In this document: positions 1 to 64,000 of the stretch, piece after piece
Layout: every line of letters begins with the position of its first letter
How positions within the stretch are numbered: position 1 is the stretch's first letter
NCBI GenBank assembly: GCA_023374045.1
Contig: CM041782.1
Coordinates: 253,231,810 to 253,295,809 of the forward strand
DNA length: 64,000 nucleotides
DNA from: Limonium bicolor
Lineage: Eukaryota; Streptophyta; Magnoliopsida; Caryophyllales; Plumbaginaceae
Direction: 5' to 3'
Program-made: the position numbers and the translations under genes
The notes under the pieces: model-generated
The model's input: the letters and a program-made list of their open reading frames with translations, nothing else
The model's database searches: none
What the model was told of the DNA's origin: nothing

Positions 1-112
1 AATACCTCGAACGTCCCATCAACTAAACAAAGCATCACACAAACATAAGTAATGACATAAACCGGAACGTTATGTCATGAAATCTGAAAACGTAAAAATA
101 CGGAGTATTACA
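1..112 (-). repeat. TK2 3' LTR, partial
   Basis: The segment repeats the end of the 18821-20800 LTR. In element orientation it begins TGTAATACTCCG directly after the polypurine tract. The rest lies before position 1. Confidence 0.93.
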
Positions 113-150
113 TCACTCCCCCCTTAAAAGGAATTTCGTCCTCGAAATTC
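113..150 (-). promoter_or_regulatory. TK2 polypurine tract with upstream stem-loop
   Basis: On the minus strand a perfect stem-loop (131-150; GAATTTC and GAAATTC arms around GAGGAC) is followed by a CTTTTAAGGGGGGAGTGA tract that ends at the LTR start. The tract primes plus-strand DNA synthesis. The role of the hairpin is not established here. Confidence 0.85.
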
Positions 151-158
151 AACATACC

Positions 159-1085
159 TCACTGCTCGAAAAGGGAAGGGAACTTAGCACGCAATTCCTC
201 CTCGAGTTCCCACGTCGCCTCACGCTCGGACTGATCAGACCACTGCACCTTAACCATAGGCAGTGTCTTGCTATGAAGCCGACGAACATCCCGTGCTAGA
301 ATACGAACCGGAACTGCCTCATAAGTGAAATCATCTCTGAGTCGAAGCTGACCATAGTCAATCACATGCGAAGGATCATGTAGATACTTCCTGAGCATCG
401 ACACATGGAACACGTCATGCACTCCTGCTAGAGCTGGTGGCAATGCCAATCTGTAAGCCACCGACCCAACCTTCCCAAGCACCTCAAAAGGCCCTACGAA
501 CCGAGGACTCAGCTTGCCTCGCTTCCCAAAACGAACTACAGCTCGAACTGGAGAGATCTTCAGATACATGTGGTCTCCCACCTGAAACTCAAGCGGACGG
601 CGTCTCTGATCTGCATAACACTTCTGCCGGCTCTGGGCAACCAACAAACGCTCCCTGATAGTCTTGACTTTGTCCACAGCTCCCTGCACCAACTCAGGAC
701 CTACTATCACCCTCTCTCGCAGGTCATCCCAACAAATAGGAGATCTACAGCGCCTACCATACAACGCCTCATACGGAGCCATCCCAATGCTCGATTGAAA
801 ACTATTATTGTAGGCGAACTCAATCAAGGTCACATGCTGATCCCAACTGCCCCCGAAGTCGAGCACACAAGCCCTCAACATGTCCTCCAAAATCTGATTC
901 GTCCTCTCGGTCTGCCCATCTGTCTGAGGATGATAAGCCGAACTGAAAGCCAAATTCGTCCCTAACGCCTTATGCAGGCTCCGCCAGAAGCGAGATACAA
1001 ATCTCGGATCTCTGTCCGAAACGATCGTCGCCGGCACACCGTGCAACCTCACAATGAAATCCATACCTACGCTCTCCCATTTCAC
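159..1085 (-). pseudogene. TK2 integrase C-terminal part plus chromodomain (broken)
   Basis: This is the 3' end of pol. It holds the integrase core residues around M-D-F, S-D-R-D and Q-T-E-R-T, the GPF/Y-type region, and a C-terminal chromodomain with V-K-V-Q-W and E-A-T-W-E-L-E motifs ending S-L-F-E-Q. Integrase inserts the cDNA; chromodomains in this family bind modified histones and guide insertion to heterochromatin. Two lesions are visible. First, the frame differs from the upstream pol frame by a lost base near 1085. Second, the first catalytic D (about 1063) is followed after only about 4 residues by the L-H-G-V-P block. In TK1 the same interval holds about 50 residues, so roughly 46 codons (about 138 bp) are deleted from the catalytic core. 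This integrase should be inactive. Confidence 0.9.
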
Positions 1086-1120
1086 TCAGGAACGGGAAGA
1101 GGCTGCAGAAGACCCGCAGG

Positions 1121-3059
1121 TCACTGATGCTCAGCCTTCACCTGCTGACAGGTTTGGCAACGAGCCACAAAATCAGAAATCTCCCTCTTCATATTCGCCC
1201 ACCAAAAGGATTCCCGGAGATCCCGGTACATCTTCACCCCTCCTGGGTGCACAGAATAAGGAGCTCCATGAGCCTCCTGCATAATCTCCCGCCTAAGGTC
1301 GCCTCCACTAGGCACACAAACTCTGCCCCTGAAGCGTAGACAGTCATCGCTGGACACAGAAAACTCTGACTCCTGCTCATCTGACAACTTCTCCCTGATC
1401 TTGCACAACTCAGCATCAGCCTTCTGACCCTCTCTGATCCGCTCAATCAAAGTAGACTGTACCTGAATCGAAGCAATCATCCCAGCACGGTCAGACCGAA
1501 CAACCCAAATGCCCATACGCTGAAGCTCAAAAGCAGACCTCTGAACTCGTGACAACGAACAAAAAAGACCAGGAGCACCCCTACGGCTCAAGGCATCCGC
1601 CACCACATTCGCTCTACCCGGATAGTAGAGGATCTCCAGGTCGTAGTCATGTAACAGCTCCAACCAGCGCCGCTGTCTCAAATTTAATTCCTTCTGCGTG
1701 AACAGATATTTGAGACTCTTGTGATCCGTGTAGACCTTACACGTCACCCCATACAAATAGTGCCGCCAGATCTTCAAGGCGAAGACCACAGCAGCTAGCT
1801 CCAAGTCATGGGTAGGATAATTCTTCTCATACGGCTTCAACTGTCGTGACCCATATGCTACCACCTTTCCCTGCTGCATCAGAACGCACCCTAGCCCTCT
1901 ATGGGAAGCGTCACAGAACACCTCAAAGCCCTCTGTCCCAGAAGGCAACGTCAAAATCGGGGCCGAAGTCAACCTCTTCTTCAACTCCTGGAAGCTCTCC
2001 TGGCACGCCTCACTCCAATCAAACTTGACATCCTTCCTAAGAAGACGAGTCAAGGGGGATACAATCTTAGAAAAGCCCTCCACGAACTTCCTATAATACC
2101 CAGCCAATCCCAGAAAACTGCGCACCTCAGACACACTAGTGGGCTTCGCCCACTCCATAACCGCCTTAATCTTCTCCGGGTCCACAGAAATACCATCCTT
2201 CGAAACCACGTGGCCAAGAAACACCACTCTATCCAACCAGAACTCACACTTCTTCAATTTAGCATACAACTCCTTCTCCTTCAACGTCTGTAGAACCATC
2301 CTCAGATGCTCCTCATGCTCCTCAGCACTCTTGGAGTACACCAAGATGTCGTCAATAAACACAACTACAAAAGAATCCAAGAAAGGTTTGAAGACTCTGT
2401 TCATCATATCCATGAAGAACGACGGGGCATTGGTCAAACTAAAAGGCATGACCAAGAACTCATAATGCCCATATCGGGTCCTAAATACAGACTTAGACAC
2501 ATCCTCGGCCTTAATCTTCAGCTGATGATATCCAGAACGCAAGTCGATCTTCGAGAAGACTGTCGCCCCTGCTAACTGGTCGAAGAGGTCATCAATGCGG
2601 GGAAGAGGATACCGATTCTTGATGGTAACCTTATTCAATTCCCTATAGTCAGTGCACAATCTGAAGGAGCCATCCTTCTTCTTCACAAACAACACAGGTG
2701 CTCCCCATGGAGACACACTAGGGCGAATGAAGCCCTTATCCAGAAGATCCTGCAGCTGCACCTTCAGCTCCTTAAGCTCTGCCGGACTCATGCGATAGGG
2801 AGCCTTAGAGATAGGCTGAGTCCCTGGCGCTAACTCAATAGAAAACTCCACCTCACGATCAGGTGGTAGTCCTGGCACATCGTCCTGGAACACCTCAGGA
2901 AACTCACACACAATGGGTATATCCTCCAACCGGGATCCCTCCTTAACCTCAGGTACAGAGCAGAGAAAACCCTGGCAGCCCTTCCTCAAGGAACGGACTG
3001 CCTGCATAGTAGACACCAACACAGGAGCACAAGGAATGGAGTTCCCCACAAAAAAAAAC
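1121..3059 (-). pseudogene. TK2 reverse transcriptase-RNase H-integrase zinc domain (broken)
   Basis: This is the middle of pol, reading right to left. Reverse transcriptase has D-Y-R-E-L-N-K and the active-site F-I-D-D. Its usual M-P-F-G-L motif reads M-P-F-S-L. RNase H has the F-C-D-A-S, D-L-E-L-A and T-D-H-K-S-L motifs. The integrase HHCC zinc domain ends C-Q-T-C-Q-Q. A TGA stop at 1121-1123 ends the frame where related proteins continue, and the next block (159-1085) is in another frame. At the right end the frame runs into the ATH1 target site. With ATH1 and one GGGCC removed it would be in phase with the gag-protease frame at 17260-18689, so the insertion split one long gag-pol frame. 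Confidence 0.92.
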
Positions 3060-3064
3060 GGGCC
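3060..3064. repeat. Target-site duplication GGGCC, left copy (ATH1)
   Basis: GGGCC directly precedes the ATH1 LTR start. The same five bases follow the right LTR at 17255-17259. Confidence 0.95.
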
Positions 3065-4834
3065 TGATAAGACAGGAATTTACCTATTTCTAAAGGGTCT
3101 TTTGATACCTAATATGTTACCATTAACTGCCAAATTCCTATCTTATGAGCAATTTTATGTTTTTGTTGCAATTGTCTTCTTTTATGGTTTTTGTGTGCTT
3201 TTTCAGGTTTTTATCTCAAAGGAAACACACTCCTATCACCGATGGAACACATGGCAAATCAAACAAGCTAAAACAGAATCAAGAAACTAATTCTCGACCT
3301 AAATACAAGACTGGTCCGGGACTTAATACACAACTTAAGTCCCGGACCACAATGAGGCTTCACTCTCGACTGGATTTCAAGTATGGTCCGGGACTTTGTA
3401 CAAAACTTAAGTCCCGGACCACACAGATTTGTAAGCCTCGACCTGTTTTGACACTATGGTCCGGGACTTGATACAAGACTTAAGTCCCGGACCAAGTGAC
3501 TGGAAGCGGATATCTGTAAGCTCGCGAAAGGAAGAAAAGAGAATAAAATTCTCTTTCGAACAGACCACCGCCCATGCACTAATCATCTTTCCATTATTCT
3601 TCCGCACTGTTATTTTGTCCCTTCCTGCTGCTTTCAATTATCCACAATCCCACTAAATCAAATTATTTCCCTAAATTCAGCTCATCACCCAAAAACACTC
3701 ACCTAACATACCCATCATTCCACTTACAAAACTCCAGCACCACTGTCCACCTTGCTGCTGCTACGTATTCCATGATGCAGTTCTATTAATAGAACTGAAT
3801 CTCATTCATTTTATACACAATCTGGCTGGAGAGTAATACTCCACACTCCCCAGTTCATCTCTCACGTTCCAGCCATCACCCTTTTCATCACACACCATAC
3901 ACATTCTGCAGAGAGCAAAAATACTTCAACTCCATTCACCATCCATTTTCACGTACCATTCATATCACCATTTTCCTTCAAGCAGCTGGGACTTCAACAA
4001 GTGAAGATTGAGTAGAGGGAACTGTTGGTTGTGCACAGAGACTCCATCAACGAACCTTAAAACAGAGTTTCTTCTTCTTTATTTTTAATGTTATTCACAT
4101 ATTGTTGTAGTAATTTCATTTCCATGGCTGAGTAGTTTCTATAAATTTCGGTTTACTATGTAATCCAAATTCTGAGGTTCCATTATCTTTGTGATTTACC
4201 ATTTAACAGATTAAAGTGTTGTCCCTTTATTATATAAATCTTGTGATTTGGCCAATTACTGGATTTTACCTGTTTATCTGCTTATAAGTGAGAACTGCGG
4301 TAGATAATAGACAACAGGAACAACACCGGTTAATTTAGAGATGGTAATTCCTCTAGGATATTAACTGATCATTAAACTGGATTATTCTTAAAGCTGTTAG
4401 CAATTAATAAATTTGTAACGAGAGTTAAAATTTATTAGCTGTTAATTAGATTCCACCGAGCGGGAGACCGAACGTGGAATAATTCTGTTCTAGGATTTTA
4501 ATCTAGATATCGGTAAACACACTGAGAAAGGAACCGAAGAAATTGGAGGATTAGTAAACCGGAATTTTCCTTTCCATTAATTCAAAAACATCATTGCTTT
4601 GCTCACCGTTGCTCTTGCATTTATTACCCTTGTTCTTATTTACAGTTTGCTTCAGTACTTAGTAATTCAAACAAACAAAACCCCCTGTTACTTGAGTTAT
4701 TTTACTTTGTTTTGATCTTAAATATTAATCAAACTAAAACGCTGCCTCCCCTGGATTCGATAACCTGGAGGGACACTTCTAGGAAAACTTGCTATAATCG
4801 ACCGGTATTCTTGCCGTTAGGTTTTTACCCAACA
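3065..4834 (+). repeat. ATH1 5' LTR (outer copy)
   Basis: This 1770-bp LTR is nearly identical to the 3' LTR at 15474-17254 and shares its exact 3' end (a shared run of more than 100 bp up to CCCAACA). Most differences are small indels. It is followed by AGTT and then by a partial second LTR copy rather than directly by the primer site. Confidence 0.92.
3313..3493. repeat. Array of three 36-bp palindromes in ATH1 LTR
   Basis: There are three units at 3313-3348, 3385-3420 and 3458-3493, with period 72-73 bp. The first has perfect 12-bp arms (GGTCCGGGACTT and AAGTCCCGGACC) and a 12-nt loop. The same array is at about 15722-15901 in the 3' LTR, where the second unit has lost two bases. Confidence 0.95.
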
Positions 4835-4838
4835 AGTT

Positions 4839-6169
4839 AAGAAAAGAGAATAAAATTCTCTTTCGAACAGACCACCGCCCATGCACTAATCATCCTTTCC
4901 AGTATTCTTCCGCACTGTTATTTTGTCCCTTCCTGCTGCTTTCAATTATCCACAATCCCACTAAATCAAATTATTTCCCTAAATTCAGCTCATCACCCAG
5001 AAAACACTCACCTAACATACCCATCATTCCACTTACAAAACTCCAGCACCACTGTCCACCTTGCTGCTGCTACGTATTCCATGATGCAGTTCTATTAATA
5101 GAACTGAATCTCATTCATTTTATACACAATCTGGCTGGAGAGTAATACTCCACACTCCATTTCCAGTTCATCTCTCACGTTCCAGCCATCACCCTTTTCA
5201 TCACACACCATACACATTCTGCAGAGAGCAAAAATACTTCAACTCCATTCACCATCCATTTTCACGTACCATTCGTATCACCATTTTCCTTCAAGCAGCT
5301 GGGACTTCAACAAGTGAAGATTGAGTAGAGGGAACTGTTGGTTGTGCACAGAGACTCCATCAACGAACCTTAAAACAGAGTTTCTTCTTCTTTATCTTCT
5401 TTAATGTTATTCACATATTGTTGTAGTAATTTCATTTCCATGGCTGAGTAGTTTCTATAAATTTCGGTTTACTATGTAATCCAAATTCTGAGGTTCCATT
5501 ATCTTTGTGATTTACCATTTTAACAGATTAAAGTGTTGTCCCTTATTTATTATTATAAATCTTGTGATTTGGCCAATTACTGGATTTTACCTGTTTATCT
5601 GCTTATAAGTGAGAACTGCGGTAGATAATAGACAACAGGAACAACACCGGTTAATTTAGAGATGGTAATTCCTCTAGGATATTAACTGATCATTAAACTG
5701 GATTATTCTTAAAGCTGTTAGCAATTAATAAATTTGTAACGAGAGTTAAAATTTATTAGCTGTTAATTAGATTCCACCGAGCGGGAGACCGAACGTGGAA
5801 TAATTCTGTTCTAGGATTTTAATCTAGATATCGGTAAACACACTGAGAAAGGAACCGAAGAAATTGGAGGATTAGTAAACCGGAATTTTCCTTTCCATTA
5901 ATTCAAAAACATCATTGTTTTGCTCACCGTTGCTCTTGCATTTATTACCCTTGTTCTTATTTACAGTTTGCTTCAGTACTTAGTAATTCAAACAAACAAA
6001 ACCCCCTGTTACTTGAGTTATTACTTATTTATTTTACTTTGTTTTGATCTTAATATTAATCAAACTAAAACGCTGCCTCCCCTGGATTCGATAACCTGGA
6101 GGACACTCTAGGAAAACTTGCTAATCGACGCGGTATTTTCTTGCCGTTGTTAGGTTTTTACAACCAACA
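4839..6169 (+). repeat. ATH1 duplicated LTR segment (lacks first 467 bp)
   Basis: This repeats 3532-4834 and ends CAACCAACA next to the primer-site spacer. The join after the outer LTR is AACA-AGTT-AAGAAAAGAG, so the duplication starts just inside the internal region and jumps back into the LTR. Its 3' end differs from both outer LTR ends by several small insertions. It lacks the palindrome array. A small ORF inside (5920-6111) is LTR sequence, not a gene. Confidence 0.92.
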
Positions 6170-6176
6170 AGTTTAA

Positions 6177-6194
6177 TGGCGCCGTTGCCGGGGA
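6177..6194 (+). other. ATH1 primer-binding site, tRNA-Asp
   Basis: TGGCGCCGTTGCCGGGGA is complementary to the 3' end of plant tRNA-Asp. It lies 7 nt after the LTR end, and tRNA-Asp is the usual Athila primer. Confidence 0.93.
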
Positions 6195-6415
6195 GGCACG
6201 GTTGCTTAGTTTGATTTTTATTTTAATTTTTATCTTATTTAATTTTATTTTCCTTTTTATTTTATTTCATTTTATTTATTTTGTTCCTTTAGAAACTACA
6301 TACATTACTATCAGTTATCTGATCTTGTTTATTGGTCAAAAACTCTTCTGTAGGAGACCCTGAATTCAAATCGAGCCAGAGATAGAAAGAGTAACAAGAA
6401 GGATTCAGAAAGGTT

Positions 6416-8160
6416 GTGCTGGATCCTCCAATTGAGCAGGAGGTGTGTCCTAAAAGATTCACACCAACAGAAGGAATTGTTGAAGAAGAAATTCTAAACA
6501 ACCCCTCAGGAACCAATATGGAGAATCCAGAGAGGCACATGAGGGATTACACCCGCCCAAGCGTTGAAGGGCTTACCTCACCAATAGTAATTCCTGCGTT
6601 ACCAGCAGGAGTGCAGTGGCAGTTCAAAACGCACTATGTTACTATGGTCATGAATGCACCTCAATTCAGCGGAACAATCACTGAAGATCCCAATGTCCAT
6701 CTCACCACTTTCCTGAGGTTGGTAGGAGCTTGTTCTACATCAGCTTCACAAGAGGTTGCTAGATTGACTCTCTTCCCATTCTCCCTGAGGGACAGAGCTG
6801 CAGAATGGCTAAACTCATTGACACCAAACAGTATTACTACCTGGACGGAGTTAGCAAATGCATTCTTGGCAAAATATTTCCCTCCTTCTCGGATGCTGAT
6901 GATGAGAGGAGAGATTACCAACTTTAAGCGTTCACAGGAGAGACATTATCGAGGCATGGGAGCGTTTCAAAGGGATTGTGCGCAGAGTACCACACCATGG
7001 CTTGGGAGAGGAGGTAATTTTACAGTCCTTTTATAAAGATTTGGATCATTCAAGTCGTTTGTTGGTAGACACTTGTGCAGGAGGAAGCCTCATGGAGCTA
7101 CCAATAGCTAGAATCAAGGAACTATTGGATACCATCAATGCATCCAATCAGTGGGGAGGTGCGAGAACAGGAGAAGCTGCACCGAAGAAAACCGCTGGAG
7201 TCTATGAAGTAGATTCAAATACCTTTCTAGCTGCCAAGATGGAAGCAATGTCAAAGCAGTTCGAGAAGATGTGTGCTATGATGAAACCTCAGTCAAGCGC
7301 CGCTGTTGTGACCGATTCCTTCCCACAGTGTGAGTATTGTGGTAGAAGCTCCAACATGTGCCAGTGTACTTCTCAGCAAAACGAAGAGGTAAATTATCTG
7401 GGAAACAGGCAAGGGACCTTCTACAACAACCAAAACAATCAAGGATATCAGCAACAGAATCGTTACCAAGCTGGCGGAAACAGCAATTACAATCAGAGAC
7501 CTCAGCAGCAATATAATTCCTCTTATCAGAAGCAGCCACTGCAGAATCAGCAAGTGCAGAATACAGGTGCTGGTGCATCCTCTAGTATGGATGAAGTTCT
7601 GGCCAGAATGAATGATTTCATCACTGTCAATACCAAGAAATTTAATGAGCTAGAAGCTTTCAATCAGGAGCAGAGGACCTTCAACAATGATCAAAGGACA
7701 TTCAATAGGAACATCGAAACTCAAATATCTCAGATATCACAGCAGTTAGCTCAGCGCCCCTTGGGTTCTTTACCCAGTCAATCAGAACAGAACCCGAGAG
7801 AGCACGCCAAGGCCATCACATTGAGAAGTGGTACACAGCTTGAGCCGGTGATTCCTGAAATTGAAGCTCCTCTTCCTAATGTTAAGCAAAATGAAGAAAC
7901 CACACCGAAGAGCTCTCAGGAGGAACCGGTTGAAAATGAGGTGGCTATTAGTAAGACTTCTAAGACTTCCACACCTCCACGCCGCACAGTTGATTTAGCA
8001 TCAGTGCCCTTTCCAAACCGGTTGAAAAAGAGAGACCTGGATGAGCAGTTTGGTAAGTTCTTAAGTATCTTTAAGAAACTAACCATTAACATTCCCTTTT
8101 CTGATGCATTAAAACAGATGCCGATATATGCGAAGTTCATGAAGGACATCCTGTCCAATA
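6416..8160 (+). pseudogene. ATH1 gag (one frameshift)
   Basis: This is the structural capsid/nucleocapsid protein that packages element RNA in the cytoplasm. The first in-frame ATG is at 6518 (M-E-N-P-E-R). The typical plant gag core follows, with R-D-R-A-A-E-W-L and F-L-A-K-Y-F-P-P. One extra base near 6950 shifts the frame, so the rest continues in the frame open at 6978-9686. Further on are C-E-Y-C-G and C-Q-C-like cysteines near 7330-7370 and a Q/N-rich stretch (7400-7560) of uncertain role. The exact gag-protease border is not marked in the sequence. Confidence 0.88.
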
Positions 8161-9686
8161 GACGGTCCTTAGTGGAGAAAGATACTGTGCAGCTTACCGA
8201 GAACGTTTCAGCCGTCCTTTCACAGAAGCTTCCACCTAAGCTTGATGATCCAGGTACCCCGGTCATACCTTGCGCGATAGGTAATGTGCAATGTGGTAAG
8301 GGTTTATGTGACTTAGGTGCAAGTATCAACTTAATGCCCTATTCAATATATTTGAAGCTTGGTCTAGGAGAATGTGAACCTACCCGAATTACTCTGCAAT
8401 TAGCCGATAGGTCAATCATCCTACCTAAAGGGGTGGTAAGGGATTTAATTGTTTCGGTTGGTACTTTTGCTTTCCCTGCTGATTTTGTTATCTTAGACAT
8501 GGAGGAAGACAAGGTGGTACCGCTCATCTTAGGTCGACCATTCATGCGTACAGCAAGGACCCTCATTGATGTTGAAGGAGGGAAGATTATACTTCGGCTA
8601 CATGATGAGCAGCTTGTGTTTGATATGACCAAAGCTACTACCCACCCTTCTGATGTTCATGCTTGTTTTAGTTTAGATTGTATTGATACCTTGATGCAGG
8701 ACTATTCTTACAGCCCCACAGAGCTGGATGCATTGGAGAAGTGCTTGGTAGAATCCATAGAAACAGTTCATGATGATTCTGAAGTCTCTGCTGCAGCATT
8801 TCAGCTTGCTGCTGGCAGGCCATATAGGAAGAATTACAAAATCGAAGAAGAACCGCTAGACCGAATTCCAAAGACACTAGCTCCTTCTGTGGATTCACCA
8901 CCTTCTCTTGAACTTAACCCTCTTCCTAGTCACCTTAAATATGCTTTCTTAGTTCCTCCATCTGATTTGCCTGTCATTATCTCTAACAGTTTAACCAATG
9001 AACAGGAGGAAGCCTTGTTGCAGGTTTTGAAGAAGAACAAAGAGGCATTAGGGTGGTCATTGCTGATCAAAGGCATTGCCCCTACATTCTGCACTCACCG
9101 CATTTACCTTGAGGAGAATGACAAACCAGCAAGACAACCTCAACGAAGACTGAACCCGCACATGAAAGAGGTGGTTAAAAAGGAAGTCATCAAGCTCTTG
9201 GATGCAGGTATCATTTACCCTATTTCTGACAGCGAATGGGTAAGTCCTACACAGGTCGTACCTAAGAAAGGAGGTTTAACTGTGGTACCTAATGATAAAG
9301 GTGAATTAATTCCTCAGCGTACTATTACCGGGCATAGAGTTTGCATTGATTATAGGAAATTAAATGCCGCCACTAGGAAAGACCATTTCCCCCTTCCTTT
9401 CATTGATCAGATGTTGGAGAGGCTTGCGGGACAAGACTTTTACTGTTTCTTAGATGGTTACTCCGGTTACTTTCAAATTCCAATTGCTAAGGAAGACCAA
9501 GAGAAAACTACTTTTACATGTCCATATGGTACTTATGCTTATCGACGCATGCCCTTTGGTTTGTGTAATGCACCAGCTACATTTCAAAGATGCATGACTG
9601 CTATCTTTGCTGATTTTATTGAAAAATGCATCGAAATCTTTATGGATGATTTTTCTGTCTTTGGACCTACTTTGATTCATGCTTGA
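8161..9686 (+). pseudogene. ATH1 protease and reverse transcriptase (truncated by frameshift)
   Basis: The frame is continuous with gag. The aspartic protease active site reads C-D-L-G-A-S (about 8307-8324). Reverse transcriptase follows with D-Y-R-K-L-N, F-L-D-G-Y-S-G-Y, R-M-P-F-G-L-C-N-A-P and the catalytic F-M-D-D-F-S (about 9639-9656). The protein would cleave the polyprotein and copy RNA to DNA. The frame hits a stop at 9684-9686, soon after the active site; the RT thumb continues in another frame. The palm motifs look intact. Confidence 0.92.
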
Positions 9687-10788
9687 GAGACTTGGATTTA
9701 ATCTTAGCAGGTGCAAGGAGACTAACTTGGTGCTCAATTGGGAGAAGTGCCACTTTATGGTGCAGGAAGGCATCGTGCTCGGACATAAGATTTCTAAGAA
9801 AGGGATCGAAGTAGACAAATCAAAGATTGAGGTAATAGACAGCTGCCACCACCATCGTCGGTAAAGATGTCCGAAGTTTTCTCGGTCATGCAGGTTTTTA
9901 TAGGCGTTTTGTTAAGGATTTCTCCAAGATCTCTAAGCCTCTTTGTGATCTATTAATTAAAGATGCAAAATTTGAATTACGAAAGAGTGCTTAGATGCCT
10001 TTAATTTGCTCAAGGCTAATTTGGTTTCTGCACCTATTATTGTTGCTCCTGATTGGTCATTACCTTTTGAGATAATGTGTGATGCCAGCGATTACGCATT
10101 AGGAGCAGCTTTGGGGCAGAGGCATGACAAGGTATTGAGGATAGTCTACTATGCTAGTAAGACTATGAATGAGGCACAAAAGAACTACACAACAACGGAG
10201 AAGGAGCTGCTGGCAATTGTCTTTGCATGCGACAAGTTTCGACCATACATTATTGGCAGCAAAGTCATTGTGCACACCGACCATTCCGCTCTCAGGTATC
10301 TCTTTGGAAAAGTTGATGCTAAACCTCGTTTAATCAGATGGATTTTACTTTTGCAGGAGTTTGACATTGAAATTAGGGACAAACCTGGAGCACAGAATGG
10401 AGTGGCAGATCACTTATCCCGTATGGAAATTCCAGATGATGGCAAACCGATTAACGAGTATTTTCCTGATGAGTTTGTCTACTCGATCAGTTGTCCCACG
10501 GACCCTTGGTATGCCGATATTGCAAACTACCTAGCCAAGGGCATTATTCCTCCAGAATTGTCATATCAGCAGAAGAAGAAGTTCTTCTCCACAGTGAAGC
10601 ATTACCTTTGGGACGATCCTTTTCTCTTCAAGGTTTGCGCGGACGGGATGATTCGTAGATGTGTTCCGGGTGCTGAAACAAGAGACATCCTTATCCATTG
10701 TCACGCAAGAGAAGTAGGAGGACACTTCGGGCCCGCCAAGCAGCAGCTAAGTATTGGAGGCAGGTTTCTTTTGGAAGACACTACATAA
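9679..10788 (+). pseudogene. ATH1 RT thumb, connection and RNase H (frameshifted pieces)
   Basis: One piece (9679-9864) carries N-W-E-K-C-H-F and L-G-H-K-I-S. A second short piece around 9860-9990 in another frame carries R-S-F-L-G-H-A-G-F. The piece open at 10006-10788 is RNase H with M-C-D-A-S-D-Y, T-T-E-K-E-L-L and H-T-D-H-S-A-L, which removes the RNA template. It runs into the start of the integrase zinc domain. At least three frame changes separate the pieces. Confidence 0.9.
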
Positions 10789-11773
10789 AGACTGTCATGC
10801 ATTTGTATCCACATGTGATAGCTGTCAGCGCCAAGGTAACCTTTCACGAAGGCTTGAGATGCCCTTGAATTACATCTTGGAAGTGGAACCATTTGATTTA
10901 TGGGGGATTGACTTCATGGGGCCATTTCCTTCTTCACATTCCAACCTCTATATTTTGGTGGCTGTCGATTACGTGACTAAATGGGCTGAAGCAGTGGCTG
11001 CACCTACTAATGATGCAAAGGTTGTGCTGAAATTTTGAAGAAAAACATTTTCACTAGGTTTGGTGTACCACGAGCAATCATAAGTGATGGAGGATCCCAC
11101 TTTTGTAACAAGCAGTTTGAAGCCTTGTTGCAAAAGTATGGAGTAAGACACAAGGTATCCCTACCTTATCATCCACAGACCAATGGGCAAGCTGAGGTAA
11201 CTAACACTTCGGATCTCACTTTTGTAACAGGATTGGTCTATGAAATTAGATGACGCCTTGTGGGCTTATCGGACAGCCTATAAGACACCCTTGGGAATGT
11301 CTCCTTACAAATTGGTTTTTGGGAAGGCGTGTCATCTTCCGGTAGAACTGGAACATAAATCATTTTGGGCACTTAAAGTTCTAAATTGTGATCTGCAGAA
11401 GGCCGGTGAGGAAAGGAAACTACAGTTGTGTGAACTAGACGAATTCCGAGAAGAGGCCTATGAAAATGCCAAGATCTACAAGGAACGGACTAAGAGATGG
11501 CATGATAAATTGCTTGTGAAACGAGAGTTTCGAATTGGTGACCAAGTGCTAATGTTCAATTCACGACTGAAATTATTTCCGGGAAAACTGAAATCTCGCT
11601 GGTCCGGTCCATTCACAGTTACCGATGTTTCCCCTTATGGAGTCATTGGTTTAGTCAACGAGAAAGGAGAAGCATTCAAAGTTAACGGATCACAGTTGAA
11701 ATTATACCAAGGGAGCAATGTTGCTATGGCTCATTCAACACTTTTGCTCCGGGACCCTAATTCTTCAAACTGA
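10754..11773 (+). pseudogene. ATH1 integrase (frameshifted, with a replaced segment)
   Basis: The zinc domain cysteines C-D-S-C-Q-R are near 10817. The core shows G-I-D-F-M-G-P-F, then S-D-G-G-S-H-F in a shifted frame (11035-11253), and E in N-G-Q-A-E exactly 35 residues later, the D,D(35)E pattern. After Q-A-E-V-T-N the expected sequence is missing and a 19-nt copy of nearby DNA is present (11211-11229). The frame from 11240 ([10 protein letters not shown]) continues the C-terminal domain to the stop at 11771-11773. The protein inserts cDNA in the nucleus; this copy should be inactive. Confidence 0.9.
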
Positions 11774-11996
11774 TGCACCAAGGTCTAGCCAAAGACCGAA
11801 AAGACGGGCAGCTCATTGGGAGGCAACCCAATCTCTTTTCTTCTATCCTCTTATTTTCATTTTAATTCATGTTTTTACATGTGCTAATCCCTTTGTTAGT
11901 TGTTTTCCTTTAGTTGTTTGTTGTCACAGTGTAGGAGGGATGAAGGAGGAGAAACAGAGCACACTGAGGCACTTCTTCGGTTGAAATAAACAGAGT
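11774..11996 (+). other. ATH1 post-pol non-coding block, shared with ATH2
   Basis: No gene is seen. Positions 11783-11830 (GTCTAGCCAAAGAC, ACGGGCAGCT, GGGAGGCAACCCA) are matched on the minus strand at 62162-62212 in ATH2. This shows the two Athila elements share 3' sequence. Confidence 0.8.
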
Positions 11997-12247
11997 GGTC
12001 CGGGACATGTTACAGGACCAAGTCCCGGACCAGGAAGGAAGGCAAGTCTCGAACAAATTCATGGGGTGGTCCGGAACCTGTTACAAAACTTAGGTCCCGG
12101 ACCAGGAAGGAAGGAAAATCTCGAACTAAAAATCACCGCGGTCCGGGACTTTGTACAAAACTTAAGTCCCGGACCTAGAGGCTTGAAACTCTCGACCTAT
12201 TTTTGCATAATGGTCCGGGACCTCACCCATATCTTAGGTCCCGGACC
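11997..12247. repeat. Second palindrome array of ATH1, four units, internal
   Basis: Units are at 11997-12031, 12068-12103, 12140-12175 and 12212-12247, with period 71-72 bp. The third unit is identical to the second unit of the LTR array (GGTCCGGGACTTTGTAC loop type). The same kind of array therefore exists both in the LTR and between pol and the accessory ORF. Confidence 0.95.
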
Positions 12248-12790
12248 CATACAGCTTTCAGAAACTAAAAATAAACCCGTCGTCGTCATTCTTCAGCCTC
12301 TTCTCTCACATCTGAAATCCCTAAAACTTCACATCGCCGTCGTTATTCTTCAGCTCCCGACCACCACATCACCGGCACCACCACAAACCACCGCACTCTC
12401 GCCCTCGCATTCGCCGGCCGACCACCACAACCCTAGCCGTCGTCTCTACCCCGCCTCTCGACCTCACCTTCTCTCGCCCATTTCACTACAGCCAAACCCA
12501 CCACCCACCATAGCGACAACCGTCCTCGCCACCGAAACCTCTCTCTCGAGTTCCCTGCTCCACATCACCGCACCGCACCAACACACCACCTACCCTTCCT
12601 CTCTTCCGACATCGCCAACACCACCCACTCCCTTGCTCTCGGTCCAACCTCCACACCAAACTCGCCCCCTGCCCCAGTTCAAAACACAACCACCGACCTC
12701 AACCCAGTGCCTCCACACCAATTCCCACTCCAAATTTCCACCCCGCGCACTCACACGACCAAACCAAACAATCCCTGATCCAAAATTCCA
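12248..12790 (+). other. C-rich leader before the ATH1 accessory ORF
   Basis: This stretch is very rich in C and A with CCACCA and CCGCC runs. A frame is open through it (12066-12965) but translates to low-complexity P/T/S/H without any recognisable domain, and it reads through the palindrome array. It is most likely untranslated leader or promoter sequence for the ORF at 12791. Confidence 0.55.
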
Positions 12791-14098
12791 ATGGCACCAA
12801 AGCGCGCTCGACGCAACACTGCCGGGGCTTCTTCTTCATCAGACGCTCCTCCACTCCGGGTCCGGGAGACAGTCGATTCCGACTTCATCAATGAAGCGGC
12901 TAGGAATTGGTACCATGCTCGCGAGAGAAAAATACTACCTGAAAGGTCAGTGTGTCCGACCTTAATTGCTGAATTTGATTTAGAAGCACTGTTTAATGCA
13001 CGTGGATGGGTACCTCTGTTGACTCGAGGGGGGAAATTCTACCCGAGACTGGTAAAGCTGTTCTATGCTAATGCAACGGTGAGTGATGACGGGGATACTT
13101 TTACTTCTGTGGTCAAAGGCAAAAATATTTCTGTGGACGCTCTTAGCATTAGGCGCTCTATGAACTTGCCCATAGCTGTTCGGATGCCGACTGCGGAGAA
13201 TAGGGCTAATATGCAATTATTGACTAGACAAGCTAAGGCGCATTATATTAACTTGATTGTCCTTGATCCCGAAGTTCAAAATCGGCAGCGTAGGAATAAC
13301 CGGGACAAGCAGGTTGTCACCGGGGATAAGCTACCCACCCCTAGAGAGCGTCTGATTTTAGGGATACTGATGTCTAATGTTCGCCCTCGGGAGTGCGCTG
13401 ATTTGAATGAGTATGACTGCTGGCTTATGCGTTACATCCTGGACGACGCCTATGCCGCTGCAGGGGTTCCTCCTAGTATGCATCGCATCATCTTTACTTC
13501 TATGCGCCGAGTGGTTCAGACCGAGCATTCCGCCTCTCTTCCATTTCCACACCTCATATACTCGTTACTGGCTGCCAAAGGGGTAGATGTATCTGATGAG
13601 GAGCCCCAGTACCCTCGATCTCCTCTCGATATGACCATGATGAGATTCTTCCAGTGGGAGAAGAATGACGGGCAGTGGGTGAAGCGCCGACGCGCTGCAC
13701 GCGCCCCCCGAGTTGCTGAGGCTGCTGATGAGGCTGAGGCTGTTGATGAGGTTGAGGCCGCTGCTGATGCTGCTGGTGGCGAGATCCCGGACTTCCCGAT
13801 GCCTGCTGCTACGGCCCCGGGTTATGAGCAGTTGCTACACGAGTTCAGAGATTGGAGGGGGACCGCTACAGCATACTTTGACGGCTTTGCGAGTCGTCTA
13901 GATGGATATGGTGAGAGGCTCACAGCTTTAGAGACTCGTCATACTGAGTACGAGGCTCGACAGGCTGCTCAGTTTTCTGAGTATCAGGCTCAGCAGGCTG
14001 CTCAGTTTGCTGAGTACCAGGCTCAGCAGGAGGCCCGCTTCCAGACTTATGATGAGCGCTTCTCCCAGTTAGAGTCTTGGCGCATGCCCCGGCGGTAG
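12791..14098 (+). CDS. ATH1 accessory ORF in env position (plant transposon-protein family)
   Basis: This is an intact 435-codon ORF starting M-A-P-K-R-A-R-R with a basic N terminus. The block around residues 50-110 (G-W-V-P-L-L-T, Y-P-R-L-V-K-L-F-Y-A-N, V-V-K-G-K-N-I) and the later P-R-E-R-L-I-L-G-I-L block resemble the family annotated as putative plant transposon protein in Athila-type elements. That assignment is from memory, without a search. No signal peptide or membrane segment is evident, so it is not a clear envelope protein. An acidic A/E/D stretch (about 305-330) is followed near the C terminus by three 11-residue repeats of the E-Y-Q-A-Q-Q type (13946-14044), likely coiled coil. 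Its function is unknown. It is intact while gag-pol is broken. Confidence 0.8.
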   Translation: MAPKRARRNTAGASSSSDAPPLRVRETVDSDFINEAARNWYHARERKILPERSVCPTLIAEFDLEALFNARGWVPLLTRGGKFYPRLVKLFYANATVSDDGDTFTSVVKGKNISVDALSIRRSMNLPIAVRMPTAENRANMQLLTRQAKAHYINLIVLDPEVQNRQRRNNRDKQVVTGDKLPTPRERLILGILMSNVRPRECADLNEYDCWLMRYILDDAYAAAGVPPSMHRIIFTSMRRVVQTEHSASLPFPHLIYSLLAAKGVDVSDEEPQYPRSPLDMTMMRFFQWEKNDGQWVKRRRAARAPRVAEAADEAEAVDEVEAAADAAGGEIPDFPMPAATAPGYEQLLHEFRDWRGTATAYFDGFASRLDGYGERLTALETRHTEYEARQAAQFSEYQAQQAAQFAEYQAQQEARFQTYDERFSQLESWRMPRR

Positions 14099-14514
14099 TC
14101 TATGATTTGGTTTATGCCACTTCCTACATCAGTTTATCTCTCTTTTATTGCCCTTCTGGATTTTAAGCTGACTTTGACATTTGTGTTGTTTTAATGACTT
14201 TTAGCTTGTTAGGTTTGATTTGCTGGTACTTTTCCCTTACTGGTTGGATTGTTATGGTTATTTTAGCACCTCTGCTACTGCCACTGCTTGTTATATTCCT
14301 TAACTTTGTTGCAATATATTATCTGCTGCTGCTATATTCACACAGGACTGCCATATTTTTGTGTGCGATATCAAAAGAAAACAAAGGAGACTCTGCCGAA
14401 ATTTTCACAACCCTCCTTAAGTCTCCCATTCCTTGTCATGAGTGTGGGGACATCATCTTCACCAATTATTCAGGGGAGTCCTATTTTCTCTCTTGCACTA
14501 TATTCACATTCTAG

Positions 14515-14555
14515 TAGCAATGAGGACATTGCTATTCTCTAAAGTGTGGGGATGT
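14515..14555 (+). promoter_or_regulatory. ATH1 secondary hairpin-polypurine module
   Basis: TAGCAAT and ATTGCTA arms enclose loop GAGGAC (14515-14534), followed by AAAGTGTGGGGATGT (14541-14555). It is nearly the same purine tract as at the LTR border, 0.9 kb upstream of it. Confidence 0.75.
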
Positions 14556-15437
14556 AGTAAGGGGGTTGCACATCTAATTAATTGTTTTCTGTGGCTCCTG
14601 GCAGTACTTATTCTCCCTTCACCTTACCTTTGATGGCCCCCCACAAAAATTTTTAATTCGACATACTTGGTTTTCATCTGTGGTCAGATGCATCAGTCGG
14701 GAATAATATACAAGTAGCAAACATTTTTGAGATTTAATCTGAAATTTCGGTCATAAGAACTTTGGTTATCTTGCTTGGATTGTCAATTTTGGTTAAAATC
14801 TGCATCTATTTCCTTCAATAAAAAAGGTGAGACCAATTTGTGACCATTTTGTTTGAACTAACTTGGGGCTTTTGGAAAGTTTTGGAATGAAAGGAAGGAA
14901 AGGACAAAGGCAAGGTACTCTCTAATCTACTCTGAACCGGAACAGGCCTCTCCCATTCGGTAATTAAGCCTTTGGAGTGCCTCATCACTCATCTACCTAA
15001 GATCATCTGATCTGGGATAGAAGGCCCAACACCGCTACAAGGATGGGGAGAAAAAGTCTGAGGGGATGAAATGAATAATGCTTACTCAGAAAAATTGGAA
15101 GGAAAGTTCTTTCATGCTAAACAGTTTATTGCAAATTCTTCCTTGATTATGAGATGTGGCAATGAAAGGTAATGTGGAATATGACATTACTTGCCCCTTG
15201 TCGTCCAAATGAATTGTGGAAAGCAAAAGGAAAGTAAAGCCTGAGTACAGTTTGAATTAAACAGTTATGATGATAGTCTCATGCATTTGACAAACACCTT
15301 AGCTTCACTGTTTAAGAAAACTTGCAGTACTAGTCGTTGTTTTTTTGACCGTCTTTCAGCATTAGATTTCCTTGAACATTTCCCTGACTTGATAAATCCC
15401 CGCTTTTGAAAATCTGGTACATTTTGCGTGCAGTAAT

Positions 15438-15473
15438 TGCTTGAGGACAAGCAAAGGTTAAGTGTGGGGATGT
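15438..15473 (+). promoter_or_regulatory. ATH1 polypurine tract with upstream stem-loop
   Basis: The stem TTGCTT/AAGCAA around GAGGAC (15438-15455) precedes AAGTGTGGGGATGT, which abuts the LTR start TGATAAG at 15474. Confidence 0.88.
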
Positions 15474-17254
15474 TGATAAGACAGGAATTTACCTATTTCT
15501 AAAGGGTCTTTTGATACCTAATCTGTTACCATTAACTGCCAAATTCCTATCTTATGAGCAATTTTATGTTTTTGTTGCAATTGTCTTCTTTTATGGTTTT
15601 TGTGTGCTTTTTCAGGTTTTTATCTCAAAGGAAACACACTCCTATCACCGATGGAACACATGGCAAATCAAACAAGCTAAAACAGAATCAAGAAACTAAT
15701 TCTCGACCTAAATACAAGACTGGTCCGGGACTTAATACACAACTTAAGTCCCGGACCACAATGAGGCTTCACTCTCGACTGGATTTCAAGTATGGTCCGG
15801 GACTTTGTACAAAACTTAAGTTCGGACCACACAGATTTGTAAGCCTCGACCTGTTTTGACACTATGGTCCGGGACTTGATACAAGACTTAAGTCCCGGAC
15901 CAAGTGACTGGAAGCGGATATCTGTAAGCTCGCGAAAGGAAGAAAAGAGAATAAAATTCTCTTTCGAACAGACCACCGCCCATGCACTAATCATCCTTTC
16001 CAGTATTCTTCCGCACTGTTATTTTGTCCCTTCCTGCTGCTTTCAATTATCCACAATCCCACTAAATCAAATTTTCCCTAAATTCAGCTCATCACCCAGA
16101 AAACACTCACCTAACATACCCATCATTCCACTTACAAAACTCCAGCACCACTGTCCACCTTGCTGCTGCTACGTATTCCATGATGCAGTTCTATTAATAG
16201 AACTGAATCTCATTCATTTTATACACAATCTGGCTGGAGAGTAATACTCCACACTCCATTTCCAGTTCATCTCTCACGTTCCAGCCATCACCCTTTTCAT
16301 CACACACCATACACATTCTGCAGAGAGCAAAAATACTTCAACTCCATTCACCATCCATTTTCACGTACCATTCATATCACCATTTTCCTTCAAGCAGCTG
16401 GGACTTCAACAAGTGAAGATTGAGTAGAGGGAACTGTTGGTTGTGCACAGAGACTCCATCAACGAACCTTAAAACAGAGTTTCTTCTTCTTTATCTTCTT
16501 TAATGTTATTCACATATTGTTGTAGTAATTTCATTTCCATGGCTGAGTAGTTTCTATAAATTTCGGTTTACTATGTAATCCAAATTCTGAGGTTCCATTA
16601 TCTTTGTGATTTACCATTTTAACAGATTAAAGTGTTGTCCCTTATTTATTATTATAAATCTTGTGATTTGGCCAATTACTGGATTTTACCTGTTTATCTG
16701 CTTATAAGTGAGAACTGCGGTAGATAATAGACAACAGGAACAACACCGGTTAATTTAGAGATGGTAATTCCTCTAGGATATTAACTGATCATTAAACTGG
16801 ATTATTCTTAAAGCTGTTAGCAATTAATAAATTTGTAACGAGAGTTAAAATTTATTAGCTGTTAATTAGATTCCACCGAGCGGGAGACCGAACGTGGAAT
16901 AATTCTGTTCTAGGATTTTAATCTAGATATCGGTAAACACACTGAGAAAGGAACCGAAGAAATTGGAGGATTAGTAAACCGGAATTTTCCTTTCCATTAA
17001 TTCAAAAACATCATTGTTTTGCTCACCGTTGCTCTTGCATTTATTACCCTTGTTCTTATTTACAGTTTGCTTCAGTACTTAGTAATTCAAACAAACAAAA
17101 CCCCCTGTTACTTGAGTTATTTTACTTTGTTTTGATCTTAAATATTAATCAAACTAAAACGCTGCCTCCCCTGGATTCGATAACCTGGAGGGACACTTCT
17201 AGGAAAACTTGCTATAATCGACCGGTATTCTTGCCGTTAGGTTTTTACCCAACA
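15474..17254 (+). repeat. ATH1 3' LTR
   Basis: This 1781-bp LTR runs TGATAAGACAGG to CCCAACA and is followed by GGGCC. It carries the three-unit palindrome array near its start. Internal variants match the duplicated segment 4839-6169 in places and the outer 5' LTR at the 3' end, so it looks mosaic. Confidence 0.95.
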
Positions 17255-17259
17255 GGGCC
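17255..17259. repeat. Target-site duplication GGGCC, right copy (ATH1)
   Basis: It matches 3060-3064 and lies inside the TK2 gag-pol frame. Confidence 0.95.
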
Positions 17260-18689
17260 TCACCCGGTCTATCAAACACAACCCTCCTAGCTGCACAATC
17301 TATATGGGCATGGTGCTCTGCTAGCGAGTCCATGCCCAAAATCACATCGAAGCAAGACATACGCATAGGGATCAAATCAGCAGACAAGTTCCTATCCATA
17401 ATCACTACCGGAACCGACTTACACACAGAATCAAGTACACAAGCAGGTACGCCACTCAGCGGGCTAGAAATACACAAATCCACATCACAGGGCACATCAG
17501 ACAACCCGAGACTACCCACTAAATCAGTAGACACAAAGGAGTGGGTAGCTCCTGAATCAAACAAGCAGAAAACTGGCTGAGAAGAGATCTGAAGAATACC
17601 TGACACTACTCGGCCTGAGTCACGGTCTCGCTCACCAGCTAGAGCGTACACACGAGCCTGGGTCTGGGGCTTCTTCTGATCAGCCTTCTGCCCGGACCCT
17701 GAACCAGCTCCTCGGCCCTCAGAACCGCCACTGCTACCTCCACCTCTTGCCTGTGGACACTGGGCAATGCGGTGATCCAACGAGCCACACTTGAAGCACG
17801 CCCCGGACTTCCTGTAGCACTCCCGTCCTGGATGGAAGCGGTCACACTCTGCACACTTCTCCACAGCAGGGGATGCTGATGAAGAAGAACCCCGGTCTCC
17901 TCTATACTTCTTCTTCTGAGAAGAAGTCTGCTCACGCCTCTCGGGCTCCTCCACACGACCCTTCCTCTTCTGGTCCTTGCCCTTATCGGGTCTCTGGTCC
18001 CTCTTCTCAAACCGCTGCCTAGCCTGCAGCTCAGACTCCACCACCAACGCCACATCAGCTACATCCCGGAAAGTCTTGTGGCGAAAAGGTGCCACAACAG
18101 CTCGAATGTCACCCCTCAACCCAGCCTCAAACTTCCTAGCCTTCCGGTTATCATCCGGCTCAAGCACAAACTTCGAAAGGGAAATAAACTTCCTCGCATA
18201 GTCGTCCACTAACATCTCCTTCGTCTGGCGAAGTCTCCCATACTCTACAATCTTCTGATCACGAAAGACGTCGGGATAGAACTGCTGGTTGAAGCAGCCC
18301 CTGAACTGCTCCCATGTCCATGGGTGGGGGTACTTCCCTTCGACCGACTTCCACCACTCCTTCGCCTCACTCTGAAACATGAAGGTAGCGAATCCGACTT
18401 TCTGATCTTCCTCACATCCCATGACCCACAGAAGGTCCTCAATGGCAGTGATCCAGTGGCTCGCCTCCTGTGGGTCGCCACTAGCATCGAAAGAAGGCGG
18501 CTTCAGCTTCAGGAACTCCTGAAGCGCCTTCACGTTGTTGCCCCCCGCGTTACCGGCTCCTGCCGCCTGACCAGCAGTGGCCCCTACAGTCTACAGCACC
18601 TGGGTCACCACCTGCTGCACAATCTCTGCAATGTCCCCCTGGGGAGCATCGCCTGCAGCTGCACCACGTCCTGAACGTCGGGGAGGCAT
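17260..18689 (-). pseudogene. TK2 gag and protease (premature stop, split by ATH1)
   Basis: The likely start is the ATG at 18689-18687 (M-P-P-R-R-S-G-R). An in-frame TAG at 18593-18591 stops it at codon 33, and the frame is open again from 18533 to the ATH1 insertion. Gag core motifs are E-A-S-H-W-I and W-W-K-S-V-E-G-K. A zinc knuckle C-F-K-C-G-S-L-D-H-R-I-A-Q-C (CX2CX4HX4C) follows another cysteine cluster. The aspartic protease site is F-D-S-G-A-T-H. The nucleocapsid binds element RNA and the protease processes the polyprotein. A basic K/R-rich stretch lies before the knuckle. The frame would join in phase with 1121-3059 without ATH1. Confidence 0.92.
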
Positions 18690-18800
18690 ACTGAAGATAC
18701 AACATCAAAATTTATCAGAAACCATCAAGCATCATGCAGCAGACCTTTCAGACACCCACACATGCAGTCGAAACCCCACAAACACCAAAGAACGAGCAAC

Positions 18801-18815
18801 CCGGCTCTGATACCA
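18801..18815 (-). other. TK2 primer-binding site, initiator tRNA-Met
   Basis: On the minus strand TGGTATCAGAGCCGG lies 5 nt from the LTR end. It matches the complement of the plant initiator tRNA-Met 3' end, the usual chromovirus primer. Confidence 0.93.
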
Positions 18816-18820
18816 CTAAA

Positions 18821-20800
18821 TGTAATGACCCCAAAACCGGCCTAGGAGTTAGGGCCGTTACACGCCGCGAGTCTACTACCTAACGTCGCAAGGCTCTAAG
18901 CAAACGAATCCCAAAACCGAATAACAAACTTGAATAAATACCAAAAGAGTTTACAAGATCCAAATGCTTATAAGTCAAATACAAAGAGAGAGGCCCGAAG
19001 GCTACACAAAGTACTAAAGCATCCAAAGCGCAAGCAAACAAAGTCTAAAGACACATAAAATAACGAAGCTCCAGAAGGGGACGAGAAGAGAAGATCCCAC
19101 GAGCTCAATCTGCAACAAAGTAAAGGGGTGAGCTAAACAGCCCAGCAAGCAGAAGACTTCCTCAAGGAAGCCCACTCAAAACAGAAGCAGAAGAATACTT
19201 ATAAGCAGAGAGGATAGCGGAGTCAATATAAATAGACCGAATGAAACCACAAAACAGAGGCAAAGCAAAACGGAATATCACTTCAAAACATAGTCGGACT
19301 TTCAGATCAAAAACAGAAGAATGGGACACTAGTAACAAGCTAACACAACAGAAGGACTCACATAAGGTCCTATGGATCCGAGGATCCCACAACAGAAGCC
19401 GTAGAGACAGCTAACAGACCCGTCGGTCAAATAACGTCCTAAGGGAGACCCTAAGGAGTATAAACGGAAGGAATTCCGGCACAGCATGCTACGGGACAGC
19501 CCGACCCGACTATCCAAGGCTCAGAAGCAAAGTAACTAGGTCCCAAAACCAAAAGCTCACAAAACAGATCTTAAGAGCATGGAAATGCATATAAACAGCA
19601 TAAGAAGTTTGTACACAGATAGGGGAATCCAACCCCGCAAACGGAACGCAAAACGGAGCTAAAACAGAGAAGTTATGCTCAAAACAGTGGCATGTCCGAA
19701 CTTGCGTCCGACCTTGCAAGTTCGGACAGAGGTCGAGAGTCAGAAGTCGCGGAGATACAAATGTCCGAACTTACGTCCGAACGTCAAAGTTCAGACGTAA
19801 GTCGAGAGTTAAAAGCCAGAACCATCTTAGTGTCCGAACTTGCGTCCGACCTTGCAAGTTCGGACACACGTCGAAACTTTTACGAAAACTCATCCTCGCG
19901 TCAGGTCCGAACTTTGAAGTTCGGACCGATGTTCGGACACTTCAAAACCTTCCAAAACAAAACGCGCCCGATGAACTGTCCGAACTTACAAGTTCGGACA
20001 GACGTTCGACAGCGCGAAACTGACGAAATCCAGAGCGATCGATCAGACGAGCAGAAATCAGCCAAAATCACCATAACTCACAGAAAACTCACAGAATGGT
20101 AAATCAGTACCCTCGGGGGTTTAGCCAAACGATTAACAACGCAAAACCAATGAGAAAACACACAAGCAACACACGAAATCAGATACGAAACCGATATTAA
20201 AATCAGTCCCCGAGGGTGAGCAAACTACCCCGATTCCATCCCCCACTTACATGAATTCGAAGCGCAGAATCCGGCCAGACGTTACCAGCAACACAGCGAA
20301 CAGAACGCAGCAGAGGAAATGCACCAGACGACACTGAATTCAGCCAGCAAACAATCCAATCAATCAGAACCCTGTCTCTCTCAAAACAGAAGCGAACACC
20401 ATCAAAACCGAAAGGGAAACCAAACCTGAACCACCGCAGAGGAAGAGCAATCACACAGAACCGGAATTCGATCTCAAACGCACCAGCAATGCACCAGGAA
20501 TTAGCACTCAAAGAAGAAGGAGAGGAGAGGGATGCTGAAAACTGTCGAGAGAAGAACACACCACGTCTTGAAAACTGATCGGGAAAAACTGAGCGAGAAA
20601 GACAAATGAGGCTCTCCCTTTTTCCTTATTAATAACTTACCAAAATAAAAGAAAGGGAAACGACCTCCTTGCCCCCGTCTTTTATTTAAATACCTCGAAC
20701 GTCCCATCAACTAAACAAAGCATCACACAAACATAAGTAATGACATAAACCGGAACGTTATGTCATGAAATCTGAAAACGTAAAAATACGGAGTATTACA
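18821..20800 (-). repeat. TK2 5' LTR
   Basis: This is the complete 1980-bp LTR. In element orientation it runs TGTAATACTCCG to GGTCATTACA. It holds the palindrome array at 19693-20000. Several frames are open in it but none looks coding. Confidence 0.94.
19693..20000. repeat. Array of five palindromes in TK2 LTR
   Basis: Units start at 19693, 19762, 19831, 19904 and 19977 (period 69-73 bp). The first three are 36 bp long. The first has perfect 13-bp arms (TGTCCGAACTTGC and its complement); the last two are shortened to 24 bp. Spacers repeat a GTCGAGAGT-like motif after the first units. Confidence 0.94.
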
Positions 20801-20801
20801 T

Positions 20802-22526
20802 AACTACCCCACAAATGATTTGGAGCTGGGAGCTGTAGTCTTCGCTTTGAAGATATGGAGCCACTACTTATACGGGGTTAGTGTGACGATCTACACCGAT
20901 CATAAGAGTTTGAGATACATATTCACTCAGAAGGAGTTAAATCTTCGACAGAGGAGATGGTTAGAGTTTCTGAAAGACTATGACATTGACCTCCAATACA
21001 AAAAGGGGAAGGCCAATGTTGTAGTAGATGCCCTGAGCCGTCGAGCACACTCACTCCATTCGCTAGTTTCATTCTCCAGCTTGGTTGATGAGGTGCGAGA
21101 GGCTCAGAGGACAGATGAGTACATGAGAGAGGTCAGACAGAAGCTGACGGATGGCACCTTTGAGAGTCAGAAGTATGACTTCAGACTTCATGATGATGAT
21201 CTGATCAGACTTAAGGGCCGGTTATGCATACCACGGGGCAACACGGATCTGAAAGACCGTATACTTAGAGAATCACACTGTTCTTCAGTTTCCATCCATC
21301 CGGGAGCCTCTAAAATGTATAAAGACATGAAGAGATACTTCTGGTGGTCGGGAATGAAGACAGATGTTACCGAGTTCGTCTTGAGGTGTCTCACATGCCA
21401 GAAGGTGAAATTTGAGCACCGACGACCGGGCGGAATGGTACAGTCGATGCCAGTTCCGGAGTGGAAATTCCATGATATCTCCATGGACTTTGTAGTTGGG
21501 CTTCCACCTGCTAGGGGAGGTCTCAACATGATATGGGTGGTGGTGGATCGCCTTACCAAAGTAGCCCGATTCATACCGATGAAGGATACTTGGAAGGTGA
21601 CCAAATTAGCTGAGTTATTTGAGAAAGAAATCATGAGACATCACGGGATACCGAAGACCATAGTGTCAGATAGAGATACCAGATTCCTTCCGAGGTACTG
21701 GAGAGCTACCAGAGAAGCGTTGGGTACAGAACTCAAGCTGAGTACCGCGTTCCATCCTCAGATAGATGGTCAGACTGAGCGTACTATTCAGACACTCCAG
21801 GACATGCTGAGGGCATGTGCCTTAGACTTCCAGGGCAGTTGGATTGACAAACTACATCTGATCGAGTTTTCGTACAACAACAGCTATCATGCTTCGATCA
21901 AGATGGCACCTTTTCAAGCGTTGTACGGTAGACCATGTCGTACACCGCTCTGCTGGGATGAGTCGAGTGAGACGGTCATTATAGGACCAGAGTACTTAGA
22001 GCAAGTTAAGGCTGAAGTTCAGCAAATCAGGGATAACATGAAAGCTGCTCAAGATAGGCAGAAGTCGTATGCTGATGTTCGACGACGGGACCTGGAGTTC
22101 GCAGTGGGCGACCAGGTATTTCTGCGAGTTTCACCGATGAAGGGTGTATTCAGGTTTGGGCAGAAGGGCAAATTAAGCCCGAAATTTGTTTGTCCTTACG
22201 AGATTACGGAGCGGGTGGGCCCGGTTGCTTACAGGTTTAATCTACCTGCTGAGCTGGGTAAAGTGCATGATGTTTTTCATGTTTCACAGCTAAAGAAATA
22301 CATGCACCACCCCTCCCATGTGTTAGAACCTGAGCGGTTGACATTAGAACCAAATATGAGATCAGTGGAGCTTCCTCAGAGAATCTTGGACAGTAAGACT
22401 AGGGACACTCGCCATAAGTCAGTGCGACTGGTGAAGGTTCTCTGGTCTAACCAGGATGTCGAAGAGGCCACGTGGGAATTAGAGGATAAGATGAGGGCGA
22501 AGTACCCTTCTTTGTTTACTAACTAG
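20802..22526 (+). CDS. TK1 RNase H (part), integrase and chromodomain
   Basis: The frame is open from the TK2 border to a stop at 22526; its 5' end is cut off by the insertion. RNase H residues include D-L-E-L and Y-T-D-H-K-S-L. The integrase zinc domain has S-I-H-P-G and C-L-T-C. Counting from 20820, the catalytic residues are D223 (S-M-D-F), D284 (S-D-R-D) and E320 (Q-T-E-R-T): D,D(35)E spacing with no damage visible. The GPF/Y-like region follows (F-V-C-P-Y-E). The C-terminal chromodomain is at about residues 515-566 (V-K-V-L-W, E-A-T-W-E-L-E). Integrase joins element cDNA to chromosomal DNA. It serves as the in-window reference for the deletion in the TK2 integrase. Confidence 0.93.
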
Positions 22527-22538
22527 ATCGTCTGTATA

Positions 22539-22575
22539 GGGTACGGGGCATACCCCTTTTTAAGGGGGGTAGAGC
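22539..22575 (+). promoter_or_regulatory. TK1 upstream hairpin-polypurine module
   Basis: GGGTA/TACCC arms (22539-22555) are followed by CTTTTTAAGGGGGGTAGAG. It lies 12 bp after the pol stop and about 260 bp upstream of the LTR-adjacent module. Confidence 0.7.
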
Positions 22576-22801
22576 TTCCTCGCTTTTGAGTTAGGAAACG
22601 ATCATGTTTGTCGTTTGTTTGGTTGTTTAAGATGTGAATTCGTGTAAGTTGCTACACTTTGTGTTAAGTTTGAGTTATGTATAATACTTATGTATTGTAT
22701 TTGAGATTGAACTTGAGTCTTGAGATGTGTGAATGTGAATATAAGATGTGTTGTTAAGATTAAGGGAATTGAGTACCGTGAATGATTAAGCACATATGTG
22801 A

Positions 22802-22836
22802 ACTTTGAGGACAAAGTTCTTTTAAGGGGGCTAGAT
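22802..22836 (+). promoter_or_regulatory. TK1 polypurine tract with upstream stem-loop
   Basis: ACTTT/AAAGT arms enclose GAGGAC (22802-22817). TCTTTTAAGGGGGCTAGAT follows and abuts the LTR start TGAAATACCCC. It is closely similar to the TK2 module at 113-150. Confidence 0.85.
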
Positions 22837-25571
22837 TGAAATACCCCAAACTTAGATATGGTGTTAAATGATAAACTAAGATATAAGGAGGCTAAATAAT
22901 GCCTTAGAAACATTAAGAAACATTTCTAATCAAAGAAAATATAAGGAAACACCAAAAGAGCAAGTTAAGCAAAAACGTGCTCTAAGCTTGGAGAGACTTG
23001 GGTGAGTACCCAAATATTGTTCTAAGATCTTAGTAATATCCTAATGGTCATTTTAAATCAATTACCAAAGAAAACCAAGCTTGAAAACAAGTTAAAACAC
23101 AAAATGTGCTTTAAGGAGTCTTAAAGCACATTTTTGAAAAATTGTCTTGTAAATGAGTTTTGAATGGCTAAATGTCCATCATTACTCTTTAATTAACATG
23201 TGTACTATATAGTATCACATTTGGAAGTCTATATCAATGGGAAATCAAAAATTTCACAACAATGTGCCTTGTTTTGTGAATAGTAACTTAATTAAGCTAG
23301 TTTATAACATAAGTCAATATAAGTGAAATATTTGGTCAACAAAGACTTAAGTACCCCTTGTTACTAATGGGGGCCGGTTTCTTATAAGGTGAGTCACCAC
23401 CTTTATGAGTCATTAAGCAAATAAGAAAGGAAATTAAAGGATAAAGCAAAAGTACTATTTACTTTACAATATAAAGATCTCATTTTAACTCACCTCTCTC
23501 CTCATCTCTTCATTCTCTCTTGTTTCCCATGGTTTGAGCTGCTCTCTCCCTTCTCCATTAACGTGAAGCTCATCTCCATGCTAGCTCCACCTTCTCTTGC
23601 ACACAACTTACTCATTTTAGCTCCAAAACCAAAACAAATTACATATTCTTCTTACTTAGCTCAAGCTCTCTCTTTCTATCCTTTCAAAACTCCAAGAGCT
23701 TTGATTTGGTGCCAAGCCAAACCACCATTAGAGGAGGAAATTCAAGTTTGGAGACTCCATTGGTTTCTCCATTCTCTTAAGGTAAAGAAAGTGTAAGAAA
23801 ATCTAGGTTTCCATCACTTTTCTTCATAACTGAAAATACATGCTCATGAGGCTTCATTTTAATGCCTTGTTCTAGCTTGTTTTCTACTCTTCAAAGGATT
23901 GAGGAGGTCCTTCTTGCTTCATATCCAAGCTTGTCTTGAGAAACTAAGGTAAAACAATCACCTTAATACCTTAAAGCACATTTTTAACCTAGGGTTTGTT
24001 CCTTAGGGTTAATGTATTATCTAGTACTCATTGGAGTCATTGGATATTGGTTAGAACATTGGCAAGGAGATAAATATTGGTGACCAAGATTGAGGAAGGA
24101 AAAACCTAAGGAAGAAAGTTTTTAAAGCTTGTAAAAGAACAAGGTAAATTACTTACCTTAAGGTGTTTTATTGTTTAAGGGAATGGGATTTAGATATGTG
24201 ATGAGTTTAGTGTAGAGTTTACATTAGAAAAGGGTTACATATGACCTTGGAGAAACAATGATCATGATTGTGAACTTGTGACTAAGGAGCAAATGAGAAA
24301 AAGAGATAGTTTAAGAATATCAAGGTGAATTACAAGAAGAATTTTATTTCAATGGGAGCCTTGTTGTGTGTATTCGCAGGTTGAAGGCAAATATATGATG
24401 AAATTCAGTGGCTAAGATTATTTTCATTTAAGGGCCTAAGTGCCAAGCATTTAAGTTTATGCACTATAAGATGATGTGGTGAAGTTTTGGTGTAAATTGT
24501 GTGTTAATGTGCTGTGATGAGAATTTGAGTGGTATTGGTTGTTGGATGGAGAAAAACCAAGTGTTAGGATGTGCTATATACTAGAGAACCCATGGCAAAA
24601 TTTAAAGGAGAACTTAAGTGTTTAAGATGTTCTAAGGAGATTTAATGGCTAAGGAAGTACTAGGAAGTTTTAGGGGTTGTCTTGATGAAAAAGGGGTGAG
24701 ATAAAGTGTTATAATGACTTAGGCATTACTATGAAGGATTTAGGAATCAAGAGAATGTATTTGAGTATTTAGGACTTAGGCAAATGTTGGTAAACAACTA
24801 GGAAGGAAATAAGATGTTGATGGATGGAAGCTTAAGCTTGTCAAGGAACTTTAAGTAAATGCAGAAAAGAGTTTTAGATGGTGAAAGATGCTTGGGAGAT
24901 GATGTTATAGTGGTGGGGAAACATTTGGCATAGTGGATACATTAGGTATGAACCACCACCTAGAAACCTAGTGGAAAATGTTACAAGTGTTGGCATGGTT
25001 ACAAGGAAAAATGCATAATGATTAAAGTGGATGTTGGTGAGTGATTTAAAGTGTTTAGTGGTTGGCTTAAGGTGTATTTGAGGTGCCCAAATGAGGTTAT
25101 AACATATTAGGATATATGAGGAGAAGTTTGGAGTTAAAAGAGAATTTAGAAACAAGGTTCTAGAGCCAACCGACCTTAGGGACCGGACTTGCAAGGTCGG
25201 TCGAGCTCAGTTTACACTGCCGGAGAAAGTTTCTGGAACCGACCGAACTTGGGGACCGGACTTACAAGTTCGGTCGGGCTGGTATTTTGTGAAGGAATTA
25301 AGTCTCTGGAATCGACCGAACATGGGACCGGACTTGGCAAGTTCGGTCGAGCTTAAAATTTCCCTCGGGGAAACTCTCGGGAATGGACCGACCTTGGGGA
25401 CCGGACTTGCAAGGTCGGTCGAGCCTAAAAAAAAAAAAAAAAAAAGAAATTTTAAATTCTAAGGAGGATAATTGGTAATAAGGTATACCATTGGTAGGGT
25501 AGTAATGATTAAGACCCTAAGAACCTAAGGGATTAAGTTAAGTTAAGTAAGAACCTTAATGTTTAAAAAGA
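22837..25571 (+). repeat. TK1 3' LTR, right end not identified
   Basis: It begins TGAAATACCCCAAAC after the polypurine tract. No matching LTR copy is in the window, so the 3' end cannot be fixed. The visible 2.7 kb is AT-rich, with a TATA-like ATATAAAG near 23470, a CT-rich leader around 23495-23560, the palindrome array at 25169-25420 and a run of about 20 A near 25428-25446. No gene is supported; the ORF at 23563-23796 has no recognisable domain. Confidence 0.75.
25169..25420. repeat. Array of four palindromes in TK1 LTR
   Basis: Units are near 25169-25201, 25241-25274, 25314-25348 and 25386-25420 (33-35 bp, period 72-74 bp). Arms are of the GACCGAACTT/AAGTTCGGTC and GACCGACCTT/AAGGTCGGTC types around a shared GGGGACCGGACTTGC-like centre. 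Each is followed by TCGAGC or TCGGGC. Confidence 0.92.
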
Positions 25572-25999
25572 TGTGAGCCTCGATTTTAAACCCTATCCTA
25601 TGTGGATTAAGTTGATTGGGATCTAGTCGGGTTTTAGGTCCACTTATAACCTAAGATTAATAACTATGTCATAAAAACAATAATTATTAAAACTTAAGCT
25701 AGCTCATTGGAACCTATTATGAGTCGCCACCTAATTTTAACCTAGATCAGATTAGGAAAGGAGAGTTCGGGTTCGGGGGGCTTGATATTCGACTTATTAG
25801 GGTTCATTACTCATTACCCTTCCTAGGTCGTTTTTCCTCTACTTGGTTTATTTACGGCTTATTACGAGTCATTTTAACCTAAGTGCGCGAGCTTCTGTTT
25901 TTTTTTTTTTTTTAGCATTTTTTGACGGAAAACTAAAGTGGAAATTTAAATTACCTAAACTAGGGTTTCGGAGGCAGAATTAGGTCAAATTTTGTTTCC

Positions 26000-26250
26000 G
26001 TCCGTGGCCACGGACCTAATGTCCGAGACCACGGACCCTAGTTAACCTATATGAAAATAAAAGTCGAATTAAACAGAAAACAAAAGTTGTAAAGTCCGGG
26101 GCCACGGACAGGCCGTCCGTGGGCCCGGACATTATTAGAAAAACCTAAATTTTTAAAATTTAAAAAATCTCGCCGCCGTCCGTGGGCGTCCGGGCTTACG
26201 GACAAGGAGTCCGGGACCCCGGACATGACGTCCGTGGGTGCGGACCGCCC
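26000..26250. repeat. GTCCG...CGGAC 16-mer palindromes in OGL1 LTR
   Basis: The perfect palindrome GTCCGTGGCCACGGAC (26000-26015) is followed after 5 nt by GTCCGAGACCACGGAC. A second pair with 5-nt spacing is at 26094-26130 (arms complementary at 15 of 16). Three related units lie within 26178-26246. Equivalent sequence is in both OGL2 LTRs near 51950-52200 and 58590-58840. Confidence 0.9.
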
Positions 26251-26839
26251 TCGGACGGCGGCGTTAAGGCTGTTCCCGAAGGTGTTTTCGACTCAAATTT
26301 TATGGGTGTGTAGCCTGAAAGATGTACAAGACGTTAGTGATTTAAAGTTTTCAATTTGAGTTCGAATTAAGCACGAAACTTAGTAAACAAGTTATTGGAC
26401 AGAAGCTTAAACAAACAGCAATACAGAAGCGTACGAAGGTTAGTTTGAGCCCAAAATTTGACAGAGAGTTAATAAGGTCGTGGGGAATTAGAAAAGTAGA
26501 GTTGCAACCTGTTTTACCTTCGAATTCAAGGTGATTCTTCACACCGGGATTCGTCGAGTGCTTCGTTGACGGCAGACCCGAAAGGATTTCGAACCAAGCT
26601 TCTGGTTGTTGGTTGTTCTTGCTGTTCTTCACGTTTTGGTGGTGTTTTGTGGGGTTTTGATGACTATTGATGCTTTGGGGATTGGAAAACGTGTTTAGAT
26701 GGTGATTTCGGGGGATTTTCGGTATGATTTGGGTGGCCGGGTGTTGGAAAACGTGAGAGAGAGTGAGGAGGCTGTGTTTTTTGATTCTCTAGGGTTCTTG
26801 AGCATATGAGGTTCTGATTTTATCCAAAAACCTATCCCC

Positions 26840-26847
26840 TTATATAG
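26840..26847 (-). promoter_or_regulatory. OGL1 LTR TATA box
   Basis: Minus-strand TATATAAG sits in a GC-poor promoter-like stretch. The same box is at the equivalent place in the OGL2 LTRs. Its distance to transcription start is inferred only from family pattern. Confidence 0.55.
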
Positions 26848-27361
26848 ACTTTCTTAAAGATAAAGAAAATCTAGTAAAAGTAAGATTTTTTGACATTTTA
26901 GTTAAGAGACTTCCCAAAGGAATTTTGCTATGAAATTTTAACCACGTGTCAAGGATGGAAATTATGAATTTTCTGAAGTGGAATCGGATTTTTTAAATGT
27001 TGGAATATTTTTAAATTGAATTTCTTGTCAGATTCAGTCAGAAATTGCTAGAAAATTATTGGAAACTCGAAAAATCAAAATTCCAACGCCATTATGCTTA
27101 GAATGTCATCCTCTATCATGGGTTAAAATATCAAAGCATTTCAAGCTGATTTGGGCATCCTTTGGAGGAGAGAGAAAGCTTATAGGAGGTCTCAGGAGCC
27201 TCTAAAGATTACCAAAACGCCCCTGAAAATGACGAAGCTGCTCCTCATGCCATGGGATGTGCCGCTCGAGCCGGAATCCCTCACTACTCGATTAAAACGC
27301 CCCTCACATCACCACGACCTCGTGGACCCTAACCAGGGGGGTCAAAATTTTGGGTATAACA

Positions 27362-27412
27362 GATTGCCCCCCGTCAACTAGACTTTGTAATGAAGATGAA
27401 AAGACTAGTTGA
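27362..27412 (-). promoter_or_regulatory. OGL1 polypurine tract with upstream stem-loop
   Basis: On the minus strand a stem (CAACTAGTCTTT with AAAGTCTAGTTG, one mismatch; 27374-27412) is followed by ACGGGGGGCAATC, which abuts the LTR start TGTTATACCC. Confidence 0.8.
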
Positions 27413-27559
27413 TGCCTGAGTGATACCCCAAAATTTTGGATCTTAAAAGTCCCTACATGCAGATTGTGTCGAGCTATTCTAAGGTGCTGGCCACCTAAAG
27501 TGATGAAAATGATGTCAAGCTATTCTAAGGCGTTGACTACCTAAAATGATGAAAATGGA

Positions 27560-28043
27560 GTAATGTCAAGCGATTCTAAGGCGTTGACAACCTAAAAGAC
27601 GAAGTAATGTCAAGCGATTCTAAGGCGTTGACAACCTAAAAGACAAAGTAATGTCAGGCAATTCTAAGGCGTTGACAACCTAAAAGACGAAGTAATGTCA
27701 AGCGATTCTAAGGCGTTGACGACCTAAAAGAAGAAGTAATGTCAAGCGATTCTAAGGCGTTGACAACCTAAAAGACGAAGTAATGTCAAGCGATTCTAAG
27801 GCGTTGATAACCTAAAAGACGAAGTAATGTCAAGCGATTCTAAGGCGTTGACAACCTAAAAGACGAAGTAATGTCAAGCGATTCTAAGGCGTTGACAACC
27901 TAAAAGACGAAGTAATGTCAAGCGATTCTAAGGCGTTGACAACCTAAAAGACGAAGTAATGTCAAGCGATTCTAAGGCGTTGACAACCTAAAAGACGAAG
28001 TAATGTCAAGCGATTCTAAGGCGTTGACAACCTAAAAGACGAT
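27560..28043. repeat. 44-bp tandem repeat, about 11 units (OGL1)
   Basis: Units read GTAATGTCAAGCGATTCTAA then GGCGTTGACAACCTAAAAGA then CGAA, contiguous and nearly identical. Related but longer and less regular units flank it at 27470-27560 and occur in OGL2. There are no spacers, so it is not CRISPR-like. Confidence 0.93.
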
Positions 28044-29040
28044 GTAATGTGTAGATGCAAGAATGTTGATGATGCTCGGATGCTTCTGGGGACCGAAACC
28101 CGTGCCAATGCTCCTGGCTGGACCCAATGTGGACTTATTGCCATCGCCCCCCAAGCCGGTGTGCAGGGATAACTCCTGGTAAAAACCTTGGGGACTTATT
28201 GCCTTTGCCCACCATTCGTTGATCCCGAAAATAAGTTGACATCGCAAAGGAGGATTTATTGCCATCACCTCGCCAACTTTTCTGTCGCCAGGTCTTGTGA
28301 CGCGCCTGGATAATGCAGATGGATGATATGAAGATGATGCAAATGAAAGTGATGCAAATGTAGATGATGAAAATGATGCAAATGAAAGTGATGCAAATGT
28401 AGATGACGAAAATGATGAAAATGAAAGTGATGCAAATGTAGATGACGAAAATGATGAAAATGATATGGTTGATATGAAAATGACGTTCGGATGCTTCTGG
28501 GGACCGAAACCCGTTCCAATGCTCCTTGTTGGTATACTATGGGGACTTATTGCCTCTGCCCACCAACTGGGGTGCGGGGATAACTAGATTACCAAGGGGA
28601 CTTATTGCCACTGCCCACTAGTTGTTTCTCCCAAGAAGTTGACATGAAGATGGGGACTTATTGCCTCTGCCCCGCCAACTTAGATCACGCTCTGTCTCGT
28701 ACTTGTCTCGCACTGAAGATGATACTAGGTCTCGTACTGGTCTCGCACTGGATGATGATAGGTATCGCACTGATGAAGATGATGGGTCTCGTACTGACGA
28801 AATTGATGGTCTCGCACTGAAGTCTCGTACTAAATGGATGAAGAAAAAGCTAGATTCCGCACCGATTCTGGGTCGCACACTGAATGAAGATGTCTTGTAC
28901 TAAAGTCTCGAAAATGATGGGTCTCGCACTGATGAAGATGGTTGGTCTCGTACTGAATGAGGAAACTATAGGGCCTCGCACTGTTTTGGGTCTCGAACTA
29001 AATTGAGTTAGGAAGATAATGGTCTCGTGCAAATGATGAA
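28044..29040. repeat. OGL1 mixed low-complexity block
   Basis: This block holds three kinds of repeat. GGGGACTTATTGCC phrases recur four or more times (28130-28680). A GATGATGCAAATGAAAGT-type microsatellite is at 28318-28480. TCTCGCACTGA/TCTCGTACTG phrases are at 28690-28990. Apparent His-rich and Ser/Asp-rich ORFs in it are translations of the repeats. OGL2 has the same blocks at 53990-54600. Confidence 0.85.
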
Positions 29041-30372
29041 AACTGATTACTGGAGTGCCAAACATGGCAATGATGATAAGATGTATGCAATCAAAATATA
29101 TGAAAGATACTCGTTCAAAACAGGAAACTGTTGGAAAAGGTGCCGAACTTGGCAATGCTTGAGAAAAACCCTGCTGAAAAAGGAAAGTGAAATGATCATT
29201 TCCTAACTAAAAATTTCAAATCTGCAATTTGCTTCTTGAAAAATGAACATGCCATTGGTGGAAGTGTGTGGTGTTTGTTGTGGTGCTAAAGGCTTTTGCC
29301 GGTGTTCCAGATTTGTGATAGACCAGGGATTGGGTTGTGATTTATGATGGGCTTGAGAGTGTGTGTGTGGTGGTAAGGGCTTATGCGTGTCTGTGGTGGG
29401 ATGGTGGTGCTCAAGCTTTGGGTTTCAATTGGTGTTGACATGGCGATTGTTGGAACCAACAATTGCCCCTAGTATTTTTCCTTAGGACAATCCGAGCTAG
29501 AGTTCATGGCAATCGATCTTTCCGATCGATTGCCCCCAGTATTTTCTTTGATTAAACGTGCGAACAAGTCTCATCCTCACAGGGTTGAGGCTTATTCTTT
29601 GATGTGGTGCTTCCTAACCTACAATCGATGTGGTCGGTGTTTACACTCATTTCTCGCTCATGGTCATAATTTCTAAACCATTGAATTCGATATTTGATGG
29701 ATTTACGCATTTGATCTGTTACTTTCACGTGATTGGACACACAACTATCAAGTCGGAAGTCTTTAAAGCTTATAACGTGGCCATAGGGTGTGATGAAAGA
29801 CGACGGGATCATGGAGGGATATTTGAGGTATGTGGAGCTTAAATGGGTGACCAAAGCTGCAACTTGCGTCTTCTCTCAGATTCATCTTTATTGTCTTGAA
29901 GTTGTCTGACTGCTTCGTGTTGACGTTGTTTTCGAGCTTCTGGACCTGGACTTTTGGAGTTGTCCTTTACACCATTTCTCTTTTTTGTCATTTGGACTTC
30001 TTCGAGGCGCTTCGGGTTTGCCTTTTTTTTTCTTTATCCTTTCTTGACTTTGCCTTCGGGGTTCTTGTGTTTCCCGGTTTTGGGCTTCGAGAGCTGTTTT
30101 GATGTGAGCTCTTTGGATCCTGTGTCACTCTGGACCATTTGCGGATCACTTTGTCATGCTGACAGCGGCGTTGCTTCTTTGGACTGACGAGAACGTTATC
30201 TGAGAGCCAGACTCCTCGCGTCCTTTGGTCACCGGGTCGGACATTCATCGTTGGCTGGGTTATTTTGTGGAGTTCATAATATCGAAAAGGAATATATGAA
30301 AGGCTCAGCGGGGGTGCCTAGGGTTTAATGTCAGGGTTCACAAGCTTTTGGCTACGTGGTGCTGTACCTAGG
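29041..30372. other. OGL1 internal unique region, no gene
   Basis: It matches OGL2 at about 54650-55960. The ORFs at 29552-30248 on both strands are not supported: the OGL2 copy does not preserve their lengths. It ends at GTACCTAGG, the TAT1 target. Confidence 0.75.
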
Positions 30373-30418
30373 TGAGATTGTATCGAACTCGCACTCAGAC
30401 TCAGATTGCAAAGAGAGC
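30373..30418 (-). repeat. TAT1 3' LTR, distal 46 bp
   Basis: In element orientation this is the LTR end (CAATCTCA). It includes one copy of the TAT2 target AGAGC at 30414-30418. The rest of the LTR is at 41905-42336. Confidence 0.75.
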
Positions 30419-30831
30419 TGAAGAGGGAAAAGTACGAGGATAAGGAAGAATAGAGCATCCGGTTCCATATGCCTGGAAGGAACAGCTTAGAACAAAGGAT
30501 ATCGACCGGATCAGAGTGTGATCCGGCCGGATGGGTAATTAAATATCCCACTTATATGTAAATGCCAGCCTGGCAATTAAAAAGAAGGACAGGCTGGCAA
30601 CTCTCGATTTGACAATGTAAAACACTATAAATAGGGGTTCAACCCCACAATAAAACATACGTTCTCACATTCGAGATTACATACTGTTGCATTATCTGTG
30701 CGATTCTCTCTCTCTCAAAGCTCGAGCACCCAGTAACAAGGTAACTCGATGAAGCATAAAGGCCTAGCAGTAGAGTAGGGATTCGATTAGAGATTTAGAT
30801 AGGAACTTAGGGAATTTAGGAACACATTTCA
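30419..30831 (+). repeat. TAT2 5' LTR
   Basis: It is 413 bp long and nearly identical to 41491-41904. It carries CCGGATCA/TGATCCGG and GCCAGCCTG/CAGGCTGGC inverted repeats and the TATA box CTATAAATAG (30625-30634). AATAAAAC near 30651 may be a polyadenylation signal. Confidence 0.93.
30625..30634 (+). promoter_or_regulatory. TAT2 LTR TATA box
   Basis: CTATAAATAG is followed by GGGGTTCAACC. It is repeated at 41697-41706 in the 3' LTR. Confidence 0.8.
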
Positions 30832-30833
30832 TT

Positions 30834-30849
30834 TGGCGCCGTCTGTGGG
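30834..30849 (+). other. TAT2 primer-binding site
   Basis: TGGCGCCGTCTGTGGG lies 2 nt after the LTR end. It fits the complement of a plant tRNA 3' end, most probably tRNA-Lys; the tRNA identity is from memory. Confidence 0.8.
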
Positions 30850-30986
30850 AAACGAATGGCTCAAGATCTTTCTTGGCAACCACGAGTCCACCGGAGGTAA
30901 TCTGATTTTGAGCGAAACTACGAGGCTTTGAAACTTTTGAGGTTGTGTCTTTTTCAGGAAAAAGCAAGGAAAGTACGCGTGCAAGG

Positions 30987-32321
30987 ATGGCTCCAAGAAC
31001 AAGGAAGACACCCCGACCTGAGGGCGAGACCGATAACGTAAGAACAGCCGAAGAAAACAAGAGAAGCTGAAAACATGATCTCCAAGCAAGCGTTAGAGGA
31101 GATGCTAAAGAGCTTAGTCAGAACTATCGACGAAAGGATAGTGGAGGGGAATGAAGTTCTGCAGCAGGAGCTGATGCAGCGAGATGTAGAATACCAGAAG
31201 AAATGGGAGGACATGACTGAGGCGCTTGAATCGCTCAAGAATCGCGACTCCGAGGCGAGCAACAGCCGGAAAAAAGAGCAGCTAGAGAAAACTCTGATCA
31301 TCAGCGATGAGACTGAGGAAGATGATTCGATCGACATGACTCTACCCCTTCTCTGAGAAAATCAGGAAGGCAAAGCTTCCTCCTCACTTCGTTGCACCTG
31401 CAGTGAAAAGTATGATGGAACGGGGGACCCTGCTCTTCACGTTCAGAAGTTTATGTTTGCAATGAACACACAGGGGATAAGTTCTCTCGCTCTCTGCAAT
31501 TTGTTTCCGGGAACGTTATCCAAAAGAGCGCTCGGATGGATCTCAACAAGACCCCCGCAGTCGATCTCAAGTTTTAAGCAATTGACTGAGGAGTTTCAGC
31601 AATACTTTGCCGCAAGCAAGAAGATCAAGAAGGAAACGATAGAACTAATGGATCTCAAACAGAGGAAGGGGGAGACAGTGAAAGAATTTAGCGAGAGGTT
31701 TCATAAGCAGGTAGCAGAAATCGATGATGTCGATGAAAAAATCCTAATCAAGGCTTTCGGAAACGGGCTAGCACAGCCAAGGCTCGCCGGGAAGATCGCG
31801 ACAAAGGCTCCAAAAACCATGGAGAGCTAGCCAAAATGATTCATGAGTTTCTAAAGTCAGAGGTGGCGGAGAATAAGGCCAAAGATTTGGCAAATAGCTT
31901 CAGAGCAGTTAACGACAAGAAAGGGGATCGAATGGGAATGGCTCTTCCGGCAACACGTCAGGAAGTTCATCGGGAGGACTCAAGATACAAGCCTTACTAC
32001 AAAGCCCCATCCCAGGCGCCTCAGTTTCAGAATGCCCGAGTTGCCGTTAAGATTGATCCAGGAAGGTATGCGGCGGCGGTCAAAGAAGGATACCTGCCTC
32101 CACCAAAGAAGCCTTATCCAGGGGAGATTCCGGTAGCCTTCTGTGAGTACCATGGCTGCAAAAGCCACAGAACCGCAAACTGCGCCACTCTGGCCAAGGA
32201 GTTGAGGATCATCGAAGAGGACAAGAAAGCAAGGGAAAGCAGGTGGCAGGCAGCAGAAGCAATATGGCAGGCAAAATTATTCCACCTCTCGAAATCACCA
32301 GGAGGAAGAGATCCACCCTGA
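30987..32321 (+). pseudogene. TAT2 gag (several frameshifts)
   Basis: The start is probably the ATG at 30987 (M-A-P-R-T-R-K). That frame stops within 30 codons, and the protein continues in pieces 31075-31356 (acidic coiled-coil-like N region), 31453-31830 (gag core with F-A-M-N-T-Q-G, L-F-P-G-T-L, F-Q-Q-Y-F-A and F-S-E-R-F-H) and 31836-32321. The last piece ends in a zinc-binding-like motif C-E-Y-H-G-C with downstream H and C residues. It would form the particle and bind RNA. At least three frame breaks are present. Confidence 0.88.
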
Positions 32322-32598
32322 GCTTAATCACGGCAAATCAGTCGGTATGATCTCAGGTTTGTAAGAAGGTGGAGAAGTTTTTTTTCGTTTCTCTGTTTTA
32401 GGTAAACCCAGTCACGACAACAATAAAGCAAGGGCGGTGTAATTGAACTTTTTTTCCTTTTTAGAAAGGATCTATGTTGTAAAAACCTCCGGAATCTTCC
32501 GGTAATAAAAATCTAATAAACTTTTTCTCTTAAGCAAATCTCAGGTCTCTTTTCAGAGGTAGGGCCATTGACCCCAAGCGAGAGAAAAAGGCATATTC
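32322..32598 (+). other. TAT2 gag-protease spacer
   Basis: It has no gene. It is T-rich, with GTTTGTAAG near 32356 and several TCTCAG/TTTCAG sites near 32543-32562. An intron here is possible (gag and pol of related Tat/Ogre elements may be joined by splicing), but the sequence alone does not prove it. Confidence 0.45.
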
Positions 32599-33272
32599 AT
32601 GCGGTACATCAAGAGCTACCGAAAGAAAAATCGCCAAGCGAGAGAACTTCCCCAGATTTTCTTTACAGACGAAGACGAAGAAGGGGTGTTATACCCTCAC
32701 AATGATCCACTGGTCATTCGGGCACAAGTAAATGATAGGATGATGGAAGGAATCCTAATAGACAGCGGGGCCGGAGCGAATGTTATATCGGCCGAGGCAG
32801 TTAAAAATTGGAGATTCCAGAAAGTAAGATTAAACCATATTCGGCGGTCCTCGGAGGCTTTGTCGGGGGCGTTTCTACCAAGTCTTCAGGGAGCATAGAC
32901 TTCACCTTAACATTGGGATTGGGAGACGAACGAAGAACTGAAAAACTCACGGCCTTCATTGTACCAGGACTTTCTGGGTACAATATGTATCTTGGCAGGC
33001 CAGGGATTAATGCTTTCAAAGCAATATGCAGCACTCACCACCTGAAAATGAAGTATCTAACCAGGTCTGGAAAGGCGGTGACCATTAGAGGAAGTCAAAA
33101 GATGGCTCGGGTATGCGAAGTACGCATCATGGAGGGAATGCCGGAAGAAGAGATGGTCAAAACGGTGGGGTCGGAAAGAGAATTCAAGGGAAAGCTCCCT
33201 CTCCCGCCAGAACCGGATCAAAGGCCGGAAGACTGTGGAACCTCTAAAGAGTCACCACGAAGGTACACTTAA
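32599..33272 (+). pseudogene. TAT2 protease (frameshifted)
   Basis: The aspartic protease active site is I-D-S-G-A-G-A-N-V (about 32758-32784). A frame change near 32815 moves the rest into the frame of 32808-33272, which has G-L-S-G-Y-N-M-Y-L-G-R-P, the flap and C-terminal part typical of Tat proteases. It would process the polyprotein. Confidence 0.88.
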
Positions 33273-33337
33273 AAACTGACCCTTCTAAATTTTTTAAAAT
33301 AGGAAATGCGTTCGGCAGCGGGGAGCAAACTCACCTG

Positions 33338-34746
33338 ATGAGATTCCTGGAAAAAAGAAGGGTAACTTTCGCCTGGAGCACGGACGAAATGCCAGGAGTA
33401 GATCCAAGCGTTATCCAGCATAACCTGCGAGTGGATCCAAAGCACCCAGCCATCCGGCAAAGAAGAAGAATAATAGGAGAGGAAAGAGACGTTGCGGCAC
33501 GTGCTGAAGTGCAAAAACTGCTTAAAGCCGGATTCATCAGGGAGGTGTCCTATCCCAAGTGGTTGGCTAATGTTGTGATGGTTAAAAAGTCAAATGGCAA
33601 ATGGAGAATGTGTGTGGACTTCACAGACTTGAACAAAGCATGTCCTAAAGACTTTTACCCGTACCATCGATAGATAGACTGGTTGCTTCAACGGCTCAAA
33701 ACTCTGTTTTAAGTTTCCTGGATGCGTTTTCAGGATATAATCAAATAAGAATGAATGAGGAAGATTCAGAAAAAACATCTTTTATTACCTCAGCCGGAAC
33801 CTTTTGCTACAAGGTGATGCCTTTTGGATTAAAAAATGCGGGCGCAACCTTCCAAAGAATGATAGACAAAGTGTTCAAACATCAGTTAACCCGGAATGTA
33901 GAGGCATATGTCGATGATATCGTGGTAAGAAGTAATTCCTGGGTACAACACATGGAAGATTTAAAAGAAACCTTTGACACCCTAGACAAATTCCAAATCA
34001 AGCTAAATCCGGAAAAATGTGTATTTGGAGTTACAAAGGGGAAGTTCTTAGGCTTTATCGTCGGGCAAAGAGGGATTGAAGTGGATCCCGAAAAAACTCA
34101 AGCAATCCTCGATCTGTCACCACCAAAGAACATTAAAGATGTGCAAGCATTAAACGGAAGGCTCACGGCTTTAGCAAGATTCTGCTCAAAACTCCAAGAA
34201 AAGTCAATACCATTTTTCAGCATTTTACGAAAGAACAGAAAGTTCCAGTGGAGTCAAGAGTGTATAGACGCCTTTGACAGGATCAAAGAGATGCTCAAAG
34301 AGTTACCCAAGCTGGGTGTTCCGGCACCTGGCCAAGACTTGTATCTCTACCTCTCTGCCACAGACTGGGCGGTAGCAGCTGTGTTGATAATGGAGGAGGA
34401 GAAAAAAGAGATACCAGTATACTACACCGGAAAAATACTAACTCCAGCGGAAAGCCGCTACACCAACATTGAAAAAATATTGTTTGCATTAGTCGTTGCA
34501 TCCCGAAAACTTCGGCCTTATTTTCAGTCACACCGGATATTTGTTAGAACAAATTGGCCACTGAAACAGATAGCAAACAACCCAAATGCATCCGGGCGAA
34601 TGGTTAGTTGGACCGTCGAGCTCACCCAGTATGAAATCCACTTCCTTCCTCGAACAGCCATAAAAGCACAGGCCTTGGCGGACTTCATAACCGAAACTAC
34701 CTTTGCCCAAGAGCAAAAAAACCAACCAACCCGTACGTTATCCTAG
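33338..34746 (+). pseudogene. TAT2 reverse transcriptase and degenerate RNase H
   Basis: RT begins F-A-W-S-T-D-E-M-P-G and has W-R-M-C-V-D-F-T-D-L-N-K. A frameshift and stop near 33672 precede a restart at about 33680, open from 33751: M-P-F-G-L-K-N-A-G-A-T-F and the catalytic Y-V-D-D (about 33908-33919). The RNase H that follows reads Y-L-S-A-T-D-W and R-T-N-W-P-L where catalytic D-A-S and T-D-H are usual, so it seems catalytically lost, as is common for the first RNase H of Tat elements. The frame stops at 34744-34746. Confidence 0.9.
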
Positions 34747-35480
34747 TCGACGGAGCTCGGTGCAAAACTGGAGCAGGGGCCGGAATAGTAGTCCAAACGC
34801 CGGATGGAAGAACTCTTAACTTTGCATTCCGGCTGGAATTTGAAGTAACAAATAATGAAGCAGAATATGAAGCCCTCATACAGGGATTGGAGGTCGCCAC
34901 TGCCTTAGGGGCAACAGGTTTTTTCTAAATAATAAAACAGGAGTTTTCATTCGTGTCTATAGAAATATTTTCATATACGTCCCCCTAAAGGGGGAAGAAT
35001 GGGCTTACCTCTTTGTTTGTTATGCAGAATTAGAAATATATTCAGACTCAATGCTAGTAGCGCGACAAAACGATAACATTTACGAAGTCAAGGAGGAGAA
35101 GCTTGGAAAATACTTGGCCAAGGTCCAAGAGGCAAAGGCAAACTTTCAGAAATGTGAGTTAAGACATCTTCCTCGGGCAGAAAACATAGAGGCCGATGCG
35201 TTAGCTAAACTGGCCAGTATGGCCGAAAGAATGCCCAATAAAGTCTGGATGGAAATAAAGGCGAACTCGAGTCTGAAGGAGATCCGAGTTTGCACCATTG
35301 AATCAGACGCAATAGCCAAGTCTTGGATGGCACCCATTGTTGAATACATACAAAGCGGAAACTTGCCACAGGATGAGAAGGAAGCGGCAAAAACAAGGCG
35401 AAGGGCTGCATCTTTCTTCTTAGAACAAGGACAGCTCTACAAAAGATCATTCGCAAGGCCAGCACTTAAGTGTGTTACCA
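34733..35480 (+). pseudogene. TAT2 second (archaeal-type) RNase H, intron-split
   Basis: The first exon (to 34917) has V-D-G-A-R and N-N-E-A-E-Y-E-A-L-I. The second (from 35028) has I-Y-S-D-S-M-L-V-A-R. Together these give the D, E, D residues of the extra RNase H known from Tat and Ogre elements, thought to replace the decayed first domain. A 110-bp GT-AG intron separates them and removing it keeps the frame. The linker to integrase follows, and the frame ends early at 35552-35554. Confidence 0.85.
34918..35027 (+). other. Intron inside TAT2 RNase H gene
   Basis: GT at 34918 and TATGCAG at 35021-35027. It splits a Glu codon after G, and both sides read RNase H without it. It contains stops and the inverted repeat CCCCCT/AGGGGG near 34980-34994. 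Confidence 0.8.
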
Positions 35481-36537
35481 TAGAAGAAGGAGTAAGCTCA
35501 TGGAGGAGCTACATGAAGGGACCTGTGGGAACCACCAAGGAGAGAGGACAATAGTCCACAAGATCCTAAGGATGGGGTACTATTGGCCGAGGATGAGGGA
35601 ATTTTCAAAAGAATACATACGGAAATGCATAAAATGTCAGGAACATGGCCACAAAATACATAGCCCTCCATCCACACTGAAAGCCATACTCTCCCCGATC
35701 CCATTTGCCATGTGGGGATTGGATATCGTTGGACCTTTTCCGGAAGCATCCCCCGGAAGATATAAATTCATTTATGTGGCCATTGATTACTTCACCAAAT
35801 GGGTGGAAGCCATGCCAACAGTATCCATTACCGCAAGAAAATCACAAGATTTCATCTGGAAGTATGTGGTCTGCAGATTTGGGATCCCAAAAATAATAAT
35901 AACAGACAATGGAACTCAGTTCAACTGTAAAAGCTTCCGGGAATTCTGTGAGGAAGATTGACCTGAGATTCGCATCGGTCGCCCATCCACAAGCAAATGG
36001 CCAGGTAGAAAATGCGAATGGGCAAATCGTCAAAGCTATAAAAAAGAAGTTGGACAGCAAAAAGGGGAGATGGGCAGAGTTGCTACCTCAGGTTCTCTGG
36101 TCCTACAGGACAACCGAAAAGGGCCCAACAGGGGAAACTCCATATAGGCTGACTTACGGTCTGGAAGCAATTGTTCCGGCTGAAGTTATGGTCCCATCGA
36201 TTAGATGGGAATCCTTTAATGAAGAAAACAACAATGAAGGGGTGAAGGACAGCCTTGACCTACTTGAAGAAACCAGGACTATGGCCCAAGTCCGAATGGA
36301 AAGGGATAAAGCGAAAGTGAAAGATATTTCAACCAGAAAACAAGGGAAAGAGGCTTCGCTCCAGGTGAACTGGTCCTTCGAGAGGTAAAGCAACCAAAGA
36401 AGCTAGAGCCCCAATGGGAGGGACCATTTATAATACAGCGACGAACAGGGCAAGCTTCATATCGTTTGAAAAATAGTGAGGGATACGAGTTGCCTCACTC
36501 ATGGCATGCCGAGTGCCTCAAAAAGTTTTATGTATAA
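35470..36537 (+). pseudogene. TAT2 integrase (frameshifted)
   Basis: The zinc domain H, H, C, C residues are in H-E-G-T-C-G-N-H and C-I-K-C-Q-E. The catalytic core has G-L-D-I-V-G-P-F and T-D-N-G-T-Q-F (35470-35961). After a frame change near 35940 comes P-Q-A-N-G-Q-V-E-N with the catalytic E (35909-36388 frame). The C-terminal part from about 36370 in another frame has W-E-G-P-F and ends K-K-F-Y-V, stop near 36537. There is no chromodomain, as expected for Tat. Confidence 0.9.
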
Positions 36538-36595
36538 AAACGCTTCTTACAAAAAGTAATAAAATGAGGTATTCCTTTGAAAAGCAAAATTTTTT

Positions 36596-37190
36596 GAAAT
36601 GTACCATCCGGCCAGCGTGCCTACAGGCTATCATGCCTTGAAATGTACCATCCGGCCAGCGTGCCTACAGGCTATCATGCCTTGAAATGTACCATCCGGC
36701 CAGCGTGCCTACAGGCTATCATGCCTTGAAATGTACCATCCGGCCAGCGTGCCTACAGGCTATCATGCCTTGAAATGTACCATCCGGCCAGCGTGCCTAC
36801 AGGCTATCATGCCTTGAAATGTACCATCCGGCCAGCGTGCCTACAGGCTATCATGCCTTGAAATGTACCATCCGGCCAGCGTGCCTACAGGCTATCATGC
36901 CTTGAAATGTACCATCCGGCCAGCGTGCCTACAGGCTATCATGCCTTGAAATGTACCATCCGGCCAGCGTGCCTACAGGCTATCATGCCTTGAAATGTAC
37001 CATCCGGCCAGCGTGCCTACAGGCTATCATGCCTTGAAATGTACCATCCGGCCAGCGTGCCTACAGGCTATCATGCCTTGAAATGTACCATCCGGCCAAC
37101 GTGCCTACAGGCTGTCATGCCTTGAAATGTACCATCCGGCCAGTGCGCCTACAGGCTATCATGCCTTGAAATGTACCACCCAGTTAGCAT
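36596..37190. repeat. 44-bp tandem repeat, 13 units (TAT2)
   Basis: Units carry GTACCATCCGGCCAGCGTGC, CTACAGGCTATCATGCC and TTGAAAT, with exact 44-bp spacing from 36601 to 37173. The last units are degenerate. They lie directly after pol and before the antisense gene. Confidence 0.95.
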
Positions 37191-37471
37191 GTCTATAAAA
37201 ACTAGGAATTTAGTATTTCGTGAAAGAGCTTAGAGCAAGGCATAATGATCCTCCATGTAAACAAAAGGGAAGATCTACAAAGCATTTGGAAATCCGGTCG
37301 CTCCGGATAAAGCCAAATGAAGAGTGTATAAAACTAACTTGTAAGGAAGTCACTTAAAACACTTAAGGAATGCGAAAGAAATGGTAAAACGACAAAACAT
37401 CACCAAAAATAGTAATCCAAAATACAAATATACAAGATTCCTGTGCTAACAAATTGCTATCTAAAAAGTAT
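37191..37471. other. TAT2 spacer after the tandem array
   Basis: AT-rich spacer with no gene. On the minus strand it would be 3' UTR of the antisense gene. Confidence 0.6.
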
Positions 37472-40400
37472 CTACTCCTTAGCAGGCTTCTTCACAGCAG
37501 ACTCTTTGGAGACACTCTCTGCAGAGTTAGATTTTCCAGCAGCTTCACGAAAGCCCGCAACCTCCTGCGCGGCCGCTATCGGGGGAAGGAAAGAAGCTTG
37601 GCCAGGCCCAAAGACTGTCTCACCGGGAATGCGACCAAACTTCTCAAAGTCTTCAAGGAAGTTGCTCTTCCGGGCAACATTGTCGAACTCCAGCTCATTA
37701 TACAGGTCGTCATCCAGTACTTCCCCCCTCTTCAGGAAATACTTGGAGATGGTCTGACGACAAATGTTGGTAATCTTCCGGCTCTGAGAACCGAAAGCCT
37801 TTTTCAGATGAGCAATAACAGTTCCTTGTTTCTTCAATTCTTCTTGGGCCTGACGGGCGTAGGCCGTATGTTTGGCAACATCCCCCTCAAGTTGCAACAT
37901 GAGCTCGGTAAAGATCGCGGTCGAACCCGCGGCAGAAAGCTCCTCGTTCAGCTTATCAATACGATCGCTGAGCTTCTCGACATGTCTTAAAAGACTTTCA
38001 GGATCTGTTTTTAAAAAAAGAAGAGGGGGAAGGAAAGCAGAATCAGTGAATAAGGCATAAAGATAAAAGCGGCGAAAAAAAAGGCCGGTAAACTCACCCT
38101 TGGCCGGAACCTTAGCACTTTCGGGTTGACGGAGGGCCATGGCCTCCTCTAAAGCTTTCACCTTCCCCTCCAAAGAAGCCTTCTCGGCCGCAAGAGCAGC
38201 TTTGCCTGAAGAAAGAGCTGTGTTTTCATCCGTCAAGAGCTGCTTGGCCTCCTCTAAGGTTTCACCTTTCCTTCCAGAGAAGCCTTCTCGGCCGCAAGAG
38301 CAGCTTTACCCTCAGAAAGAGTCGTGTTCTCATCCGCCAAATGCTTCTCTTGGTCAAAAGCATTCGAGTTTGCTCATCCAGAGCGTTCTTTTCCTCGTCA
38401 ATGCGGTGAGCTCTTGAATAGTTGCTTTGTCTCCCACCAAAGCCTCATTCTGTTCAGTCAAAGCTTTTTTTCCGCCTCAAGGATTTAATTTCTTTCTCAA
38501 GGGCAGCGTTCACACCCGCAAAGTAAGCCTTGTCTGAAGTAAGGGAATCTACGTCCCTTTTGTGAGCAGCTTGTACCTGCCGCAACAAAACTTCCAAGTC
38601 AGACAAAGTATGCTCTGGTATCAAGACATTCTTTTCACCGGAAGGTTTGGAGTACCTGCTTCAGGATACCCTCTGTGTGGAGGCTCTGGTTTCTCAGAGC
38701 AAACATCTCTTCCCGCAAATTCTTCAACTTTGATTCATATTCGTCTCGAAGACGAACACATTCATGGCGAGATGACCGCAATTCCTTGTTCAAAGTGTCT
38801 GTCCTATCTTTCACCTTGCGGTCAATCTCATAGTTTACAATGTCCATGTAGCTATCATGGTTAGAACGGGTTTGCTTTAACTCGGCTTCAGTTTTCGGCC
38901 CGACTTTTTTCACGTTGCAGGTCAAACTGAAGATTCCGAGTCTGAACTTCAGCGCTTTGAGCCATAGACATAACCTACAAAAAAAAAAAAAAACACAAAC
39001 ATAACTTAAAATATATCAGAAAGGCATGGAAGGATGGGAGGAAGGGCGCTTACCCGAAAAATGCTTTGCCACATCAGATTGAAGACATCTCCCGTGGGAA
39101 TGGAGTGACGCATGATAGCATCGGCTGCTCCAACCCCAGCTCTCAGTTTTCCTTGGTGGCATGAAATGGATGGAGGAGCGAAGATCCCATCCGGATGGTC
39201 AGAAAGTCTTATTGCTTCCTTCCAGGCGTCGGTATATCGAGCAACATCGAAGGGATCTTGGGCAAAGGTTGCCCACGGTAGTAAAACCATCCCTCCTTCT
39301 GAGAAGGACCGGTAAAGCCCTCCTGAGCAGGGGGAGGTGGAGAGGAGGGGAGCAGCAACATCCCCTGGAGAAGAGGAGGGGGCGGCAATGGCCTCCCCTT
39401 GCCTATCTTCCCTCTGCTTACTTCGGAGCTCTGGGTTCTCAGGTACAGCTCGATACTCCTTCACCCCCCAGATGCTGAATCACCACCCCAGGGATGTCTT
39501 GTGGGACTGAGGTACCAATAGCCCCACGGTCACTTTCAGTCTCAGAAGTCTCCGCCGGAACAGCCTTCGGCTTCAGCACAGTTTTCTTCCGGAGTCTTTG
39601 AGTACCAGAAGCCGGAACAGCAGGAGAAGGGTGGGCTGGACCACGAGCAACCTCGCTGTCAGTAACGGTGATGGGTGCGCCTTGAGAGCCTGAGAAGAAA
39701 GGTCAGCATAGAATGAACAAAAAGGAAAGGCAAGAGCTTCCTTCGAATAAGAGAGCAATACGTGGGTTAGTATCTTCCAAGATAGCACCATGGGCCGGAT
39801 CGGAAGAGAAATATCCTGCCAAGTCAGGAAACAATTCACAAATGGGGGTTGGGTGACCAGACCCCTGCCCTGAACAAAAGGCAGACCCCTGGCCTGAATC
39901 AGGAGTAAGAGGGAGAAAGACGCGACGCCCAGACCCTGGACTCATACCAAGTACCTGGCAAATCACCGCCTGAACGGGCTGGAGACCGTGGTCCTCTTTT
40001 TCCTCTGACCGGAATGGTCCTTGTCTTCATTCCCCTTTGCCTCTTCTTGGAGGGAGGCATTCCCAAGAAGCCTTGTGGCCACATCAACAGCCGCATCAAC
40101 GGATGCGTAATAATCAACTTGCTCGTCTCCCATCTTAAGCCGACAAAATTCCAGCTATTGAAGGGCCCAACCTTATCTCCTCTAGAAAAGAAATCTGCCG
40201 GAACGATGAGAAGTAAGAAAACAGGTCGAAGGTAAAATTAGGATAAAACTAACCAAATAAGACTTACTGTGATATTTCTTCAATGACTCCAGGCGCGCGG
40301 GGTAAAAAATACGGAGACCGTAGGCTGTTTTTTGCTTATCACCTTCAGGATTTTCGAGATAGGCGTTTCTTGCGCCGGGGAAGGAGGACAGCTGAATTGG

Positions 40401-41020
40401 CCTTTCGGGATTGAGGGGCAGTAGGGAACTCCCAAAAACCGGCCTGGTGGTGGGACAATGACGAACCATCGGGAGTTCCATCCGGAAGACGCTTTCTTGT
40501 AATCGAAGAGAGAAAAGCCGGCCTTCGCTTTGATAGTCAGGCTATCAGGATCGTCCCTTGTGGAATAAAATTGGGCGAATTCGGTCGCTTCTACCCGGAT
40601 TTTGCTCTCCTCACAAAGGAGAACATAGGCATGGAGGTAAGAAATTGCCTTCGGGTGTAGGTGAGCGAGCATGCAGCAGCGCCGAATCAGGAAGCCTAGA
40701 ACGAATGGATGAGGGGGTACGGTCAGGCCGCGAGGGAAAAGTCCGCGTAAACGGCATATCCAAGCCCGAAATCGTCGTGGGGATGCGAGTCGTCGGAAGG
40801 AAGGAAGATGCGAGTTCCTAGTGGGACTTCGACGTCTTTCAAAAAAGAGAGGGAGGAGGTATCCAGGCAGGATGGAGAAGGTTCTCGATCGGCCGAGAAA
40901 GGCGCGGTAGATTTCAAGAATCGGGCGAAACCCTTGGGGTGAAAAGGTACCTTGAATCGCCTCCCTAGCAGGGACGAAATTCGCAGCCGCCTTGTTCTTC
41001 TTCGAGCTAGACGACGCCAT
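37472..41020 (-). pseudogene. TAT2 antisense accessory gene (spliced, decayed)
   Basis: Start ATG at 41020-41018 (M-A-S-S-S-S-K-K-N-K). The first exon carries P-P-H-P-F-V-L-G-F, L-H-P-K-A-I-S-Y-L-H-A and W-N-S-R-W-F-V-I blocks, which resemble the family called putative gypsy-type transposon protein (from memory), with two frameshifts between 40940 and 40720. Later pieces are 39966-39703, 39464-39006 (W-K-E-A-I, D-A-I-M-R-H-S), a coiled coil at 38925-38635 and a C-terminal exon to the stop at 37472 (D-L-Y-N-E-L-E-F-D-N-V-A). One clear intron is about 38099-38005 (GTGAGT to AACAG). It is homologous to 42920-45994. Function unknown; such extra ORFs are known in Tat elements. Confidence 0.78.
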
Positions 41021-41296
41021 TGAAGCAAGAAAGCGGAGAGCAAGAGCAAAGCGAAAAGGTGAAAGGTCCGAAAAAGGGTGCAAGAAGGGACGGAGTTTGG
41101 GCAAAGGAAAGAGATATCTGAAAGAGTTCAAAGCTAGAACTTTGGAAAAAAGAACGGTTCGATTCCCGCCCAGTCGATAAAATTAAAGGGATCCTGCATC
41201 TTCCTGGGGACAGAGCGCTGACACAAAAACGGCTCTGCAAATTCTACATCGAAAAGGCGCAGGCACGGGCCAGGCACGGGCGCAACTAGAAAAAGC

Positions 41297-41349
41297 AAGT
41301 TCTTTTCCTTTTTAAAAGAAAAGAAAAAAGAACTTGTGGGACTAAGGGG
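41297..41349 (+). promoter_or_regulatory. TAT2 upstream hairpin-polypurine module
   Basis: AAGTTCTTTT/AAAAGAACTT arms (41297-41306, 41326-41335) are followed by GTGGGACTAAGGGGAAG. It lies 145 bp upstream of the LTR-adjacent copy. Confidence 0.75.
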
Positions 41350-41441
41350 AAGTATAGCCGGAAGAAAGAAGGCCTCAGCCGGAAGGGCAGAAAAGCCATA
41401 GCGTCAGAATAAAAAGCAACAAAAGCACACGCTGAAAAAGG

Positions 41442-41490
41442 AAGTTCTACTTTTTACGTTAATAATCAAAAGTAGAACTTGTGGGACTGA
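41442..41490 (+). promoter_or_regulatory. TAT2 polypurine tract with perfect upstream stem-loop
   Basis: Perfect 13-bp arms AAGTTCTACTTTT (41442-41454) and AAAAGTAGAACTT (41468-41480) enclose a 13-nt loop. GTGGGACTGA follows and abuts the LTR at 41491. Confidence 0.88.
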
Positions 41491-41904
41491 TGAAGAGGGA
41501 AAAGTACGAGGATAAGGAAGAATAGAGCATCCGGTTCCATATGCCTGGAAGGAACAGCTTAGAACAAAGGATATCGACCGGATCAGAGTGTGATCCGGCC
41601 GGATGGGTAATTAAATATCCCACTTATATGTAAATGCCAGCCTGGCAATTAAAAAGAAGGACAGGCTGGCAACTCTCGATTTGACAATGTAAAACACTAT
41701 AAATAGGGGTTCAACCCCACAATAAAACACGTTCTCACATTCGAGATTACATACTGTTGCATTATCTGTGCGATTCTCTCTCTCTCAAAGCTCGAGCACC
41801 CAGTAACAAGGTAACTCGATGAAGCATAAAGGCCTAGCAGTAGAGTAGGGATTCGATTAGAGATTTAGATAGGAGCTTAGGGAATTTGGGAACTTACTAT
41901 TTCA
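41491..41904 (+). repeat. TAT2 3' LTR
   Basis: 414 bp, TGAAGAG to TTTCA, followed by target copy AGAGC. Its TATA box is at 41697-41706. Confidence 0.94.
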
Positions 41905-42336
41905 AGAGCTCCAAGTACTGTATTGATGAAAAGCGTACCTTATTACATAACTTATGGTTCTTATTTATAGGCTCTTCTACAGTGTATAACCGTTTCTGTA
42001 GGCCTACATTATTCTAGAATATTCTTAGTTATACAAGCTTTTATGTAACTTCACTTCACTTTCTTTTGAATAATTACTACTCCCAACCCTTCGGAGGGGG
42101 TTTTTGCTTCGCTTCGAGGCGAATGACTTTTAGTTCTTCGGAGAGGATCTTTGCTTTGCGTTGGAGGCGACTACCCCTCCGCAGTCTGTCTGTGGTTAGC
42201 TTCCTTGTCGTAAGAGTCCGTTCGTTGGAGTTGGAAGGGGGTTTGGTCGGAGAGAGTTCCATCTGTTGTCTCCGTAGGCAGCATATACTCTTTGCTCAGT
42301 CATTTGATTACTCCGTGCGGTGGCACTCCCACTTCA
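41905..42336 (-). repeat. TAT1 3' LTR, proximal part
   Basis: In element orientation it begins TGAAGTGGGAG after the polypurine tract. It includes TATA box CTATAAATAA (minus strand, 41961-41970) and ends at the TAT2 target AGAGC. With 30373-30418 the LTR is about 473 bp. Confidence 0.78.
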
Positions 42337-42484
42337 TCAGTCCCACAATCTTTTCTTGTTCTGCAAGGAAAGATCTTTTCGTTGTTGCTCTTTCTTTGTT
42401 TTTAAATTTTGGTGGCCCGCTCCGCTCCGTTCCCCTAGTCCCACAAGACCTCTTTTTTTTTTCGGAAAAAAAGGAAGGGGTCTT
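42337..42484 (-). promoter_or_regulatory. TAT1 paired hairpin-polypurine modules
   Basis: On the minus strand the LTR-adjacent module is a stem (42348-42358 with 42364-42374, one mismatch) followed by GTGGGACTGA. A second module upstream has AAGACC/GGTCTT arms (42445-42484) followed by GTGGGACTAGGGGAACGG. This matches the paired arrangement in TAT2. Confidence 0.78.
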
Positions 42485-42919
42485 CGAGTTGTGCTTTTGC
42501 TTTTGTAGATTTCCTACCTTTTGAACTTTGCGGAGGCCTAGCAACGTGCCTCGCTGCAACCCCGCGCCTCCTCGTCTTCTGTAACTATTTTCCTGACACA
42601 TTTGCAGAGTAGGCCATGATTACTTTGGGTAGAGCGCGCCCAATTTCCGCCTATTTAAACTCATTCTCTTCCCTCTCCCCTTTTTCTTATTCTTTCAAAC
42701 TTTCGAACTTCTCTGCTTTGATCCTCTCAAACTTTTGAACTTCCCTGTCTCGTTCCTTGCTTCGTGTCTTTTATCCTCTTGCGTTTTTCTCTACAAGCAA
42801 CCGTCCTCCTTCGTCTTCCCTGCCCTTTAACTTCCCCGATTCTCGTTTTTGCGCTCCTTTTCCCCTCGCCTTTTCCCCTCTACCCGATCGTCTATACTCT
42901 GTCAACCTCCCTTGCTTGT

Positions 42920-45900
42920 AATGGCTCTGTCAAACCCAAGCTCCTCTGTCCCAGCACCGGCGGGGTCGACACTTTTCACCGACGGGGAAAAGTGCGTCGT
43001 CGAAGATCCTGCCGTTCCTTCTGAAGTATCTGTGGGGACTACCCTCGCCAGGGAACCGGCTCCAGCCTCACCGTGACAGACTTAAAGAAGCTCATGAAAG
43101 GCATACAAGTCCCACTGGGGTCGAATTCGTGTGCCGGAGCCGACGGCGCACCCTTTCAACTACTTTGGAGATGGTTTCGTGGTGTATCGGGAGCACCTTC
43201 ACCGCGGTCTGCGCTTTCCCCCCGCACCCCTTTGTCCTTGGTTTCCTCTCCCCCGGCAGTGCACTCTTGCCCACCTGAACCCTAATGCTCTGGGTTGCTT
43301 GCACGCCTTCCTCTCTGTTTGTGCAGAGAACGATATTACTCCTGATGCGCGGGAGTTTGTTAACTTCTTCACCACCAGGGTGAACACTACTGCTACGGAG
43401 GAGGACATCTCTGTCTTGGCTGTTTCCGGGTACTCCTTTTTTAAACGCGTGAGCCCGGAGAGTGGCTGGTCCTCCAATTGGTTTGTTTTCTACCCTCCGA
43501 GGGTACTTTTATCGGAGTCTCCCACATCGGAGACGTAGCTAAGGGGCAGCTTGCTTCTCCGCTACCTTCTTCCGCAAACCCGTCTCCAGTTGGACATACT
43601 CAAGAAGTTAGCTCTTGGCGCTCCACCCTATCACCTTCTTTCTTTCCGAAGAGAGATTGAACAAAACTCGGGCGAAGATCGATCGTACGTATTCTCCTTG
43701 TGTTTCTCTTTCCTTTACTAGTTTCCCGGCTAGTTTTCTTACTTCTTTTTTCCACAGCTTTTGCTCAAATGGGGGGAAATTTTTCCCTCCGCTACAACTG
43801 GGAGCTTGTTGACTATAGAGCTACCGAAGAGAAAAAGGAGCCCCGCCTGCTCCTTCTGGTAGGAGTCCCACTGGTAGCAAGACTGCTGGCACTAAAGGAA
43901 AGCCCCCGAGGGGCCCAAAAAAGTTGATCAGCGTAAAATTAAATTAGTACAAAAGGAAAAGCATGTTACCGAAACGGGTTCACAACCGACCCCCCTGCTA
44001 CTGTTCCCTCTCGGAAACAGGTACTTCTGTATCTACTCCTTCCTGTAGTCCGGGCAGAGTTAGAAAGATGTGGATTTAACTCCCATATCGTCCCTCTTTC
44101 CTGACCTGCATGGCTTTTTTTGCGTAGACGAAGCTTTACTCAAAATACCGATTCCATTTTTCCACGGTATACCTTTCCACAAGCCTCTTTGTCCTTCCCT
44201 TCGCTTATTTCTTGTTTTCCGTTTGATTACTTATGACTTTGTTTTTTGCAGCTCCTGCTCCGCCCTCCGCAGATCCTGAGCCCGAAAGGGAGCGCCGACC
44301 CGTGCGCGGTGTTTACAATAAGAGAAGGTGGAGCCCCAAAGGCAAAAAAGACTCGCGAAGCTCCGCCCGGTAAGGCAAGGGTATTGCCGAGGTTGGTGCG
44401 GAGGAAAAGTCTTCCTCGGATTCATCCGACGCCCTTCTCTGGGGGCTCCTCCGTCCAGAGCCAGGAGCAAGCATGCGGAGGACAGATCTTCTCCTCCACC
44501 GCGGGCCGATCCGTCGGTCTACTGGTCCTTCTCCGAAATTGGACTGGGGCTATCACCGAGGAAATCCGGTTCCTCGCATTCCTTCGTCCGGGGAATGAGG
44601 TACAAGACCTTTTGGTCTACTGCTGCTGAGGCAGCTAACAATGAAAATGGCATTTTCGCCCCAGGCTCCCATCCGACTCCCTTAAAGCAAAGACTTCGGG
44701 TTGGGGAGGGTAGTTTCTGACGCCATTGTCCGCCATTCTCTTCCGGAGAACGTGGCTTTTGATCGCCTCTGGAGCGCTTTGACTCAGGTTTGTTTCCTTT
44801 GCATATCCCTTGTAAACCTTCAGCTTATTCTGATACTCTTGTCTTTTAGGCCCTGGCGATGGCCCAATGCGTGGAGACCCAGTCTCAATACTCCTCCGAA
44901 GCTCTCCGTTACATGGGGCCCGTGCGGAGAGATATAGGAAGGTTGCGGATGAGAGAAGGCTAAGACTCAAGAGGCTTTGGCGCGAGCAGATCGATTTGAA
45001 GCCGAAAGACCGCTCTCCGGGAGGAGATTCAAGAACTTGCCTCCGTCGATCAGGAGATACTGTTAATAGCTGCAGGCTTCTTTTGAAGATCAGAAGCGTG
45101 CTGGAAGAGGAGCTGAAGATCTTCGGAGGGTCGCTGAAGAGATCCAGAAGTCCACCGAGGATCTTCGATCTTCTTTTGAATCTGAGCTGGAAAGAAAGAA
45201 CCAGCTTCTGAAGCAGCTGAGGCCAAACAAAATGGTCTCCAAGCCGATCTTGAATCGGAGAGGAAGAACCTGGCGGAGGCGCAAGCTAGTCTTGAATCGG
45301 AGAGGCAGAAGCTTGCGGAAGCCGCTCTTCGGATTGAAGAGCTTGAGGCGGAGGTAGAAGCTCAGAAGAAAAAGGCTTCCGGTAACTTTCATATCTTCGA
45401 AAGCCTCTTGTTTTCTTTGTTTTTTATTTTTTTCCTCTTGCTAACCCGTTGTATTTTTTCGCAGAAAATCCAAGTCCTTCGTCGGAGGCTGCTCGAAGCT
45501 CCGACTTTTGGCTTAAAAAGGTGTCTGTACTTAAAGCGTCGCTAATTACTTCGGAGTCGGAGAGAGATCGATACCGGAGCCTTACTCATTCCTACGAGAA
45601 CCAGGTTGCAAAGCTGAAGGGGGCCCTCAAGGAGACACGATCGGAACTTCAAGCGGAGGACCGCTCTGTTTCAGGCCTTAAAGAGGCGCTCTCTTCTCAA
45701 TGTCACAAGTTTGCTGGAGAGAGCCAACGGATCGTGTCGGAGTTATTCTCTGAGAGACAGCAATCTGTTGATGAAGCTCTTTATGAAAGCCTGGAGTTTG
45801 AAGCGCTTGCCCGTGCTACCGGATATCATGTGGAATTAGCAAGGTTTTCACGCCCTGCGGGGAATACATGTTTTGCCCCATCCTTTATGGATCGTTTGCC

Positions 45901-45994
45901 GCGCGGGCTCGGAGTGACGCCGCCCTTTCTTCCCGGTAGGCGAGAAGGAAGACTCCGAAGGAAGCACCTCGACCCTCCAGAAGCGAACACATGA
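42920..45994 (+). pseudogene. TAT1 accessory gene (antisense to TAT1, plus strand), decayed
   Basis: The ATG at 42920 (M-A-L-S-N-P) opens a frame ending at 43076. Homologous blocks follow in shifted frames: L-A-H-L-N-P-N-A-L-G-C-L-H-A and W-S-S-N-W-F-V-F-Y-P-P (43131-43538), Y-K-T-F-W-S-T-A-A-E and D-A-I-V-R-H-S-L (about 44600-44790), coiled-coil sequence rich in E, K and R (44950-45380), and a C-terminal exon (45465-45994) with D-E-A-L-Y-E-S-L-E-F. An intron at about 45381-45464 (GTAACT to CGCAG) lies at the same place as an intron of the TAT2 gene. It is preceded by CT-rich promoter-like DNA (42650-42900). Function unknown. Confidence 0.75.
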
Positions 45995-46166
45995 GTCCGA
46001 AAAGCTTGCGGAAGACCCTTCAGAACCTGCAACGTAAACCTTTTCCTTTTTGCTTTAAAGCTTTGTTATAACTATTTGCTGCGGAGTATTCTCATATTTG
46101 TAATTAACATTTTTCCTTTTATCATACCAACCAGACCTTTCGGGTATGACCGGAGCGACCGGTCTC
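45995..46166. other. TAT1 spacer up to the ATH2 insertion
   Basis: AT-rich 3' flank of the accessory gene. There is no gene. GTCTC at 46162-46166 is the presumed ATH2 target; its partner is off-window. Confidence 0.55.
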
Positions 46167-47866
46167 TGATAAGTGCGAGATATATAGACTTTTAAGGGTT
46201 TAACTACCTTATAATTTGCAGTATTTTAAGTAATATCTCTCACTTATCTTACGATTTTCCTAGATTTATGCTTTTGATGTGAACTGATACATATTATGTG
46301 TCAATGCAGAAAATATATTGGATTCACACTCTTTGTCTCATAATCATATATTATATATAACACGCTCAACATAAGCATGTACATGGAAAAAGGCTTACGA
46401 GATGTTGTACATCATTTTTTTTATCACGTGGCATATATAACAATGAGTACAACAAATTCACTACACTCACGAACCATCATTACTGCTACTTTATTTTGAT
46501 GATTAATTAATCATCATCACGTACTGCAGCACAAGATTGAATTCAATCACACACGGACAAAGAAGCTACGTCGCATGAAGAACCGCTTGAACTTGCGAGG
46601 TACGAGGGCGGACAACAGGAGGGAGTCCGCTTGATTTTGGAGCGGACAAGGTAGAGACAACCGCCTCGCGGACATCACAGAGGAGTCCGCCTGGTTTGGT
46701 CGCGGAGATCACAGCGCAACCGCCTGTTAAACTCGCGGACATGTGTGTGGAGTCCGCCTGATAAGTAGCGGACATCACAGGCGCAACCGCCTGTTAAACT
46801 CGCGGACAAGGAGGCGGACGTGCTAATTCATGCGCGCGCGACTAGTTTTCTTCTCCGATTTTCCATTCTTCCTTCGCGGCGCCGCACTTCATTAATTGCA
46901 GACGGTGACTACCGCAATTCTCTAATTCACGCGTGACGCCGACCCTGTCTGCAATCAATCACTGTTGCCCGCGATCTGCTCACCACTCCACCGCCATTCA
47001 ATCATCGCACCGACTGCACCGTCCACAACCACTCTGTTGTTTGCTTCTTTATTTCCTTAGCCTATAATAACCAACGCTCCCTTCGTTATTAATCATCCCT
47101 TCTTTTAATCCAAAGCCCATCACTCGTTCACCACCTCACTCACTCGACCACCACACTCGCTCTCCATACGACCACATCAATTTCTATTCTCTCCGTTTTC
47201 TCCATTTTTATTTGTTTTTCCAACACACCACATTTCTGCCATTTATTATTATTATTATTACGGACGACGTGGATACAGAGGCGGAGCTAGGATTCAGAGT
47301 CAACTTTGCTAGCTGGAGTTTTCTCTCTACCCTCTCTCTTATTTTGTTTAAACGTTGTTTATATATAGTTATGTTTAATTAAATAAACTTAAGCCTTCCC
47401 AGTGTTTGGGATGCGAGCCTATTTTATAATTATGTTATGTTGAGCTTTCCACTATGATTTTATCTAAAGTAATAGTTTAATTCCAGTTATTCATCTGCTT
47501 TAATTCTCTGATCAATTATTAAAGCAATATTTGTAGTTTTCTAATCAACACGCGAGAGCTGAGATAGTAAACAAGACTAGGAATTAAACCTGATTAACAG
47601 CTAGAAGCCTGATCCGGCCTATAGGTTAATTAGTCCAAATGGAAGCTGTTCTCTATGCGATTGGTTGTGTCCAGATTAGAGCATTAGTCTGCTGCTAGTT
47701 CTAGCAACTGGTTAGGGTTCGTTAGATTTAGTCGTCAACGAATTATTTATAGTTTCTGAGTTTATTACTTAAGTGGTAAAGTTTATATCATATAATTGAA
47801 TAAATAGGTGAGCAGAACAACCTGGGATGCTTTCTTAAAGACAAAAAAGATTTATAATTCTATTTT
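46167..47866 (+). repeat. ATH2 palindrome left arm (inverted LTR copy)
   Basis: It begins with the true LTR terminus TGATAAGTGCGAG and runs about 1.70 kb. It lacks the last roughly 200 bp of the LTR. It includes a GTCCGC/GCGGAC repeat array at about 46585-46815. The small minus-strand ORF at 46566-46778 is repeat translation. Confidence 0.93.
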
Positions 47867-49606
47867 TTTAGGAGAAGAAATAATCGAAAACCTAATCTGA
47901 ACAAAAACAAATAATTAAAATAGAAATTATAAATCTTTTTGTCTTTTAAGAAAGCATCCCAGGTTGTTCTGCTCACCTATTTATTCAATTATATTGATAT
48001 AAACTTTACCACTTAAGTAATAAACTCAGAAACTATAAATAATTCGTTGACGACTAAATCTAACGAACCCTAACCAGTTGCTAGAACTAGCAGCAGACTA
48101 ATGCTCTAATCCGGACACAACCAATCGCATAGAGAACAGCTTCCATTTGAGACTAATTAACCTATAGGCCGGATCAGGCTTCTAGCTGTTAATCAGGTTT
48201 AATTCCTATGTCTTGTTTACTATCTCAGCTCTCGCGTGTTGATTAGAAAACTACAAATATTGCTTTAATAATTGATCAGAGAATTAAAGCAGATGAATAA
48301 CTGGAATTAAACTATTACTTTAGATAAAATCATAGTGGAAAGCTCAACATAACATAATTATATAAAATAGGCTCGCATCCCAAACCTGGGAAGGCTTAAG
48401 TTTATTTAATTAAACATAACTATATATAACAACGTTTAAACAAAATAAGAAGAGAGGGTAGAGAAAACTCCAGCTAGCAAGTTGACTCTGAATCCTCCGC
48501 CTCTGTATCCACGTCGTCCGTAATAATAATAATAATAATGGCAGAAATGTGGGTGTTGGAAAACAAATAAAAATGGAGAAAACGGAGAGAATAGAAATTG
48601 ATGTGGTCGTATGGAGAGCGAGTGTGGTGGTCGAGTGAGTGAGGTGGTGAACGAGTGATGGGCTTTGGATTAAAGAAGGGATGATTAATACGAAGGGAGC
48701 GTTGGTTATTTATAGGCTAAGGAAATAAAAAGCAAACAACAGAGTGTTGTGGACGGTGCAGTCGGTGCGATTGAATGGCGGTGGAGTTGGTGAGCAGATC
48801 GCGGGCAACAGTGATTGATTGCAGACAGGGTCGGCGTCACGCGTGAATTAGAGAATTGCGGTAGTCACCGTCTGCAATTAATGAAGTGCGGCGCCGCGAA
48901 GGAAGAATGGAAATCGGAGAAGAAAACTAGTCGCGCGCGCATGAATTAGCACGTCCGCCTCCTTGTCCGCGAGTTTAACAGGCGGTTGCGCCTGTGATTC
49001 CGCTACTTATCAGGCGGACTCCACACACATGTCCGCGAGTTTAACAGGCGGTTGCGCCTGTGATCTCCGCGACCAAACCAAGCGGCGGACTCCTCTGTGA
49101 TGTCCGCGAGGCGGTTGTCTCTACCTTGTCCGCTCCAAATCAAGCGGACTCCCTCCTGTTGTCCGCCCTCGTACCTCGCAAGTTCAAGCGGTTCTTCATG
49201 CGGACGTAGCTTCTTTGTCCGTGTGTGATTGAATTCAATCTTGTGCTGCAGTACGTGATGATGATTAATTAATCATCAATAATTAGCAGTAATGATGGTT
49301 CGTGAGTGTAGTGAATTTGTTGTACTCATTTGTTATATATGCCACGTGATAAAAAAAATGATGTACAACATCTCGTAAGCCCTTTTTCCATGTACATGCT
49401 TATGTTGAGCGTGTATATATATATATGATTATGAGACAAAGAGTGTGAATCCAATATATTTTCTGCATTTGACCATAATATGTATCAGTTCACATCAAAA
49501 GCATAAATCTAGGAAAATCGTAAGATAAGTGAGAGATATTACTTAAAATACTGCAAAATTATAAGGTAGTTAAACCCTTAAAAGTCTATATATCTCGCAC
49601 TTATCA
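47867..49606 (-). repeat. ATH2 palindrome spacer and right arm (LTR copy)
   Basis: The arm 47917-49606 is the reverse complement of the left arm with scattered small indels. The spacer 47867-47916 is ordinary LTR sequence, so this copy extends about 50 bp further but still lacks the first 160-165 bp of the LTR. The GTCCGC array is at about 48955-49205. Confidence 0.93.
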
Positions 49607-49643
49607 AACTTCCTCACACTATCTTTTGCTTGTCCTCAAGCAA
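49607..49643 (-). promoter_or_regulatory. ATH2 polypurine tract and GAGGAC stem-loop (unit 1)
   Basis: On the minus strand the stem TTGCTT/AAGCAA around GAGGAC (49626-49643) precedes a purine tract AGTGTGAGGAAGTT that abuts the LTR end at 49606. One small deletion relative to 60832-60869. Confidence 0.82.
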
Positions 49644-50495
49644 ATAGAGATAATATATCTCTATGGCCGTAGTATCAAACCTCAGGATTAAACAGATGCA
49701 AACAGCAAGCAAAGTGACAATCAAAAGAATAGTTCTGCTCCTGGTTGTAGGTTTTCGCAAAGAAGTGAAAAAGAAATTTTTTTTTAAAAAAAGCATGGAT
49801 AAGTTAGACCACAAAATCTGAATGTAGATTAGCTTGGGATCTTCCACCATTTCTTTCCTTTAACCTTTGGATGACAAGGGGTGTGAAGTAACACCTTATT
49901 CCGTGATACCTTTCAAACACCACATACTCATGATCAAAATATGAAAATTGCGACAATCATCCAGCATTAGAGTTTTGCATGTTCATTTTTTTTCGCACAA
50001 TTTGTTTCATCCCCCGACTTTTCTCTTCACCCATGTAAGCGGCTTTGGGCCTTCTATCCCAGATCACAAGACCTTAGGTAGATGGGTGATGAGGCACCCC
50101 AAGGACTTAATAACCGAATGAAGAGGCCTGATTTGGTTCAGAAAATTTTATGATCAGAGGAGTACCTTGCCTTATCCTTTCATACCAAACTTTCACATCA
50201 TTTCCAAAATCCCAAGATAAACTAATTCAGTTTCCCCAATCAACTTAATCCACCAATTTTGGGAAACAGATTAATTTTAATAAAACTAAACAATCAAACA
50301 GCCTAGAGCAGAAGATTCTTGAGGTGGCCACCTGGCTTTACTTTCAAAATTTATGCAAAAATTTTCAACCCAAGAATTCAACATTTATAAGCACTCAGAG
50401 CAATGATTCCCTCAATGCAAGAAGACAATTAAAAACATGTGTGGCATTAAGTGCAACTGGCATATTTTCAGGGAAAGGTCTTAAACTCAAAAACT
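49644..50495 (-). other. ATH2 internal region 1, deleted remnant
   Basis: It is collinear with 60870-61710 and then jumps from TCTTAAACT to CAAAAACT at the next LTR start. About 1.6 kb, including the primer site and the small ORF region, is missing. No gene. Confidence 0.85.
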
Positions 50496-51502
50496 TGATG
50501 GAGAAATATGTGACTACTTCTTCCACATAGGCAGTGTACCTAATCGTTTTGCGGGATAGTGGATTCGTGGGGTTGTCATACTCTTGGGGACCTCGCTGTG
50601 GATAACTGACAGTGGATTAAATTACTGAGACTTCTAGTAAATAGATTTTATCATTTTTTTAGGAGAAGAAATAATCGAAAACCTAATCTGAACAAAAACA
50701 ATAATAAAATAGAAATTATAAATCTTTTTTGTCTTTTAAGAAAGCATCCCAGGTTGTTCTGCTCACCTATTTATTCAATTATATTGATATAAACTTTACC
50801 ACTTAAGTAATAAACTCAGAAACTATAAATAATTCGTTGACGACTAAATCTAACGAACCCTAACCATTGCTAGAACTAGCAGCAGACTAATGCTCTAATC
50901 CGGACACAACCAATCGCATAGAGAACAGCTTCCATTTGAGACTAATTAACCTATAGGCCGGATCAGGCTTCTAGCTGTTATCAGGTTAATTCCTATGTCT
51001 TGTTTACTATCTCAGCTCTCGCGTGTTGATTAGAAAACTACAAATATTGCTTTAATAATTGATCAGAGAATTAAAGCAGATGAATAACTGGAATTAAACT
51101 ATTACTTTAGATAAAATCATAGTGGAAAGCTCAACATAATATTATATAAAATAGGCTCGCATCCCAAACCTGGGAAGGCTTAAGTTTATTAATTAAACAT
51201 AACTATATATAAACAACGTTTAAACAAAATAAGAGAGAGGGTAGAGAAAACTCCAGCTAGCAAGTTGACTCTGAATCCTAGCTCCGCCTCTGTATCCACG
51301 TCGTCCGTAATAATAATAATAATAAATGGCAGAAATGTGGTGTGTTGGAAAAACAAATAAAAATGGAGAAACGGAGAGAATAGAATTGATGTGGTCGTAT
51401 GGAGAGCGAGTGTGGTGGTCGAGTGAGTGAGGTGGTGACGGTGATGGGCTTTGGATTAAAAGAAGATGATTAATAACGAAGGGAGCGTTGGTTTATTTAT
51501 AG
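50496..51502 (-). repeat. ATH2 middle LTR, first part
   Basis: On the plus strand it begins TGATGGAGAAATATG. It is interrupted at TATAG (51498-51502) by OGL2 and continues at 59937. Total LTR length without OGL2 is about 1902 bp. Confidence 0.92.
51498..51502. repeat. Target-site duplication TATAG, left copy (OGL2)
   Basis: TATAG directly precedes TGTGAGCC. Its partner is at 59932-59936, after GGTATAACA. Confidence 0.93.
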
Positions 51503-53287
51503 TGTGAGCCTCGATTTCAAACCCTATCCAAACCCTATCCTATTGGATTAAGTTGATTGGGATCTAGTCGGGTTTTAGGTCCACTTATAACCTAAGATTA
51601 ATAACTATGTCTAAAACAATAATTATTAAAACCTAAGCTAGCTCACTGGAACCTATTATGAGTCGACCTAATTTTAACCTAGATCAATTAGGAAAGGAGA
51701 GTTCGGTTCGGGGGCTTGATATTCGACTTAATTAGGGTTCATTACTTTCATTACCCTTCCTAGGTCGTTTTTCCTCTACTCAGTTTATTTACGGCTTATT
51801 ACGAGTCGTTTTAACCTAAGTGCGCAAGCTTCTGTTTTTTTGTGTTTTTTAGCGTTTTTTGACAGAAAATTAAAGTGAAATTAAAAGCTATCTAAACTAG
51901 GGTTCGGAGGCAGAATTAGGTCCAATTTTGATTACGTCCGTAGCCACGGACCAAACGTCCGAGACCACGGACCCCAGTTAACCTAAATATACAGAAAAGT
52001 CGAAATTAAAGGAAAACAAAAATTTGCAAGGTCCGGGGCCACGGACAGGATGTCCGTGGGCCCGGACATTATTAGAAAAACCTAAATTTTGAATTTTTAA
52101 AATCCCGCCGCCGTCCGTGGGTGTCCGTGGTCTCGGACAACGCGTCCGAGGTCCCGGACCATAGGTCCGAGGTCACGGACCACCCACGGACAGGGGTTTT
52201 CAGAAGGTTCCCGAGGTGTTTTGAGCTCAAATTTTATGGTGTGTAGCCTGAAAGATGTACAGACGTTAGCGATTGAAAGTTTTCAATTTGAATTCGAATT
52301 AAGCACGAAACTTAGCAAACAAGTTATCTGACAGAGTCTTAAATAAACAGCAATACAGAGCCTACGAAGGTTAGTTTGAGCCCAAATTTGAGGCAAGACA
52401 GATAATACCGTGGTGAGTCAGGGAAGTGGAGTTTCTACCTGTTTTACCTTCGGATTCACAACGTTTCTTCACACCGGGACTCGTCGAGTGCTCCGTTGAT
52501 GGCAGACCCGAGAGGATTTCGACCCAAGCTTCTGGTTGCTGGTTGTCCTTGCTGTTCTTCACGTTTTAGAGTGTTTTTTGTGAGGTTTTGATGATTATTG
52601 TGCTGTTTGGGGATTGGAAAACGTGTTTAGATGGTGATTTCGGGGGATTTCAGTATGATTTGGGTGGCCGGGTGTTGGAAAACGTGAGAGAGAGAGAGGA
52701 GGCCGTGTGTTTTCTGACTCTCTAGGTTCTTGAGTGTGTGAGGTTCTGATTTTATCCAAAAACCTATCCCCTTATATAGACTTCCTTAAAGATAAAGAGA
52801 ATCTAGTAAAAGTAAGATTTTTTCGATATTTTAGTTAAGTGACTTCCCAAAGGAATTTTGCCATGAAATTTTAACCACATGTCAAGGATGGATATTATGA
52901 ATTTTCTGAGGTGGAAACGAATTTTTTAAATGCTGGAGCATTTTTAAATTGATTTCTCGTCAGATTCAATCAGAAATTGCTAGAAAATTATTGGAAATTC
53001 GAAAAATCAAAATTCCAACGCCATTATGCTTAAAATGTCATCCTCTATCATGGGTTAAAATATCAAAGCATTTCGAGCTGATTTGGGCACCCTTCAGGAG
53101 AGAGAAAGCTTACAAGAGGTCTTAGAGCCTTTAAAGATTACCAAAACGCCCCTGAAAGTGACGAAGCTGCTCCCCATGCCATGGAACGTGCCGATCGGAC
53201 CGGGATCCCTCACCGCTTGATTAAATGCCTCTCACAACACCGGTACCACGTAGACCCTAACCAGGGGGTCAAAATTTTGGGTATAAC
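51503..53287 (-). repeat. OGL2 3' LTR
   Basis: It starts TGTGAGCCTCGA on the plus strand and ends GGGTATAAC; the final A is missing compared with the other copies. GTCCG palindromes are near 51950-52200, and a minus-strand TATATAAG box is near 52771. Confidence 0.92.
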
Positions 53288-53336
53288 GATTGCCCCCCGT
53301 CAACTGGACTTTGTAACGAATGTGAAAAGTCTGGTT
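53288..53336 (-). promoter_or_regulatory. OGL2 polypurine tract with upstream stem-loop
   Basis: On the minus strand an imperfect stem (TCAACCAGACTTT with AAAGTCCAGTTGA, two mismatches) is followed by ACGGGGGGCAATC at the LTR border. It is the same design as OGL1. Confidence 0.75.
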
Positions 53337-53399
53337 GATGCTTGAGTGGTGCCCCAAAATTTTGGACCCACCACAGAATCCTCCACGTTGTATGAAACC

Positions 53400-53890
53400 G
53401 GGTTAACGATGCCCAGCTACTCGGAGGCGCTAACTACCAACTAAAAGCTACAAAGCATGTCGAGCTATTCTAAGGCGCTGACTACCTAAGCTACAAAGCA
53501 TTGTCGAGCTATTCTAAGGCGCTGACTACCTAAAATGATGTCAAGCTATTCTAAGGTGCTGACTACCTAAAACACAAAGCATTGTCGAGCTATTCTAAGG
53601 CGCTGACTACCTAAAATGATGAAAATGATGTCAAGCTATTCTAAGGCGTTGACTACCTGAAACGATGAAAATGATGTCAAGCTATTCTAAGGCGTTGACT
53701 ACCTGAAATGATGAAAATGATGTCAAGCTATTCTGAGGCGTTGACTACCTAAAATGATGAAAATGATGTCAAGCTATTCTAAGGCGTTGACTACCTAAAA
53801 TACAAAGCATTGTCGAGCTATTCTAAGGCGCTGACTACCTAAAATGATGAAAATGATGTCAAGCTATTCTAAGGCGTTGACTACCTAGGA
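53400..53890. repeat. OGL2 tandem repeat, 46-bp and variant units
   Basis: About ten units contain TCAAGCTATTCTAAGGCGTT or TCGAGCTATTCTAAGGCGCT, GACTACCTAAAA and often GATGAAAAT spacers. They are less regular than the homologous 44-bp array of OGL1. Confidence 0.9.
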
Positions 53891-54640
53891 TGTAAAAACT
53901 GGATGGCATGCAATGCAAGAATGCTGAAATGCTAATGATGCAAATGATGCTGATGCTGATGATAATGCCGGTGATTTTGATGATGCTCGGATGCTTCTGG
54001 GGACCGAAACCCGTTCCAATGCTCCTGGTTGGTATACTATGGGGACTTATTGCCTCTGCCCACCAACTGGGGTGCTGGGATAACTTCTAGATTACCAAGG
54101 GGGACTTATTGCCACTGCCCCTAGTTGTTCTCCCAGAAGTTGACATGAAGATGGGGACTTATTGCCTCTACCCCCCAACTTAGATCACGCTCTATCTCGC
54201 ACTGAAGATGATACTAGGTCTCGTACTGGTCTCGCACTGGATGATGACGCTCGGTCTCGCACAGAAGAAGATGATGGGTCTTGCACTGAAGATGATACTA
54301 GGTCTCGTACTGGTCTCGCACTGGATGATGACGCTCGGTCTCGCACAGAAGATGATGATGGGTCTTGCACTGAAGATGATGGGTCTCGCACTAACGAATA
54401 TGATGGTCTCGCACTGATGAAGATGCATGGTCTCGCACTGAAGAAATGATGGGCCTCGTACTGATGAAGATGGTGGTCTCACACTGAAGTCCGTGCTGAA
54501 TGGCTGGATCTCACACTGATTCTAGCCCTCGTACTGAATGAAGATGCTAGGTCTCGTACTGAATGAGGAATCTGCAGGACCTTTCACCGATTTTGGGTCT
54601 CGAACTAAAAATAAGTTAGGAGGATATGGTCTCGTGCAAA
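53891..54640. repeat. OGL2 mixed low-complexity block
   Basis: GATGCTGATG-type microsatellite, GGGGACTTATTGCC phrases and a TCTCGCACTGAAGATGAT-type tandem array (54190-54480). ORFs on both strands are repeat translations. Confidence 0.85.
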
Positions 54641-57600
54641 TGGTAAAACTGATCACTGGAGTGCCAACATGGCAATGATGATAAGATGTATGCAATCAAA
54701 ATATATGAAGATACTCGTTCAGAACAGGAATTTGTTGGAAAAGGTGCCAACGTGGCAGTGTTTGAAGAAACTTGTTTATTGAAAAGGAAGTGAAATTATC
54801 ATTTCCTGACCATAGATTTCGGACTTGCAATTTATCTCCTAGGATGAACATGCCATCGGTGGTATGGTGTATGATGTAAGGTAAGGGCTTATGTGGGCCT
54901 GTGTAGTTTGATGTGCAGGTAAGGGCTTTTGTGGGCCTGTGTAGTGGTGTTGTGGAGGTAAGGGCTTATGTGGGCCTGTGGTGGGGAATGTGGTGGTGAT
55001 GTTTGAGCTTTGGGTTCCAATTGGCGTTGTCATAGCAATTGTTGGAACCAACAATTGCCCCCAGTATTTTTCCCTTAAGACAATCTGAGCTAGAGTTCAT
55101 GGCAATCGATCGGAACGATCGATTGCCCCCAGTATTTCCTTTTATGAAACGTGTGAACGAGTCTCGTCCTCACAGGGTCAAGGCTTATATTTTACGTGGT
55201 GCTTCCTAACCTACACTCGGCGTGTTTGGTGTTTGCACTCGTTCCTCACCCACGGTCACAACTTCTAGACCATTGAATTCGATATTTGATGAATTTACGC
55301 ATTCGATCTGTTACTTTCACGTGATTAGACACACAACTATCAAGTCGGAAGTCTTTAAAGCTTATAACATGGCCATAGGGTGTGATGAATGACAACAGGA
55401 TCATGGAGGGATATTGAGGTATGTGGAGCTTAAATGGGTGACCAAAGCTGCAACTTGTGTCTTCTCTCAGATTCATCTTCCTTGTCTTGAAGTCGTCTAG
55501 CTGCTTCATGTCGATGTTGTTTTCGAGCTTCTGGACTTGGACTTTTGAAGTTGTCCTTTACCCATTTCTCTTTTTGTCATTTGGATTTCTTCGAGGCACT
55601 TCGGGATTGCCTTTTGTTTTATCCTTTCTTGACTTTTCCTTCGGGGTTCTTGTGTTTCCCGGTTTTGAACTTTGAGAGCTGTTTTGGATGTTAGCTCATT
55701 TGATCCTGTGTCCCTCTGGGACCATTTGCGGATCGCTTCGCCATGCTGATAGCGGCATTGCTTCTCTGGACTGATGAGAATGTATCTGAGAGTCGGGCTC
55801 CTCGCTTCTTTGGTCACCGGGTCGAACATTCATCATTGGCCGGGTTATTTTGTGGAGTTCATAATATCAAAAGGGGATATATGAAAGGCTCAGCGGGGGT
55901 GCCTAGGGTTTAACGTCAGGGTTCACAAGCTTTTGGCTATGTGGTGTTGTACCTAGGTGCTTCGTCATTCCTGATAGTTGTGTATCCATTCTTGTTACTT
56001 TTCACAGGTCTAAGCGTAAATTTACAAATTATCTCCTTCGGTCGGAGTTATGCCGTTTACCCTACCTTTGAATGTGGTCTCACCGGGTCGTGTAAAAATG
56101 ACACGCTCGTTCGCTCATGGTTTTTCCGCTCAGACACTCTCTCGTGAATTTCACTCAGAGACTAGTTCACACGCTTAAACGAAAGATGAAAGATGACGAA
56201 CCTAAACTCAGATTGCCCCCAGTATCGATTTGGGGTTAGTGACAACAATTTAAAAGATATGGATTTGGAACCGCTTTGGGGGTTATTTGGATGTTTTGGG
56301 ATAAGATGTGGGGTTTGGTAAGGCATGCTCAAAACTTCAGAAACAAAATACAAGTCTTTGTGTTTCCATTGTCGGGATAATTAATTCATGAACCATTTTC
56401 TCAAAAGAGACTTGTGTGAAACAAAACCCTTTTTTTTGTTATCATTTAGACTTGAAAAAGTCATTCATTTGTGAACATGAGGAAGAAGATGATTCAACAA
56501 AATCGATGCTTCTTATTAGTGGTTTGAAAAACGATCATTCTTTGAAAAACATGAGAGGTGCATTTGAAAGATGAGTGTTATGGCAGGTTATGCAGTAGAA
56601 TGCATAGGAACCCTAAAATTTCTATTGAATCGAAATCCTGCTGAACCGTCTAAAGTCGGCATGCTGAAGACTCGAGCTCTTGACCGCTGGGATGTCGCTA
56701 AGATGACTGTGATCGTCTTCCTTCCAAACTTCGAGTAGGCCCTGTAAAATGTCCAAACTAGGAATGCCTATGGGTTATGTAGGAAGCAATTGGGCCTGAG
56801 TCTTCGCAAACTGGGAGTGAAGTGCATAGACTAGAGTGATTCCTAGACTAGAACGGACATGTAGGCCTGAATCCAGGAACTGAGCAAACAAGCTGAAAGA
56901 AATCACATGGACCGCGAATGGGCCGCTGGGCCGAAGGATAAGCCTTGAAGTCTAGATTTGTTTGATGCTCTTGTTGGGCCTTGAAGCCGGAAACTGGATG
57001 AATGAGTTATGCAAGCTATCCTGGATCCAAATGTTTTATGAACCGAAGCTCATGGGCCAAAACTATGAATTGGTCTATGGGCTCGAACGGAATGAGTTAT
57101 GAGTGTGGTACTGGGCCAGAATGATTGCTCTACATGTGAACTGGAATTTGGGCCGAGTGATTTTGGTTGGGCCTAAAGATGACACCTAGATCTAGGATTT
57201 TGGGTTAGGGTCATGATAAGAAGTCTACCTAGACTAGAATGAGCCTTTGGGCCGAATGTGTTTGGGCATAAGTAAAGCACATGAGCTGGAATGGTCCCTA
57301 AATCACAAATGGGCCTAACTTTCTTCGGGCCAGAGAAGATGGTTGCTAAACGAAAAAGGTTTTATTTTCAGGACTTGTGAGTTATTTCAAGTTCAGGTGG
57401 ATTTCTTTTTTATGGGCCTAGGATTAATTGGATAATTCAAATTGGGCCGGAAGAGAAATCACCTTAGTCTAGGCTTTTGAGCCGAAGCCCGAACGACTCA
57501 CATGTTAAACCAAACAGGGCCTCTGGGCCGCAAACAAATAGAGCTGCCAATTCGTGTTGGGCTAGGTCGATGTAGGAGAAGTTCCTATCAATCTCTAGGC

Positions 57601-58137
57601 TGGGTAGTGGGCCGTTCACACAAGCAAACAAGGCCCACACAAATTCAACATGTCCTCACTTGACGGTTAAATCAACTTGGGAATGGATCGATCCGGAGAG
57701 GTGCTTGGGGCTTGGGCCCAGGTTACCACAAAGGAATAGGGCTTGCACGCTATTCTCTTTGGGCTCCCCACTTTTTCACATCACTGTTAAGTGTGCGTCT
57801 ACGGTCGGGTCTTTGAATGACCAAACATTGGGCTTGGTAAGGGTACTACCAGGAAAACGCTTGGGGCTAAGGCCCAGGTATTAAGGGGGTGTGGTTAGAC
57901 GACACCCTCCTCTTTTCCCTCGCTTATTCACATCACCTAAAAGGTGTGAGTCCCTGACAGGGGACCCTCAACGGGTCCCGGGGTGAAATTGGCTTGCATG
58001 GACCCTCGCTCTCATATGATGCAAGGGTGCAAAAATTAAAGTGCGCACAAAAGTAAACAACAAGTAGAAGCCATAAATAAACATTTTCAAGTTAAGCCCT
58101 CTCTCTTAAAATCAAACAAGTTAAAATTAAGAAGTTT
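54641..58137. other. OGL2 internal unique region, no gene
   Basis: The part up to about 55960 is shared with OGL1. The rest is seen only here; it includes many TGGGCC words (56930-57620), a phrase block GGCCCAGGTTA/GGCCCAGGTATTA (57700-57890) and a GC-richer leader before the primer site. The ORFs at 55246-55829 and 57660-57884 have no domain. Confidence 0.75.
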
Positions 58138-58155
58138 GTCCCCAGCAGATCGCCA
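58138..58155 (-). other. OGL2 primer-binding site, tRNA-Arg-like
   Basis: On the minus strand TGGCGATCTGCTGGGGAC lies 3 nt from the LTR. It resembles the complement of the plant tRNA-Arg 3' end used by Ogre elements, with several mismatches or a small deletion. The match is from memory. Confidence 0.7.
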
Positions 58156-58158
58156 GTC

Positions 58159-59931
58159 TGTGAGCCTCGATTTCAAACCCTATCCTATGTGGATTAAGTT
58201 GATTGGGATCTAGTCGGGTTTTAGGTCCACTTATAACCTAAGATTAATAACTATGTCATAAAACAATAATTATTAAAACCTAAGCTAGCTCACTGGAACC
58301 TATTATGAGTCGCCACCTAATTTTAACCTAGATCAAATTAGGAAAGGAGTTCGGGTTCGGGGCTTGATATTCGACTTAATTAGGGTTCAATTACTTTCAT
58401 TACCCTTCCTAGGTCGTTTTTCCTCTACTCAGTTTATTTACGGCTTATTACGAGTCGTTTTAACCTAAGTGCGCAAGCTTCTGTTTTTTTGTGTTTTTAG
58501 CGTTTTTTGACAGAAAATTAAAGTGAAATTAAAAGCTACCTAACTAGGGTTTCGGAGGCAGAATTAGGTCAATTTTGATTACGTCCGTAGCCACGGACCA
58601 AACGTCCGAGACACGGACCCCAGTTAACCTAAATATACAGAAAAGTCGAAATTAAAGGAAAACAAAAATTTGCAAGGTCCGGGGCCACGGACAGGATGTC
58701 CGTGGGCCCGGACATTATAGAAAACCTAAATTTTGAATTTTTAAAATCCCGCCGCCGTCCGTGGGTGTCCGTGGTCTCGGACAACGCGTCCGAGGTCCCG
58801 GACCATAGGTCCGAGTCACGGACCACCCACGGACAGGGGTTTTCAGAAGGTTCCCGAGGGTGTTTTGAGCTCAAATTTTATGGGTGTGTAGCCTGAAAGA
58901 TGTACAAGACGTTAGCGATTGAAAGTTTTCAATTTGAATTCGAATTAAGCACGAAACTTAGCAAACAAGTTATCTGACAGAGGCTTAAATAAACAGCAAT
59001 ACAGAAGCCACGAAGGTTAGTTTGAGCCCAAATTTTGAGGCAAGACAGATAATACCGTGGTGAGTCAGCGAAGTGGAGTTTCTACTTGTTTTACCTTCGG
59101 ATTCACAACGTTTCTTCACACCGGGACTCGTCGAGTGCTCCGTTGATGGCAGACCCGAGAGGATTTCGACCCAAGCTTCTGGTTGCTGGTTGTCCTTGCT
59201 GTTCTTCACGTTTTAGAGGTGTTTTTGTGAGGTTTTGATGATTATTGGTGCTTTGGGGATTGGAAAACGTGTTTAGATGGTGATTTCGGGGGATTTCAGT
59301 ATGATTTGGGTGGCCGGGTGTTGGAAAACGTGAGAGAGAGAGAGGAGGCCGTGTTTATGACTCTCTAGGGTTCTTGAGTGTGTGAGGTTCTGATTTTATC
59401 CAAAAACCTATCCCCTTATATAGACTTCCTTAAAGATAAAGAGAATCTAGTAAAAGTAAGATTTTTCGATATTTTAGTTAAGTGACTTCCCAAAGGAATT
59501 TTGCCATGAAATTTTAACCACATGTCAGGATGGATATTATGAATTTTCTGAGGTGGAAACGAATTTTTTAAATGCTGGAGCATTTTTAAATTGAATTTCT
59601 CGTCAGATTCAATCAGAAATTGCTAGAAAATTATTGGAAATTCGAAAAATCAAAATTCCAACGCCATTATGCTTAAAATGTCATCTCTATCATGGGTTAA
59701 AATATCAAGCATTTCGAGCTGATTTGGGCACCCTTCGGAGGAGAGAGAAAGCTTACAAGAGGTCTTAGGAGCCTTTAAAGATTACCAAAACGCCCCTGAA
59801 AGTGACGAAGCTGCTCCCCATGCCATGGAACGTGCCGATCGGACCGGGATCCCTCACCCTTGATTAAAATGCCTCTCACACACCGGTACCACGTAGACCC
59901 TAACCATGGGGTCAAAATTTTGGGTATAACA
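58159..59931 (-). repeat. OGL2 5' LTR
   Basis: 1773 bp, nearly identical to 51503-53287. Palindromes lie near 58590-58840. The minus-strand TATATAAG promoter box is near 59416. Confidence 0.93.
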
Positions 59932-59936
59932 TATAG
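59932..59936. repeat. Target-site duplication TATAG, right copy (OGL2)
   Basis: Matches 51498-51502. The ATH2 LTR continues with GCTAAGGAAATAAAG. Confidence 0.93.
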
Positions 59937-60831
59937 GCTAAGGAAATAAAGAAGCAAACAACAGAGTGGTTGTGGACGGTGCAGTCGGTGCGATTGAATG
60001 GCGGTGGAGTTGGTGAGCAGATCGCGGGCAACAGTGATTGATTGCAGACAGGGTCGGCGTCACGCGTGAATTAGAGAATTGCGGTAGTCACCGTCTGCAA
60101 TTAATGAAGTGCGGCGCCGCGAAGGAAGAATGGAAAATCGGAGAAGAAAACTAGTCGCGCGCGCATGAATTAGCACGTCCGCCTCCTTGTCCGCGAGTTT
60201 AACAGGCGGTTGCGCCTGTGATGTCCGCTACTTATCAGGCGGACTCCACACACATGTCCGCGAGTTTAACAGGCGGTTGCGCCTGTGATCTCCACGACCA
60301 AACCAGGCGGACTCCTCTGTGATGTCCGCGAGGCGGTTGTCTCTACCTTGTCCGCTCCAAAATCAAGCGGACTCCCTCCTGTTGTCCGCCCTCGTACCTC
60401 GCAAGTTCAAGCGGTTCTTCATGCGGACGTAGCTTCTTTGTCCGTGTGTGATTGAATTCAATCTTGTGCTGCAGTACGTGATGATGATTAATTAATCATC
60501 AATAATAAAGTAGCAGTAATGATGGTTCGTGAGTGTAGTGAATTTGTTGTACTCATTTGTTATATATGCCACGTGATAAAAAAAATGATGTACAACATCT
60601 CGTAAGCCTTTTTCCATGTACATGCTTATGTTGAGCGTGTAATATATAATATATTATGAGACAAAGAGTGTGAATCCAATATATTTTCTGCATTTGACAC
60701 ATAATATGTATCAGTTCACATCAAAAGCATAAATCTAGGAAAATCGTAAGATAAGTGAGAGATATTACTTAAAATACTGCAAATTATAAGGTAGTTAAAC
60801 CCTTAAAAGTCTATATATCTCGCACTTATCA
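59937..60831 (-). repeat. ATH2 middle LTR, second part
   Basis: It continues 50496-51502 and ends CGCACTTATCA. It holds the GTCCGC array at 60188-60390 with period 67, 68 and 60 bp. Confidence 0.92.
60188..60390. repeat. GTCCGC/GCGGAC array in ATH2 LTR
   Basis: TGTCCGCGAG units start at 60188, 60255 and 60323, with a last TGTCCGCC at 60383. Each contains GTCCGC...GCGGAC and GGCGGTTGCGCC-type inverted repeats. Copies are in both palindrome arms. Confidence 0.88.
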
Positions 60832-60869
60832 AACTTCCTCACACTTATCTTTTGCTTGTCCTCAAGCAA
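60832..60869 (-). promoter_or_regulatory. ATH2 polypurine tract and GAGGAC stem-loop (unit 2)
   Basis: On the minus strand the TTGCTT/AAGCAA stem around GAGGAC (60852-60869) is followed by GATAAGTGTGAGGAAGTT at the LTR border. Confidence 0.85.
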
Positions 60870-62426
60870 ATAGAGAATAAATATATCTCTATGGCCGTAG
60901 TATCAAACCTCAGGATTAAACAGATGCAAAACAGAGCAAGCAAAGTGACAATCAAAAGAATAGTTCTGCTCCTGGTTGTAGGTTTTCGCAAACAGTGAAA
61001 AGAAATTTTTTTTTAAAAAGCATGGATAAGTTAGACCACAAAATCTGAATGTAGATTAGCTTGGGATCTTCCACCATTTCTTTCCTTTAACCTTTGGATG
61101 ACAAGGGGTGTGAAGTAACACCTTATTCCGTGATACCTTTCAACACCACATACTCATGATCAAAATATGAAAAATTGCGACAATCATCCAGCATTAAGAG
61201 TTTGCATGTTCATTTTTTTTCGCACAATTTGTTTCATCCCCAGACTTTTCTCTTCACCCATGTAGCGGCTTTGGGCCTTCTATCCCAGATCACAGACCTT
61301 AGGTAGATGGGTGATGAGGCACCCCAAGGACTTAATAACCGAATGAAGAGGCCTGATTTGGTTCAGAAAATTTTATGATCAGAGGAGTACCTTGCCTTAT
61401 CCTTTTCATACCAAACTTTCACATCATTTCCAAAATCCCAAGATAAACTAATTCAGTTTCCCCAATCAACTTAATCCACCAAATTTTGGGAAAACAGATT
61501 AATTTTAATAAAACTAAACAATCAAACAGCCTAGAGCAGAAAGATTCTTGAGGTGGCCACCTGGCTTTACTTCAAAATTTATGCAAAAATTTTCACCCAA
61601 GAATTCAACATTTATAAGCACTCAGAGCAATGATTCCCTCAATGCAAGAAGACAATTAAAAACATGTGTGGCATTAAGTGCAACTGGCATATTTTCAGGG
61701 AAAGGTCTTAAACTTCCTCACACTTAAGAGGAGCAATGTCCTCATTGTTCATAAAATACTCAAGAAAAGACCTTTCAAAATATGCCAGACTCATGAAGAA
61801 TTTCATTCAGTACAATCATGGACTGATATAATGATAATCATTAAGCGTGATAGACTGGACACAAACATTTAAAATAAAGAAACTGAAACTCCCCTGATAT
61901 CGTAGATTGAGGAAGGTGTCCTTCCTCACACTTAAGTGCTAACAATGGGGGTAGTAGCGTTCCTCACACTTGCGTTCAAGCAAGTGTCCAGCCTTGGAGT
62001 TCTTCAGGTACCATGATACGAATTTCACCTGCACACACTCACAACTACCACAAAAACGCTAAAAGCGCTGCATTAAAACACGGGCACCATTGCCACTTCT
62101 AACCAAAAGAAAAACAAAAAATAACCAGAAAACAAAAACAAAACAAAACATGAATGTTAACCACTGGGTTGCCTCCCAGTAAGCTGCCCGTAGTTTTAGT
62201 CTTTGGCTAGACTCCTGCTTCGTTATCCTGGATCAAAAATAAAAGTAGACAATACCTTCGCCAGGAAAACGAAGTTAGTAATAATAAAAAGCAAACCACC
62301 TGAATCAAACAAAATGTTACTTCGGCAATATAATTGGAAAATGAATACTCCACAAAACCTGGTGTTTGAGGAGGTACTGCCGTAGCGTAGTTTTAACAGG
62401 AGACAGGTGTGATTGGCTTTTCTTCC
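60870..62426 (-). other. ATH2 internal region 2, 3' non-coding part
   Basis: There is no gene. A second hairpin-purine module is at 61711-61750 (minus strand GAACAAT/ATTGCTC around GAGGAC, then AAGTGTGAGGAAGTT). Further CTTCCTCACACTTAAG copies are near 61920 and 61960. Positions 62162-62212 match the ATH1 post-pol block. The pol deletion join must lie to the right of this block. Confidence 0.8.
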
Positions 62427-63064
62427 TCAAATTGGAGGATGTAAAATCCTCCTCTTGCTGTTGAGGCTTATGGAGGCAGGATGGAAGTTGATGAGAGACC
62501 GGTGGTAGTGGTGTTCCTTCCTGAGATTCGAGGATGTAATTTCCTCTTCCGGTAGGTGAGGCTCAATAGCACCTTTCTCAAGCTCGCAGACTGGTGCAGA
62601 CAACTTATCTTTATATTTTAATTGCTCCTCTTGTGTTGGGGATGGGGATGGAGGAGAAATGTAACTCTCAGACATCTGCTCCAACTCGGCGTCGGAGAAA
62701 AATGTACTGAGAAGTTTCTTTATCTCCTCATCAGAACTTGCAGCTTCAATAATATCTGGCTCGAATTGGTCTTCACTCCTTGGAGTCACCACTGGAATCT
62801 CTTCTAGTGGCTCGCCTGACTCAGGAGAAATTCGTCTAGCCTTCGTGTAGATTGCTGCTCGTCCTGATTGAAGCAGTAATACCCCAACTGAGCTTCGTTG
62901 TATTGTGCATTAGCCTGGTCGACTTCCCACCAATACGGCTCTCGATTTGATTGTTGAGGTGGTTGATAATCCTTGACCAATCTTTGATATGAGGATATTT
63001 CCGCTTGCATTCGTGTCCATTCCAGATTGATCAACAATCTTCTCACCTCATCGTGGCTCTCCAT
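62427..63064 (-). pseudogene. ATH2 small ORF near the primer site (frameshifted)
   Basis: On the minus strand M-E-S-H-D-E-V-R-R-L-L (63064-63062 start) runs 86 codons to a stop at 62804-62806. An overlapping frame continues with acidic sequence (E-P-L-E-E-I-P, S-S-D-E-E-I-K-K-L-L) to 62427. Together this is about 210 codons interrupted by one frame change. It begins about 230 bp after the primer site, where gag would start, but shows no gag core, zinc knuckle or protease motif. I do not recognise it. It could be a gag N-terminal remnant or a small ORF of the non-autonomous element. Confidence 0.5.
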
Positions 63065-63292
63065 TGTCAGTAATTATCCTATAAAACAAAAAAAAAATAC
63101 CAAGTAGAAAGAAATAGAAACAGAAAATAAAAATAATAGACAAAATTAACTAGAAAGAGAAACAAATAATAATATAGAAATACAAGAATTTTTTTTTAGG
63201 AAAATTAAATAAAGCGAAAATAAAATAAATAAAGTAAATAAAAATAGAAATCCCAATAAAATTTAAAAATTATCAATTAACCGTGCTGGAGG
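63065..63292 (-). other. ATH2 leader between primer site and small ORF
   Basis: AT-rich (long A/T runs on the plus strand), no gene. It resembles the T-rich leader after the ATH1 primer site. Confidence 0.6.
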
Positions 63293-63310
63293 TCCCCGGC
63301 AACGGCGCCA
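63293..63310 (-). other. ATH2 primer-binding site, tRNA-Asp
   Basis: Minus-strand TGGCGCCGTTGCCGGGGA, identical to the ATH1 site. It lies 6 nt from the LTR end. Confidence 0.92.
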
Positions 63311-63316
63311 AAAACT

Positions 63317-64000
63317 TGATGGAGAAATATGTGACTACTTCTTCCACATAGGCAGTGTACCTAATCGTTTTGCGGGATAGTGGATTCGTGGGGTTGTCGT
63401 ACTCTTGGGGACCTCGCTGTGGATAACTGACAGTGGATTAAATTTACTGAGACTTCTAGTAAATAGATTTTATCATTTTTTAGGAGAAGAAATAATCGAA
63501 AACCTAATCTGAACAAAAACAAAATAATAAAAATAGAAATTATAAATCTTTTTTGTCTTTTAAGAAAGCATCCCAGGTTGTTCTGCTCACCTATTTATTC
63601 AATTATATTGATATAAACTTTACCACTTAAGTAATAAACTCAGAAACTATAAATAATTCGTTGACGACTAAATCTAACGAACCCTAACCAGTTGCTAGAA
63701 CTAGCAGCAGACTAATGCTCTAATCCGGACACAACCAATCGCATAGAGAACAGCTTCCATTTGAGACTAATTAACCTATAGGCCGGATCAGGCTTCTAGC
63801 TGTTAATCAGGTTTAATTCCTATGTCTTGTTTACTATCTCAGCTCTCGCGTGTTGATTAGAAAACTACAAATATTGCTTTAATAATTGATCAGAGAATTA
63901 AAGCAGATGAATAACTGGAATTAAACTATTACTTTAGATAAAATCATAGTGGAAAGCTCAACATAACATAATTATATAAAATAGGCTCGCATCCCAAACC
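63317..64000 (-). repeat. ATH2 5' LTR of unit 2 (partial)
   Basis: Begins TGATGGAGAAATATG and is collinear with 50496-51180, running off the window. Confidence 0.92.

Follow-up and report, generated by a model that had tools for sequence, protein, structure and literature searches.

Arrays of CGG-CCG palindromes in long terminal repeats of Limonium bicolor Ty3/gypsy elements: a candidate regulatory module shared between lineages

The window, the 64,000-nucleotide stretch of Limonium bicolor DNA analysed here, contains several LTR retrotransposons, and nesting of elements within one another was seen. The 5' LTR of ATH1 begins at about 3063 and shares 98.8% identity over 1.78 kb with the 3' LTR (15471-17254, + strand). 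A primer binding site (6177-6194, +) lies after the 5' LTR, and an ORF behind pol (12791-14098, +) encodes 435 aa with a match to Pfam Transposase_32. We take the primer-site motif to be of the Athila type and the ORF to sit where Athila elements have their env-like gene; the Athila label of ATH1 is thus presumptive, being drawn from the primer site, polypurine tract, and gene order. TK1 and TK2 have SH3_Tf2-1 and chromodomain matches behind the integrase. In TK2 the chromodomain match (PF00385, at the C end of the integrase) scored 28.1 bits against a cut-off of 25.1, which classes the element as a chromovirus, and the 22-bit match in TK1 is below the same cut-off. These integrase domains, and the presumed Athila-type primer site of ATH1, indicate that the carriers are not Sireviruses, which are Ty1/copia elements. 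The reverse transcriptase piece of TK2 had no relative among the viral contigs searched; the palindrome pattern occurred in at least 120 stretches of viral contigs, with one place in each of the 80 rows listed.

The initial annotation described palindrome arrays at five places, four of which passed a strict test that defined an array as three or more palindromes at 45-100 bp, each with a pairing score of at least 9 and a loop of at most 20. The array in the ATH1 5' LTR (3312-3494, +) consists of three 38-bp palindromes (TGGTCCGGGACTT..AAGTCCCGGACCA; 3312-3349, 3384-3421, and 3457-3494) with centre spacings of 72 and 73 bp; in its 3' LTR copy (15721-15902, +) the finder accepted two of the three and rejected the middle one. 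A second ATH1 array, internal to the element (11996-12247, +), has four palindromes spaced by 71.5-72 bp between pol and the following ORF. The TK2 LTR, with ends at about 20800 and about 18821, bears five palindromes (TGTCCGAACTTG..CAAGTTCGGACA; 19693-20001, -) at spacings of 63-75 bp, and the TK1 LTR bears four (25169-25420, +) at 72-73 bp, each with a third half-site in mid-unit. The fifth place, in ATH2 (60188-60390, -), failed the test: its palindromes are short (GTCCGC/GCGGAC and ACAGGCG/CGCCTGT, with CAGGCG/CGCCTG within), and the TRF period was 34 there and 67 at 46682-46808. The latter interval lies in a third, inverted ATH2 copy (46665-46808, +), and a second copy is at 48966-49170 (-; 48966-49072 by TRF, the remainder by eye). 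The LTR of a further family contains a GTCCGGGGCCACGGAC..GTCCGTGGGCCCGGAC palindrome at 52031-52067, with copies at 26094-26130 and 58677-58713, and 21-bp GTCCG repeats at 52123-52183.

Chance was assessed in 294 kb, made up of the window, 20 stretches of 10 kb, and 15 of 2 kb. This sample held 95 GC-rich palindromes, 27 pairs at 45-100 bp, and 7 arrays (4 in the window), whereas 200 dinucleotide shuffles gave a mean of 8.8 palindromes (maximum 17) and neither pairs at that distance nor arrays. The annotated arrays are thereby confirmed as real. The annotated core and period of about 70 bp were also recovered: GTCCG..CGGAC was the top inverted word (75 vs 1.5), GACCG..CGGTC was close to the top, and distances between palindromes peaked at 72, 144, and 216 bp. 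A finder with a loop limit of 16 misses the TK1 array, and worn arrays such as that of L028 (four palindromes, score 7-8) escape the finder as used. When one chromosome of the same 2.92-Gb genome was sampled systematically in 20 stretches of 10 kb, 9 of them contained palindromes of these kinds. A period of 72-73 bp is common to ATH1, TK1, L009, L017a, L014, and L028. Spacings in TK2 and L012 (63-88 bp) are partly out of helical phase, which counts against reading the arrays as a regulatory module.

We considered where the arrays lie relative to promoter-like sequences and genes. In ATH1, 250 bp of LTR precede the array, and a TATA-like TTTATACA follows about 320 bp beyond the end of the array. 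In ATH2 the array precedes a TATA-like box by approximately 250-455 bp; this box was recognised by eye as TATAAATA in one copy (48707-48714, -) and is interrupted by an insertion in the copy at 60188-60390. The TK2 array is about 800 bp inside the LTR, and a possible TATA box at about 20690 precedes it, so the array would fall in the transcribed leader, which likewise counts against the regulatory reading. Splice-like sites were noticed by eye around a chromovirus array, and a leader intron may surround that array. The second ATH1 array stands upstream of the gene behind pol; sought by position, with the array alone scored, it was found in seven of eight other elements, and it is kept even where the upstream coding part differs.

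The closest known system is the palindromic CGG-CCG repeated motif (RM) of Sireviruses, as set out in the excerpted text of PMC2829016. According to that text, RMs are clustered palindromes, with a CGG-CCG core in 12 of the 13 listed, that are constant within one element and vary between elements. The cluster begins 200-400 bp into the LTR, precedes the TATA box, and coincides with a CpG island, and env-carrying Sireviruses have an additional cluster upstream of the env gene (PMC2829016). A regulatory role and a host factor were proposed in 2010, and the RM was described as specific to Sireviruses and lacking in classic retrotransposons (PMC2829016). The LTRs studied here likewise contain palindrome clusters (in ATH2, shorter palindromes only) with a CGG-CCG core, as GTCCG..CGGAC or GACCG..CGGTC, but their carriers are Ty3/gypsy elements and their units are longer, at 36-40 bp, and often have three half-sites. 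The position of the second ATH1 array (11996-12247) ahead of the presumed env-like ORF (12791-14098) parallels the arrangement in env-carrying Sireviruses. Tnt1, a copia element, also has repeated, partly palindromic LTR activator boxes in its U3 region, although their sequence and spacing are different. Box I of the Tnt1 U3 is named in PMC2829016; the account of Sireviruses excerpted from that source gives no period to set beside the spacing of about 72 bp found here. In maize, LTR hairpin regions with CACCGGAC..GTCCGGTG palindromes and strong predicted structure occur in Copia LTRs and also in Helitrons, while Ty3 elements had no obvious peak of such structure in the excerpted text (PMC10760457); the arrays here share the palindromes and the strong predicted structure but are carried by Ty3/gypsy elements. 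LTR retrotransposons are also reported to favour palindromes weakly as insertion sites (PMC6911290, in part).

Our main reading, to which we assign a probability of about 0.5, is that the arrays may be cis-regulatory sites for dimeric host proteins that were exchanged between Ty3/gypsy lineages. Each palindrome would be a site for a dimeric DNA-binding protein, presented once per approximately seven helix turns; the array would act as upstream element to the LTR promoter, and the second ATH1 array might do the same for a promoter driving the gene behind pol. The presumed protein binding and promoter function are suggested by sequence features: the placement upstream of TATA-like boxes in ATH1 and ATH2, the recurrence of the second array ahead of the next gene, the 72-73-bp period of several elements, and the same anatomy in Sireviruses, for which a regulatory role was proposed (PMC2829016, in part). 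If correct, one lineage would carry such a scaffold upstream of two of its transcription units.

This reading also draws on the constancy of the palindrome arms relative to spacers and flanks. In an alignment of 42 rows from 40 ATH1 LTR places, the minor-allele fraction was 0.006 in arms, 0.051 in spacers, 0.058 in loops, and 0.117-0.120 in flanks, although retrieval with the array itself as query may flatter the constancy of the arms. For the same reason, presence of the array at the 40 aligned LTR places is no census; the internal array, present in seven of eight other elements, was sought by position. Recurrent variants amounted to 0.038 per arm column vs 0.232 per spacer column, and singletons to 0.0024 vs 0.0059 per letter. 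Arm variation was approximately eightfold lower than spacer variation in LTR copies and fourfold lower in internal arrays (0.047 vs 0.187).

The outer arms varied jointly while the middle half-site remained constant, and within-array permutations matched the observed arm pairing in 13 of 5000 trials (the paired-arm set comprised 20 units, with the second rows of L012 and L025 misplaced). Pairing or arm-to-arm copying explains such joint change more simply than independent half-sites do. Copying could be purely mutational, with template switching between arms perfecting the palindromes and unequal exchange multiplying them at no benefit to the element; the invariant middle half-site and the frequency of tandem repeats in these elements fit this idea. 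We consider it improbable, because the likeness of arms extends beyond single units to different elements and lineages, the ATH1 places examined retain their arms, as do seven of eight internal arrays, and positions match in different lineages.

Pairing, in turn, could reflect RNA, the initial annotation having listed RNA dimerisation, packaging, and small-RNA hairpins beside protein binding as possible roles. Read-through or genomic RNA would then form a row of 11-15-bp hairpins for packaging, dimerisation, or host small-RNA production. Besides the joint arm change, predicted folding was far above that of shuffles (z -12.5 for ATH1 and -5.7 for TK1), and maize Sirevirus LTR palindromes draw small RNAs (PMC10760457, in part). 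Arm mismatches at the 40 ATH1 LTR places favoured G.T over A.C (5 vs 2 pair positions, 12 vs 2 cells), which is compatible with a sense RNA hairpin, but the internal units showed the opposite (A.C 5, G.T 0; 29 units). In class 2 palindromes there were 11 G.T and 6 A.C mismatches, yet 6 of the 11 lie in L012, where three represent one shared pair and three a misplaced unit. With no consistent direction, wobble speaks neither for nor against an RNA hairpin. Hairpins would also need neither a fixed period nor like spacers, and no Rfam family reached its gathering score within the window. We regard an RNA role as unlikely and favour protein binding as the putative function among the roles listed.

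A host protein need not benefit the element. CG and CCG are targets of plant DNA methylation, and the arms are rich in both, so the palindromes could instead be sites of a host silencing factor, retained merely because the elements are young; differences in palindrome class among related LTRs are what escape from such a factor would produce. Loss would then be expected, whereas several copies are kept, also alongside a different upstream coding part. CpG decay was slight in arms (247 CG, 4 TG/CA) and nil in spacers (82, 0), and does not distinguish the two. We judge this explanation very improbable.

The regulatory reading further includes at least one transfer of the module between two lineages, one Athila-type and one chromovirus-type, in a direction and by a route that we infer. 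Five elements (L009, L013, L014, L017, and L028) are named chromovirus-type by LTR likeness only. Related LTRs of this type carry differing palindrome classes at a like place, and L028 bears the ATH1 class. Its array (L028:2741-2994) aligned with the ATH1 LTR array in inverted orientation over 189 columns, spacers included; of 65 aligned spacer letters, 46 were identical. Among arrays with shuffled spacers, 1 of 500 in one set of trials and 0 of 300 in another reached this score. Alignment that includes the spacers is a sign of exchange. In the same test, six other chromovirus arrays had no likeness to ATH1 beyond the palindromes. The initial annotation had left open module exchange or convergence; for the ATH1/L028 pair the aligned sequences favour exchange, and this does not extend to the other six. 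The non-palindromic spacer word ACTCTCG, present in 6 of 13 arrays vs 0.13 expected, also speaks for the regulatory reading. In six arrays picked as less related its significance was only modest: a word recurred in four of the six in 68 of 2000 random sets, and three of these six arrays are still kin.

Exchange does not by itself imply function. Descent alone, in which recombination among nested elements carried one module from family to family, would account for the inverted ATH1-L028 alignment and its spacers, and nested elements are at hand in the window. We hold this to be a serious possibility, at somewhat below even odds. Against it stand the six chromovirus arrays that align with ATH1 in palindromes only, the differing palindrome classes, and the arm constancy, which exchange alone does not account for. 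It is compatible with the regulatory reading, which requires both exchange and function and in which a new palindrome class may arise when the binding protein changes or a repressor is evaded.

As a rule, the regulatory sequences of LTRs show no evident relationship from one family to another. The palindrome-array feature extends beyond Sireviruses, and a putative regulatory array can apparently move from one lineage to another. A common scaffold bearing exchangeable motifs would offer a sequence handle on the host factor postulated for Sireviruses and, if true, a way to test dependence on, or silencing by, the same factor in unrelated retrotransposons. Going further, and tentatively, one CGG-CCG-reading host protein family might be a common dependency or enemy of copia Sireviruses, Athila elements, chromoviruses, and perhaps CACTA transposons. 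The LTR scaffold of one palindrome per seven helical turns would be kept while the class is swapped as the protein diversifies, through capture, in either orientation, of entire arrays belonging to other families and through paired arm changes; we think this doubtful.

GGCGGTT palindromes of L018, L020, and L025 were considered as a third LTR class and set aside because L018 and L020 have CACTAGTACAAAAA ends, which we take to be CACTA-type; L025 has the same core with no end visible. CACTA subterminal repeats contain many short palindromes. The array of L020, one of the seven found in the 294 kb, thus sits in a CACTA-type DNA transposon and not in an LTR; its core differs from those of the LTR arrays, but its palindromes are likewise 72-73 bp apart.

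The initial annotation had described palindrome arrays at five sites, four in LTRs of different lineages and one inside an element. We searched for such arrays, rows of inverted repeats parted by spacers with a period of approximately 72 bp, as at least three inverted repeats at 45-100 bp, with a pairing score of at least 9 and a loop of at most 20. The sites in the LTR and interior of ATH1, an Athila-type element, and in TK2 and TK1, both chromovirus-type (Ty3/gypsy) elements, were recovered in the same places, with the TK1 array being missed when the loop limit was 16. The fifth site, in the Athila-type element ATH2, does contain palindromes, but these are only 16-22 bp long and fall under the finder threshold. 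The 294 kb of real sequence, from 36 sources with the window among them, yielded 95 GC-rich palindromes and 7 arrays; pairs at a distance of 45-100 bp numbered 27, of which 17 were 70-75 bp apart. By contrast, 200 dinucleotide shuffles gave 8.8 palindromes on average, with 0 arrays and 0 pairs. Palindrome-to-palindrome distances, which include sister units within one array and CACTA-type elements, peaked at 72, 144, and 216 bp.

The window spans 253231810-253295809 of contig C7 in an assembly of 2.92 Gb and 2686 contigs, and its elements are of plant type. ATH1 (approximately 3063-17254) seems to have inserted into TK2, a chromovirus read on the minus strand. TK1 consists of a chromovirus-type 3' end plus LTR, and a further LTR element seems to be inserted into this LTR at approximately 25572; ATH2 is present as pieces in the 46-64 kb interval. 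The ATH1 array starts 250 bp into the LTR (15721 in the 3' LTR, which begins at 15471) and ends approximately 320 bp upstream of the TATA-like TTTATACA. Downstream, the 5' LTR is followed by a partial second copy of itself (3532-4838 recurs as 4839-6173) that lacks the palindrome array. The ATH2 array precedes a TATA-like box by approximately 250-455 bp, and the TK2 array lies approximately 800-1107 bp inside the LTR, with a possible TATA box before it. A second ATH1 array follows pol and precedes an ORF of 435 aa matching Pfam Transposase_32, which stands where Athila elements have their env-like gene.

In work on Sireviruses (PMC2829016, Bousios and others 2010), repeated motifs that are palindromic, 12 of 13 having a CGG-CCG core, lie both within the LTR and ahead of ENV; they are termed Sirevirus-specific and are proposed to serve regulation plus an internal promoter; the anatomy of the ATH1 arrays closely matches the motifs described there. 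No prior description of palindrome arrays in Ty3/gypsy LTRs was found in titles and abstract openings among the matches listed from the open literature. We interpret the arrays as a putative regulatory architecture of Sirevirus type carried by Ty3/gypsy elements; their period is regular, their motif classes differ, and there is a sign that lineages have exchanged them.

As the annotation had asked whether other copies carry the arrays, the internal array was sought at the position predicted from eight pairs of ATH1 LTR matches. It was present in seven of the eight elements (L076-L082, with 4, 4, 2, 4, 4, 4, and 3 palindromes); L083, whose LTR matches lie 20.7 kb apart, had none at the predicted position. 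Of ATH1 8000-15470, only 11779-12324 matched the piece fetched for L080 and L081, and only 11782-12300 for L082, so the internal array persists despite differing upstream sequence.

Alignment of the ATH1 LTR arrays (42 rows representing 40 places, with L001 and L003 duplicating the window's own two copies) gave a minor-allele fraction of 0.006 for the 78 arm columns, against 0.058 for loops, 0.051 for spacers, and approximately 0.12 outside. Variants seen more than once amounted to 0.038 per arm column versus 0.232 per spacer column, and singletons to 0.0024 versus 0.0059 per letter, although these ratios may be flattered because the copies were retrieved by searching with the array itself and scoring was limited to 40 of the 3808 candidates. 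For the internal arrays, found by position (8 rows), the fractions were 0.047 (arms), 0.097 (loops), 0.187 (spacers), and 0.167 (outside). In our best reading, to which we assign a probability of approximately 0.5, the arrays would be putative sites for regulation by dimeric host proteins.

For class-2 palindromes, the kind carried by TK1 and L013 among others, 20 units from five arrays were compared (two of the units misplaced by the parser); of their 220 arm cells, 193 pair. This pairing was reached in 13 of 5000 trials when right arms were re-dealt within each array and in none when re-dealt across all arrays. Paired changes in TK1 and L013 include ACC/GGT, AAC/GTT, and GAC/GTC, with mixed units also in L013. 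That the arrays act as hairpin RNA is a less probable alternative. Their predicted RNA folding is far above that of shuffles, as expected of any palindrome row, and wobble bias had no consistent direction across the unit sets: class-2 mismatches were G.T 11 (6 from L012), A.C 6, and other 10; in the 40 ATH1 LTR places, 5 pair positions (12 cells) were G.T, 2 (2 cells) were A.C, and 4 (4 cells) were other; those of the ATH1 internal units (29) were A.C 5, G.T 0, and other 7. Maize Ty3 elements are described in PMC10760457 as generally without an obvious peak of miRNA-like structure.

Across twenty 10-kb stretches taken at fixed 16-Mb steps along contig C1, palindromes of the GGTCCGGG, GACCGACC, or GGACCGCC kind with a score of at least 9 occurred in eight (L009, L011, L012, L013, L014, L017, L022, and L025), and a ninth, L028, had four scoring only 7-8. 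Among 15 2-kb stretches of other contigs, L068 and L072 had two each and L069 had one. GTCCG..CGGAC was the most enriched inverted 5-mer pair by the score used (75 versus 1.5; 10 shuffles, 264 kb), while the reverse order gave 32. In L072 (519-649), two GTCCGGG..CCCGGAC palindromes approximately 94 bp apart are of the same kind as the one at 52031-52067 of the window.

L009 shares 73-89% identity in pieces with L013 and L014 on both flanks of the array, but differs from them in palindrome class, with GGTCCGGGTTTG where they have GACCGACC or GACCGGAC. L017 and L022 have a similar class contrast with a match on one side only. Since array-adjoining stretches align poorly, a larger block may have been replaced. 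The sequence behind the array makes L028 kin to L009, L017, L013, and L014, but its four palindromes, spaced 72.5-73 bp, are of the ATH1 kind (TGGTCCGGGACTT). In inverted orientation, the L028 array matches both the ATH1 LTR array (73.5% over 189 columns, E 5e-11) and the internal one (E 5e-7). Aligned separately, L028 and ATH1 agree at 93 of 109 palindrome letters and at 46 of 65 spacer letters, with a score of 105; the opposite orientation scores 33, and arrays with shuffled spacers average 72-73, attaining 105 in 1 of 500 and 0 of 300 trials. Because this inverted alignment, spacers included, beats spacer shuffles, a transfer of the array as such between these two lineages appears to have taken place. 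Of the readings put forward in the annotation, module exchange between families is thus favoured over convergence for ATH1 and L028. Six other chromovirus arrays were not clearly different from shuffled versions when compared with ATH1 (smallest share 17/300, L009 inverted). Exchange of arrays between families without any function is a substantial possibility, although it would not by itself account for the low variation in arms.

Units are mostly 36-40 bp, some 22-27 bp, with spacers of about the same length. By eye, a unit can be read as three 11-12 bp half-sites, two inverted outer arms and a third in the middle, in TK1, TK2, L013, and L025, and with a worn middle in ATH1 and L009/L017. ACTCTCG occurs in spacers of 6 of 13 arrays (0.13 expected; in 300 random sets no word was in more than 6), and AGTTTCT in 7 of 13. 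Among six arrays picked as less related, ACTCTCG occurs in four, a count equalled by some word in 68 of 2000 random sets. As several of the arrays are kin, a common spacer motif is no more than suggestive.

Palindromes also occur elsewhere. In chromovirus-type elements, the region around the primer binding site forms a palindrome of its own (L020:8059-8086, e.g. GTATCAGAGCGGTACTCCGCTCTGATAC; L013:9749-9772; L067:1765-1788), and a CACTA-like end at L018:7400-7900 has GGTCGGTCC/GGTCCGACC-type sequence resembling class-2 LTR arrays. Within the window, an LTR element at 51530-59931 (LTRs 51530-53287 and 58174-59930, 97% identical) seems to be inserted within the TATA box of an ATH2 LTR, with an apparent target-site duplication, CTATA. 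Another at 30419-41904, whose 98% identical LTRs measure 0.41 kb, has a 44-bp tandem array at 36594-37178 and an antisense ORF with a weak Transposase_28 match under the Pfam cut-off; it resembles Retand as described in PMC11963269.
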